Shown here: positions 1-64,000 of the stretch, piece after piece
Numbering within the stretch: the stretch's first letter is position 1
How the letters are laid out: each line of letters begins with the position of its first letter
Assembly (NCBI GenBank): GCA_034401795.1
Contig: CM067367.1
Span: 33,997,107-34,061,106, forward strand
DNA length: 64,000 nt
From: Chaetoderma sp. LZ-2023a
Taxonomy: Eukaryota; Mollusca; Caudofoveata; Chaetodermatida; Chaetodermatidae
Direction: 5' to 3'
Position numbers and translations under genes: made by a program
The notes under the pieces: generated by a model
Told to the model about the DNA's origin: nothing
The model's input: the letters and a program-made list of their open reading frames with translations, nothing else
Databases searched by the model: none

Positions 1-284
1 AGCATGCCTTAGAGAGCGGTTCTTAGAGATATATGTCAATCCACCACACCATAAGGCCTTGCCTTTGGTGGATGCCTGTTTTGAACTGTTAAATTATTTA
101 TTTATATGGAAATAAAAAATCTTGAATCGTGAAAAGAATTCTCTTCTAGCCAAATCTAGCCAAATAAATAATCTTTGATTTGATTTGATTTAATTTAGAC
201 ATGTTTTTAAAAAAGAAAAAGCGATTTGACAATTTCGCGCAAATTTTTCATAGAATAATATCTTCACCCAAACGAATCAACATT

Positions 285-1165
285 CTGAATGAAAGTTCTA
301 GAGTGGATCGCCATGGAATCCTTCCAGCCAATTTTGAGCAGAAGCAGTCACGATGGTAAGGGGAATATAGAATTTTGGGTAAATTTATAACAAAATCGAC
401 GATTTTAACTTGGAAAAAATATGATGTTTCAAAATTCTGAATAGAATGGATGGATGGATGGATGGATGGATGGATGGATGGATAGATTGATGGATGGATG
501 GATGGATGGATGGATGGAGCCTATCATCATAGGATCCTTTTAGCCAAATCTGTTTAAAATCGGTAAAGTTGGTAAGAAGAAGCGATTTGACAATTTCCTG
601 TAGGCCTAATAGTTTTTATAATAAAATCTAAGATTTTCACCCAAAATCTTACAAATCAAAATTCAGTTTCCAGCAAACCTTTCATAAAATTTCAGACTCA
701 TATCAAACGTTTGACGAATCCAAATTCTGAATGAAAGTTCTAAAGCCTATCACCATAGGATCCTTCTAGTCCAATTTGGTTGAAATCCGTGAAAATGTGG
801 AGAAGCAATTTGACAATTTCCGGTAAATTTTTAACAAAACATATGATTTTGAAACAAAAGATTGCGGAAGCAAAATTCCGAATAAAAATTCTGTAGCCGA
901 GCACGATAGGATTCTTTGACCCAAATTCCGTTAAAGTGTAAGTAAAACGCTAAGCCAACTTACTGCGCTAGTGTATGGAAATAACTCAAATAACTCAGTA
1001 TATGCCAACATAATGATATGGTTATCAGATCTGTCTATTTGTTAAGGACGAGTAGCGTTTTAAAGCAAAAGTTGAGAGGGACAGACGGATGACGGACGGA
1101 TGACGGGCGGTCGCAATGGTGTACGCTTACCTGGCCACCCTTACCAAGTGAGTTAACAAGTAGGC
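285..1165. repeat. Degenerate repeat units and GGAT microsatellite
   Basis: Units containing ATTCTGAATGAAAGTTCTA and CCATAGGATCC..TCTAG recur near 290, 720 and 880. The right end (about 1070-1165) resembles R (GACGGACGGATGACGGG...). A (GGAT)n tract occupies about 447-517. No gene is visible. Confidence 0.6.
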
Positions 1166-1849
1166 CTACGAATAGTATAGTTGCGACTTAGGCGTCTTCG
1201 AAGATTTGACGTGCCGATGACTGCCTGACAGATCTAATTATGCTAGATGAGCGTCATAAATTAAACAAGGACGCACTTATCCAATACCCGCGTCATTGAT
1301 ATATTTTTCAGTCGGGGCACCGTAAGGTCAGGTTAAAGTGTCTGTTTTGGAAACAGTGTTGCTGAAAGATGTTGCTGGTGCGTTCTAGTTGTTGACCGTA
1401 AAATTGTCATACGTCTTCGGGACTCCACAGACACGTATCAACCCACGTTCAGAAAGATCGCTCTATTAGAGTTATTGAGAAATAATTAAAATGCATATTT
1501 TGACAACAATGTTGCTGAAAGCTGTTGCTGTCGTGCACTTGTGCTATAGTATTTCGCCACAAAATTAGCATACGTACTCGCGACCACATAGGCAAGCTAC
1601 CACCCAAGGTTAGAGAAGATTCCTCCATTAAAAATGTCAAGTAGAAGCAACGCTCCACACTCGCATTAGCCCTTGTAACGCTGGCAATAAGGACACATTT
1701 GCCCCACACCCGCACATATATATTTTGCTGGGCCAAAAAAATGAGGCAAACATGATTTATCATATTTTTTATGATTACTCTTTCATGTTAATAAATACAG
1801 GTGAAATAAGTGACAATTTTACATAATATTGTATGCATTGTCTGTGTGC

Positions 1850-4330
<2,481 letters not shown>

Positions 4331-4555
4331 ATGGCCATCTGGAGTATTTCTGATTGTTGTTATGTATGCCAAAGCATCTTTATGTGAATTGATTAACCTT
4401 TGTGTACATAGTCTTATATGCTTGTTTTTATTTATGATTGTCCTTTGTCTACTACTTATTGCTTTTATATGATGGCCAGCTGTTAATCAAATTGATTGGC
4501 AGCTGTCAATCAAGCATGTACATGTGCAGACCCTTAAAAGTAATAGACATATGAT

Positions 4556-4780
4556 GGAATTAGCTGAAGCGGTAGACGCACATAATTATAGCCAAATTGA
4601 TTATTGGTGAAATCGAGACTATTTGATTGGCCAAAGCGATAGACGTGCATAGATTATAGCCTATATTCATATTTGGCGAAAGCGATATAGGCACAGTTTG
4701 ATTGGCCAAAGCAATACATACATGTGCATAAATTATAGCCAATATTGATTTATGATGAAAGCGATAAATGCGCAATTGTA
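4556..4780. repeat. Small tandem repeat, unit about 85 bp
   Basis: TTGATTGGCCAAAGC, GATAGACGTGCATA and ATTATAGCC(A/T)ATATTG recur two to three times. Confidence 0.6.
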
Positions 4781-4784
4781 TGTT

Positions 4785-5560
4785 GTCTCATGGCTGCCAC
4801 TAAGCAAAATGATGTGTGGTGCACTATGCATGTTTATTGACTGGAGTGCCATGTATTGGGGCTGGTGCCTGACACTGTTGGCTGGTTAATATTTGTATGT
4901 TTCTCATCTCTCATCTCGCACTATGGAATCTGAAAATTTGGAGAACACGCTTTTGTAGTGTTGACTCTTGCTGCCGCTTTATAGCATTTCTGTCATTAGA
5001 TTTTCAAAGCTTATGTTTTCTCTCCCACGGGATGCACATTTTGCTGACGTTTCCTACTGATTTTGAAAGTTCTGTTTTTCAATGTTTATTTGTTCCACCT
5101 CAGTTAAATCAATTTTTTTTATTTCTTCATATGGTATTAGAAACGTCTCTTTATTCACACACCATAATCTTCTGTCTTCATCTCTCATGCAGTGGATGGA
5201 TGGTGCTGCCGTTTCTCATTAACTGTTATAATGTTATTTCTAGTAACAACATTCTCTGACCACTTGTCTCATCACCTCGTGTGCGGGTGTGTGTATATGT
5301 GTGCGCATGCGTGTGCAAGCGTGCGTGCATGCGTGTGGTCCATAGTCCAGTGTTGCAATTAAATAGGTGGTGGTTCCCTGGGTGTAACTGAGCATGTGTT
5401 AGCTTAATTCTCAAAATTTCTTCGCATACGGCTTCCTGACATTCCAAGCTCCATGAAGGTATATGAAACCAAGCGATTGGTGGCTGTGATCGGGAGTTGT
5501 GCATAACACTGTCTTTCCGAGTTGAGACCCATAGTATTAACCCTGTATTATCCACTGAAC
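4785..5560. other. No gene recognised
   Basis: Unique-looking AT-rich sequence with a short GTGCGTGCATGCGTG stretch (about 5280-5340). Frames of 109-120 codons resemble no family I know. Confidence 0.4.
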
Positions 5561-5569
5561 CAGAGAAAA

Positions 5570-6165
5570 TCTACAAAATTCTGTAGACAAGTTCTGAAGC
5601 CTACCCCATAGTGTCTTTCCACCCAAAATATGGCTACTGAGTAGTGTTTTGGAGCAAAAGTTGACAGCCGATCACTGGATGAATGATGGGTAGTCGCTAT
5701 GGCACTAGCTCACTTGGCCATTCTGGGCAGGTAAGCTAAGCAAACCAACATGGCCACCAGAAAAATTGACCAATACGAAATTATGTATACAAGTATACAT
5801 ATGACCATATTCCCCATAAGGCTGCTTGAAATCGCACAAGCGGTTAATGAAGGTTAACTGATTTCCTGAAAATCACTTTTGTTAAAAATCCAAGATGGCC
5901 ACCAGAAAAATTGACCAATCTACATCTTGTATAAAAGTTCTGAAGCCTAGTACCCTGAGTAAAGTTTTCATAAAATTTAAGATTTTCACCCCAAAAATTA
6001 ACCAATCAAAATTCTGTCAGTCTACCATTCCAGCCAAATTAGATTGAAATCCATCAAGCAGTTATGGAGTAGAGATTTAAAGCAAAAGGCGACAGCCAGA
6101 CGATGGACGAAGGATGGTCGCAATGGTATAAGCTCACTTGGACCTTCAGGTCAGATGAGCTAAAA
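5570..6165. repeat. R-like repeats, two right ends
   Basis: CAAGTTCTGAAGCCTA-type units with terminators ACTTGGCCATTCTGGGCAGG (5734) and CTCACTTGGACCTTCAGGTC (6136). CCAAGATGGCCACCAGAAAA occurs at 5890. Confidence 0.55.
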
Positions 6166-6589
6166 TGGATTTATGACTATCGCTCAGATAACTAGTACTA
6201 GATTTGAGCACATAACGTAAAACTTGCATGTTCTCGATTTCATCTTTGGGTGTTCAATAGTGCAGCAGTGTTTGTTGACTTAAAAGCAGAAGATATATGT
6301 GACTGCCTATTCACAAGTAACCTTTCAAGAAAACCAATTCTCATTTATCGAACATAGAATTATCTAAAAACAATATGTCATCTTTGTCCAAACAGCTACA
6401 TGAACTGCATCATCAAGCTACCGACAGGTCTGACTAAAAACAGAGATTAGGCTACTGGATAGGAATCTTCTATCATACTCAGTTTTTTTCAGCATAGTGA
6501 TCTATAGATAGACCTAGCAGAAACCACTCTCATCTGTGATGGCTATGCAGAATGATGTAAGAGCTAGACAGAAATGTGACTGCCTATGC

Positions 6590-8990
6590 ATAAGTAAGAT
6601 GAAGCACTCCGACATAGTATATACAGAACTAGAAGTCGATCGCTATAAATCACTTAGGAAAGACAGACTTTTCACACTATCCTGCAAAAGTGTACACAAA
6701 TAAAAATAGAGGAGGAGCCCTAGTGTACATTAAATCTATTATATTCTTCTAGGTGATTTTAATTTTTAGAGATATTGATTGGAATTCAAACTCTGCTAGC
6801 TCATCTATTGCTACAAAATTAAAAAATACCTTGGAAGAAACCTACCTCACTCAAATGATCACAGAGCCCACCCAACAGAAATACGTTAATGACCTCTTAA
6901 TAACAGGGAATGCCTCACTAATCCAGAAAATTAGTCTGTAAGAGTTTTTACAAAAGTCACCATAAAATTATCTCAGCCACTGTCCAAGCTTTCGTTCCAA
7001 AAACATCTCAATCAGCTCATAAGGTGTACCTGTACTCCCATGGATTCACATGACTATGGAAGAAAAACGGCAACATTTCAAAGCTATGTATTTAGAACTG
7101 CTACAGAAATATATACCGCTTAAGCTCATGAAACCGGGATATCGCACTAAAGCACCATGGACGAGAGACCCGACACTTAGACGAGCAGAGGATGAAAAAA
7201 GCATGAGACGCAGCACTGAAATCAGGACTCCAAATCCACGAAGAACTACTGGAGGTTGAAGAGCGAAATAATGAGACTGCAATAAGAGAAGTGAAAAAAA
7301 CATACGAGCCAAGCTATTGGAGAAGGTCAACACAAATCCCTGTGTATTTTAAAACTACATCAGGAAATTTACAAGATCCCAGGCTTCCGTTGACTGACTC
7401 AAGCAAGATGGTAAAATTTACACTAGCGATCAGGATATGGTCAACATCCTCAACTCATTCTTTGCTTTAGTTATGATGCATGAACCCACAGGAGACGCAT
7501 TACTCAACATGCAAAAATGCCACGGTAATGAAGCAATTAACGACGACGAAGTAGAAATCTCATCATTTATGAACAAACTTAGTGTCTAAACCCGCTGGTG
7601 CCGACAGGATTCGTCCCTTGATCCTTAAAGACGCATTAAGCCTAGCAAAACCCTTAGGAATTTTGTTCAATTATTCCTTTAATTGCAGGCTTCTACCTCG
7701 GGCCTGACACGATGCTATATGAGCACGCTTCAAAAAATGATCGAAGACTAATCCCACAAACTATAGACCAGTTTCGCTCAAAAGTCAAGTTGTCAGAGTC
7801 CATGACAGGATAATCCTGGAGGCTGACAAAATTTTGGCAAGATAACCAAATCATTTCCTGTCATCAACATAGATTCCAATCTGGTTGTTCATGCTTTACA
7901 CAGTTGTTAGAGTGCTTAAACGACTGGACTCGATCATATGGCATCCCAGGATGTGGAGGTTGACATCATTTATACCAATTTTAGCAAAGCCTTGGATTCC
8001 ATCCCTTATAGGAGACTAATGCATAAGCTAAATAATCTTGGAATCAGAGGACGAACCCTTACATGGCGCTAAGCTTTGGAAGCAGTTATATCTTGAGTCT
8101 CACATGGAACAATTTTAGGGACACTTCTTTTCCTGTTCTACGTGAACGATTTGCCAGATATAATCAATAGTATTGCTAAACTCTTTGCTGATGATTGCAA
8201 AATATACACATAAATAAAGTCTACAGATGACTGCCAAAACCTGAATATCGACATTGATAGACTGTCAGAATGGTCCAAAGATTGGCTTCTGTTTTTTAAC
8301 ACTAGCAAATGTTCAGTAATGCAAATTAGAGGAGCTATCGATTTCGCATACATACTAAATGGTGAACACCTTCAAGAATGTGACAATCAGAAGGACTAAT
8401 AATGTCAAATGATCTCGAGCCGCACAAACATATAGAACATATCATCTAGAGCAAATCAGAGACTTGGTATGAGTAAACGCTGCTTCACCGACCACTCACA
8501 AGTGAATCTTTCAAATTTGTCTATAGCTCTGAGATGACCACTTCTAGAATATTGTAGTTCCATCTGGAACACAAGGCTAGATAAGGTACAGCGCCATTGT
8601 ACAGAATTGTGTGGACCAGAGTTAGGAAATGTGACTGAAAGATGAGATAAGACAGACCTCAGAGAGACCTACAAAATCCTGAACAACTCGTACAAATTCA
8701 AGAGATGACTTCTTTCAGGCCTCAGTAAATACATGTAACACATGACGCAAGGCTTTTTAAACCGTATTCCCACACAGATATTGTGAAAGATTTCTCATAT
8801 CGTGTCATTGACAAATAGAACAGATTAAGAGTCGACACTGCATGCACACCAGATATAGATCAATTCACCCAGATGTTGGAGCAGACATGTCATTAGATAC
8901 TCAGAAGGATTCTCGTAAGATCACAACAACAAGACAGCAAAATGCAGAGAGCTGTGGTTATTGATCCTCTGTATAGTTATAGGATAGATC
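6590..8990 (+). pseudogene. Decayed LINE (Jockey/CR1-like non-LTR retrotransposon)
   Basis: Conceptual translation on the plus strand shows scattered non-LTR landmarks in order: endonuclease-like GDFNF and RDIDWNSN near 6755-6790, a NTDLLIT-like segment near 6888, RT block NFSKALDSIPYRRLMHKL near 7977-8030, and the catalytic FADDCKIY at about 8184-8207. A SEWSKDWLLFFNTSKCSVMQ region follows at about 8265-8325, with a degraded R..LEYC.S.W connection near 8535-8570. Frames change repeatedly, with many stops. The clade call is tentative. Confidence 0.82.
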
Positions 8991-8999
8991 CATAGTCAT

Positions 9000-9540
9000 A
9001 GCCAAATAGATTTTTCACTTCACTTCTGGATTGACTATCACCAGCTGAATAGCATATGTATCCAAGATGCCTATTGATTGTGGGGATTTCGCTAGTAGCT
9101 ACCAACAAGTAGCACTGTATGACAAGGATACAGAGTAGGCAGCCTTCAACTGTGGTGATGGCCTGTTTCAGTTCCTTCGATTATGTAATGACCACTGGCC
9201 AGCTGGTTCTGTATTCACAAAGTGACTAACTTATGCAACCACCTAACTGTCTGGACCTACTTAGAATACTGGACTACGGTACGCATTATTCATGAATAGG
9301 CAGCTAAATAGTCATCTAACATAGGTGAATACAGACTTAGGCAATTTTTGGACTTACGGCATATTTATGTATTTTTCGTGCTTACGTACCCTTTGTGAAT
9401 ACAGCCCTGGGCAGTTTTGCACACCTGATGGAGTCAGCTTTATGCAAATATACAACTCTTATTTGGATCAAGTAGAGTTCAGCAACTCTTTCAGTTCAAG
9501 TGACTACCATGTTGCACCAGCTGGGAGTAAATTGAAGTAA
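9000..9540. other. No feature recognised
   Basis: AT-rich sequence between the LINE relic and R-type repeats. It has ATACAGACTTAGGCA and ATACAGCCCTGGGCA-type near repeats but no gene-like frame. Confidence 0.4.
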
Positions 9541-9544
9541 TATT

Positions 9545-10690
9545 TGAGGATAGAAGGCCAACAAACCCTTTATCCGACAGTTTCGAAAATGGCAAATCTT
9601 ACGTCAGAATACCCACAAATATATATAAAACCAATTTCGGCCTCAAAATCCATCAAATAAAAAAATCCAACATGGCCGACAAACATGCTACATTTTGATT
9701 GGTCCACACCAGCCATGTTTTTTGACGGATCAACTTCTCTTGAACAAACTTTAATGGCCCTTAGTCCATAATCATATCTCCCAAATTTCGGCCCGATTCC
9801 TTCAAGCTTACCTCTTGCCCGAGATGATGCTTCATGAGTTTTGAACCGATTCCCCAAGCGGTTTCTGAGATTTTTAGACGTTTCCTAAAATCGGCCAAAA
9901 TCCAAGATTCGGGAAATCAGATAAAAACCTACTCCTCATTAACCACCTGGCCGATTTCAAGCAAACTCGGCTGGAAGAACCCTCGACTAATATGCTTCAG
10001 AACCTGCATACACATCTTGAATTTTCCGACAAATGGCGGGAAATCATTTAAAACGCTACTCCTCATTAACTGTTTGGGCAATTTCAACAAAACTTGGCTG
10101 GAAGTATACTAGCCTGATAGGTTGCAGACCATGTACACACAATTTTGATCGGTCAATTTTTCCAACAGCCAGCTTGGGTTTTCCAAAAATTTCAGGAAAT
10201 CAGTTAAAAACCTACTCCTCATTAACCACTTCGCCGACTTTAAGCAAACTTGGCTGAAAGGACTCTAGAGTGCTATGCTTCAGAACTTGTATACAGAATT
10301 TTGACTGCTTGATTTTTTTGGTTGACCATCTTGGATTTTCAGAAAGATGCTGGGAAACCATTTTAAACGCAACTCCTCATTAACTGCTTGGTCAATTTCA
10401 ACCAAATTTGGGTGGAACGATCCTATAGTGGCAGCCTCTAGAAATCCTATTCTGAATTTAGATAGGGCAATGTTTTGGCAGCCATCTTTGATTTTCTTAC
10501 AATTTTCCAGAACCATTTAAAAATGGTACTCCTAATTAATGACACAATTTCACCAAAACTTAGGTTGAAAGATTCTTTGATGGTAGGCTTCAACATATCA
10601 AACGAGAATCTTGATTGGCCAATTTTTTGCTGGCAATCTTTGATTTTCCGAAAGTTATCCATCATGTCTATTTAAATGCAAAAGGTTCAA
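9545..10690. repeat. R-type repeat, diverged
   Basis: Units with TTTATCCGACAGTTTCGAAA, ACTCCTCATTAAC, GGCCAATTTTT and TTGATTTTCCGA words about every 150-170 bp from 9900 on. Open frames here on both strands are repeat shadows. Confidence 0.6.
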
Positions 10691-10984
10691 ATGCTAATCG
10701 TCCAGGTGAGTGTCACAGGCACTTGGGCCTCTTGTTAAAACTAGGATTGTTGGATTTTGAAAAAGAGATGAGATTGAGCCGTGCCCCCTCGACAGCCCAC
10801 ATGCATGAATAAAGAATAACACTTCAATCTTGGAGCTTGTATTTGTATTAGTAAGTTGGTAACCTGATGTCAAAGTGATGATGTTTATTATTGCCACATT
10901 GTCATTATACGTTCTGATGGCCAGTCCTAAATGCATTAAGTACACCTTTAATGTAAATTAACCTGTAAACTTCGCGCAATTTAT

Positions 10985-11600
10985 ATATATATTTACATTG
11001 ATGTTTATATTATATATTATTTACGATGCATATGCAAGCATTTATATAAGTGAATGTGCGTGCGTGCGTGCGTATGTGTGTGTGTTGTGTGTGCGTGCGT
11101 GTGTGACGGTGGGTGGGTGTGCCTGCACGCGCGCGCACACGTGTCTGTGAGTCTGTACATACATATGTTTTCCTAGTTATCCACCAATAATAATTGTACC
11201 ACTGTACACTCAAGGACCGATGGTCTGTTGTGCAAATAAACTACTATTACTATCATTGGCGTAATAATAGACTAATATTTTGAGAATTCCACCTTCCGCC
11301 TATGCCTGAAACTTTTGAGACCAAAATCATGATACCTGTTCAGGACCCACCCACCCACCCAACCAACTACCCATTAACCCACCCGCACTCACGTTGAAGT
11401 ATGCATGCACGCACTCTTACTCGCCCGGCGACTCATCCGCCTGCCAGCTCGTTCATTCGTCCGCTCGCCCACCTGCCCGATCACACGCCAGCCCACCCAC
11501 TCACTTTCACGTACACGGGCACATGCACGAACGCTCTTAATGCACCCGCGAACGCACGCATGCCCGAACGCACGCACGCATGCATGGACATCATCATTAT
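10985..11600. repeat. Low-complexity TG/CG and CCCA-rich stretches
   Basis: GTGCGTGCGTGCGTATGTGT near 11055, CCCACCCACCCA near 11345 and scattered CACGCA words to 11600. The Arg/His-rich frames are artefacts. Confidence 0.7.
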
Positions 11601-13510
11601 CTTCATCTTTATTTAATCAGTATCGCCTTATTTCTATTATTATCCACACGCATTTTGGACAAGAAACGGATAAGATAGAGCAAACGCCTCTGTCTCTTTG
11701 TTCGTCCGTCCGTCTAGTCAGTCTGTATGTTCTCCCATCCGTCCGGCCGGCCGGCTATCTCCTCTGAAACTGTTTGGCGGAATTCAACCATAACAACTCC
11801 CACCCTTTGCTGTTTGAAGCCGCCCTTGCCCCTCAATATAAATTCTTCTCTCAATCAGCAATCATAACAAATTTGTCTGTTTGGATGGGGTTGGGGTGGG
11901 GGTGGGTGGGGCTCTACCACGTCCACATTATCATGCGCCTGTGATATGATGGCAGATATATGGACGACTTCGATGAGTATTTGCGGCCAATCTAGATGTT
12001 CGATTCAAAGGCGCTTGTAGTTAGGGCCTATATTATCAATGATTTTCATTGTGGAGCTTTAGCATACGTCTTACCATGAGAATCTTAACATATATGTGGA
12101 GATACATATAGGCCAACAAGGCTACTTTAGTTCAAGGTTTTATTTCTTCATATATAGGATATTATTATCTTTATATCTGAATTGCGTTATAATATAATAT
12201 ATTTCAACTTATCTCATGATTCTGTAGACGGGTTTTTTTCTATCAAATATTGATACCATTTTAAATATATTGAGAATATCATAATACACTATTTCTCCTA
12301 GATTGACACGTATAAAACTTATTGCGATAGCGGGTTAAAATGACCGACTTTTAGACGTAATTTTGTCTACTTATCAGTCGAAATTTTCGAAATGACGTAT
12401 CTACATCAACTTATAGTATTGTCCCCAATATCTTTAGGGGTATATATGCATTTTCGAATATGCATTTTCCGGGACCTTTAAAGCGTGTTCAAGTTAAGAA
12501 GGGTCAAGCTATCTACTAAATGCCTTAGAGCTGGTTGCGCTTTTTATTGTGGCGGACTTGCGGGTTATTGTTTTATATTAGAAATGTACACTGCTTGTAC
12601 AAGTACAAATATTTGGTGCCAGGTACCAAAAAAATCTACCTGTCGACAGGTAAAATTTTATAAACATTTCAACCCCTGGCTAACATTAAAGGAACTGAAA
12701 AGGGAAATAACAAATGATGTTTATTGGTAATCTCATACAATGTTAAATAAACTACCATCATAAAAATGGAAATGAATCCGGACTATTTGCTGCAAAGCCA
12801 TTTACTAAATCTAGGAGTGCTTAACTTAGAGCCAATTAGTGACCAAGCTTCGCACTCCCCCGTGCGTCAACTGCGTGTGCAGGTATACCGCATAGGCATA
12901 CCTGAATATAACGAAAGCGCATCTGAATATCGTTTTGTAAGCGGTATGAATAGTATTCTCTATAGGCATCTGTGTAGAGAAATTAACTCGCTACTGCTAA
13001 TTCACTATTGATCCTTTTGAAAACGTTATATTTCAGTCACTTTTTCTGGTGAAATCAACAAGTTTTTCTCAAAATGATTTCAAAATACACTGCTGGTTTC
13101 CAAGATCACAATATGATGCCTACTGAATATTTTGACATTCGTGTGACTGAATGTAGACCCTGTCTCTGGAAACAACGGCTTTCAGTCAAATTGTTTTAAA
13201 ACTAAACAGTATTTTACCTGTAGGACGTAGTGGCTAACCAGCTTAGCGCGAATATAACTTGAGCTTATATGACTGGCTAGAGCAGGTATTATTTATTCAC
13301 TCAGCATACACAGAGCGCATGCGTCCAACTTTGTCACTAATTGGTTCTCGCTAGAATGCCATAAATGGTATTTAGCTGTTTTCTAATTATTTTGATTTAT
13401 TTCTGTTAGGTATAGGTTGATTATTATATAAAGTTGTCAGTCAAGAGCATATGTTAGTTCCCTGTTCCTTTCCTTTAAGAGAAAACTTCACAATACACTA
13501 TTCTCACATT
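11600..13510. other. No gene recognised
   Basis: AT-rich sequence. Two plus-strand frames of 81 codons (12485-12730, 12766-13011) are adjacent and moderately varied in composition, but they show no domain, splice logic or homology that I can name. Confidence 0.4.
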
Positions 13511-13518
13511 GATGACAG

Positions 13519-13862
13519 AATGGAGAAATCACCGTCTTAGCCATGCCCCACCCATCTCTACCTAAGCTCCACCCTTTGCCCGTGTTGGGATCAATCGATC
13601 CCTGCACTCCCTGAATCTAAATTACCAGAAAACTGTACAGGTAAGCTGTTGGCAGCAACAGCGCCCAGTCAAATTAGTTAGTTTCAAAATATTCAACAGA
13701 ATGTTTATTAAATAGTAAAGCCATACAATTCATACAACTTGACAGACTATTAAGCGCTTAAGACGGACTAAGACATGTCATTCATGATGTAATTAAGCCT
13801 ACATGTGACGTTGTTGATTATGACATCATATGATTGATCGATAAACTGGATTCATCCATTCC
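13519..13862 (+). mobile_element. MITE family M1 (AATGGAGGAATCC ends)
   Basis: AATGGAGAAATCACCG... to ...AAACTGGATTCATCCATT. Inside: TCTACCTAAGCTCCACCC, GTTGGGATCAATCGATCC, half of the CTGTTGAATATT palindrome, TTTATTAAATAGTAAAGCCA and TATGACATCATATGATTG. Confidence 0.7.
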
Positions 13863-14292
13863 CACAAATCAATACTCTGAATGTGGCTGGGAAAGAAAAA
13901 GGCAACCAGCTGGACTGCCTATTATACTTATATAACTTATATACTGCCTATATACATTAAACCGTTCCTATGATAAACCAAAACTGCAATATTATTGAAA
14001 TCATACATCATTGGAATGTGTGTCCAATCTTACAAACATTTTCTTGGCAAATTTTCACTGAGTCAATTACATATTTAAAATACTCCCTTATACCAGGTCT
14101 CAGTAAGTCAAGCGGATACTACAGTGTGTTTTACATATAGAATTAGAGACAATTTTTTTCCAAAATATAAACACTAATAGTAGAAAATTTGCTAAGCTTT
14201 CTTGTGACGTATCGCATCAATAATAACATCTCAGTTCAGATGTTTAACCATCTCAGGCATGTTGCGTTGTATCCGAGTCTAATATTAACCAT

Positions 14293-14478
14293 TTAACCCT
14301 CATATCAGCCAAAAACTGCCTCTACAGTGGTATTGGGAAATGCCCATTTGCAAACCAAGAGATTATTAAAAAAAATTTACCACTGGAATGACTGGCTCAA
14401 TAACCGAGCCAGTCATTCCAGTGGTAAATTTTCAAAAACCATCTTCTCTTGGTCTGCAGATGGACATTTTCTATGAGT
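14293..14478. mobile_element. TTAA/CCCT palindromic MITE, hairpin nearly perfect
   Basis: TTAACCCTCATATCAGCC start, then a hairpin at 14335-14475: ATTTACCACTGGAATGACTG GCTC with loop AATAACC and mirrored arm. The right end is decayed. Confidence 0.72.
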
Positions 14479-14734
14479 TTAATGTTTACCATCTAGCAGA
14501 CTTGTGAGCAATGAGGTATTTTCCCCAAATGTCAATGTGGGAAAAGTGTATTATTTCTGAAATTTCCGGTATTTCGGCCATGCTAGTAGTAAGATACTAA
14601 TATACTGGGTGTTGCAGACTCCATAACACCTGCCATTTTGGGGCTTATGATTGTGATGCTGCCAGCGCTGTTATCAATGTGTCTGCATTATCCTGCATTC
14701 TCAGTGGGGTAACGACTGGAGAAAGTTCAATTGA

Positions 14735-15107
14735 TCAATCCAGTTTTCAGTCAATCATATGACATCATAATCAACTACATAACATATAGTCTGACATCAT
14801 ACTCAATTACATCATGAATGATGTGATTTAGTCCATCATAAACTCTTAATAGTCCATCAAGTTGTATGAATTACTGTTTAATAAACATTCTTTTGAATAT
14901 TTTGAAACTAATTTGACTGGGCGCTGTTGTGGGCATAGGCAGCAACAGCACCTAGTCAAATTATTTCAAAATATTCAACAGCTTACCTGTATATTTTTCT
15001 GGAAATTGAGATTCAGAGTGCAGAGATTGATTGATCTCAACATGGGCAAAACATGGGTGGAGCTTAGCTAGAGATGGGCGGGGCACCACCAAAACTAGAT
15101 TCCTCTA
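14735..15107 (-). mobile_element. MITE family M1, inverted copy
   Basis: It starts with TCAATCCAGTTTTCAGTCAA and ends with AAACTAGATTCCTCTATT. It carries the core palindrome (14883-14982) and GAGATTGATTGATCTCAACA. Confidence 0.7.
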
Positions 15108-15309
15108 TTTGTTGGATGAGGAGATATTGACATCTATGTTATTACAATAGGGGTTTCTATTTCTAACTAGAAGACGTTGTTTGACTCAAGGGGCCCCGCA
15201 ATCACTTAAAATACCTTTCTCCATGTAGTAGGTAGCAATTTTATTCATTACTTTATTATTAAAAAAAATAAATTAAAAAAAATAAAAAAAGAAAGAAAAA
15301 AAGCCCAAG

Positions 15310-16265
15310 AAAATTGACAAAGATTGTGAATTTTTGCATTAAAAAGTTAATTTTCAACTAAAATATTGAACCTATAAAGGTGAATCCGTCAAAAGGCACA
15401 TCTACCCGTCATAAAGAAGCCACCTACCAAGTTTCATTAAATTATTTTAAGTGGTTTGTATGATATGCTGTTTATGAAAATATTGTCAAAAATCATATTT
15501 TTGCATCAAAAGGCCCATTTTCACCCAAAATCTTGGACCTATAAAGGCGAATCCTTCAAAAGGCACATCTGCATATTATAAGTGACGCATATACCAAGTT
15601 TCATTAAAATATGCGGCTCTGTATGACGCTGTTTACAAGAGCATTAAGAAAATCATGTTTTTGCATTAAAATGTGCATTTTCACACAAAATCTCGGACGG
15701 TGAATCTTTTAAAAGGCACACCTACCCATCAGAAACAAGCCACCTGTCAAGTTTCATTCAATTATTTTAAACGATATGCTGTTTACGCGAACATTGACAA
15801 AAATCATAAGTTTTTGCATTGAAAACCTCATTTTATCCCAAATCTGTGACCTATATAGGTGAACCCTTCAAAAAGTACATCTACCCGTCAAAAAGAAGCC
15901 ACCTGGCAAGTTTTATTCAATTATTCTAAGCGATTCTGTATGATATGCTGTTTACAGGAACAGTGACAAAAATCATGAGTTTTGCAATAAAAAGCCCATT
16001 TTCACCAAAAATCTTGGACCTATAAAGTTGAATCCTCCAAAAGGCATATCTACTCTACCGGCCAAGTTTCATTAAATTATTTTAAGCAATTCTGGATGAT
16101 CTGGCGCTTACAAGAAAGTTGATAAAAATCGTCAGTCTTTGCATTATAAAGCCCATTTTCACCCAAAATCTTGGACCTCAATGTTTCAAAAGACACACCT
16201 ATGTATCATAACTGAGGGATAAACCAAGTTTCATTAAAATATCTGAAGCGGTTCTATATGATATG
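15310..16265. repeat. Tandem array, unit about 155 bp
   Basis: Six or so diverged units start with a GCATTTTCACCCAAAATCTT-like phrase (near 15340, 15518, 15672, 15826, 15995, 16150). Each contains AAAAGGCACATCTACCC, CCAAGTTTCATTAAATTATT and TATGATATGCTGTTTAC. No coding frame. Confidence 0.7.
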
Positions 16266-16271
16266 CTGTCT

Positions 16272-16810
16272 ACGGCATAGGCAGCAACAGCGCGCAGTCA
16301 AATTAGTTTCAAAATATTCAGCAGCATGTTTATTAAATAGTAGACATAGAATTTGTACAACGTGTTAGACTCTTAAGAGTCAAAGACGAGTCTAATAGAA
16401 TCATTTATGGTGCAATGATTATGATGTCATCCTACATGCCGCTTAGTTTATTATGATGTCATATGACATCATTACTCCGGAAAGGTCCACTATGTCAAAA
16501 ATGGCACACCGTAGTCTGTCATAAACGCTTACTACTCTGTCAAGTTGTACGAATTACATTACTTTACTATTTAATAAACATAGCCAGCAACAGCACCCAG
16601 TCAAATTAGTTTCAAAATATTCAACAGAATCTTTATTAAATAGTAAAGCCATACAATTCCTACAACAACGCATAGTCCGTCTTCAATTATGTGCTCGTGA
16701 TGTACTTATCTACATCATTCATAACATCATAATGCCATCATTGATTATGATGTTATTCTACAGGTCACGTAGTTAATTATGCCGTCATATGATGGATGGA
16801 TAGAGTGGAC
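16272..16810. mobile_element. MITE family M1, two incomplete copies in tandem
   Basis: Two half-palindromes (GGCAGCAACAGCGCGCAGTC at 16272, CAGCAACAGCACCCAGTCAA at about 16583) are each followed by TTTATTAAATAGTA and a GACATCAT-rich arm. Confidence 0.6.
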
Positions 16811-16969
16811 AGGACTATTTCCGCTTTCGCGATGAACATACGTTATTTTTATTGCGACTTCTACTAGTATTTGCAGAAAGAGACTAGTTTTGAAAATTTA
16901 TGAATATCCAGCCATTCCAGTGGCAAATATATTTTTTAAATTCTCTTGGCGATAATCACACAGAAATAT

Positions 16970-17150
16970 ATCCAAACCATATAAAAGTATGGAAAAAACG
17001 TTAAAATCTTTTAAATTTTGCTGCAAACTGAATGCAATGATGATATAGAACAAATCTGTTCAGATCAGATAATCCCTTGATAAATTAAGACCATTGACAG
17101 ATTTTAACATTCTAATTCTTGGTCCACAATAAACTAAGTCCAAACCAAGT
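16970..17150. repeat. Repeat F fragment
   Basis: CAAACTGAATGCAATGATGA and CTTGATAAATTAAGACCATT as in the longer copies. Confidence 0.55.
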
Positions 17151-17154
17151 AAAA

Positions 17155-18797
17155 CAGGAGGCCCAAGGGGCCTGTATCGCTCACCTGGAATTATTGGTCA
17201 CTGGCACATTCGAACAAATTGAGATGATCACTGGAAAAATTTAACAATCACATTTTTGTGAAGAAGGTTTAGCCAAGTTTTATTAAAATTGGACCAGTGG
17301 TTAATAAGTAGTCTTTTTATGATTTTCTCAGAAATTTGCATTCTAAATTTCGACCCGATCCGTTCACCGGTTCTGAAGTCGTTTTTGCAGAAACTAGTTC
17401 ATCAAAGATGGCTGCTGATCCATTTGGCAATACAAGTTCCCTCGAACAAACTTAGTTCAGCTCTTGCTATAGACAATATTTCATGAGGTTTGCATCGATC
17501 CCCAAGCAGTTTCAGAGATTTTTAGACGTTTCTAAAAGTCGACCAAAGTCCTAGATACCCACCGGCCAAATTGGCCGATCATCTTCCTTTCAACAAGCTT
17601 GTATCCCTATGCCCTCAAGATGCTTCCTGTCAAATATACGTGAAATCTGCCCAGTGATCTTCGAGAAAACATTTTAAATTTCCCATTTCTGTTTACGGCA
17701 ATTTGTATGGGAGTTTTTGGCGAGAAAAAGATCTTAGATGGCCGACAAACTGTTTATCCGACAGTTTCAAAAATACCAAATTTGAAATCAAAATACCTAA
17801 AAACCTATATAAAACCAATTTCGGCTTCAAAATCCATCAAATAAAAATATCCAATATGGCCGCCAAACACGTTACATTTTGACTGGTCCATAGCGGCCAT
17901 ATTTTTTTACTTATCAACTTCCCTTGACCAAACTTTCATGGTCCTTAGTCCCTAATCATATCTGTCAAACTTCAGCCCGATCTGTTCAGAATTTCTGGAG
18001 AAGTCATTTTCGCAAAAACTAGGTCATCCAAGATGGCCACAAAACTATTTGGCCAATCAAATTCCCTTGAACAAACTTAGTTCAGCTCTTTCCCTAGATC
18101 ATATTCGGAGATTTTTAAAGATATTAAAAAAAATCGGCCCAAATCCAAGATGGCCGTCGGCCAAATTGGCTATCACCTTTGTTTGAACAAACTTGAATCT
18201 CTATGCCTTAAGGATTGCTCCTGCCAAATATAACCGAAATTGGCCCAGTAGTTCGCGAGAACAAAGTTTAAATTTCCCATTGCTTTACTATGGCAGCTTT
18301 TGGTGGGAAAATGATCCAAGATGGCCACCAAACCGTTTATCCGACAGTTTCGAAAATGGCAAATTTGAAATCACAATACCGAAAAACATATATAAAACTT
18401 TGGCCTTAAAATCCATCAAATAAAAAAAATCCAGTATGGCCGCCAAACATGTTACTTTTTTATTGACCCACAGCAGCCATGTTTTTTGATGGATCAACTT
18501 CCCCTTAAGAAACTTTAATCATATCTCCCAAATTTCAACTTGACCACTTCAGCGGTTCTGGAGAAGCTGTTTTTGGGAAAACTAGGTCATCCAAGATGGC
18601 CGCCAAACTATTTGGCCAATCCAGTTCTTTTGAATAAACTTGGTTCAGCTCTTTCCCTAGATGATATTTCATGAGTTCTGAATCGATCCCAGAAGCAGCT
18701 TCGGACAAGATTTTTAAAGACATTTGCCAAATATAATTAAAATCGGCCATGTGATTCTTGAAAAGTTTTTTAAAGAAAAAGTTGACGGATGGATCGA
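17155..18797. repeat. Long dispersed repeat R (AAGATGGCC type), left part
   Basis: It begins GGAGGCCCAAGGGGCCTGTA TCGCTCACCTGG. Inside, degenerate units of about 600-700 bp repeat CCAAGATGGCCGCCAAAC, TCCCTTGAACAAACTT and TTCCCATTGCTTTA. It stops at DIRS copy 1 and resumes after 24973. Non-coding; the short frames inside it are not genes. Confidence 0.7.
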
Positions 18798-19074
18798 TTA
18801 AACGAAATCACAGATTTCTTTTTTCATGAGAGAGTTGATACTTACCTCCCTAACACTCTTTGATATTCCCAAATATCGACTTTCACTCAATAAACACTCA
18901 GATTAAAAAAGTTAGGTGCCCTAATGGGCAGGTAGTCAGATGACAGTCCGGCGGATGCCAGCCCCAACATACACGCATGCACAGACTAGTACTTCCTCTG
19001 ACTAATTTACTGGCTGACACTATGCAACTTTTAAGAAAGCCTGAAGACTGAGCATCTGTGGGGCGGAGAGGCTG

Positions 19075-19190
19075 GGTCTGTGTTAGGGAGGTAAGTATTA
19101 ACTCTCTCGTGAAAAAAGAAATCCATGATTTCGTTTATTTCACTTCAAGAGTATACTTACCTCCCTAACACTCTTTGATATTGCCAGAAT
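19075..19190. repeat. DIRS copy 1 internal complementary region
   Basis: It contains GAGGTAAGTATTAACTCTC...GATTTCGTTTA (complement of the left tip), followed by TTTCACTTCAAGAG... (complement of this copy's own right tip, which has GAAGTGAAA rather than GATGTGAAA). The ICR therefore tracks the termini of its own copy. Confidence 0.85.
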
Positions 19191-19708
19191 TCGTCAGAGA
19201 ATTCGATGGGAGGGAGGCGAGGTGAAAAGACCAGCTCTTCCCTATGCGCTTTTCTACGTTTAAGGCACTTAAACTTCTGAAATTGTGTGAAAACACAACC
19301 AGGGATAGATCTGAACATCGGATAACACAACCAATGGCTGAGAGAAGACCATATGTCATATGCGCTCCCAACCCCAAACCCCCCGTTTTTTGGGAGGAAG
19401 ACAGAATGACCTCAATGTCCCATACGCTCTCTACGTACAATTGCCATGTACTATAGGACATTAGACGAAAAGGCTTCATTTTCGTATACTCTCAAGAATG
19501 AACCACATAAAACACATACCATCACCATATTAAAAACGAAGGGTCACGTGACAACACAATCAACAAGACTGACCTTATGAAAGTTGGCTGCTGTCATCAT
19601 CTTCCCACTGATGAAGGCTGATGCAGTCCAAGTAAGTGGTTGTTACCATTGCTAAATTGTGAAATATGTAAAAAAAATGAGACCCTCATCAAAATATGTA
19701 CAACTAAA

Positions 19709-20460
19709 TTATTTTTTCAAAATCGATACGGCGAGTGGATTCGAGGTGTCACGGAGGTAGTGGTCTACTGACTCACAGTGCCACTGGGCCACTGACATAA
19801 TGTCATCCACAAGGACCCCATTAAACAGGGCAGTAGAAGCCACTGTGACGTGAACACTGTGAGCCTTAGCTATGTCAACTTGTTTACCTGTGGCGGATTT
19901 ATGACAAAATTTAATACACTCTACAATCCACCTGGAAATGGTGTCCTTAGACACCCTGCCATGGGGTTCAATATATGACAACCATAACACCGTTGGGTCC
20001 ATCCGCCATTCCTGAGTACGTTGTTTGTACCGGTTTAATGCTCGGACTGGACGCCATGCTTTTGAATTAGGATCATATCTAGTCAAAGTAGGTAAAAATA
20101 TGGGTTGACCTGGATATTTCAAAGACTGATTTTTTAGGCATCATACACATGACAGAGGAAATCGGCTCCTACCTGAATAGATGAATCCATTGGATTAATA
20201 CATCTTTTTGAGCACCATTCAGCAAATCTGTTGATTTTATAATTATATGCTCTGGAGGTTGACCCCCCTTCTGGCTTTTGCCATGAACATGGCTGCTTGC
20301 TCAGAAAATCCCTCCTTAATTCTAGATTCCTTGACAACCTCCACGCAGTCAATCTGAACATTGACGGATTGTTGTGAAGGGCCTTGCCCTGGAAGATAAT
20401 ATTGTCCATCAGAGGCAGAGGAACCGGATTGCAGACCAGAAGGTCCAGCAGATCCGTATA
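19709..20460 (-). pseudogene. Broken DIRS tyrosine recombinase gene (copy 1)
   Basis: The N-terminal part is in frame at about 20460-20134 and the C-terminal part at 20122-19709. Compared with copy 2, about 370 bp equivalent to 41645-42018 are deleted near 20130. This removes the core-binding region and the first catalytic Arg. Box II reads HSVH instead of HSVR. The Tyr motif HYLRDTS remains. Confidence 0.87.
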
Positions 20461-22152
20461 CCATGATCGGCTTGACCAATTTGGGGTGATCAGAAGCACT
20501 TGGCACTCCTCCTGTCTGATTTTCTGAAGAATATTTGGAATTAGGATTGCTGGAGGAAATGCGTATGCATACATTCCCACCCAGCTGATAGCTAACGCAT
20601 CTGTTGCGATAGTGCGCGGATCTGGAATCGGAGAGCTGTACGTCATCATCTATGTTGAGTTTTTCCCAGTGGTTGAACTGACGATCCGCCACACATTGAT
20701 TTAGTTGCCATTGCGTAGGTAAAACACTCATCCTTCGGCTCAATGAGTCTGCTAGCAGATTTAACCTTCCCGGAATATGAACTGCTTTCAAGGTGATCCT
20801 GTGATCCAGGCACCAGCAAAGCAGTTTCCATGTCATCATACAGAGACTGGGCGACTTCGTTCCGCCCTGGCGGTTTATGTAAGTCACTACTGTTGAGTTG
20901 TCTGATCGAATTAGAACAATCTTGCCCTGAACTTTCTCTATGAAATGTTCCAGGCCCAGGACCACTTCTCGCAATTCCAGTAGATTGATATGTTCTTGTG
21001 ACTGATCCAGATTCCAAAGCCCTGATACTGCGGCTTCTTCCAGGCAAGCTCCCCACCCCTCCATCGATGCATCTGTATACATCGTTAACTGAGGGTGGGG
21101 AGGGGTTAGCATCACCCCCGCCAGGAGATTCTCTGTCTTCATCCACCACTGAAGGTGGTGAATAAGAGACTCCAACACTGACACGTTCGAGTCCAGTGAT
21201 CCTGTACTCTGGGTCCATTGAGTCATGAGAAATAACTGGATAGGCCACCGGCATAATGCCGCCTGAGGAATGACTGGTTCCAGAGAAACTATCAACCCCA
21301 GCATTCTCAAGTAAACCCGTGCCAGGACATGATAACTGTTGCACACTGACTGTATTAATGAGATTACTTATACCCTCTCCTGAGTAGGTTAAACATATCC
21401 TACCTCTAGATCGAAAAACATTCCCAAGTAAACAAACTTCTGGGATGGAGTCAGATATGATTTTTGAAAGTTGATTATCCAGCCTAAGTCTGTGAGAGTT
21501 TTCAAAACTATCTCCAGATTTGCTGATAGACTTTCCTGATTGTGTGCCTTTAACAGCCAGTTGTCTGTGTACATGTGGATTGCTATGCTTCTCCTGCGGA
21601 GGTATGCTGTTATAGCAAGAACCACCCTGGTGAAGACCCGAGGAGCCGCCAAAATTCCAAAGGGTAAAACCCTGAATTCCCACTGTCTGCCCTGGAATGC
21701 GACCCTCAGGAACCGACGAAAACTACTCGCTATTGGAATGTGAACATAAGCATCCTTCAGATCTATTGAAGCTGTCCACATTCCCTTCTCCAACCCTGCC
21801 AACACCGTTTTCACTGTCTCCATTTTGAAACTTGGTGAAATTGTTCAATGGCTTGAGGTTGAGAATTGGTCTCCACCATCTACTGCTCTTTGTCACTAGA
21901 AACATGGTTGAATAGAAGCCCGGGAACTTTTGCGCTGGTTGAATTGCTGCTTTCAGTATGATCTGGATCTCTTGGATTTTGAGTCCAGATTGGAACCAGA
22001 GACAGCTGCAATGGCGGGCCTGCTATCCAGTCGGGATGATACCCGACTGAAAGCCATCGCAAGACTAAATGGTCCTGAGTTAACCGTTCCCACTCTTGCT
22101 TGTGGTGGGCCACCGGTCTCCCACTGGACCACCAAGGGAGAGAGGTGGACAT
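20134..22152 (-). pseudogene. Broken DIRS RT/RNase H gene (copy 1)
   Basis: RT pieces at 22152-21880 and 21823-21389 include ASIDLKDAY, but the catalytic box reads YTDN instead of YIDD, losing one metal-binding Asp. RNase H motifs (YTDAS, LLELRE, RSDNS, LADSLSR) survive in the frame 21346-20243. About 28 bp encoding the LFATKKNAK segment have been lost near 20645, which shifts the frame into the recombinase N terminus. Confidence 0.88.
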
Positions 22153-24055
22153 AAGTAGTGTAAGAGTAGCACTGCCTGGCTGGCTGCGCTGGAGGAGGCT
22201 GCGCCCCCCTCACTGCTGGCTGAAGCGCACGCCACTGCGACCTCGAGCCTGCAGGGGATGATACGCAGGGGGAGCTGCGTGAACGCGCTCTGCGGAGCAC
22301 TTCAAATTGCTTGCGCAACACCCTCTGGTTATTGACCAGGGTGACGGTCTCCTGGAGGTGCCTACATCCCTCACCTCCAAAAAGACCAGGACCTGTCATA
22401 GGCATAAGCAGCAGCCTATTATACAGGTCCTGAGATGGGCACAAGTTGTCTAAGGCAAACGTGTGCCGTGCCCGGACACTCCTGGTCACAGACCGGGTTA
22501 AACAATCCAAAGCCAGGTTAATACCATCCTGGATGGCTCTCTGGACCATTACTGGACTAGGCTGGCGCAATGCGGATGCTGTTACTACTACCTGTAACAG
22601 CTGGGAGACGTGAGAAAGCGCTGAAATAGACACTCAAACTCTCCTCCGCATCACGCAATGCGGTATTTGCCGAACGCAAAACGTTCGAGCACAGCGCTCC
22701 CGTGTCAGACCGGGAGCCTGGTTGCGTATCCTCGCCTAGCGCAACACTACACCGTACCTCTGATATGCCTCAGGTATGATGCGACGTCATTTTGCCACCT
22801 CGCGAGGGGCCTTCGCGAGACGTCCATGCGCCTTGATGGATGTCTCTGCCACTGAAAACATATCTACAATATGTTCCGCCAGTGGCAGAGATAGCATAAC
22901 GGCAGTAATCAGCTTACCTGCCAGCCACGGGCGCTGATCCCATTGGCTGGCCGACTGTTCCATTAAAAGAACTGGCCTGACATTTATTAGCCAATGACAA
23001 GCATCAGACCAGTCTTCCTCTGTGGCTACCTGCGAATGCTCGACAAGGCGCGGGCCTTCGTCATCCTCCTGAGCAATCGCAGGCGTGAACGTGGCTGGAG
23101 GAACTGATACTCCTGACAAGCCAGAGAAAGCATGCAGGCCTGAAAGAGCAGGCATTCTAAACTGACTGGCTTGACCATGAGCAGGCACCGTGGTATTGTG
23201 TGGGGAAAATTTCGCCACACCACGGCCCTGGCCAGAACCTGCTACACTAACAGCAAGCCGAGGTATGCGGTAATGCTGGCCATCAGATCCAGCCTGGGTT
23301 ACCTTCTGCGCCGTGAACGCTACTCCTGCGTGAGTAGTCCCATGGAAAATGTCGCCCGTGCTCCCCACGAGGGGTGCACATACGTCAATGTCCATGGCCA
23401 CGGTGGCAGGAGGAGAACCCAGCAGTTAATCCTCTTCTTCCTAGCCAGAAAGATTAGACTCTAGGTCAGTGACGAATGCTAACCTGGACTGGCCAGGAAA
23501 GGTACCATAGGAGGTAGTGGTACTTGTAGGGTGCGGATAATCCTGGCCTGATAAGCAGGCACCATGCTCCAGCGATCCCCTATCCACGAACAACTGGCGC
23601 GGCAAGCCTGCTGCCAGTATCCTCATAGTGGACTGCCCCCTCTAATGGGGCCACCTCTGAATCTTGGACAAAACTGGTAAGTCCCTACAGAGCACCGATT
23701 CAGAGGCAGCGATTATCTGCTCTGGAGCAGAAGACGACAATAAAGGATTTGGTCCAGGAAGTATGCCACGAAGCAAGTCTGGAACCAAATCCTTAATTGT
23801 CCTCTTCATCTCTCTCAACATTTCAACACGGAAGACCGCCATATCCATGGTAGATGAGGCTTTTCTCTTACACTTCTTAACAAGAACCTCTTTCCTCGTT
23901 CTTCTCTCCTCCTCTATCGCCATCTCCTTGGCGTGTAATGATAGAAACTCAGACATTAGCTCACACCCCCCAGACTTTTTACAGATGTCACAGTTTAGCA
24001 ATGGGCCACAAGGACTGCATTGGAAACATAAATGCGGGGCGAATCTTTCTTTCAA
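21953..24055 (-). pseudogene. Broken DIRS gag-like gene (copy 1)
   Basis: Open pieces at 24055-23642 (Cys cluster LCFQCSPCGPLLNCDIC and Lys-rich segment), 23626-23441, 23401-22787 and 22633-21953 align in order with the 673-aa protein of copy 2. At least three frame changes or stops separate them, so no complete product is possible. Confidence 0.85.
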
Positions 24056-24973
24056 AAACCTTCCACAAGTAGGCCAACCAGGCTTCTGGAAAAAGGCCAG
24101 AAGACGAAGACAATGAGAATTTTAGTTAATGAATTAGTAACTCAAAACCAAAATAAGAGAGAGGGAAGGTGGTCATAAAGACCACTAACTAATAAGTAAA
24201 CCAGCGTTGGACAAAACTTTATAATTGTTAATAAAGTGCAAGGCTGATTATGACGTCATAACTTCAAAAATAAGAAGTTAATCCGAACCGAAACAATATC
24301 CAGGTGTAAGGACAAATTGTATTCATATCCAGAACATCTAACTGGAAAAGGATAGTAGAGACAGACTATGCAAACATCAGATATACAATGATAAAATGGC
24401 AGCAGATTTTAGAAATATTTTCAAAAATAATTGAAGTGCCTAATATCATAACTAGAATACCTGCGTCTTTAGCATAGACAAACCATGCGATCTGATGCAC
24501 TGGAAGCTCCACCAAACTCTTAACTTTCGCCACCATAAAGGGAAGGAACTGGACCAAGAGGGCAAAGTGAGAAGACCTTACAAGGCCTCCAACTCAATGG
24601 GCATAGATTTTGTATTAGTTCTTTCTAACAATGTTAATAGGATATGGAACCTTGGTTGGTCCTGGGCCCTCCTCTGGCGACTTCCCATGCTCGGACATGA
24701 TCTCAGATGATTAATAAATTCAGTAAGTGATGAGAAACAGCAGAAAATTCTTTAAAAAAAGTAACGCATGAGTCTCTTTGCCAATAAATTGGAAAAGAGG
24801 AAGTACTAGTCTGCGCATGCACGGAGGTTGGGGCTGGCATCCGCCGGACTGTCATCTGACTAGCTGCCCATTAGGGCATCTAACTTTTTTAATCTGAGTG
24901 TTTATTGAGTGAAAGTCAATATTTGGGAATATCAAAGCATGTTAGGGAGGTAAGTTTACTTTTGAAGTGAAAA

Positions 24974-25040
24974 ATGGACGGATGATCTCATGGGATAAGC
25001 TCACTTGGGCATTCTGGCCAGGTGTTCTAACAATTTGAAT
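24974..25040. repeat. Right end of repeat R after DIRS copy 1
   Basis: ATGGACGGATGATCTCATGG GATAAGCTCACTTGGGC...GGCCAGGTG matches the right end of other R copies (compare 49405-49474). Confidence 0.65.
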
Positions 25041-25043
25041 ATC

Positions 25044-25235
25044 ATTTCTATTATGATGGAATGATGGCAGAGAACAAATCTGTAAAGTATTATTGACATC
25101 GGATAATCCCTTGATGAATTAAATGTGCATTGAAAAACTTTAACATTTACTTAATTCTTGGTGCACACCAGATGTCATTTGGACCGCAATGTCAACATCC
25201 TCCGCTTCACTATGGCCTCGACAATAAAATACAGT
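25044..25235. repeat. Repeat F fragment downstream of WDR89
   Basis: TTATTGACATCGGATAATCC, then AACATCCTCCGCTTCACTAT. Confidence 0.55.
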
Positions 25236-25288
25236 CACCCAACAGCAACCACGCAACACAATAACAATCACAACTGAACAAGTTAATG

Positions 25289-25294
25289 TTTATT
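25289..25294 (-). terminator. Putative polyadenylation signal of WDR89
   Basis: AATAAA on the minus strand, about 70 bases after the WDR89 stop codon. The position is compatible with a short 3' UTR. The motif is common in AT-rich DNA, so this is only suggestive. Confidence 0.45.
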
Positions 25295-25361
25295 AGTAAA
25301 TTGTTTCTCTAAAAATTGATTCTGTATGTAACCGATTCTGTATGCCGCTTAATTGCAGGAA

Positions 25362-25412
25362 TCAATATGGCCGACTTCTCACTGACTGGGATGCCTTGGC
25401 TTTTCTTTTCAT
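25362..25412 (-). CDS. WDR89: WDR89 terminal coding exon 13
   Basis: Acceptor TTGTTTTTCAG, then MKRKAKASQSVRSRPY and TGA at 25364-25362. The short basic C-terminal tail follows the last blade, as expected for this family. Phase 0 matches exon 12. Confidence 0.78.
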   Translation of the reverse strand: MKRKAKASQSVRSRPY

Positions 25413-28400
25413 CTGAAAAACAACAAAAGCTCAACATGTTTATTATCCAGCTGCCAAGAAATGTACTTAAAAGGCAAGACACATACATTCACATACAGGC
25501 GGATCTGAATACAATACCTCCCTACAGGGTGAGGGTAATGAGCAATTACAATGTAAACATAGACTATTAACCCTTTAATCTTCAAATTTATGAAATAAAG
25601 CTTCCATTTTCTCATAGAAAATGGTCAGTGCAAGAGATTTATGAGATTTGAATTGTAAATATGAAGCTCGCTTGGTTGATATTATTCTACCCATGTCCAT
25701 TATTTGTAGGTTTTACTTTTACTATTAACATCTGACTGCCAAGTTCTTGAAGACGACATATTCCAGGGATTATATCTGTGGACCAGCTAAATATTTTGAA
25801 AACAATTTGACTGAAAGTTGTTGGTGGCTAAGCCACCAACAACTTTCAGTCAAATTGTTTTCAAAATATTCAGCAAGTCAAAAGTCTTTCCTCATTGAAA
25901 TTATTGTCTGGTGTCTTGCAGCGGTGAGACAGCCAAAAAGGTATAATAATGCAAGATGTAATGGCATTGGTCAAACAAGACATCTTAGTATAAATAAATA
26001 GTCATTGATTCCTGAGAAATCTATGGGCCAAATTTACTAAAGGTGTCAATCTCTTAATCATACGTAACTTTCATAATTAAGAAAGGATCATGCGTTTACA
26101 TTTAGTTATCATTTCATAAAGAGTGTTTAGTGTACATGCATCTAAACAGGCCAATGAATTTAGACACATGTGGCTAAGTAACAAAAGAATTATTAAACAT
26201 CTGTTTGGATCAGAGATTCTGATAAGGGTCCTTTCGAGAGTATATACCAACAAAATGCAGCTCGGGACCTAGACTTGTGTGACTATTGCATTGAGGGATC
26301 GCGATCGATTATTAAAAAATAATCGTGATTATCGATTAATCAGCTTGGATAAAATTACCAAGACATAACAACAAAAGAATATCAATGACAAAAATTGCAA
26401 TGGTGTTTAGAAATTCCATTTGCAGGGCAAGAGAAGACTATTTTTGAAAATGTATCACTGGAATGACTGGCTCGATTGTCGAGCCAGGCATTCCAGTAAT
26501 ACATTTTCAAAAACAGTCTTCGTATGCCCTGCAAATGGACATAGATTCACTAAGCAAAATGTAATTTTTCATGACCAATCGTATTAAAAAGTAATTGAAA
26601 GTTAGGTTTTGAAATACTTTATGAAATAGAGCAGATTCACGATTATTCGATTATTTAATTTTTAATCATATAAATTCGTGATTTAAAACATAATCACGAT
26701 TTTTGATTTAATCACGTAATCGCACAAGCCTGTCGGGACCCCAAAGGCAGTGGCAGTGGGTCCTATGGGGCCGCCGAAAGTCTTGTATGATTGTGTAACA
26801 TTAAGTAGCTTTATTTGTTTTTGCACAAAAATACGTAGAAAATCTAAGCATGGGACCCCCTTAATTCATAGTCGTGAGTACATCATACACTATGTGAGAT
26901 ATACTGCTTGGGAAGTCCAGATTTCAGTTTGGGACCCTTGATTTCAGCTGGGGACTCCCAGATTTCAAGGTGTGTGGTCCCCGGGACCTCCAATAATTAG
27001 AAGTGAGTAATAGTTTCCAATAAAATTAAGTACAAAATGGTCAACAGAACGTTTTATTTTCTACTGACAAGTTATTTCTGTGCTGTACTGGAGTCATTAT
27101 ATTGGGTTTCTGATCATGATCAGTTTCAATATGCTTCCTTCTCTCATATTATACAATGGACAAAAAAACTTGAACTTATTCGACAACTCTTAGCACGCAT
27201 AGCAGAATTATCATTTGAAAGTCAATTTCAAAGACAAACCCAGCATACCAGAGCTAGTGATTGACATCCATATTTGTTTTTGCATTATCTTCAATTCCCA
27301 TACTTTTCTTTTTCAAATCTAGTCCAATCAAACAATCGAATTTTAAAATGATTCGACAAAGCCTTACTCATCCCCCTAATTAAAATTTTCTTCAAGTGCA
27401 ACTGAACACTGAACATTGTATTTAAATCAAGCGACGTAACAATTGTACAGACCTTATTGCCCGCTAAAGCTGCTGTTTTAGCTGCTGATGATAGTGAAGA
27501 TGCTGCTGACCACAAACACACTAAGGTGTCCTCACCACCTGTTAATAAGCTCCCCGTCTGAAAGAAACATTTAAATAGAGACAATGACTTCTAAGTGGGT
27601 TTATTTTCAACATAGAAACATATCAAGCATATTTGCCATATAGCATTGTCAGTAATGTCACAGATTTGACCACATATTTAAAAACAGGTTGTGATTCATA
27701 GTTAAAATATACAATTAACCTATATTCTATTTTCTCATAGAAAATGTACATCTGCTGACCAAGAGAAGGCGATTTCTTATCGAGAAAGTCATTCAAGTGG
27801 ATATTTTCAAAAATAGTCTTCTCTTAGCCGGCAAATGGACTTTTCTCAAGATCACTTCAGAGTGCATTTTTGCCGGTTTAATCATTAAAGGGATAAATGA
27901 TCAACCCAACCCGCACGCACTCATGCACACACACACAGGCACATATGCACACACATGCATTCACACACACACAGGCATGCACATACAAACGCACGCATAA
28001 CACGCACACACACACACACATACAAAATCATACACACTGGTGGAAACATTTATGACACAGGCCAGCTTGATGCATACTGGATCCTATTTTCAACTATACC
28101 TGTTGCTGCCACTGAGCACAACGAACAGCTGACCTATGACCTCCAGATAATTTTGAGCATTCTGTCAATCTGCTGTCTGTGTCCAATGATAAAATGTGGG
28201 CGTCTCCTCTATTAAAACAAGAAATACAAGAACTTCATGAGCTTACAAATCAACAACTCCTCAAAGCATTCAAAATGTTACTTATATTAACAAGCCCTTG
28301 AGTGGTCAAGGGATCAAGAAAATTGATGAATCCAGGAAAACTGTTGAATATTTTGAAAAAAATTTGACTGGAAGTTGTTGCTGACTCAGGAAGCAATGAC

Positions 28401-31400
28401 TTCTAGTCAAATTAATTTCAAAGTATTCAACAGATTAAATTGTATTATCTACTTTTTCAGGGATTTGTCAGTGAAAGGGTTAAACCATTACATATCATCT
28501 TATATTCCACTCACTGTGTCTCTCATAAGTGTTCCTTTTGAGGGGACATTATATACCCCCAAGATGCAATGTGGGACCCCCAAATCTTGTGGCAGTGGGT
28601 CTCATGGGACCCCAGAAAATCTTGAATGATTGTTAAATACTAAGTTTTATGGGCTTTTATAGAAACATACTCACAAAATCTACATGTACATGGCATTGGA
28701 CCTCAATAATTCATAGCTGTGAGCTTATGGTACTCTCTCATTTTAGCATGGATGAGAAAAACAGCATGCCTGGGAATCTCAAATTTCAGATTGGGAAGCA
28801 CCACCCCACCCCCCCAATTGCCACCCAGATTTTAGGTGTGTACTCCCAGATTGCTAGGTGTGGCGTCTATGGGAAAAGAAAAATTTAGATGCCATGAGAA
28901 ACTCTGATTCCACTAGTGTAATAATTGTGCTCTACTGACATAAGATGTAAATAATTTATTCCGATGTGCTCATCATCCACCTCATTAAACAAGTGATGCA
29001 TGATCTACTTACTAATGGGGGAATCCAGTTTTAGCTACACCCCGCCCATCTCTAGCTAAGCTCAACCCACGCTTTGACTGTGTTGGGATCGATCGATCCC
29101 TGCACTGCCTGACTATCAATTTTCAGAAAACTATGCAGGTAAGTTGTTGAATATTTTGAAACTAATTTAACTGCCTATCAACAGCACGTTTATTAAATAG
29201 TAAAGACATACAATTCGCACAACAATGCTTAGTCCGTCATCAATTAAGCGTTTGTGACAAACTTATGTATGTCATTCATGACCTAATTGATTACAATGTC
29301 AGCCTACAGGTCACGTAGTTGATTATGACATCATATGACTGATGGAGAACCGGGAATCCACGATTACCACATTGCCTAGTGGCAAGAACCATTGTAAAAT
29401 GATAGATATTCATGAAACACCCAAAAACTTCAATAGATTAGTAAAAAATAATTTTAATTCCTGAAATCATAACATGTTGCATTTATCACTATTTTTTGGT
29501 CAGAACTCTCAGTAGTGAGGTGCTACAGCCATAAATGATGATGATGCAAAATAGTAAGAAAATGGGAAGATGTGAGGGGACAAAACCATCACAAACTGAT
29601 TGCCATTTCATAACAAATATATCACACTCATTTAGCAAGATCTCGCTAAAGTGCGTTCCAAATGATATCTCACTTTTAAACTCATGTGATAAACTTGATA
29701 TAATATTTGAACTCTCTTGAGATCCTCTATATAGTAAAGTTCAGAAATAAAACAAAAACAGAAACATGTTATTTACATGTAGTATAATTTTTAACATGGT
29801 GTAAAAAATGTTCTGTTGAATATTTTGAATATAATTGGCTTGGAAGACATTGCTGCCTTAGGCAGCAATGTCTTCAAATACAATTATATTCAAAATATTC
29901 GACAGTACGTGTTAAGATATTTGTGAGCTGTACAGTATATTTACTCACGTGTGTGTTCCTGCAAGAAGTGTGGATGTTTGTTGTTCATCCACGCATAAAC
30001 AGTCAATTAAGAATTCCACAGGATTACTCTCACCCTTCAAATTCATGAACAAATAAGAGTACATTGTAATCAGTCATTTGAATTTTACTCCTAGGTGAAC
30101 ACAACAATGAGCCTTTATATAATACTAGATGGACTGCGTCCCGCGTGTCGAGCCCTTTAAGTTTTCCGCATGATTTCCTTGAAAAGAAACTATATCACAC
30201 TGAAATAAAATCCAAACCTTGTAAAAGTATGGAAAGAACTTTAAATTCATTTTAATTTTGCTGCAAACTGAATGCAATGATGATATATAACAAATCTGTA
30301 AAGTTTTATTGGGATCGAATAAGCCCTTGATAAATTAAAAGACCATTGAAAAGTTAACATTCTTCTAATTCTGGGGTTAAGCAGGATATAAACCACACAA
30401 AAATAAACTAAGTCCAAATCCGGTAAAAATAAGGAAAAATTTGAAAATCTTATTTACCGGTATTGTCATGTAGTCCAAAAAACAAAACCGCAAAGTTTTA
30501 ATGGGATTGGATAAGTCCTTCTTTGATTAAATGTCAATTGAAAAACTTTAACATTCTTCTAATTCTTGGCTTAAGCAGGATATATATTACACAAAAATAT
30601 TCTAAGCCATGGCCAAATGTCAGAAAAGTATGGGAAAATTTTAAAATAACAATCATTAAGATGGAGACTGGATGAAATGATAGCGCAGAACAAATCTGTA
30701 TAGTTTTATTGACATCGGATTAGCCCTTGATGAATTAAATGTCTATTGAAAAACTTCAACATTTACCTAATTTTTGGTGCATAATAAGCTACCAGTAAGT
30801 CCAAACCCCCTAAAAATATGGGGAAAAATTGAAAATCAGTTTAATTATGATGGAGACTAGTTGCAACGATGGTATAGATCAATTCCGTAAAGTTTTATAA
30901 GTCCTTGATGAATTAAATGTCCATTGATAAACTTTAACATTTACCTAATTCTTGTCACGCCGGACGTCATTTGGATCGTTATGTCGAGATCCTCCGCTTC
31001 GCTATGAACTCAACAAAAATCTAATCTGAACTAATTCGTGTAATTCAGAATGAAAATTGTTAATCATCAGCTTTTTAATCAATGTCAACTTGAATATAAG
31101 ATCAAGACATTTTTTTAACTCAATTACGAGGAGAAACTTGTCAATATACCAATACACATGTATGAAAGGCAAAACTGTTGACTGGTAGCACCCCTACCCC
31201 TACAGAGTACTGGCTTCCATACTGCCAGACACATCTATACTATACGGAAGGCCTTTGGTGGCTCTACATAAAGAAATGCTTCGTACAAACTGATGGACTA
31301 TTGAGCATTTAAGATGAACTAAATTTAGTCATTCATGATGTAATTGATGATGACATCATCCCACATGTCATGTAGTTGATTATGACATCATATGTTTGAT

Positions 31401-34400
31401 GGATAAACTGGATTCCTCTATTGCCAACATTGGTCAAGAAAGTTAATTATTTTGTTAAATAGTGAATGTCTAATAACAGACTAAGAGAAGACTATTTTTG
31501 AAAATTTACCACTGGAAGGACTGGCCCAGTTATCGAGCCAGCCATTCCAGTAGTGAATTTTGAAATATTTTCTCCTCTTGACTCGCAAATGGACACACTC
31601 AATACCAGTGCAGAAGTCATTTTTGGCCAACTTCATGAATAAATTGTCAATCGCAAAAAAATGAACTGCCTATTGCAGTCTAAGTTAGAAGCATTTTTCC
31701 TACAACAACACATTATTGAGAAATTAAGCTATTCAAAAATCAGACACACTTTTGACTAACTAGATTTTATATTTCATGTTAGAATATCATTATCAATATA
31801 GATACTCACAAGGGATGATTGCAAGGCATTAACTTCAGAAACTAAATCTCCCTGAAAGAAAGGATATTTTACATGTCATTAACTCGCTGTCTGTCAGCTG
31901 AATTTCTGCAGCCTACATTTTCCATAGGGGCTAACTCTGGATATGCTGAATATTTTGAAAACAACTTGACTGAAAGTTGTTGGTGGCTAAGCCACCAACA
32001 ACTTACAGTCAAATTGTTTTCAAAATATACAGCGTGTGCAGAATTATTGCCCATTGAAATTATTGTCTGGTGGCTTGCAGCAGCCGGAGAATTACCATAC
32101 ACAGGCAACGAACAAGTCTTCTGGCCTAATAAATCAATAACTACAATATGTAAGAGATATTAGCTGTGATCTATAAATAAATACATTTTAACTATCTGAC
32201 TGCTGCAAGCCACCAGACAATAATTTCAATGGGCAATAACTCTGGCCCCGCTGAATTTTTTGAAAACAGTTTGACTGAAATAAGCCACCAACAACTTTCA
32301 GTCAAATGGTTTTCAAAATATTCAGCAGGTCCAGAGTTAAAACCCATGGAAAATGTAGTCTGCAGAAATTCAGCAGGCAGATAGCCATTTTTTAAAGTTT
32401 ATTTATAGGTCAGGGTTAAAACAATAAATACAGATAGGTCGATATCGGTGGAGCGAAGTAACCCTTCGGGGAAGCACCTCTAAGATAGTGTCATGACTTA
32501 AATACATCTACGTGTAAGCGGCCAATAAAATCAAACTAACGATCAAACGAGTTCCAGTACAGTTAGTTCTCAAATTAGTTAACAGAATATCTTTTGCAGC
32601 AGAAAAAAAATCGCAATTTCAAGACAATTATAAAGGACAGATGTTGAATATTTTGAATTGATCAGTTTATTTTCAAGTGTTTGGGTAATTGTTATTATTT
32701 CTTCACCTCAGCAGCTTGCCAAAGATGAAAGGTATTGTCATGTGCCAGGCTCGCCAGCATTTGATTCTCTGATCCAGCCCAGTGCAGGCGGTACTGTCAA
32801 CACAAATACACAAATACATATATCATCATTATCATTTGCAACAGATATTACATAATTCACCCAGCACTGGACAAACATTTAAGTATCTCACTATGTGTTT
32901 ACATTCTGCTATCTTATCACAATAAGAAAGGAACTGGCCTGTATGTTGAGGCCTCTGCATACACTCATGCTAGGCTATTATTTATCCAGAGCTGTCAAAT
33001 TGTTGTTTTGAGGCTAGTGTTAGAGTAATTGATAAATTAACGATTACAGCTACGAAAGTTGCCAACTTATAAGAATGCACTTCTCGCAAAAAAGTTGAAT
33101 AAAACTTATTTTAATTACCATCAGAGAACATCGGATGGTTAAAAATGTCCAAAACCTATCTTTTCCTGCGCTAATATTTTATAATTTCGGCCCGTTGTTT
33201 GCTAGAAAAATCATAATATGAAATGAGTATTTTGAGTGATATTTTATATCAATTACTACAGCCTGGTTAGTCAGCGATTTCCCGGAATTGTGCGCCTTGC
33301 CTTTGTAGTGACTGCCCAACAGCCCAAGTAAAGTGGATCCCGACAATATGAGAAAAACTTCTCAATTCCCGCGAGCTTTATTCACTTCTTATGTTGGCGG
33401 GTATTATTAGATATCGATTGATACAAGCTACTCTAACGATAGCGAGCTTAAACGCAGCATATGGTAGTCTATTTAGTATGTGTTATAATGGCTAAGTTGT
33501 AGCCCTGCGTGGAGATTTCCACATTTCCTGGCGGTTTCGTTCCATTGCAAATTCATCCTATAAAGCACAGGCCAACGTGGAAAGTTCATTTATTGTTCTA
33601 ACATATAGATCTATGCAGAAAGCCAGGAAAATTAGTAAAACATAGGTTTACATTCATATCCAACGTGTTTGACTCATAACATTGATATTTGTCAGTCAAG
33701 CATCAACAGCTTTAGCTGTTCGCAGTTTCACTGGGCGGGTTCATACGGGACGAGATTTCCCTGGTTACCGGTATCTTGCGATCTCCACGCGGAAATAGTT
33801 GTAATTTCGTGGCAAATTCAAACCATTTGTAGGGATGATTTGGGGGAGTTTCAGCTGTTTTGGGATACGATTTAACTGATGACAGTTAAAATTTAGTGTT
33901 TAATATTAGGATTCATGTAATTTCTTGGTTTTATTGTGGAAATTTGCAGTGACTATTTAAGCAGCGCTGATATACATTGAATATGAAATCATGCTACTCA
34001 AGCCTCACTCAATTTTCCCTATCGGAATAATACCGATACTAAAGGTATACCGCTAATACCGTGAAGCCCTACTGTCTGTTTGTCCACACTACATAACATA
34101 TCTCCGAAATGTAAGAAGGTAGACTCACCAAACCTTGGCACATCCATTCATATTGGGGGGGGGGGGAGTTTCAGTATCTAGGTCATGAGGTCACTAAGGA
34201 CATATAGGAAGGCACGTTTTGTATCATAACGTGGGAAAGCAACTTCATAGAAACACCATATTTTGCTGTGCTAGAAGTAATGGAGGAATCCGGTTTTAGC
34301 TATGTCCTGCTCATTTCTAGCTAATCTCCACCCACATTCGCCCGTGTTGGCATCAGTCGATCCCTGAACTCCCTGACTATGAATTTCTAGAAAAATCTAC

Positions 34401-37400
34401 ATGTAAGCTGTTGAATATTTTGAAACTAATTTGACTGTGTGCTGTTGCTGCCTATGGCAGCAACAGCGCCTAGTCAAATTATTTTCAAAATATTCAACAG
34501 CATGTTTATTAAATAGTAGTCATACAATTTGCGCTTAATCTATCACATCATCAATTAAGCATTCATGACGAACTTATCAACATCATTTATGACATCAATG
34601 ATTATGACATCATCCTACACATCACATAGTTGATAATGACATCATATGATTGATGGATAAACTGAAATGGTCCAGTAGAGGTTCAGGTCGAAGGGTCAAA
34701 TAATAGGTGATGGGGCCACTAAGTGGATACCGAAATATGTATTGGACCAAAAAACTGGAATGCAAGAAGTCACCAAATCTGGAACATTCATTCATATATG
34801 GAATAGAAGTAGATTGATTTTCAGCACAACGGGTCAATGGCATCACTAACATTATTTCTTTCCTGTTACCTTTCTACATTTTGTGTGGCTGAAGTTGTAC
34901 CATCAGCCAAATCTGGCCTTTATAATGGTCAAGAGAAGACTATTCTAACAATTTTACCACTGGAATGACTTGCCTGATAATCGAACCAGTCATGTCACTA
35001 GTAAATTTTCAAATATAGTCTTCTCTGTCCACTCTGCAAATGGACATTTCCTAAAAGAAAATGTGAATTTTCTGGATACGTCTTTTCACTCCAAATGACA
35101 AAGGTTGGAAAATGGGTTAGCCACATGCATTCAAAAATACCTTAACTTTTGGTAAATAATTACTTTAAAGGCAAGACTTAATTCACCTTTCCAGAGTATC
35201 TGTCGATGATTTGATGTCATATGATGTCATAATCAGCTAAGCGGCGTGTAAGATGACGTCATAATCATTACGTCTTAAATGATTCTATTAGGCCCTTCTT
35301 TAACTCTTAATAGTCCGACATGGTGTAAGAATTGTATGTCTCTACTGTTTAATAAACATGCTGTTGAATATTTTGAGACTAATTTGACTGGGCGCTGTTG
35401 CTGCCATAGGCAGCAACAGCACTCAGTCAAATTAGTTTCAAAATATTCACCAGCATACCTGTATAGTTTTCTGGAAATAGATAGTCAGGGAGTTCAGAGA
35501 TCGATCGATCCAACATGAGCGAGGTGTGGGTGGAGCTTAGCTAGAGATTGGCGGGGACTAGCTAAAAATGGAATGGTCCATTATCTGCCATAGACAATAT
35601 GTGAGATGCGGTTATTTGCACACTAATATCTTTTCTCTTACCACAGAAGATTCTGCCTGTAGTGTCTGTTGTAATGCTTCCTCTTCGTCAGTTTCATGCA
35701 GATCATATGTACAAACCAAGCCATCCATAGCGCCTGTCGCTAGACGCTCTCGGTCTGTAGGGTGAAAACATACCTAACAACAAAGAACGCAAGTATTTAA
35801 CAGATTAACACTGAGTTGACAGACATCTTAGATTCCCAGTCACTTTCCTTTAATTTGATAGCTGGTGATTACCTTAAAACAATATGACAATTTCAAAATG
35901 TTCACAAGCTTGCCTTCTATTGGTTTTGAAATAACTAAGATTTCACTATCAGTGTGATAAGACAGTACTAGCTACAAGGTATGATATGCCTTCAATTCTA
36001 CAGGCAGATATTGTATAACAGGGTTCAGATATTGACCATGAAGTAGGACAGTAAGCTTATAAAATAGCTATCATGTTTAAAATACAAAAACAGAAACATG
36101 TTAGTTAGTACAATTTTGAATGCAACGTAAGTAACGTTCGGTTGAATATTTTGTACTTAATTTGATCGGAAGCCATATAATGGCTTTCAATAAAATTAAG
36201 TTAAAAAATTCAACAGTACATTTTTATCTAGTTTTGGAAATATCTATAGTTATTTCTGAGCTATACTATAGTATGGGTACCACTGAATATCTCATGCTTT
36301 GCAGATATTGAAAAACTTATCACTCCTATGGTCAAGGCGACCAAAACACCCCACCAAGAGTATAACAATTCTTTTAATTTAACCACTGAAATGACTAGCT
36401 CACTAGCATAGTCAATCAATCCATTAGTAAATTTTCTAAAATAGCATTCTCTTATCCTGCGAATGGGTGTTCATTAACCATTTAATGGTCAAATTTGGTC
36501 AAGAAAATTTAAATATCTGCCTATTGAATGTCCATTTACAGGCCAAGAGAACACAATTTCTGAAAACCTATCACTGGAATGACTGGCTCGGTTATCTAAC
36601 ACGTTATTCTAGTGGTAATTTTTGAGAAAATTGTATTCTCTTATCCAGTAAATGGACATTACATAAAACCAACACAGACATGACAGAGGACAGTTTTGGC
36701 TGCTTGACATACCTTCACCATTAATGGCTTAACAAGTTTGATTGTGCACCAGACCCTGAAATATTTCTTCCATGATCAAGCAAATTATGGCAGTCTCTGA
36801 CATTCATTAGATTTTAAATATGATTTACAGTATTACCAACAAGAGGCCCAAGGGGCCTGTATCTCTCACCTGGAACATAGGCATTTCAACAAGAAAGGTC
36901 ATCGCGACTAAGTAGAATCCTACGGTTTTGGCCAGAATTGCAACAAGAACTAGGTCATCCAAGATGCCTGCCAAGCAAATCGACCCATCAGGTTCTCTTG
37001 GCCTACACGATGTTTTCTGAGTTTCACATTAATCTGCCAAGTGGTTTCGTTTCCCAAAGACATTTCTAAAAATCAGCCAAAATCCAAGATGGCTGCTGGT
37101 CAAATTGGCCGATCGGCTTTGTTTGAACAAAACTGGATCTCTATACCGCAAGGATGCCTCCTGCCAAATTTACTTGTAATTCAGAAAAGTGGTTCTCCAG
37201 AAGACATTTTAAATTTCCCATTGCTTTAGTATGGGAGTTTTTGGTTAGGAAAAGATCCAAGATGGCCGCGAAACCATTTATCCAACAGTTTCGAAACCGG
37301 AAATTTGAAATCAGCACACCCAAAAAACTATATAAAACCAACTTTGGCTTCAAAACCTGCCCAATAAATAATCCAATATGGCCGCCAAACACACATCTTA

Positions 37401-40400
37401 AATGGACCATGGTGGCCATCCTTTTTTACATATCATCTTCTCTTGAACAAACTTTAATGACCCTTAAATCCTAATCATATTTCCCTAATTTCAGCCCGAT
37501 CCACCCAGCAGTTCTGGAGAAGTTGTTTTTGTGAAAACAACCTCAGCCAAGATGGCTGCTCAATTATTTAGCCACACTTAAACAAACTTGGTTCAGCTCT
37601 TGCCCTAGATGATATTTGACCAGTTTTGTATTGATCCCCCAAGTGGTTTTGGAGATTTTTAAAAAACATTTCTAAAAATTGGCCAAAATCCATGATGGCC
37701 ACCGGCCGATTGGCTTCGTTTGAACAAAAGGGATCTCTATGCCCTTAGGGTGCTTTCTGGCAAATATACTTAAAATTCACCAGGTGGCGCTCGAAAATAT
37801 GTCATTTGAAATTTCCCATTGCTTTAGTATGGGAACTTTAAGGAGAAAATGATCCACGATCCCCGCCAAACCGTTTATCCGACCGTTTCAAACATGGCAA
37901 ATTTGAAATCAGAATACCCCAAAACCCATATAAAACCAATTTTGGCTTCAAAATCCATCAAATAAAACTATCCAATATGGCCACCAAACATGCTACATTT
38001 TGATTAGTCTACGGCGGCCATGTGTTTTGACGGATCAACATCCCTTGAAAGAACTTTAATAGCCCATAGTCACTAACCATATCTGCCATATTTCGGCCTG
38101 ATCCATTCAGCAGTTCTGGAAAAATCGTTTTCACAAAAACTAGGTCATCCAAGATGGCCACCGACCCATTTGCCCAATAACGTTCCCTTGAACAAACTTG
38201 GTTAAGTTCTTGCCCTAGATAATGTTTCACGAGGCTTGCATCAATCCACAAAGCGGTTTCGGCGAAGAAGATTTTTAAAGATATTTCTAAAAATCGGCCA
38301 AAAAATGAGATGGCCACTGGCCAAATTGGCCAATCGGCTTTGTTTGAACAAATGTAAATCTCTATGCCCAAAGGATTGTTCTTGCTAATATAATTGAAAT
38401 TGGCCCAGTCGTTCTCGAGAAGCCATTTTAAATTTCCCATTGTATGGGAATTTTTGGCAGGAAACTGATCCGAAAGCGGAAAATTTGAAATCAGCATACA
38501 CAAAAATCTATACAAAACCATTTTCGGCTTCAAAATCCATCAAATACATAAATCCAAAATGGCCACCCAACACGCTACACTTTGATTGGTCCACGGCGGC
38601 CATATTGTTTTATGTATCAACTTCCCTTGAAACAAACTTTAATGGGTCTTAGTACCTAAACATATCAGCCTAATTTCAGCTCAATCAGTTCAGCGGTTCT
38701 GGAGAAGTCATTTGCGCGAAAAATAGGTCATTCAAGATGGGCGCCGAACTATTTCCCCAATCAAGTTCTCCTGAACAAACTTGGTTCAGCTCTTACCCTA
38801 GATGATTTTTTATGAGTTTTGCATCGATCCCCTAAGTGGTTTCGGAGAAGATTTTTAAAGACATTTCTAAAAATCTGCCAAAAAACAAGATGGCCGTGGG
38901 CCAAACAGGCCGATCGGCTTCGTTTGAACAAACTTGGATCTCTCTACCCTAAGGATGCTTCCTGCCAAATATAATTGAAAGCGGATCCATGGTTCTGGAG
39001 AAGAAGTCGTTTAAAGGAAAAGCTGACGGCCGGATGCCAGACGGTCACCACGGCATATAAGGCCACTTGCCAGGTGAGCTAAAACACTTTCATAATATAA
39101 ATTTAATTTTAAGCTTCCTGGAAATATACATTAAAACACATGATTACTGCACGATTGTAAGTAAGTCTGTTAAGATCATATTTATGTCATTCTACATGCC
39201 TAATCAGTCCAAAATTAAACCCTTTAGCACTTAATATAAACACAATGTCTTCTGTAGTGGTCTTGACGCATGCCAATTTGCCTACTAACATGATTATTTA
39301 TCACTGGAATGAAATAGAGACAGTCATTCCAGTGGTAAATTTTCAAACATAATATTATCTTGTTCTGCATATGGACATTTTCTCTGAGAAAACTTCAACT
39401 TTTTAAACAAATTTGAGGCTTGTCAAAAGGCTAGCTGTCTTAGTAAATAAATGTTACTGACAGCATAAGATTATAATGTAACACATACCTGAGTAATATC
39501 ATCTTGGTGACATTCTGTGTAGCAGCCCCCAAATGTCGTACATCGTCTATCCCTAGAGAAGTCAGTGAGAAAATATATCATGTGAATAATTATCTCGTAA
39601 TGAACCATTCCAGTTTATCCATCAATCTTATGACATCATAATCAACTATGTGACATGTAGGATGACGCCATAATTAACTACATCATGAATTAAGTAGATA
39701 GGTTTGTCACGAATGCTTAATTGATGACGGACTAAGCATTGTTGTATTAATTGTATGTCTTTACTATGTAATAAACATGCTGTTAAATAATTTGAAACTA
39801 ATTTGACTGGGCGCTGTTGCTGCCTATGGCAGCAACAGCACCCAGTCAAATTAGCTTTAAAATATTCAACAGCTTACCTGTATAGTTTTCTGGAAATTGA
39901 TAGTCAGGGAGTTTAGGGATCGATCGATCGATTCCAATATGGGCAAAGTGTGGGTGGAGCTTAGCTAGTGATTGGCGGGGGATAGTTTAAACTTGATTCC
40001 TCCATTACATTGTACCTACTGTGAAGGCATGAAAATCAGTCCTTACACATTGCACAGTGTATTCTTAATTCTTTAACACACAAACTGACCACAAAATGGA
40101 TTCTGCAATGGCCATCAGAAATGTCGATTTGCAGAACAAGAGAGGAACTATTTAAAAAATATTTACCACTGGAATGATTGGCTCGATAACCGAGCCAATC
40201 ATTCCAAAAAAAATGTCCCTAGGTCTGCAAATCAACATACTTTATGAGAAAATTGAAATATTCTTGAAGAAATTTGACTCTCAAGACGGCCAAAAATAAA
40301 CGAAATCAAGGATTTCTTTTTTCACGAGAGAGTTGATACTTACCTCCCTAATACTTTTGATATTGCTAAATATTGGCTTTCACTCAATAAACACTCAGAT

Positions 40401-43400
40401 TAAAACAGTTAGGTGCCCCTACTGGGCAGGGAGTCAGAGCGTAGTCTGGCGGATGCCAGCCCCACCACCGCGCATGCGCAGACTAGCACTTCCTCTGACT
40501 AATTTATTGGCTGATACACATGCAACTATAAAGAGCCTGAAGACCGAGCCTCTGTGGGGTGGAGAGGCCGGGTCCGTATCTAGGGAGGTAAGTATCAACT
40601 CTCTCGTGAAAAAAGAAATCCTTGATTTCGTTTATTTCACATCAAGAGTATACTTACCTCCCTAATACTTTTGATATTGCCAGAATTCGACAGTGAATTC
40701 GGCGGGAGGGAGGCGAGGTCAAAAGACCAGCTCATCCCTATACGCTTTTCTGCGTTTAAGGCACTTAAACTTCTGAAACTGTATGAAAAAACAGTCAGGA
40801 TTTGACTAACCATCGGATAACACCCCCGATGTATGAGAGAAGACCGAATGTCATATGCGCTCCCCCCCCTCCTTCCTGGGAGGAAGAGTCGAATGACCTC
40901 AATGTCCTATACGCTCTCTACGTACAAGTGCCATGTACTACAGGACAGAGACGAAAAAACTCCATTTTCGTATACTCTCAACAATGAACCACATAAATAC
41001 ACAAAACCATCATCATATAAATAACGGGTAACGTGACAAGACAATCAACAATGGACAACACATACACAAGACTGACCTTGTTGAAATGGCTGCTGACATC
41101 CTCTTCCCATTGGTGAAGATCGATGCAGTCCCAAATTAGTGGTTGTTTCCATAAATTAATTGTGAAATATATAAGCAATGAGGAAACCCCATCAAAAATA
41201 TATATGCCTAGTTATTTTTTCAAAATCGACAAGGCGAGAGGATTAGAGGTGTCACGGAGATAATGGTCTGTAAAACTTGACTCACAGTGCCACTGAGCCA
41301 CCGACATAATATCATCCACAGGGACCCCATTAAATAGGGCAGTGGATGTCACTACGCCGCGGACACTGTGAGCCTTGGCCACGTCAACCTGCTTCCCAGT
41401 GGCGGATTTATGGCAAAACTGAATGCATTCTACAATCCACCTGGAAATGGTGTCCTTAGAAGCCCTGCCATGGGGTTCAATATATGACAACCATAACGCT
41501 GACTGGTCGGTGCGCCACTCCGCCGTACGTTGTTTGTACCGGCGAAGCGCCCGGACAGGACACCATGCTTTAGAATTAGGATCATATCTAGTTAAAGCAG
41601 GCAAAATAATAGGTTGACCTGGATATTTCAACGACTGATTTTTAGCCAAGAAATTAATCCTAGGTAGCAGCTTAAGGCCTTCCCCTGAAACCACAAAACG
41701 GTCATCCTCGGCTGATAAGGCATGAATCTCACTCCTACGCCTAGCCGAGGCCGCAGCAATTAAAAACACAGTCTTCAGTGTTAATAGTTTCATAGAAATG
41801 GAACTAAGTGGTTCAAACGGCTTATCACCTAGTACTTGAAGCACTAGCGATAAACTCCAAGACGGAATCACAGGTGGATTCCTTGGTCTTAGATTGCCCA
41901 TGCCTTTAATTAATACATTCAATGTATTCACTTCATCACTTCCCCTCTTAGCCAAGCAAGGAATAACAGACATTAAAGCTGACTTATAACCAGCAATAGA
42001 GTTAGGCTTGAGGCTATAGGCATCATAGAGGTGACAGAGGAAATCAGCTACTACCTGAATAGATGCATCCATTGGATCAATACATCTTTTTGAGCACCAT
42101 TCTGCAAATCTGTTGATTTTATAATTATATGCTCTGGAGGTTGACCCCCTCCTGGCTTTGGCCATAAACATGGCTGCTTGCTCAGAAAAGCCCTCCTTAA
42201 TTCTAGATTCCTTGACAACATCCACGCAGTCAATCTGAACATTGACGGATTGTTGTGAAGGGCCTTGCCCTGGAAGATAATATCGTCCATCAGAGGCAGA
42301 GGAACCGGATTGCAGACCAGAAGGTCCAGCAGATCCGTATACCATGATCGGCTTGGCTGATTTTCTGAAGAATTTTTGGAATCAGGATTGCTGGAGGGAA
42401 TGCGTATGCATACATTCTCCCCCAGCTGATAGCTAACGCATCTGTTGCGAAAGCGCTTGGATCCGGAATCGGAGAGACGTACGTCGTCATCTTCGCATTC
42501 TTCTTCGTTGCGAACAAATCGATGTTGGGTTTCCCCCAATGGTCGAACAGACGATCCGCCACACATTGATTTAGTTGCCATTCCGTGGGTAAAACACTCA
42601 TCCTTCGGCTCAATGAGTCTGCTAGCAGGTTTAACCTTCCCGGAATATGAACTGCTTTCAAGGTAATCTGGTGATCCAGACACCAACAAAGCAGTCTCCA
42701 TGTCATCATACAGAGACTGGGCGACTTCGTTCCGCCCTGGCGGTTTATGTAAGTCACAACTGTTGAGTTGTCTGAACGAATAAGAACAATCTTGCCCTGA
42801 ACTTTCTGTAAGAAATGTTCCAGGCCCAGGACTACTGCTCTTAGCTCCAGTAGATTTATATGTTCCTTTGACTGTTCCAGATTCCAAAGCCCTGATATCG
42901 TGGACTCTTCCAGGCAAGCTCCCCAGCCCTCCATCGATGCATCTGTATACACAGTCACCTGAGGGTGGGGAGGGGTTAGCATAACCCCCACCAAGAGATT
43001 CTCTGTGTCCAACCACCATTGCAGGTGATGAATCAGAGGCGCCAACACTGACATATTCGAGTCCAGCGAACCTGTACTCTGGGTCCATTGTGTCATGAGA
43101 AATAACTGGATCGGCCGCCTGCGTAAGGCGGCCTGAGGAATGACTGGTTCCAATGAAACCATCAACCCCAGCATTCTCAAGTAAACCCGTGCCAGGACAT
43201 GACGACTGTCGCACACTGACTGAATTAATGAGATGAGTTTCTGAACTCTCTCCTGAGTAGGATAAACATATCCTGTCTCTAGATCGAAGAACATCCCCAG
43301 GTAAACAAACTTCTGGGATGGAGTCAGCTCTGATTTTGGGAAATTGATCATCCAGCCTAAGTCTGTGAGAGTTTTCAAAACAATCTCCAGACTGGCCGAC

Positions 43401-46400
43401 AAACTTTCCCGGGTGTGCGCTTTCAACAGCCAGTCGTCTATGTACGTGTGGACTGCTATGCTTCTCCTGCGGAGGTATGCGGTGATCGCAAGAACCACAC
43501 GGGTGAAAACCCGAGGAGCCGTGGAAATTCCGAAGGGTAGCACCCTGAATTCCCACTGTCTGCCCTGGAATGCAAATCTCAGGAAGCGACGGAAACTCCT
43601 GTGTATGGGGATGTGGAAATAAGCGTCCTTCAAATCTATCGACGCTGTCCACATTCCCCTCTCTAACCCCGCCAACACCGAGCGCACAGTCTCCATCTTG
43701 AAACTGGGCGTCTCTATGAACTTGTTCAATGGCTTGAGGTTGAGAATTGGTCTCCACCCTCCGGTGTTCTTTGTTACTAAGAACAGGGTTGAATAGAAGC
43801 CCGGACACCTCTGTGCCGGCTGAATAGCTCCTTTTTGTATGAGGGAATTTATTTCCTCCTCGATACACAACCTTTGATCTGGATCTCTCGGATTTGGAGT
43901 CCAGATCGGCACTAGAGACAGTCGCGATGGCGGGCCTGTCATCCAATCGGGATGATACCCGACTGAAAGCCATCGCAAGACTAAACGGTCCTGAGTTAAC
44001 CGTTCCCACTCTTGCATGTGGTCGGCTAATCGGCCTCCCATCGGTCCACCTAGGGATAGAGGTGGACATAAGGAGTGCAAGAGCGGCACTGTCTCCTTCG
44101 CCAGAAACACCGGCGCGGTTCTCACCGCGGTAACCGTCCCATCAGGAACGATTACCCCGCCCAGATCCTCGCGCGCCACGACCAGCACCGCGCGCACCTC
44201 GGTGCGCGGGCGGCTGCCTGGCTGACTGCGCCTGAGGAGCCTGCGCCCCCCTCGCTGCTGGCCGAATCGCACGCGGCCGAGGCCGGCGCTGCGATGGTGG
44301 TTGGCCTCTGACCTGGCCACTACCACCTCGAGCCTGCAGGGGACGATACGCAGGGGGTGCGGCGCGAACGTTGGCACGACGAAGCACCTCAAACTGTTCG
44401 CGCAGCGCCCTCTGGTTATTGACCAGAGTAACCGTCTCCTGGAGGTGTCTACATCCCTCACCTCCAAAGAGACCAGGACCTGTCATAGGCATACGTAGTA
44501 GCCTATTGTAGAGGTCCTGGGACGGGCACAGATTATCCAAGGCAAAAGTGCGCCTTGCCCGGACACTCCTGGTCACCGCCCGCGTCATACAGTCCAGAGC
44601 CAGGTTGATACCATCCTGGATGGCTCGCTGGACTGTGACCGGACTTGGCTGGCGCGATGCGGATGCTGTTACTACCCCTTGTAACAGCTGGGAGACGTGG
44701 GACAGAGCGGCAATCGAAGCCCTCCCACTCTCCTCCGCATCACGCAACGCGGCATTTGCCGAACGCAACGCGTTCGAACACAAGACTCCCGTGTCAGAAC
44801 GGGAGCTTGGCCGCGCATCCTCACCCAAAGCCGCGCGGTCATCCACGCTCGGCTTTGGTACCACACCGTACCGCTGGTAGTCCAGGGGCACGATGCGGCA
44901 ACGCCTGGCCACCTCGCGCGGGGCCTTAGCGAGACGTCCACTCGACTTAATGGACGTCTCCGCCGCCTCGAACATGTCAACGACATGCTCTGCCAGCGGC
45001 AGAGAAGGCATAGCGTTAGCAGTAGGCTTACCAGCTAACCACGGCCTGTGTTCACGCTGGCTAGCCGACTGCTCCACGGGCAGATCTGGTCTAACACTCA
45101 CCAGCCACTGGCAAGCGTCAGACCAATCCTCCTCCGTGGCTAGTTGCGAGCGCTCTACAAGACGGGGGCCTTCGTCTTCCTCCTGAGCGCAAGCAACAGA
45201 GCTTGACGGCGGATACGCTGATATCCCTGGCAAGCCAGGGAGAGCATGCGGGCCTGATAATACCGGCATGCTAATCTCACTGGCTTGACCAGGAGCAGGC
45301 GCCGTGGTAGAGCGCGGGGCATATACCGCCCCACCACGGCCCCGGCCAGCACCAGCTACACTCTCGGCAAGCCGAGGTATGCGGTACCGCTGGCCTTCAG
45401 CGCCCAGGGCCACAGTCTGAACCGTGGATTCTACCCCTGGGAGAGTAGAACCGTGGAAAAAGGCGCCTGTATTCCCCGCGAGGGGCGCACAAACGTCATA
45501 TTCCATGGCCACGTCTTCAGACGGCGACCCCAACAGGTAATCATCATCCTCCTGGCCAGAAAGATTAGACTCCGGGTCAGCAAAGAGAGCTAACCCGGAC
45601 TGGCCAGGGAAGGTGCCATACGAGGTACTGGCAGCCGCGGTGTGCGGATACCCCTGGACTGATGAGCAGCCCGCGGGTTCCAGCGACGACCGTCCACGGT
45701 CCCTATTGGGCGCGGCAATAAGCCTGCTGCCAGGGCCGTGGAACACCCCCTCTAATGGGGCCACCTCTGAATCTTCAAACAACGGAAGCGTACTAAGGAA
45801 CGTTGATTCAGAGGTGGGGATTACCTGCTCCGAAGCAGATGATGAGGCCAATAAAGGATTTGGTCCAGGAAGCATGCCACGAAGCAACTCTGGAACCAAA
45901 TCCTTTATTGTCCTCCTCATCTCTCCCAACATCTCGGTCCGGAAGGCCTCCATGTCCACCGCGGACGAGGCCTTCCTCTTACCCTTCTTACTTACGACCT
46001 CTTTTTTCAGCTTCTTTTTCTCCTCCTCCATCTTGTCCTTCGCCTGCAAGCACAAGAATTCGGACATTAGCTCGCCCCCCCAGTGCTTACATATCTCGCA
46101 ATTAAGCAAGGGACCACAGGGGCTACACTGAAAACATAGATGAGGGCCAAACTTGTCCCTCAAAAATCGTCCACAGGACGCACAACCAGGTCTCTGAAAA
46201 AGGCCAAAGGACGAGGAGTATGAGCAAACTAGTTAAGCTTAGAAAACTCACCAACTCAAGAGAAGAAAAAATGATCATAAAGATCATAATTTTTATCAGA
46301 AACCAGCTTCGGACAACTTTAATTGTAAATAAAGAGCAAGGCTGATTATGACGTCATTAATCCTATGACAGGACAAAATCGATCCCCAACAAACATCCCA

Positions 46401-49400
46401 GTGCAAGGACGAATTGTATCTCTAACCAGAACATGTGCAGAATGGACATTTCGACTACACAAGCATCAGATAAATACTGATAACAATGGCAAATAGTGTT
46501 AATTATCTCCCTTTCTCATATCAATAATTAATACCTGACACCTTGTCTAGACAAACCATCCAACCTGATGAACTGGAGCACTCCACCACTGAACGCCTCT
46601 TAACTCTCTCCACCTCAAGGGGAAGGAATTGGATCAAGAGGGCAAAGTGAGAAGACCTTTATAATAGGCCTCCAACTCACTGGACATAGAATTTTTGGTT
46701 AGATAACCTAACAGTATTAGTAGGAAATGGAACCATGGTGGAGAGACACAAACCCTCTGCTGATGTCATGTCCTTATTTCTCCTTCACACAGACCTGTGG
46801 ACATAAACACAAAGAGAGATTAGTCTTATATAGCACCTAGTTGAAAAAACCCAACTAATTAAGGCGCTTATCATGTTTAGCGCGAGTCCCGGAAACACAT
46901 TACAACGGGACAAAACTCGCTAATTTTACTAGAAGTCACCTGATTTAAAGGTCCAAGGCCCTCCTGTGGCGAAGTCACTCTCTCAGCCATCTTTGTCAGG
47001 TAAAAACGTCTATTTAAAAGTCTTAAAAAGCTTTGAAAAGCGTATAGAAAGATTCTATCATGAAAGCATGTGTTGTCTCTCAGCCAATAAATTAGCAAAG
47101 AGGAAGTGCTAGTCTGCGCATGCGCGGTGGTGGGGCTGGCATCCGCCAGACTACGCTCTGACTCCCTGCCCAGTAGGGGCACCTAACTGTTTTAATCTGA
47201 GTGTTTATTGAGTGAAAGCCAATATTTAGCAATATCAAAAGTATTAGGGAGGTAAGTATACTCTTGATGTGAAAAAACAGCTTCTGCAGTGGTCTTGAGA
47301 AATTTCCATTTGCAGACAAAGAGAAGATTATTTTAAAATATTTACCACTGGAATAACTGGCTCAATAACCGAGCCAGTCATTCAAGTGATATATTTTCAA
47401 AAATAATTTCCCCATTATCTACAAATCCACATTTTCTATGAGAAAATTTAAATATTTTTTAACGAATTCGAAGGTTAAACGTTTAAATATCAGGAGATAG
47501 TGAAGTTGTTCATGAATCAGGAAGACATTATTGCTTGAATGAGTTATACAAAATTGTGCACAATGTAAATACTAACTGCTAAAACACATCTATATTGACC
47601 CAATATCTAGTCACACAAATTATCTTTCACACAAGGTTTTTCAGAACACTGTCAGTAAGAAGAATATATGTATGGAGTTTTAATACAATTCTAGTTTTTA
47701 TTCATAATATTACTAATAAACAAGCAGGTTTATGTAGTTTCTACTTACACAATGCGTAACAATTTAAATGTTTTAATCGAATAGCTAATGATATAACAAG
47801 AGGCCCAATGGGCCTGTATCGCTCACCTGGAACATTGGCTTTTCAACAAATCTTACTTAAGTTTTACACCCATCGGTGTCACTTCCAATGACTTTCAGTC
47901 AAATGGTTTAGTTTTCGAGATATTGACAACAATCTCTGCACTGTTTTTTTGCATTAGTGATTTTGAACAATATTTAAGTGAAAATAGATGATATCAGTGC
48001 TAACTACAGCTGGTTTCTTAACTGTCTCACTGCTGCAAGCCAGTGCAGCCAATAATTTCAATTTTCAAAAGCTCTTGACTTGTTGAATATTTTGAAAACA
48101 ATTTGACTGAAAGTTATTGGCGGCTTAGCCACCAACAACTTTCAGTCCAATTGTTTTCAAAATATTTATCAGGTTCAGAGATATAACCTTTGGAATATGT
48201 CATCTGCAAAAACTCAGTCAGACGGTTACTAGAGGTTTAAATACAATTGAAGAAAATAGTCTCTAAAGGCAGATAGGTGGTCTTTATAGCAACCACACAA
48301 TCCATTTAATACATGCGCATCTGGCTGAATCACTAAGTTAGCAGCAGGGATAGGGTGAGCTGGAGTTGATTAAAAAAATAATTTGACTGAAAGTCATTGC
48401 TGCCTTAGGCAGCAACAACTTTCATTGTGCCTAAGGCAGCACCAACTTTCAATCAAATACATTTCAAAATATTTTAAGAGCATAGATGTCAGAGCACATA
48501 ATACATATCTTAAATATTTCGGCAGTATTGGACAGGTTAATCTGTTAATTGGAATTTAATATCTAGTTTGGCAATAAAATCTGACATGGTGATAAATCAA
48601 TGGACGGTGGGAACAAACCTGTATTTGCCCTATGAAAGTGAGACTGCAAATATTTAAGGAGTGATAACACTGGCATTTGACGTCTTATCAGTTTCATTTT
48701 CACAACACATATATTAGATGCAGACATTAACATTGTGACCAAGTTTGGTGTCAATCCGTCAAGAAATAACAAAATGAGCTGCCATTGCTGGTGACGGACA
48801 GACAGATGGATGGATGAACATACAGAAGACGGATGGGGTCATCGCTATACGACCGCTGACTGACAAGTAAGCGGAGTTAAGAAAACCAATTTCGGTTTCA
48901 AAATCCAAATAAAAAAATTGAATATGGCAGCAAAACACGCTAAAATTTGATTGGTCCACGGCAGCCATGTTTTTTACCTATCAACTTCCCATGAACAAAC
49001 TTTAATGGCCCTTAGTCCATAATGATATTCCCAAAATTTCAGCCAGATCCGTTCAGAGGTTCCGCAGAATAAGTCGTTTTCACGAAAACTAGGTCATCCA
49101 AGATGGCCGCCGAACCATTTGGCCAATCAAGTTCCTTCGAACAAACTTGGTTCAGCTCTTGCCCTATATGATATTTCGTGAGTTTTGAATCGATCCACCA
49201 AGCGGTTTCGGAGAAGATTTTTAAAGCCATTTCTTAAAATCGGCCAACATCCAAGATGGCCACCGACTAAACTGGCAGATCGACTTTGTTTGAACAAACT
49301 TGGATCCCTATGCCCTAAGGATACTTCCTGCCAAATATAAATGAAATCAGCCCAGTGGTTCTTGAGAAGAAGTCGTGTAAAGAAAAAAGTTGGCGGACGG

Positions 49401-52362
49401 ACGGACGCCGGACAGACGATGGACGGTCGCCATGGCATAAGCTCACTTGGCCATTCTGACCAGGTGAGCTAACAAACTAAATCTGACAAGATTTGTTAAG
49501 AAGACATTTTTTTTGGATTTAGTGAATGTCCATTTGCAGGAAAAGAGAAAATTTAGCGCTGGAATGACTGGCTCAGTGATCGAGAAGTGGTAAAATTTGA
49601 AAAATAGCCCTCTCTTAGCCTGCAAATGTACATTCCTTAAAACCAATGCAACGGCTGGTTTTGACCGGTTCGACCACCAAATGGTTAAACAATAAGGCTA
49701 ATCAGAAATTGCACACTCTCATTCTTTTATTTTTCTTTCAGATTTCTGTCAGATTTATTTTACCTTGGATTCAGTCTAGAGTTGGGTAACCAATGTTTCC
49801 ACAAACAACAATTCATGTGTTAAAATTGAAGCCAATGAGGCCCAAACACAATATCCTCTTTAATCATATGGGCTAAAGGTACTAAATAAAATACATAAAG
49901 GATGAGCTAACTTAATTTCTATCAAAGTAGGAAAATCGAGAAAACTTACCAAAAGAACAAATAGGCATCATCAGTGTGATTGTTCACACCTGCCTCTGAT
50001 CCAGCACATAACAGCCGCCCATCACAACTCACATCACAACTAAGTAAGGGAGCAGTGCTGTTCTCAGGAGCTGAATACAGAAAAACAGCTATTATCTCTC
50101 CACACTATAGTGGTATTTATAAATTATAACATCTTGGTCGAGGTATTTTCAGCTATAAGCAATTCACCTTTCCAGAGTATCCATCTCTTAATCTGACATC
50201 AGATGACGTCATAATCAGCTAAGCGGCGTGTAGCATGACGTCATAATCATAACGTCACAAATGATTCTATATGGCCTGTCTTTAACTCTTAATAGTCCGA
50301 CACATTGTACGAATTGTATGTCTCTAATATTTAATAAACATGCTGTTGAATATTTTGAAACTAATTTGACTGGACACTGCAGCGGCCAGTTAAAATAGCC
50401 TACCTGTATAGTTTTCTGGAAATCGATAGTCAGGGAGTTCAGAGATCGATCGATCCCAACACGAGCGAGGTGTGGGTGGAGCTTAGCTAGAGATGGGTGG
50501 GCCATAGCTAACAAGAGTTTTAGCGAAACTCAATATACACCTGCAAGCATACTTGTTTGAGGAATGCTAAATGTGAATAGTTAGCCTTTGATAATTATCT
50601 GAAAAAAAGGGGGTGGGGGAGCGGGCGCGACACTTCTATTAGGTGTACACATTTGGAATTCACAGCAAAAACATTTAGAGATGAATGCCATCAAAGCATG
50701 CTAAAAATAAAAACAGAGTGCCCTCATTAAACTTAGGCTGCCCACATTATATGTCATGTAATAAATCAGTACACATACTTGGCATTACTTGCATTATTAT
50801 AAAATATTATACATGTATGAAGACGCTATTCAAAACGATGCAAATGACCATCATTCTGAAATTGCATTTGCATTACACAATGATATGAGATAAAAATCAA
50901 CAAACTATGGATTTATAAATATTCAAAGCAGTGATATTTTTTCTACGCACGAGATATTGGCATGCTCATGAGGGCATCTGACTGTTGAGATCAACATGCC
51001 CTCAGTGATTTTCAATAGCATTTGCATCAGGGTACTCACTAAGCTACAGCACTGCACAAGAAAAATGTAGTTTCAAAACTCTCCGCGAAATGGCCTGCAC
51101 AAGAAAAAGTTTGTCTTTCATATACATCTGGACAATCGCACAAGAGATAACTCTGGCAAATATGGGCGGAATTTACTGAAACAAAATCATGAGACTTTGT
51201 CTATCCCTAACACATCTGCTGAAAAAATATTAGTGAGTGTGGGTTCAAAACGCTTCGAGATATGGCGCGGAAAAGAAAATTTTGATAAATCTTAGCATTT
51301 CAAGGGAGGTAACTCTGGCGAATCTTGGCAGATTTTGGTGAAACGAAATCATGATACTTCGTCCACCACTAATACATCTGCCGAAAGAAAATTATGAGTG
51401 TAGGTTTAAAGCTTTTCGAGATATGGCCCGGACAAAAAAAATTTGATGAATTTGAGGTTTTCAAGGGGGGTTATCTCTAGCAAACATGGGCAGATTTTGC
51501 CGGAATAAAATCGTGACACTTTGTCTATCGCTAACACATCTGTTGAAAAAAAAATTGTGAGTGTAGGTTCAAAACTCTTCGAGATCTGACACGGAAAAGA
51601 AATCAGACAGACGGATGGATGGCGAGCGCCACCACATAATATGATCCCGCGTTGCGCCGGCATATAAAAATGGAAAGGCCTATTACAAGTAGTTATCATT
51701 TGAATAAACATGTTTCAAAAGGCTTTTGATGACAATTCTTTGACTTCCCCCCACACCCAAACATTTTGACCAACAAAATGTTGAAAATAGTCTATGCTTA
51801 AAACTGTGGAAAAAATAGGAAAGATTCAGAGAATTTAGAGCGAATGATATAGATTACAATCTCTACATTGAAATATAACATCTCACTTAAGTTTCATTGA
51901 AATCTGAACATGCATTGTTGAATAATAAGGCTAATGAAAAATTGTAACCAAAACATTAACTACAAATAGGTCCATTATGAGTCCAAAACTGCATGTGATA
52001 ATGTAGCTAATGTTGCATAGCATGCCTATAATGGTGATGACAAAGGTAATGATGATGGAGGTGCCGGCGGTGGTAATGTCGATGATGGATAATAACAATG
52101 ACGATGATGATGAGTGGTTGTGCTGATGCCGTTGATGATAATGGACATTATTATGATAATGTGGTAGTGATGATGATGATGATGATGATGAGTGGTTGTG
52201 CTGATGCCGTTAATGATAATGGACATTATTATGATAATGTGGTAGTGATGATGATGATGATGATGATGATGATAATGAAGGTCACAAGAATGGTAGTCGC
52301 AGTGGTTGTGCTGATAGCATTGATGATAATGGACATAATTATGATAATGTGGTAGTATGATA

Positions 52363-52397
<35 letters not shown>

Positions 52398-55300
52398 CAT
52401 GACAAGAATGGTAGTCACAGTGGTTGTGTTGATGGCATTGATGATAATGGCCATAATTATGATAATGTGGTAGTGATGATGATGATGATGCTGATGTTGA
52501 TGGAGGTGACAAGAATAGTATTCGCTGTAGTTGTGCTGATGGCATTGATGATAATGAACATGATTATGATATTGTGGTAGTGGTGATGATGCATATATTC
52601 AATAAAAAGATGGTGATGAAGCAGATCTTGAAGATGAATGTGATGAAGATTCTGTTGATGAAGCTAATGATGAAGCTCTAGTGATGGTAATTCTAATAGA
52701 TAATGATGCTAATTATGATGGTGCATTGTTGATGAGGTATTAAAGTGTTGATGATGCTAGTGATGTTGATGTTAAAAGATGATGATGATGATGGACAGAC
52801 ATCACCATCAGCATCCGCCGCAGCAAATGCTTAAGGTCAGCCTCATTAGTTTAGTCGTGATAACCATGTATACGTTTCCACATTTCATGACAACAATAAC
52901 AATGGAGGATTCTGTTTTATCCATCAATCAAAAGACTTCATAATCAACTACATGATGTGTAGGATGAGATCATAATCAATTATGTCATGAATGATGTAGA
53001 ATACATTCATCATGAGCGCTTAATTTATGATGGAATAAGCATTGTTGTAGGAATTGGATGTCTATACTATTTAAAAAACATGCTGTTGAATAATTTGAAA
53101 ATAATCTGTATTATAGAAGCTATGAAAGAAACATGCATGCATGTTGCACGCATGTTGTTCATGCACACACCTCAATCATAACAATAGAGTGCCTATTTTA
53201 ACACTTTCATCACTGAAACATTACTGATCAGTATTTCAATTTCAAAGCAATCAAATATTTTAAAAATAATGGGACTGAAAGATCATTGTGTTAAAGAGCA
53301 GTATCTGACTATCTGCCAGTCAAATTATTTTCAATATATTCAAATGAATATTTCTCATATCGCAAAAAATGTGTCGTACCAGAAAATTAGTACATGTACC
53401 GGTAGTTAATGAGTGTATCCGTGGTACCTAAATATGGATTAGGTCTAAGGGTAGACCTTGTAAGAAATCTCTTATTACCCGGTTTCAGAAGTGATTTGAC
53501 ACCAGGTTTATGGTAACCTAAGTTTAAACTGTCATATTGCAAACTACGTGATACGTTTGCTGCACTACACAGAAGCCACATGTGCTTGTACCTGTAAATA
53601 TTTGTGCTGATTTTTGCAGACAGCGACAGTCCCAACACCTGCAAATAAACAACGTGTAGTGTTAGGCATTAAAGTGGTTCTTTACCCTTTCACCGACAGA
53701 TCCATGAAAAAGTAAATTCTTTACACAATGAAGCTTATTTTGTTGGATATTTTGAAATTAATTTGACTGGAAGGCGTTGCTGTCTAAGGCAGCAACGTCT
53801 TCCCATCAAATTAATTATAAAATATTCAACAGTTTTCCTGAACAGTTGCCCTTAAAATGAGATATGGAGAATTTATCAATGAAAGGGTTAAATTTATCCA
53901 GAGATATTAAAAACAACTATAGAGGAAATTGGTTGAATATTTTGAAACAAATTTGACTGGAACGTGTTGCCATAATTTCAAATTCTTCAAAATAATATTC
54001 TATACATCTTAAAGAATAAACGAAATCACAGATTTCTTTTTTCATGAGAGAGTTAATACTTACCACCCTAATACTCTATGATATTTCCTAAATATCGATC
54101 TAGCTTCAATAATACTCAGAATTAAAAAGAAACCGCCCCCCCCCCCCCCCCAGTGGGCAGGTTACTCAACTGACAATATTGAAGCTAGGTCGATATTTGG
54201 AAATATAGAGTATCAGGGTGGTAAGTATACTCTTGATGTGAAATATGTCATTCTTGTTCTGTAATGATAATACGGTTAAATACATTTGTACATGAAAACT
54301 AACAACCAATCACAAGACTTCTTACAACATTGAAACATATGCAACAGATCACATTATTTAAGCATTCTGTAAATGTACATTGTGTACCCCTAGTCTACAG
54401 CAAGTCACATGTGTTAAGTTATCATCTGAGTGTCTACCCTGACTAATTGATGAATCCAGATTCTCAGTCAATCATATGACATCATAATCAACTACGTGAC
54501 AGGTAGGCTGACATCATAATCAAGTATATCATGAATGATGCGATTTAATCTGTCATAAACATGTACAGTTTGTCAACTTGTACGAATTGTATATTTTTAC
54601 TATATAATAAGCATTCTGTTTTATATTTTGAAACTTCAGAGTGCAGGGATCGATTGATCCCTAAACAGGCACAGCGTGGAGAGCTTAGCAAGAGATGGGT
54701 GGGACATAGCTTAAACTGGATTCCTCCATTATTTGCTTTACAGTATATGCAGTGTTCGGTTAACCCTTTAATAGCCAAAACCAGCCTCTGCTATAGTCCT
54801 GTGGAATGTCCATTTACTGGTCAAGAGAATACAATTTTTTTAAATTTACTACTGAAATGACTGGCTCAATAACAGAGCCAGTCATTCCAGTGATAAATTT
54901 TCAAAAATTGTATTCTCTTGGCCTGTAAATAGACATTCAATATGAAAATATTGAGATTTTTTGGACCAAATTTGACCATTAAAGGGTTAAGACATGTTTT
55001 ACTTTATACATATTGAAACAAAGCAGGACGTTCTCCCCAACTCTGCACCCCACCCCATGCAAACTGAGGGCGGAACTTAATGTAAACATCACCGCAAAAT
55101 CTGCAATCATAGGAGTAACTTACATGTACATACCAAATTTCTACCATTCTACATACACAACCCCACCCAACCCAACCCCTCGCCCCAGTGGTGGAGCCCA
55201 ATATAAATAATGTCTTGCAATCAGCAATGCTACCGGTATGCGTAACTAACGTACCAATTTTGGTTGAGTTTTAGGCCATCCTTAAATAATAGTTTGCTTG

Positions 55301-55969
55301 TCCTAAAACCAGTCGAGTCAAAATCTTTTTTTGTAGTTTCCTGTGAAGAATTTTTCTAATTTTCTGATGTAAGTCTGTTGGGAGATTGAATTGACGCCTT
55401 TCGTCAAAATGGGCTCAGATAACCTTTAAAAATGGTTTGCTTTTAGTTTCTGCTTCAAGGTCAAATAAAAAACTTCAAGCTTTCTTCTTTAAATTAAATT
55501 TTGTAATGTTATAATTCAACAGGTAAAAAAAACTTTAGACTTTCTGCCTACGTACACCCAACCTTGGGCTGGGGCCTAATGTAAAAGTTTTCCTGCAATC
55601 TCCAATCATATGGGTACCATAAATAACAAATCTGATTGAATTCCAGAAAATGGTTTCGGATAAGATAGCTGATCTGACAGACCGACGGATGGAGGCGATC
55701 ACAATATCCCTCCATTTTTTCAAAACAACATAGGGATAATAAACATTGATTATTTTGCAAACAATTTGTCAGTGTCAATGGTTTTCAATAAAATGTGTTA
55801 AAATGTACATTAAAAGTTAGTAAAATGGTTTTATATCTAGCTAGGAGCTGCATAAACAGAAAGATTCAGAATATTCCACTACACAAAGATCCAAATGCAA
55901 GCAAAATCTGTCCACACTCATATAAACACACACATGCACGCACATGTGTGCGCACGCACGCACATACAT

Positions 55970-56001
<32 letters not shown>

Positions 56002-59000
56002 CTAAAACAAGCCTTGATTTCTCTTTCTCTGGTAGCAATAGCGAGTAGCTGACCTGAGTGTCTTATCTTTTGAGCATGTAATCACAAGATTTGGATCACT
56101 TTGACAGAATCTTACACCACCGACGACGTCATCGTGTTCTGAAAATCAAGCATTTTTCTTAAGCTTTATTTGATATAAGTGCTGAGGAAGACAATGTCTC
56201 TGGTTTCTATATACAGCATATTATGAGAGAGGAAGAGATATGAAAACTTTTCACCAATATAACTGAAACTTTAATCCTTAATGATCAAGCAGTGCTGTAG
56301 ATACATGTAGGTAACTAAGCCATTGAATATTTTGAACCTAATTTAAATGGAAGCAGAATTATGGGGAAACAGATTCTAGTCAATGTATTTTCAAAACATT
56401 CAACAGGATACACAAAATGAGTACAATAAACAACCAATTCTTTTATTTCTTTTAAGATTCTGTTGAATATTTTGAAACTAATACACCTATGGCAGCAACC
56501 CCTACCAGTAAACTTAGTTTCAAATTATTCAACAGTTTTCTTATATAGTTGTCTTAAAATTGAGATACTGGAGTTTTAATACAATGTAGTTAAAGCATTA
56601 ATAAACATGACAATTACAATATATAAAAGTCATTTTGTTCAGATTAACGTGAAATTTTAGTGTATCAACCTAAATTATAAACATCATAGAGTCACAATGA
56701 AATTATATATACATGTAATACGCATGCATAGTTTGTGCTATACAGAACTGATGACCGTGTAGTAGCAAATCTTTCAGGATATCAGAAAGCATTATGGCTG
56801 TAGATCTAATGAAGACCGCACCAAACTACGCTGTGAATGCAATAACATTTTTCGCCACATTAGCGAATGCTAAAAAGATCTTGTCATTCAACAAGCAGAC
56901 TCCCTAGCAGATGAAATCACTGCCACGGATGACTGTCACAAAATGTTTCAGGCAGCTCGAGCCCTGAGAGTTACTGACTACACACCACCACTTACTGTAC
57001 ACAACTCTGAAGAACAATTTATCGGGACTGACCAGGGCAATATCGAGGTAATTCGAGAATGGTTCAAGGAATAGTTCACTGACCACAATGATGAGCCATT
57101 GCACCCATACGCATGAGACCACAGGCCATTACTAACACCAATTAAAACAGCAAAAGTTGAAAAGGTACTTAAAGCTCTGAAAAATGGATGGGCATCTAGA
57201 CCTGGTGGCATGAGAAATGAGCCATTCAAATATGCAAGTGACATACCCTTATCACGCTACCCATACCCAAGAAGCCACCTGGCTACCCATCCTCAGCCAG
57301 TCTGTGGCCCATTGTGCTCCTCAACAGCATAGGCATACCTATTCAATGTTACTCTAGGCCGCATCTGAGACACGATCGATGACTTCACCGAAAAATGGCC
57401 ATTGACATGTCATGAGCCTTTAACACAATTAAACACTCAAAAGATGTATTATGCCAGGCCAGTTGCAATGAAGATGAGCTACGACTAATGAGACTACTCC
57501 TTGCAGACACCAAGCTGAGAGTACGAGTCAAGTCAGTGAAATCTGTAGAGTTTGAGATATCAATTGGCTTCCCACAGGGAGATAGTCTATCCCCTGTGCT
57601 TTTCACCCATAACCTTGCTGCTACACTGAAATTTGTGCTGGAAAATTCCACAAAACCACCTCCCTCCCATATTGGTATGCGGCTAGAGATGGAATATGCT
57701 GATGATGTGGACTTCATAGACGAGGAAAATTTAACTTGACGAACTTCTCCCAATAGTTGCAAGCAAGCTAAAAATTGAGAATCTCTTTATGAATGAATCC
57801 AAAACAGAGTTCACCCACATATACTTATCTACAAAGTATGAAACTAAAGAAAATGACGATCCACTTCATGGTGGCGAACCATGGAGGAAAAGTAATTCTG
57901 GGCTCACTGCTTGTAGTACTGCTGACATTGGTGAATCATGGGGAACAAAGCTTTCCAGTCTTTCTAGAAGATATGGATTCATAGATCAAAGATGCCCTTG
58001 AGATATATAAGATGTGTAATATATCCCCGCTATCTGTAAAGGTCGCCCAGCAAAAATGGTCCAAGCTTGGCCATGTGCTAAGGATGCCAGAAGACACACC
58101 AGCACAGAGAGCCTTGGAATTCGCCACACTGTGAGCCAGCAAATACAAAGCCAGGAGAGGACGTCATTACAAAAATCTGCTAAGCATGCTAGGAGGTGAC
58201 TTAAAGAAAGCAGGACTCGGTACACTCAAATCAAGAATGGACCTGAGGAAGCTAAGGATTTCGGTTGAGGACAAGACACAGTGCTTAAAAGCGAAGAAGA
58301 ACTGATTGCAACTGTAGGATGTTTCTACTACTACAGCCACAGAATACAATAATCATGCATACCGAATTGACACACAAAAACAAGAAAGCTGATTTTACCT
58401 TCCAGGACTGCCAATGTTGCAAGACGATTAGAATATGAGAACAATGTTACAGTGTAATCAGAGCTTGCCACGGCAACAAGAGGATCAGACTGGCTGAAAA
58501 TAGAATGTATACCATACACATAGTAGTCACTAACTATGTTTTCTTTAGCCTTTTAGGGACAAGCAGGACAAGACTGGCATGTGCAATGGACTCGAGGAAT
58601 GTCCACTTTCATGCAAAGAGATTTTAGAGATGATCTTTTAAAATTTATCACTGGAATGTCGGGCTTGATGACAGTGGCCACTTTTTCAACTAGATGGGCT
58701 GTGCCATGCATGTCAAGCCCCTTAGTTTTTCTGTATATCGCACATTATGTGCGACAGTGTTGCAAAATAAGGATTTCTTAAAATAGTATATCCCCTTGAT
58801 AAATCAATTGTCTATTGAAAACTCTAACATTATTCTAATTCTTGAAAAGGAGACAAATCAGACAGAAATAAACCGTGTAAAAGTATGGAAACAACTTTAA
58901 ATTCATTTTAATTTTGCTGCAAACTGAATGCAATGATGATATATAAGAAATCTATAAAGTTTCATAAGGATTGGCTAAGCCCTTGATAAATTAAAATACC

Positions 59001-62000
59001 AGTTAAAAACATTAACATTCTTAATAAAGAAATATTAGTTACATCTCCGGAGAACTAAATAATATTTCTTTATTATGAATCATTCTGGAATTGGGAACAA
59101 CAGTTTTGGAAATATTAACATTCTTCTAATTCTGGGGCTAGGATATAAATTACATAAAAATTAACTAAGTTCAAACCCAGTAAAAATAACGAAAAAATTT
59201 GAACATCTTATTTATTGTCATGTAGACGAAATGGACTGATGGTAAAAAACAAAATTGCCAATTTTTAATGGCATTGGATATGTCCTTGATTGATTAAATG
59301 TTAACTGAAAAACCTTAACATTCTTCTAATTCTTGGCTTAAGGAGGATATAAATCCTACAAAATAAGTCAAACCCACGGAAAAATGTGAAAATCACAATC
59401 ATTATGATGGAGAGTAAATGCATTATTAGTATATATCAAATGTGTAGTTTTATTGACATCGGATAAGCCATTGTGTGAAATAAATGTTCATTGAAAAACT
59501 TTAACATTTATCTAAAAACTTACACTGTATCTAAAAACTTTAACATTTACCCAATTCTTGGTGCAAAATAAGCTACATGGAAGTCCAACCACCGCAAAAA
59601 TATGGAAACATTTTTAAAATCATTTCAATTATAATGGAGACTAGATGCAATGATAGTATAGATCAAATCTGCAAAGTGTTATTAACAATGGATAAGTCCT
59701 TGATGAACTAAATGTCCATTGAACAACTTTATGATTTACCTAATTAAGATATCGATATGTTGAGATCCTCTGCTTCGCTAATGGCTCAACAAAAATCTCC
59801 TTGTCTTGACCTGCAAATGGATGTTCACTAAACAAAGTGTAAATTCTCCTGACAAATCTTGACCATTAAAGGGTTAAATAGGAAGTAACGTCTGAAAGAC
59901 AACAATTAACCCTTTAATCATCGAAATTGTTCAGGAAAATTCTAATTTTCTCATAAAAAAGTATTCATTCGCATTCCAAGAAGACCTTTTTTGAAAATTA
60001 ACTGCTGGAATGACTGGTTTGAGTATCGAGCCAGTAATTTAGGTGGTAAACTTTCAAAAATCTTTTGTTGACCTACAAATGGACATTTCTCAAGAGTACT
60101 GCAGAAGCCATTTCTGGCGGCTTGATTGCTAAAGGGTTTATAACATCATCTATCAGTAAGCTGCATGTGTTTCAACATGTGCTTGATATATCTGGTACCT
60201 ATATATTGGCATTATCCACAATAACGCTAATAATACTGACATATTCACGCATCTCATTGCAGGCTTGTGCGATTATTGCTTTGATTGATCACGATCGATT
60301 ATGTAAGAATAATCATGATTACTCGATTAATCAGCTTGGGTAGAAATTATCCAATCATAACACCAAAACGCATATCTCGAGCCAGTCATTCCAGTGATAC
60401 ATTTTCAAAAATAGTATTCTCTTGACCTGCAAATGGACATATATTCACTGAGCAAAACGTCAATTTTCGTGACCGATCTCATTAAAACATAATTAAAAGG
60501 TAGGATTTGAAATCCTCAATTTTATGCAAAAATTAGTAATTGAGAACCAATTGAAATTAGTCACGATTATTCGATTATACAATTTTTAATCATAAAAAGT
60601 CACGATTTAAAAAATAATCACGATTTTCGATTTAATCACGTAATCGGACAAGTCTATCGCATTGTACATGTGCTTGGCAAATGTATTAACATTTCTGCTC
60701 ACAGGCTCACTGACATTAGTGCAAATTGAAGTAATGTTATTGAACTAAAAGACATTTCATGGGACATAACTCTGGCTAATATAGAGAAATAGCACTGTAC
60801 AATGTAATCTCAAGCAAAGTTTCTGTTGAGTTATCTACTTACCAAATTTGAGTGGAATACACACATGTTTTCTAAAGTTATTCTCAAGAAACATGATTTT
60901 TGACAAATTTTCAATTACATTTTCAGATGTAATGGAAACTGAACATTTGGCCTATATTCTCTGGAAATTAGATAAATCAGATTCAACTAGAGGTCTTATA
61001 TCGGTGGTAGCTAATACCCAACATGTACCCATCCACCATGATAGAAGTCAAGATTAGGCATTAGAAGCCAGATACAATCTTTTGTCCAGTAAACGGGTAA
61101 CACAGTACAGCTCAGAAATACAAGTGAAACAAAAACAGAAACATGGTAGTTACATGTGGTACAATTTTGAACATGATATAAGAAATATTCTGTTGAATAG
61201 TTTCAACATAATTGGATTGGAAGACTCAAGAGTTCAATCCAATTATGATCAAAAGATTCAACAGAACATTTTTATTTTGTTTTCGGAAACATTTGAATTT
61301 GATATCAATGACATTTCGAATTGTTTCTAGATAGCATAGTGTTTATTGGTGAATGCAATGGAGGAATCCAGGTTCTCAGTCAATCATATGATGCCCTAAT
61401 GAACTACATTACGTGTATGCTGACATCATAACCAACTATGTCAGGAATGACTCAATTTAATCCATCTTAAACGGTTAAGAATCAGTCAGGTTGTACGAAT
61501 TACTTGTATATGTCGTTACTATTTAATAAACAAGAAACATCACTTTGTTAAATTAGTTTCCAAATATGCATCAGCTTACCTGTAGTTTTCCGGTAATTGA
61601 GATTCAAGAAGTGCAACAATCGATTGATCTCAACATGGGCAAAGTGTGCCGAGCTTAGTAGAGATGGGCGGGGCATAGCTAAAACTAGATTCCTCCATTG
61701 TACGGACAAATTTGCAAAAAAACCTTAACTGCTCAAGCCGGCCAAAAACAGCTTCTACAGTGGTCTTGGTAAATGTCTATTTGCAGACCAAGAGAAGACT
61801 ATTTTTTTTAAATTTACTGCTGGAATGACTGGCTCGAAAAACGATAAATATTTTAATTTTCCTGAAGAATTTGAGGATTAAGCAGTTAACTCAAGAAGCT
61901 TACCTTTTTTGAACATCTAATTCCAGGATATAATCTGTCTCCTTGTCTTTTATTGTTTCAGCTTTAGATAGGGATCGGCTGTCTGTAAGCCTCAGGCGTC

Positions 62001-62046
62001 GCATACTGCTCTTTACACTATCCAGACTGTGCCCATTCATAATTTC
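25362..62046 (-). CDS. WDR89: WDR89-like WD40-repeat protein, 13 coding exons, 386 aa
   Basis: This is the only host gene I could assemble. Coding exons on the minus strand, in order: 62040-61904 (the exon starts at 62046), 58493-58399, 56138-56054, 53638-53592, 50070-49950, 39552-39489, 35773-35642, 32793-32707, 31851-31810, 30034-29949, 28208-28100, 27557-27453, 25412-25362. They total 1161 nt, 386 codons plus TGA, with no internal stop. Phases agree at every junction and every border is AG/GT. WD-type segments include RCWDC (about 106-110), FFWDRR (160-165), LATGAMDGLVCTYD (194-207) and SLLTGGEDTLVCLW (338-351). Their order and spacing match my memory of vertebrate WDR89 (387 aa), a poorly characterised WD40 protein expected to form a beta-propeller scaffold without enzymatic activity. 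Introns range from about 0.5 to 10.4 kb and are filled with transposons. Orthology rests on recall, not on a search; membership of the WD40 superfamily is secure. Confidence 0.86.
25725..25950. mobile_element. MITE family M3 with palindromic core, WDR89 intron 12
   Basis: TAACATCTGACTGCCAAG at the left and TTGCAGCGGTGAGACAG at the right. Near-perfect palindrome 25787-25876 (ATTTTGAAAACAATTTGACT...GGTGGCTAAGCCACC...). Confidence 0.65.
26180..27000. repeat. Dispersed repeat S, copy interrupted by the hAT-like MITE
   Basis: Sequence on both sides of the MITE (GGTCCTTTCGAGAGTATATA... and GGGACCCCAAAGGCAGTGGC...) corresponds to a continuous stretch at 28525-28885. It also shares AAAATCTAAGCATGGGACC-like and GGGAAGTCCAGATTTCAG-like segments with that copy. 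Confidence 0.7.
26270..26732. mobile_element. hAT-like MITE with 8-bp target-site duplication
   Basis: Ends TAGACTTGTGTGACTA and TAATCGCACAAGCCTG form an imperfect inverted repeat. They are flanked by a perfect 8-bp duplication TCGGGACC (26262-26269 and 26733-26740). AT-rich arms carry repeated TAATCGTGATT palindromes. A long palindromic core (26412-26541) sits inside. 463 bp, non-coding, in WDR89 intron 12. Confidence 0.87.
27453..27557 (-). CDS. WDR89: WDR89 coding exon 12
   Basis: Acceptor TTTCAG and donor GTCTGT. 35 codons beginning TGSLLTGGEDTLVCLW, the final WD40 blade, followed by a Ser/Ala-rich linker. The frame stays open past the donor, but exon 13 fits phase and gives a family-like basic tail, so splicing at 27453 is preferred to read-through. 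Confidence 0.87.
27738..27893. mobile_element. Palindromic MITE, right half only
   Basis: GAAAATGTACATCTGCTGAC and AAAAATAGTCTTCTCTTAGC arms without the central GACTGGCTC block. It ends near ATCATTAAAGGGATAA, a decayed AAAGGGTTAA end. Confidence 0.58.
27925..28024. repeat. CA-rich microsatellite
   Basis: Interrupted (CA)n with CACATGCA and CGCACGCA variants in WDR89 intron 11. Confidence 0.85.
28100..28208 (-). CDS. WDR89: WDR89 coding exon 11
   Basis: Acceptor TTTTAATAG and donor GTATAG. In phase it reads GDAHILSLDTDSRLTECSKL, then SGGHRSAVRCAQWQQQ. The GGH..AVR..W pattern is a canonical WD40 GH motif region. Confidence 0.9.
28320..28483. mobile_element. MITE with TGTTGAATATT palindrome and AAAGGGTTAA right end
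   Basis: Palindrome 28341-28433 (CTGTTGAATATTTTGAAAAA...), then GGGATTTGTCAGTGAAAGGG TTAA. The left end is decayed. WDR89 intron 10. Confidence 0.65.
28500..28885. repeat. Dispersed repeat S, uninterrupted copy
   Basis: It contains GTTCCTTTTGAGGGGACATT and GTGGGACCCCCAAATCTTGT in one run, equivalent to the interrupted copy at 26180-27000. It is rich in GGGACC and GATTTCAG-like words. The origin is unknown. Confidence 0.65.
29013..29350 (+). mobile_element. MITE family M1, WDR89 intron 10
   Basis: GGGGGAATCCAGTTTTAGCT at the left and GAACCGGGAATCCAC at the right. The internal palindrome is reduced to its left half plus GCACG. Confidence 0.65.
29735..29935. repeat. Palindrome in the CAGAAACATGTTA context (family M4)
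   Basis: AAAACAGAAACATGTTATTT precedes a near-perfect palindrome at 29814-29907 (CTGTTGAATATTTTGAATAT...GCTGCCTTAGGCAGC...). The same lead-in occurs at 36086 and 61130. Confidence 0.6.
29949..30034 (-). CDS. WDR89: WDR89 coding exon 10
   Basis: Acceptor ATTTGAAG and donor GTGAGTAA. It encodes GESNPVEFLIDCLCVDEQQ, then TSTLLAGTH, and leaves in phase 2. The LLAGTH strand precedes the exon 11 blade. Confidence 0.85.
30126..31025. repeat. Dispersed repeat F, WDR89 intron 9
   Basis: Starts ATGGACTGCGTCCCGCGTGT and ends GAGATCCTCCGCTTCGCTAT. Internal units of about 200 bp repeat AACTGAATGCAATGATG, TTGATGAATTAAATG and AACATTCTTCTAATTCT. Non-coding. Confidence 0.62.
31190..31425 (+). mobile_element. 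MITE family M1, 3' half
   Basis: Only the right arm remains: GGACTATTGAGCATTTAAGA, TGATGACATCATCCCACATG, ending AAACTGGATTCCTCTATT. Confidence 0.58.
31476..31593. mobile_element. Palindromic core, MITE copy in WDR89 intron 9
   Basis: The arms ACTAAGAGAAGACTATTTTT and AATATTTTCTCCTCTTGACT flank ACCACTGGAAGGACTGGCCC and its mirror. Outer TTAA ends are not clear. Confidence 0.65.
31810..31851 (-). CDS. WDR89: WDR89 coding exon 9 (42 nt)
   Basis: A 14-codon exon (GDLVSEVNALQSSL) between acceptor CTTTCAG and donor GTGAGTATC, phase 0 on both sides. It is weak on its own and accepted because it fits phase and order. Confidence 0.75.
31866..32110. mobile_element. MITE family M3
   Basis: CTGTCAGCTGAATTTCTGCA at the left, then palindrome 31945-32034 with loop GGTGGCTAAGCCACC, then ATTGAAATTATTGTCTGGTG and GCAGCAGCCGG. 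It abuts WDR89 exon 9. Confidence 0.65.
32178..32395. mobile_element. MITE family M3, inverted relative to the previous copy
   Basis: AACTATCTGACTGCTGCAAG at the left and AATTCAGCAGGCAGATAG at the right. The palindrome (32253-32327) has a shortened loop. The two copies face each other and share GCCACCAGACAATAATTTCA. Confidence 0.68.
32707..32793 (-). CDS. WDR89: WDR89 coding exon 8
   Basis: Acceptor GTTGACAG and donor GTGAAG. 29 codons, phase 0 at both ends. It encodes YRLHWAGSENQMLASLAHDN, then TFHLWQAAE. The HDNTFHLW pattern is a WD40 blade end. Confidence 0.87.
32830..34270. other. WDR89 intron 7 segment without recognised elements
   Basis: Largely unique AT-rich sequence. It has a GGGGGGGGGG run near 34157 and no long open frame or inverted-repeat element. 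Short GCGGAAATAGTTG/CCACGCGG words occur near 33480-33800. Confidence 0.4.
34280..34670 (+). mobile_element. MITE family M1 with full palindrome
   Basis: AATGGAGGAATCCGGTTTTA start. Core palindrome 34408-34501 (TGTTGAATATTTTGAAACTA / mirror, loop CTATGG). It ends near TTGATGGATAAACTGAAATG. Confidence 0.7.
34918..35048. mobile_element. Palindromic core, MITE copy in WDR89 intron 7
   Basis: GTCAAGAGAAGACTATTCTA...ACCACTGGAATGACTTGCCT with a mirrored arm ending TCTGCAAATGGACA. Confidence 0.65.
35190..35582 (-). mobile_element. MITE family M1, inverted, with TGACGTCA motif
   Basis: TTTCCAGAGTATCTGTCG start, AGATGACGTCATAATCATTA, full palindrome 35361-35454, GAGATCGATCGATCCAACAT, end AATGGAATGGTCCATTA. 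WDR89 exon 7 starts 60 bases further on. Confidence 0.7.
35642..35773 (-). CDS. WDR89: WDR89 coding exon 7
   Basis: Acceptor TTGTTAG and donor GTAAGAG. It is 44 full codons: VCFHPTDRERLATGAMDGLV, then CTYDL and an acidic stretch HETDEEEALQQTL. This is one WD40 blade with phase 0 at both ends. Confidence 0.9.
36080..36260. repeat. Family M4 palindrome copy
   Basis: AAAACAGAAACATGTTAGTT, then GGTTGAATATTTTGTACTTA...AAGCCATATAATGGCTTTC...AAATTCAACAG. Confidence 0.55.
36335..36475. mobile_element. Palindromic core, degraded copy
   Basis: GGTCAAGGCGACC..., AACCACTGAAATGACTAGCT, then a mirrored arm ending TTATCCTGCGAATGGGTG. WDR89 intron 6. Confidence 0.55.
36517..36660. mobile_element. Palindromic core copy
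   Basis: GAATGTCCATTTACAGGCCA, ATCACTGGAATGACTGGCTC, then a mirrored arm ending ATCCAGTAAATGGACATT. It lies about 40 bp after the previous copy. Confidence 0.62.
36838..39082. repeat. Long dispersed repeat R, near complete
   Basis: From ACAAGAGGCCCAAGGGGCCT (36838) to CCACTTGCCAGGTGAGCTAA (39082). Three or so internal units share ATCCAAGATGGCC, GATCTCTATGCCC and GGTTCTGGAGAAG words. WDR89 intron 6. Confidence 0.7.
39280..39385. mobile_element. Palindromic core copy, partly deleted left arm
   Basis: TTATCACTGGAATGAAATAG with mirror CATTCCAGTGGTAAATTTTC, ending CTGCATATGGACATTTTCTC. About 100 bases 3' of WDR89 exon 6 on the gene's strand. Confidence 0.6.
39489..39552 (-). CDS. WDR89: WDR89 coding exon 6
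   Basis: Acceptor TTCTCTAG and donor GTATGTG. It completes W and encodes DRRCTTFGGCYTECHQDDITQ. It is separated from exon 5 by the 10.4-kb intron that holds DIRS copy 2. Confidence 0.88.
39603..40013 (-). mobile_element. MITE family M1, inverted, full palindrome
   Basis: AATGAACCATTCCAGTTTAT at the left and TTAAACTTGATTCCTCCATT at the right. Palindrome 39777-39874 with CTGCCTATGGCAG loop; GATCGATCGATCGATTCC also present. WDR89 intron 5, about 50 bp from exon 6. Confidence 0.72.
40095..40297. mobile_element. Palindromic MITE, old copy next to DIRS copy 2, plus the start of the next copy
   Basis: Hairpin core at 40122-40232 (ACCACTGGAATGATTGGCTC and complement). From about 40275 the text CTCAAGACGGCCAAAAA matches the left end of another family member (compare 61730-61750) that is interrupted by the DIRS element. 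Confidence 0.68.
40298..40496. repeat. DIRS copy 2 left inverted terminal repeat (element 3' end)
   Basis: The shared core at 40336-40496 is the reverse complement of 47099-47259. The outer tip (40298-40335, TAAACGAAATC... and CACGAGAGAGTTG) is unique to this end and reappears inverted in the internal complementary region. Confidence 0.9.
40587..40680. repeat. DIRS copy 2 internal complementary region (ICR)
   Basis: The left half (about 40584-40634, GAGGTAAGTATCAACTCTC...GATTTCGTTTA) is the reverse complement of the left tip. The right half (about 40635-40680, TTTCACATCAAGAG...) is the reverse complement of the right tip. In the DIRS replication model the ICR holds the two cDNA ends together for circularisation. 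Confidence 0.9.
41212..42345 (-). CDS. DIRS tyrosine recombinase, 377 aa (copy 2)
   Basis: This enzyme integrates the circular DNA intermediate of DIRS elements. It has an N-terminal SAM-like core-binding region (about 68-150) and a catalytic domain (about 175-377). Box I is ARRRSEIHAL, with Arg203 as the likely catalytic residue. Box II is KAHSVRG, with H326 and R329. QW at 351-352 fits the second His/Trp position, and HYLRDTS carries the nucleophile Tyr362. All expected catalytic residues are visible, so the enzyme may be active. The start codon is uncertain because the frame overlaps the end of the polymerase ORF. Confidence 0.92.
   Translation of the reverse strand: MVYGSAGPSGLQSGSSASDGRYYLPGQGPSQQSVNVQIDCVDVVKESRIKEGFSEQAAMFMAKARRGSTSRAYNYKINRFAEWCSKRCIDPMDASIQVVADFLCHLYDAYSLKPNSIAGYKSALMSVIPCLAKRGSDEVNTLNVLIKGMGNLRPRNPPVIPSWSLSLVLQVLGDKPFEPLSSISMKLLTLKTVFLIAAASARRRSEIHALSAEDDRFVVSGEGLKLLPRINFLAKNQSLKYPGQPIILPALTRYDPNSKAWCPVRALRRYKQRTAEWRTDQSALWLSYIEPHGRASKDTISRWIVECIQFCHKSATGKQVDVAKAHSVRGVVTSTALFNGVPVDDIMSVAQWHCESSFTDHYLRDTSNPLALSILKK
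42290..44467 (-). CDS. DIRS polymerase: reverse transcriptase, RNase H and methyltransferase-like domain, 725 aa frame
   Basis: Residues 1-108 overlap the gag frame and are probably not all translated. Reverse transcriptase covers about 195-400, with SIDLKDAY (277-282), LPFGISTAPRVFTR (310-323) and the catalytic YIDD box (342-345). RNase H covers about 500-620, with YTDAS (D509), LLELRAV (E541), RSDNS (D566) and LADSLSR (D617). The block at 640-702 (NIDLFATKKN...PDPSAFATDALAISW...FPPAIL) is the conserved DIRS segment that has been likened to a phage-type DNA adenine methyltransferase. All key acidic residues are present. It overlaps the recombinase frame by 56 nt. Confidence 0.93.
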   Translation of the reverse strand: MEVRDVDTSRRRLLWSITRGRCANSLRCFVVPTFAPHPLRIVPCRLEVVVARSEANHHRSAGLGRVRFGQQRGGRRLLRRSQPGSRPRTEVRAVLVVAREDLGGVIVPDGTVTAVRTAPVFLAKETVPLLHSLCPPLSLGGPMGGRLADHMQEWERLTQDRLVLRWLSVGYHPDWMTGPPSRLSLVPIWTPNPRDPDQRLCIEEEINSLIQKGAIQPAQRCPGFYSTLFLVTKNTGGWRPILNLKPLNKFIETPSFKMETVRSVLAGLERGMWTASIDLKDAYFHIPIHRSFRRFLRFAFQGRQWEFRVLPFGISTAPRVFTRVVLAITAYLRRRSIAVHTYIDDWLLKAHTRESLSASLEIVLKTLTDLGWMINFPKSELTPSQKFVYLGMFFDLETGYVYPTQERVQKLISLIQSVCDSRHVLARVYLRMLGLMVSLEPVIPQAALRRRPIQLFLMTQWTQSTGSLDSNMSVLAPLIHHLQWWLDTENLLVGVMLTPPHPQVTVYTDASMEGWGACLEESTISGLWNLEQSKEHINLLELRAVVLGLEHFLQKVQGKIVLIRSDNSTVVTYINRQGGTKSPSLCMMTWRLLCWCLDHQITLKAVHIPGRLNLLADSLSRRMSVLPTEWQLNQCVADRLFDHWGKPNIDLFATKKNAKMTTYVSPIPDPSAFATDALAISWGRMYAYAFPPAILIPKILQKISQADHGIRICWTFWSAIRFLCL
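44142..46163 (-). CDS. DIRS gag-like protein, 673 aa (copy 2)
   Basis: The first frame of the element. The N terminus has a cysteine cluster (C10, C13, C16, C22, C25 in LCFQCSPCGPLLNCEIC), a possible zinc-binding knuckle, followed by a Lys/Glu-rich helix (about 43-66). The middle is Ser/Pro/Gly-rich and the tail is Arg/Gly/Pro-rich, probably nucleic-acid-binding. It likely packages the element RNA. The frame overlaps the next ORF by 326 nt in a different frame, so the polymerase may be made by frameshift, re-initiation or a separate start. The Gag assignment comes from position and composition, not from a recognised domain. Confidence 0.78.
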   Translation of the reverse strand: MRDKFGPHLCFQCSPCGPLLNCEICKHWGGELMSEFLCLQAKDKMEEEKKKLKKEVVSKKGKRKASSAVDMEAFRTEMLGEMRRTIKDLVPELLRGMLPGPNPLLASSSASEQVIPTSESTFLSTLPLFEDSEVAPLEGVFHGPGSRLIAAPNRDRGRSSLEPAGCSSVQGYPHTAAASTSYGTFPGQSGLALFADPESNLSGQEDDDYLLGSPSEDVAMEYDVCAPLAGNTGAFFHGSTLPGVESTVQTVALGAEGQRYRIPRLAESVAGAGRGRGGAVYAPRSTTAPAPGQASEISMPVLSGPHALPGLPGISAYPPSSSVACAQEEDEGPRLVERSQLATEEDWSDACQWLVSVRPDLPVEQSASQREHRPWLAGKPTANAMPSLPLAEHVVDMFEAAETSIKSSGRLAKAPREVARRCRIVPLDYQRYGVVPKPSVDDRAALGEDARPSSRSDTGVLCSNALRSANAALRDAEESGRASIAALSHVSQLLQGVVTASASRQPSPVTVQRAIQDGINLALDCMTRAVTRSVRARRTFALDNLCPSQDLYNRLLRMPMTGPGLFGGEGCRHLQETVTLVNNQRALREQFEVLRRANVRAAPPAYRPLQARGGSGQVRGQPPSQRRPRPRAIRPAARGAQAPQAQSARQPPAHRGARGAGRGARGSGRGNRS
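47099..47273. repeat. DIRS copy 2 right inverted terminal repeat (element 5' end)
   Basis: The core at 47099-47259 mirrors the left repeat. The outer tip (47260-47273, CTCTTGATGTGAAA) differs from the left tip and is mirrored in the internal complementary region. It probably contains the element promoter, since it lies 5' of gag. Confidence 0.9.
47274..47490. mobile_element. Palindromic MITE, right part, interrupted by DIRS copy 2
   Basis: It resumes at ACAGCTTCTGCAGTGGTCTT, continuous in the family consensus with the CGGCCAAAAA to the left of the DIRS element. The hairpin ACCACTGGAATAACTGGCTC and its mirror follow, then a decayed right end near 47485. Confidence 0.72.
47990..48240. mobile_element. 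MITE family M3, WDR89 intron 5
   Basis: TAACTGTCTCACTGCTGCAA at the left and ACTCAGTCAGACGGTTA at the right. Palindrome 48078-48175 (TTGTTGAATATTTTGAAAAC...GGCGGCTTAGCCACC...). Confidence 0.65.
48360..48485. repeat. Rearranged TGTTGAATATT-type palindrome
   Basis: AATAATTTGACTGAAAGTCA TTGCTGCCTTAGGCAGC is followed by a second TGTGCCTAAGGCAGC arm, then ATTTCAAAATATTTTAAGAG. The loop region looks duplicated. Confidence 0.5.
49521..49694. mobile_element. Palindromic core MITE copy in WDR89 intron 5
   Basis: AATGTCCATTTGCAGGAAAA, GCTGGAATGACTGGCTCAGT, mirrored CTCTTAGCCTGCAAATGTAC, ending ACCAAATGGTTAA. Confidence 0.62.
49950..50070 (-). CDS. WDR89: WDR89 coding exon 5
   Basis: Acceptor GTATTCAG and donor GTAAGT. 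It encodes PENSTAPLLSCDVSCDGRLL, then CAGSEAGVNNHTDDAYLFF. The DDAYLFFW pattern corresponds to the D-A-L-L-V-F-W stretch I recall in vertebrate WDR89. It ends in phase 2 within the Trp codon. Confidence 0.9.
50165..50520 (-). mobile_element. MITE family M1, inverted, deleted palindrome
   Basis: CACCTTTCCAGAGTATCCAT, two TGACGTCATAATC motifs, left half of the palindrome, then CGATCGATCCCAACACGAGC and GAGCTTAGCTAGAGATGGGT. It starts about 95 bases from WDR89 exon 5. Confidence 0.68.
50521..51110. other. WDR89 intron 4 segment, nothing recognised
   Basis: AT-rich sequence with a short GGGGGTGGGGGAGCGGGCGC stretch at about 50609. The 67-codon frame at 50685 shows no family feature. Confidence 0.4.
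51110..51665. repeat. Tandem array, three units of about 170 bp, WDR89 intron 4
   Basis: Units share AACACATCTGCTGAAA, GTGAGTGTGGGTTCAAAA and CTTCGAGATATGGC phrases. They are followed by an R-like end (CAGACAGACGGATGGATGGC...GCCGGCATATAAA). Confidence 0.7.
52085..52590. repeat. GAT-rich minisatellite, unit about 95-105 bp
   Basis: About five units of (GAT)n plus GTGGTTGTGCTGATG...GATAATGGACATTATTATGA TAATGTGGTAGTG. Long frames rich in His/Ile or Met/Asp arise only from the triplet repeat. Confidence 0.8.
52902..53105 (-). mobile_element. MITE family M1, truncated
   Basis: AATGGAGGATTCTGTTTTAT start and TTAATTTATGATGGAATAAG. It stops after the left half-palindrome TGTTGAATAATTTGAAAATA. Confidence 0.62.
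53260..53350. repeat. Degraded palindromic core, WDR89 intron 4
   Basis: CAAATATTTTAAAAATAATG GGACTG and CAGTCAAATTATTTTCAATATATTC arms flank an expanded loop. Confidence 0.45.
53592..53638 (-). CDS. WDR89: WDR89 coding exon 4 (47 nt)
   Basis: A short exon between acceptor TTTGCAG and donor GTACAAG. In the correct phase it reads CWDCRCLQKSAQIFT, which supplies the WD dipeptide closing the blade begun in exon 3. It is recognisable only through phase continuity with its neighbours. Confidence 0.83.
53681..53891. mobile_element. TTAA/CCCTTTC MITE carrying the TGTTGAATATTTTGAAA palindrome
   Basis: TTTACCCTTTCACCGACAGA at the left and ATCAATGAAAGGGTTAA at the right. Inside is the second palindromic core (53737-53833): GTTGGATATTTTGAAATTAA...GTTGCTGTCTAAGGCAGCAAC...ATATTCAACA. 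The outer ends are of the same type as the other TTAA MITEs but the hairpin is different. Confidence 0.75.
53930..54000. repeat. Left half of the palindromic core next to the mini-DIRS
   Basis: GGTTGAATATTTTGAAACAA ATTTGACTGG, then a decayed right arm ending TTCTTCAAAATAATATTC just before the DIRS-derived element. Confidence 0.45.
54017..54243. mobile_element. DIRS-derived mini-element consisting of terminal sequences only
   Basis: It begins TAAACGAAATCACAG..., continues with TTCATGAGAGAGTTAATACT, and ends ...CTCTTGATGTGAAA: the two different tips of the DIRS elements in this window. Inner arms of about 50 bp (54056-54105 and 54183-54232) are inverted repeats. The 80-bp centre contains a 16-C run (54136-54151) and a GTGGGCAG remnant of the terminal repeat. 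It has no coding capacity and lies in WDR89 intron 3. Confidence 0.82.
54450..54731 (-). mobile_element. MITE family M1 lacking the palindrome
   Basis: TTGATGAATCCAGATTCTCA at the left and AAACTGGATTCCTCCATT at the right. Only CTGTTTTATATTTTGAAACT remains of the hairpin. A complete TTAA MITE follows within 30 bp. Confidence 0.7.
54760..54990. mobile_element. TTAA-flanked palindromic MITE (piggyBac-like), complete
   Basis: TTAA-CCCTTTAAT at the left and ATTAAAGGG-TTAA at the right. The interior is a long hairpin built on AATGTCCATTTACTGGTCAA, GAATGACTGGCTCAATAAC and its mirror. A TTAA target with CCC-starting inverted ends is the hallmark of the piggyBac superfamily. Non-coding, WDR89 intron 3. 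Confidence 0.82.
55925..56002. repeat. CA microsatellite
   Basis: ACACACATGCACGCAC... then an uninterrupted (CA)n tract at about 55972-56001, in WDR89 intron 3. Confidence 0.88.
56054..56138 (-). CDS. WDR89: WDR89 coding exon 3
   Basis: Acceptor GATTTTCAG and donor GTCAGC. It encodes HDDVVGGVRF...LVITCSKDKTL, the H-D and TCSKDKT parts of a WD40 blade. The final AG joins the G of the next exon to give R before CWD. Confidence 0.88.
56325..56540. repeat. Two degraded palindromic cores in tandem, WDR89 intron 2
   Basis: CATTGAATATTTTGAACCTA...AAAACATTCAACAG (56325-56405) and CTGTTGAATATTTTGAAACT...CAAATTATTCAACAG (56461-56535). Their loops have decayed. Confidence 0.5.
56750..58330 (+). pseudogene. 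Decayed LINE reverse-transcriptase fragment in WDR89 intron 2
   Basis: Plus strand, antisense to WDR89. Recognisable pieces are ISIGFPQGDSLSPVLFTHNL (57558-57617), the catalytic MEYADDVDFIDEE (57690-57727) and LFMNESKTEFTHIYL (57784-57830). An ALEFATL-type C-terminal region follows near 58110. Upstream reading is broken by stops. The family is uncertain; YADDVDF with SKTE suggests a non-LTR RT. Confidence 0.8.
58399..58493 (-). CDS. WDR89: WDR89 coding exon 2
   Basis: Acceptor ATTTTCAG and donor GTAAAATC. The translation QSDPLVAVASSDYTVTLFSY is a typical WD40 blade (hydrophobic strand, SSD turn, VTLF strand). It enters in phase 2 and leaves in phase 1. Confidence 0.88.
58700..59790. repeat. 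Dispersed repeat F, WDR89 intron 1
   Basis: Same unit text as 30126-31025, ending GAGATCCTCTGCTTCGCTAA. An AATATTTCTTTATTA inverted repeat lies inside at about 59020-59080. Confidence 0.6.
59906..60140. mobile_element. TTAA/CCCTTT palindromic MITE
   Basis: Left TTAACCCTTTAATCATCG; right GCTAAAGGGTTTA (last TTAA mutated to TTTA). The same hairpin core (CTGCTGGAATGACTGG...) is present. WDR89 intron 1. Confidence 0.75.
60260..60656. mobile_element. hAT-like MITE, second copy
   Basis: Ends CAGGCTTGTGCGATTA and TAATCGGACAAGTCTA match the copy at 26270-26732. Flanks TCTCATTG (60252-60259) and TCGCATTG (60657-60664) agree at 7 of 8 positions. The internal core is half deleted (60370-60446). It lies in WDR89 intron 1. 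Confidence 0.8.
61105..61325. repeat. Family M4 palindrome copy
   Basis: AAAACAGAAACATGGTAGTT, then CTGTTGAATAGTTTCAACAT AATTGG, loop AAGACTCAAGAGTT, and AAAGATTCAACAG on the far side. Confidence 0.55.
61360..61699 (-). mobile_element. MITE family M1, WDR89 intron 1
   Basis: AATGGAGGAATCCAGGTTCT and AAAACTAGATTCCTCCATT ends are both intact. The right half-palindrome remains (AAATTAGTTTCCAAATATGC). Confidence 0.72.
61725..61889. mobile_element. TTAA-flanked palindromic MITE, variant ends, partial hairpin
   Basis: TTAA-CTGCTCAAGCCGGCCA at the left and GGATTAAGCAG-TTAA at the right. The left arm of the hairpin is kept (CTATTTGCAGACCAAGAGAA) and most of the right arm is deleted. WDR89 exon 1 begins right after it. 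Confidence 0.72.
61904..62046 (-). CDS. WDR89: WDR89 exon 1 of the coding set (start codon)
   Basis: A pyrimidine-rich tract and TCCTCAG precede six untranslated bases and ATG at 62040-62038. The frame runs MNGHSLDSVK... to ...ELDVQK and ends in phase 2 before GTAAGC. An acceptor upstream of the ATG implies at least one earlier 5'-UTR exon, which was not located. The segment is charged and ends with the first beta strand (DYILELDVQK) of the propeller. Confidence 0.85.
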
Positions 62047-62630
62047 CTGAGGAAAACAAAAAAAATTAACAGTAGATCAAGGATCGAAATGCCTATTTGC
62101 CCTGTTGCCCGGGGAAACCCGATTTTCAAAAGGGCAACTAAACTTTGGCTGTTAATGGTACACAAGGTAACCTTGATAAATACTTAGACTAATAGTGTTT
62201 TGATACCTACTGTCTAACTCCTCGTCCTACGGCATTTATTTATTTAATTATTAGAAAGAGTAACCAGTATGTGTAATGCCATTTCTCAATAATTGTGCTC
62301 ATTCTTCAGAATTTACTTGACAAAGCAATAGTGATTCTAATTTTCTGTCATTTAGCTTACCATATACGGGCAAACTTAATCTGTGATGGGCAACCTGAAA
62401 ATGCATGAAATGGCATCATACATTGCCCTGCAGGCAACTACATCTTTTCATTTATTTCTAACCCTGTAGACCCAAGGGCCTTAGGGCTAAGCTGCCTAAT
62501 ACTGAGACTGTGCACTATAGGTGGCTTAAGAGAATTTCTTTCTTGATTGATTAATAATAATAACAATACATTATGTTCTAGCTGAATGGTTTATTATTGC
62601 CTTTTTAGGAATAACTTTTGACCTATCCTC

Positions 62631-62873
62631 TTAACCCTTTCACACTCATATCAGCCAAAAACGGCTTCTGCAGTAGTCTTCAGAAATGTCTATTTGCAGA
62701 CCAAGTGAAGACTATTTTTGAAAATTTATCCCTGGAATGACTGGCTCGATAACTGAGCCAGTCATTCCAGCTGTAAATTTGTAAAAAAATTAGTTATCTC
62801 TTGGCCGGCAAATGGACATTTTCTACGAAAAAAAAGAAATTTTCTTGAACAAATTCGAGGGTTAAAGGGTTAA
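62631..62873. mobile_element. TTAA-flanked palindromic MITE (piggyBac-like), complete
   Basis: TTAACCCTTTCACACTCATA at the left, ...GAGGGTTAAAGGGTTAA at the right. The interior hairpin contains CTGGAATGACTGGCTCGATA and its complement with loop ACTGAG. It lies upstream of WDR89 coding exon 1, so it could be in a 5' intron. Confidence 0.82.
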
Positions 62874-62924
62874 CAAGCAATTTCATAGATCTCTGTAAAT
62901 GTGTTTATAAAGATAGTAAATAGC

Positions 62925-63060
62925 AAATCAACCAATCAGGTTCTATTGAACAAACTTGGTTCAGCTATTGCCATAGATGAAGCTTCTTGAGTTTCATTTC
63001 AATCTGTCAAGCGGTTTCAGAAGAGTTTTAAATGTGTTTAAAAAAATAGCACAAAATCAA
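62925..63060. repeat. R-type repeat fragment
   Basis: CCAATCAGGTTCTATTGAAC AAACTTGGTTCAGCT...TCAAGCGGTTTCAGAAG matches internal R text. Confidence 0.6.
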
Positions 63061-63257
63061 AAATGGACACCAGCTAGTTGTAAAGTAAACTTTTTCTAAA
63101 ATAAGATGGGTACAATGCAAAAATGCAAGTTATTCAGTCATCTCAGTATTTAACTATGGTGTATGCGATACACAAGTGCTGATATGATACATGTATCATC
63201 AAGCTTTAGTATCATGATACAGTCATACACACTATGTAAATGTATATTGTGACACCC

Positions 63258-63260
<3 letters not shown>

Positions 63261-63299
<39 letters not shown>

Positions 63300-63350
63300 T
63301 GCGTGCGTGCATGTATGTGCATGCATATATGCATGTTGTGTGCGTGCATG
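63261..63350. repeat. TG microsatellite
   Basis: (GT)n of about 15 units, then GTGCGTGCATGTATGTGCAT-type variants, ending next to a LINE fragment. Confidence 0.88.
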
Positions 63351-63414
63351 AATGTGTATACAGGGATCTTCATACGGGTCCAACACCGACACTCATCCAC
63401 CAATATCTATTACT

Positions 63415-63483
63415 GAAAGTGAAAAGGAACTTGGTGTATACATTGATGACCGGCTATCCTTTGACACCCACATCAACACCTGA
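63415..63483 (+). pseudogene. LINE RT fragment (ELGVYIDDRLSFDTHINT)
   Basis: A 23-codon scrap ESEKELGVYIDDRLSFDTHI and NT, then a stop. It matches the well-known K-LGV--D--L-F--HI segment downstream of the catalytic box in Jockey/CR1-type LINEs. It follows a TG microsatellite directly. The rest of the element is absent. Confidence 0.72.
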
Positions 63484-63701
63484 TTTATTCCATTAAATGG
63501 TTAAAAACTGATTTGTAGTTTAAATCCACAAATCCCCTTTTATTGCTATGATATGCCCTACTGTATTCATTCAGCTATTCTATTCATTTTCCCACACACA
63601 TCCATGCCACTTCTAATCACACCTGCCCTCACTGGCTAAACTCACATTATTCCACCTATACTTGACCGTCTCTTATATTTTCTTTCATTATGACATTTTG
63701 T

Positions 63702-63878
63702 TTAACCCATTTAATGAGAATTTTTTTGAGCTATTTTGAAAGTAATTTGGCTGGAAGTTGTTACTGCATAAGACAACAATGCCTTCCATTCAAATTAATT
63801 TCAAAATATTCAACAGCTTTCCTGTTAATGTTACATTCAGATTGTATTAAAGGCCAGTTTCATCGGTGAAAGGGTTAA
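63702..63878. mobile_element. TTAA/CCC MITE with the TGTTGAATATT-type palindrome
   Basis: TTAACCCATTTAATGAG at the left and CGGTGAAAGGGTTAA at the right. Central hairpin AGCTATTTTGAAAGTAATTT...TTCAAAATATTCAACAGC. TTAA on both sides. Confidence 0.75.
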
Positions 63879-64000
63879 ATAAACTATACATTATATAAGG
63901 TTTGGGAATATTTTAGATTAACTTTGCTTGCAGGATCCTGCTGTCTATATATATTATATGAAAAGTATTTGAAAAAGCATTTGAAAACTATTTGAAATTT

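Follow-up and report, generated by a model that had tools for sequence, protein, structure and literature searches.

Palindromic cores shared by MITE families of Chaetoderma sp. are the middles of TTAA-bounded elements, probably nested in elements with other ends

Introduction

Two palindromic sequences, cores A and B, recur in MITEs along a 64,000-nucleotide stretch of contig CM067367.1 of Chaetoderma sp. LZ-2023a (GCA_034401795.1; hereafter, the window). The elements that carry them have different ends, and the question raised by this locus is how one hairpin came to lie in several kinds of element. The original prediction offered three options, namely that the cores are themselves mobile, are exchanged by recombination, or are selected for a function.

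The palindromic cores

Near-perfect palindromes of core A and of core B occur at many sites in the window, and the folding of four core copies as DNA gave z-scores of -13.1 to -15.7 relative to shuffles. The arm of core A (CTGTTGAATATTTTGAAA) has 341,343 + 341,490 matches (about 683,000 places) with up to two mismatches in the 2.44 Gb genome, against 154 + 131 for the reversed-pattern control; the arm of core B has 125,259 + 124,617 matches (about 250,000 places) at the same stringency, and its control 0 + 0. Chance similarity of AT-rich sequence is ruled out by the pattern controls for the two arms and for the M1 junction described below. The cores had been placed between positions 25780 and 63830, where they do occur, but they are not confined to that span, since further copies lie between 13 and 17 kb in the window and throughout the genome. 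Core A was seen in alignments of all four types of element said to contain it, i.e., M1, M3, M4 and the TTAA/CCCTTTC elements. The loops vary between families, with pairing retained.

TTAA-bounded elements

Each of the two cores forms the middle of TTAA-bounded MITEs of 211-240 bp. The consensus lengths, counting the TTAA, are 211 bp for TTAA_A, 213 bp for M3 and 240 bp for TTAA_B, and all three consensus sequences end in the TTAA of a target duplication. In the 45 copies of TTAA_B this tetranucleotide is present at both ends of 17, at one end of 18 and at neither end of 10. The M3 query gave 11 matches, two of which are TTAA_A copies and were set aside; the remaining nine comprise two with both TTAAs, six with one and one with neither. 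The TTAA_A query gave 34 matches, M1 copies included, with TTAA at both ends in six, at one end in 11 and at neither in 17.

The TTAA_A element at 53681..53891 (+), with located ends and a family consensus, reads TTTA-CCCTTTCACC, core A (53741-53832) and GAAAGGG-TTAA. A second copy, diverged in its left half, lies at 63702..63878 (+), with a core A match at 63732-63816 and a right end of GGTGAAAGGG-TTAA; a third, at 28341..28483 (-), has core A at 28341-28433 and an GTGAAAGGG-TTAA end at 28471-28483, its other end being diverged. Two TTAA_B elements have TTAA at both ends, one at 54760..54990 (-) with core B at 54808-54934 and one at 62631..62873 (-) with core B at 62688-62817.

M3 had been described as having CTATCTG ends; its termini are really TTAA-CTGTCTCACTGC...GCAGTCAGATAG-TTAA. 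Because it ends in TTAA, M3 has the same target as the TTAA/CCCTTTC element and does not represent a different chemistry. The claim that different transposition chemistries share one hairpin stands in respect of the different ends and the mobile carrier, but not in respect of M3. Each flank of M3 is similar to the flank on the right of TTAA_A (z 4.6 and 3.5; the flank comparisons with TTAA_A were each scored against 2000 mononucleotide shuffles), all of them ending at TTAA, and the two M3 flanks resemble each other with z 11.1. The M3 element at 32188..32384 (+) runs from TTAA-CTATCTGACTGC through a variant of core A to GGCAGATAG, the right TTAA having been lost. Further copies are located at 31885..32096 (-; core A variant 31944-32033), where the TTAA ends have decayed, at 25725..25934 (-), where the variant at 25786-25875 is the first core of the earlier description, and at 48018..48228 (+), which has a left TTAA-CTGTCTCACTGC and a core A variant at 48081-48172. 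Descent of all hosts by divergence from a single ancestral element is borne out for TTAA_A and M3; it does not apply to the outer sequence of M1, M4 or the hAT carriers.

With regard to the terminal motif CC[C/T]T, as stated in the accessible text of PMC2872659, TTAA_A and TTAA_B have CCCTTT and M3 has CTGTCT. The TTAA ends are like those of piggyBac/TTAA MITEs generally, as is the CCCTTT with which TTAA_A and TTAA_B begin, while the CTGTCT of M3 is unlike them. The piggyBac transposase domain PF13843 is matched at least 119 times in the genome, several times in long open frames (116 of 427 candidates were scored); no autonomous element with these MITE ends (TTAACCCTTTCACC) was found. The TTAA MITEs would most likely be mobilised in trans by transposases of the piggyBac class, which we infer to be responsible rather than Kolobok.

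M1 composites

The M1 junction has approximately 190,000 matches genome-wide. In the window, the M1 composite at 35190..35583 (+) has outer ends AATTCACC and GGTCCATT and a TTAA_A-like middle with core A at 35361-35453. Others lie at 34278..34676 (-; core A 34408-34500), 14729..15110 (+; core A 14890-14981) and 39599..40007 (+; core A 39780-39872), the last with the core spacer TAT, not ATA, relative to the flanks. The palindrome is deleted in part in the composite at 50161..50529 (+) and mostly deleted in the copy at 54445..54731 (+). The latter (window 54.4 kb) and L020 were considered as core-less relatives of M1; both are deletions inside the palindrome.

The likeness between M1 and TTAA_A extends about 60 bp beyond the core on each side, to about the TTAA ends of TTAA_A, and in one orientation only: z is 5.1 for left against left and 6.3 for right against right, versus 0.2 and 1.1 for the crossed sides. 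The right boundary in the M1 consensus is CCAA, not TTAA. No target duplication of M1 stands out in the 27 of 32 copies with both ends located (ends with more than four mismatches to the anchors were left out); TA, our first guess, was dropped.

A direct case of nesting is seen at L008:2199-2410, where a full TTAA_A (82% identity) with exact TTAA duplications lies inside an M1 copy, the flanks of which, joined without the insert, are 83.5% identical to the M1 copy L024:9234-9397 along 164 bp. At L051/L052, one locus present twice, an M1-like sequence has just one TTAA and lacks the insert. This is the only M1-without-insert locus found, against some 190,000 M1 copies; its state may be due to a deletion that happened to be exact or to precise excision at a later time. 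The junction pattern of this locus occurs at two mismatches in 17 further places; of the five that were read, three are full M1 (L057, L058 and L061) and two are not M1 (L059 and L060). Related empty sites are not above control, at 6 of 49 versus 18 of 245 random controls (one-sided Fisher p 0.19), and such sites serve here as individual cases, not as a statistic. L010 and L016, two stretches rich in repeats, account for eight of these 18 control matches. The right half of M1 was also found next to other DNA, in L011 and L047, and next to a TTAA_B copy, in L001. An ORF adjoins it in L047.

The order of events could be reversed, with TTAA_A derived from an M1-like middle that gained TTAA ends, and the status of M1 as the most numerous carrier speaks for this. 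We regard it as very unlikely, in that core-A-like palindromes with the same layout are found in three TTAA families (TTAA_A, M3 and core C), the similarity of M1 and TTAA_A stops about at the TTAA of the latter, and a TTAA_A copy was found inserted in M1.

hAT-like carriers

The description of core B as part of both TTAA elements and hAT-like elements with an 8-bp target site duplication (TSD) proved correct, the duplication being found in three copies. The composite at 26270..26732 (+) has a TTAA_B-like middle with core B at 26415-26540 and the TSD TCGGGACC at 26262-26269 and 26733-26740 (8/8). That at 60260..60656 (+) has lost half of core B (match 60377-60438) and is flanked by TCTCATTG/TCGCATTG at 60252-60259 and 60657-60664 (7/8). 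The third copy, L055, has the TSD CACTGACT (8/8). The likeness to TTAA_B runs about 60 bp past the core on each side and is less sharp than in the M1 case, with z 4.5 and 3.0 versus 1.1 and 2.0 for crossed sides in one copy (L055). Among the matches listed, all seven pairs with both hAT halves have them 211-227 bp apart. The search for a hAT element lacking core B found none; of the two longest spanning matches, one proved to be an end-to-end arrangement and the other a filled copy.

On the evidence of their sequences, the M1 and hAT carriers are composites. We put at about 0.7 the probability that whole TTAA MITEs with cores A and B were nested in other MITEs and that the composites were then amplified. 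The ancestral M1 would have received a TTAA_A-type copy at one of its TTAA sites, and the ancestral hAT-like element would have received a TTAA_B-type copy in the same way; the composites would have multiplied via their outer ends, as a result of which the palindrome would now be carried by families with different ends. Insertion presumably preceded amplification.

M4 and the unit of mobility

The M4 consensus, TA-CAGTACAGCTC...GTACTG-TA, is built from 24 rows, of which one duplicates the locus of another (L031/L011) and one is an M1 copy, and its TA is inseparable from part of the TIR. M4 may be a Tc1/mariner-like MITE (TA target, CAGT-type ends). The element at 29740..29937 (+), its extent taken from the M4 alignment, has such ends, TA, and a core A variant at 29813-29905; in the copy at 36047..36270 (+) core A is degraded. 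On its left side M4 weakly resembles TTAA_A, with z 2.8 and p 0.012 in a set of 14 comparisons; on its right there is no likeness (z -0.3). M4 may have obtained its core in a comparable event whose traces have since eroded.

That M4 has the core in common and little of the flank is what might be expected if the bare palindrome were itself mobile or were swapped by recombination among unrelated MITEs. The core is, moreover, the most similar part between families, their consensus cores agreeing at 70-83 of 93 positions. This reading is nevertheless highly improbable. M1, M3 and the hAT carriers share flanks past the core, and because of these shared flanks the mobile unit is the whole TTAA MITE of 211-240 bp rather than the core of approximately 90-120 bp. 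Of the three original options, mobility of the cores comes nearest, but not with the bare core as the unit. Host type was assigned on both sides in 24, on one side in seven and on neither in three of 34 full-length core A copies, drawn from the window and 20 random 10-kb stretches; the search for core-only insertions, which had been proposed as a check, gave no clean case among these three.

Core conservation and arm pairing

In 32 M1 copies found via their outer halves, core identity is 0.92 versus 0.80 and 0.85 in the outer parts, a contrast affected by the mixed subfamilies in the M1 outer consensus, which lower the outer identity; copies without both halves 100-330 bp apart were left out. 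Compensatory double changes exceed family-wide shuffles in B (48 vs 24.4), A1 (19 vs 6.6) and A2 (19 vs 8.6), cores shorter than 93% of query length having been left out of this test and L031 (the same place as L011) dropped before the counts. Both results would suit a hairpin selected for an RNA or DNA function, such as a small-RNA precursor or a cis transposition signal, and hence present in several families. We consider such selection unlikely, given that A3 (3 vs 1.7) and A4 (3 vs 2.2) are without compensatory excess, compensatory pairs among changes private to one copy number six (2.5 ± 1.7 in shuffles) with four from one family, 20 of the 32 M1 copies are gapped in the middle of the palindrome, no Rfam family is matched in the window, and template switching between the arms would yield the same pairing. 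The claim that arm pairing is kept despite changes of the loop is thus upheld between subfamilies, though not demonstrably copy by copy.

Template-switch homogenisation of inverted-repeat arms, as described in the available text of PMC8604942, is alike in that complementarity is kept through two-sided changes and the spacer occurs in both orientations, although the copies here are few: relative to the M1 flanks, 12 gapless copies include six with ATA and two with TAT. Under the nesting explanation, one might guess that master copies need or regenerate a good palindrome, by selection or by arm-to-arm template switching, and that copies no longer active decay, with deletions removing their palindrome.

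Relation to known elements and significance

The CMITE families and CMITE-IN of Acropora corals (Wang et al. 2010, PMC2872659), as far as the accessible text goes, have TTAA duplications and CCCTTT-type ends, with an internal region that is better conserved between families than the TIRs and is common to families with different TIRs. A composite element there arose by insertion of a CMITE at the TTAA of a proto-element, and piggyBac-like genes occur in the coral genome. The Chaetoderma elements are similar in their TTAA and CCCTTT-type ends, conserved insides common to families with unlike TIRs, nested composites and the presence of piggyBac genes. They differ in size and number, coral CMITEs being described there as approximately 100 bp long and modest in number, whereas here the elements measure 211-240 bp and the arms number hundreds of thousands. 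The insides are long palindromes here, and the string "palindrom" is absent from the main text of PMC2872659. The composites have non-TTAA ends (hAT with 8 bp; M1), unlike the CMITE composites described in that text. The CMITE internal sequence (75 conserved bases, of which a 60-base consensus is printed there) is, by eye, unlike cores A and B. Judged by this analogy, the case is a very abundant new example of coral-like nesting, not a new kind of mobile hairpin.

It is conceivable, if quite unlikely, that the palindromic core acts as a portable module for amplification, such that a MITE gaining it by nested TTAA insertion multiplies better. Were this true, the hairpin would aid excision or replication, and one palindrome would underlie several of the most numerous MITE families, whatever their ends. 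The nesting of whole TTAA MITEs would provide a simple origin for MITE families with unlike ends and a common inside, in which the composite takes over the spread (approximately 190,000 copies). Classing MITEs by their ends alone, or by their insides alone, would then mislead, and these families offer a large natural data set on why a central palindrome outlives its surroundings.

Palindromic cores and their carriers

The genome searched comprised 2,438,752,110 bases in 2,753 contigs. Both cores shared by the MITE families are near-perfect palindromes, of 93 bp (core A) and 127 bp (core B). At ≤2 mismatches the core A arm gave 341,343 + 341,490 genome matches (reversed-pattern control: 154 + 131) and the core B arm 125,259 + 124,617 (control: 0 + 0). 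Copies came from the window, 20 random 10-kb stretches (L009-L028) and search-derived loci (L001-L008 and L031-L050, picked by core A match), the random loci making up 20 of the 28 in the first set.

Consensus sequences built from copies define the carriers. TTAA_A (211 bp) reads TTAACCCTTTCACC...core A...GGTGAAAGGGTTAA, and M3 (213 bp) TTAACTGTCTCACTGC...core A variant...GCAGTCAGATAGTTAA. The original prediction took the M3 ends as a separate type, overlooking the target; the two sets of consensus ends reveal one TTAA target common to both. M1, of about 396 bp, has the ends AATTCACC/AATGGACC/AATGGAGG and no target duplication in the 27 copies examined, M4 reads TA-CAGTACAGCTC...GTACTG-TA, and TTAA_B (240 bp) surrounds core B. 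Between the four core A types, 70 to 83 of 93 positions are identical in the consensus cores. A third TTAA family (L004:112-322 and L007:2482-2690) is centred on a diverged core A-like palindrome, here called core C; its similarity to core A is about 70% (72% and 70% in BLAST matches).

Other repeats and features

Window elements at 40294-40637 and 18799-19137 carry terminal inverted repeats of 57-58 bp (100% and 93%) with neither core A nor B between the arms; this abundant-looking repeat lacks such a palindrome. Frames of a possible retroelement lie at 41212-44482 and 20243-22633 (minus strand). Those at 41-44 kb match RVT_1 reverse transcriptase (E 6e-23), RNase H weakly, and a phage-integrase SAM-like domain (E 1e-4), a layout suggestive of a DIRS-like retroelement; the similar copy at 20-24 kb is more broken. 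Elsewhere, L010:1423-9997 is a tandem array of about 500 copies of a 17-bp unit, TGCAGTAACCTTCGTAG. On contig C18, COX1 is matched by two open frames, 708 and 690 aa long (3290777-3292072 and 4648793-4650145), which are unlike an animal mitochondrial gene; the contig could belong to a bacterial cobiont or represent contamination.

The shared unit

Judging from flank comparisons, the unit common to the host types is larger than the core. Sequence directly outside the core was scored against 2000 mononucleotide shuffles. M1 flanks, trimmed by hand to 59 and 61 bases at presumed TTAA ends, match those of TTAA_A at z 5.1 (left) and 6.3 (right), versus 0.2 and 1.1 with sides crossed. The two M3 flanks resemble each other (z 11.1) and the TTAA_A right flank (z 4.6, 3.5), but not its left flank (0.7, 0.5). 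For M4, the left flank scores 2.8 against TTAA_A and 1.5 against M1, and the right flank -0.3 and 1.3.

The hAT-like carrier at L055 matches TTAA_B flanks at z 4.5 and 3.0, compared with 1.1 and 2.0 for crossed sides. A second TTAA_B right-flank variant gives 2.3 straight and 2.1 crossed, so the right-side likeness is weak. All three hAT carriers examined have 8-bp duplications, and in the seven genome pairs with both outer halves reported these lie 211-227 bp apart.

No clean bare-core insertion was found among 34 full-length core A copies from the window and 20 random stretches. With assignment to a host type at z > 3, both flanks were assigned in 24, one in seven and none in three; two of the last three begin, at the right, with TTACCTGTA or TTTACCTGTA, by eye like an M1/TTAA_A flank.

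Nested insertions and empty sites

A full-length TTAA_A at L008:2199-2410 (82% identity to consensus, TTAA at both ends) lies within the M1 copy L008:1926-2509. With the insert removed, the flanks are 83.5% identical to another M1 copy, L024:9234-9397, across 164 bp. The insertion point is the TTAA that bounds, on the left, M1's older TTAA_A-like middle. A TTAA_B copy (L028:8167-8292) also appears inserted in core A of an M4-type element, whose flanks without it match L018:63-180 (121 bp, 77%).

A genome-wide search for a pre-insertion form of M1, with its outer halves fused at one TTAA, gave 3,291 candidates; three of the 40 scored span this empty joint. L051 and L052 both read GGCTTAACACGAGCGAGG, with only one TTAA in place of the TTAATTAGTCCGACATG...GATCCCAACACGAGCG of filled copies; their outer flanks are common, and they are therefore one locus present twice. 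The third, L053, is a deletion retaining part of the right flank. The joint pattern has 19 genome matches at ≤2 mismatches (control: 3). Two of them are L051 and L052; five of the other 17 share a second spelling, leaving twelve. Five of these 17 were read: L057, L058 and L061 are filled M1, and L059 and L060 are not M1. The single-TTAA locus may instead reflect a chance deletion that happened to be exact, or an insert excised precisely at a later time, a lone event of this kind being conceivable because the M1 right junction has 189,987 genome matches (94,803 + 95,184 at ≤3 mismatches; control: 0 + 0). Over all located TTAA copies, related empty sites showed no excess (6/49 versus 18/245 random controls, p 0.19).

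Conservation and pairing

Identity to the M1 consensus in 32 copies, found via their outer halves, is 0.80 and 0.85 in the outer parts, 0.86 and 0.88 in the flanks, and 0.92 and 0.92 in the two core arms, of which 27 and 30 copies retain enough sequence. Paired Wilcoxon tests give p 1.5e-8 for core versus outer and 2.6e-4 for core versus flank. Mixed subfamilies at the outer ends may account for part of the core-outer gap. Gaps in the palindrome centre, present in 20 of the 32, are what unstable palindromes would give.

Compensatory double changes exceeded a baseline of arms shuffled between copies in B (48 versus 24.4; 39 copies), A1 (19 versus 6.6; 27) and A2 (19 versus 8.6; 17), with no excess in A3 (3 versus 1.7; 9) or A4 (3 versus 2.2; 21). 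Once-seen alleles gave 6 versus 2.5 ± 1.7, which does not demonstrate correction inside single dead copies. Arm pairing is thus maintained between subfamilies.

Proposed mechanism and known systems

The mobile unit would be a TTAA MITE whose centre is palindromic, mobilised in trans by a transposase that cuts at TTAA. It would insert into other MITEs, and the resulting composites would then multiply through their outer ends. The genome has 119 piggyBac transposase matches, some in long open frames, none of the 119 being linked to TTAA_A, M3 or TTAA_B ends. Kolobok likewise uses TTAA.

A search of the open literature by words found no publication on these sequences. A report on coral CMITEs describes TTAA MITEs that differ in their ends, are more conserved inside than in their TIRs, and include a composite element that arose by insertion at TTAA (PMC2872659). 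The Chaetoderma elements represent the same kind of event with new sequences. They differ from the coral ones in being far more numerous, in having a palindrome inside and in forming composites whose ends are not TTAA.
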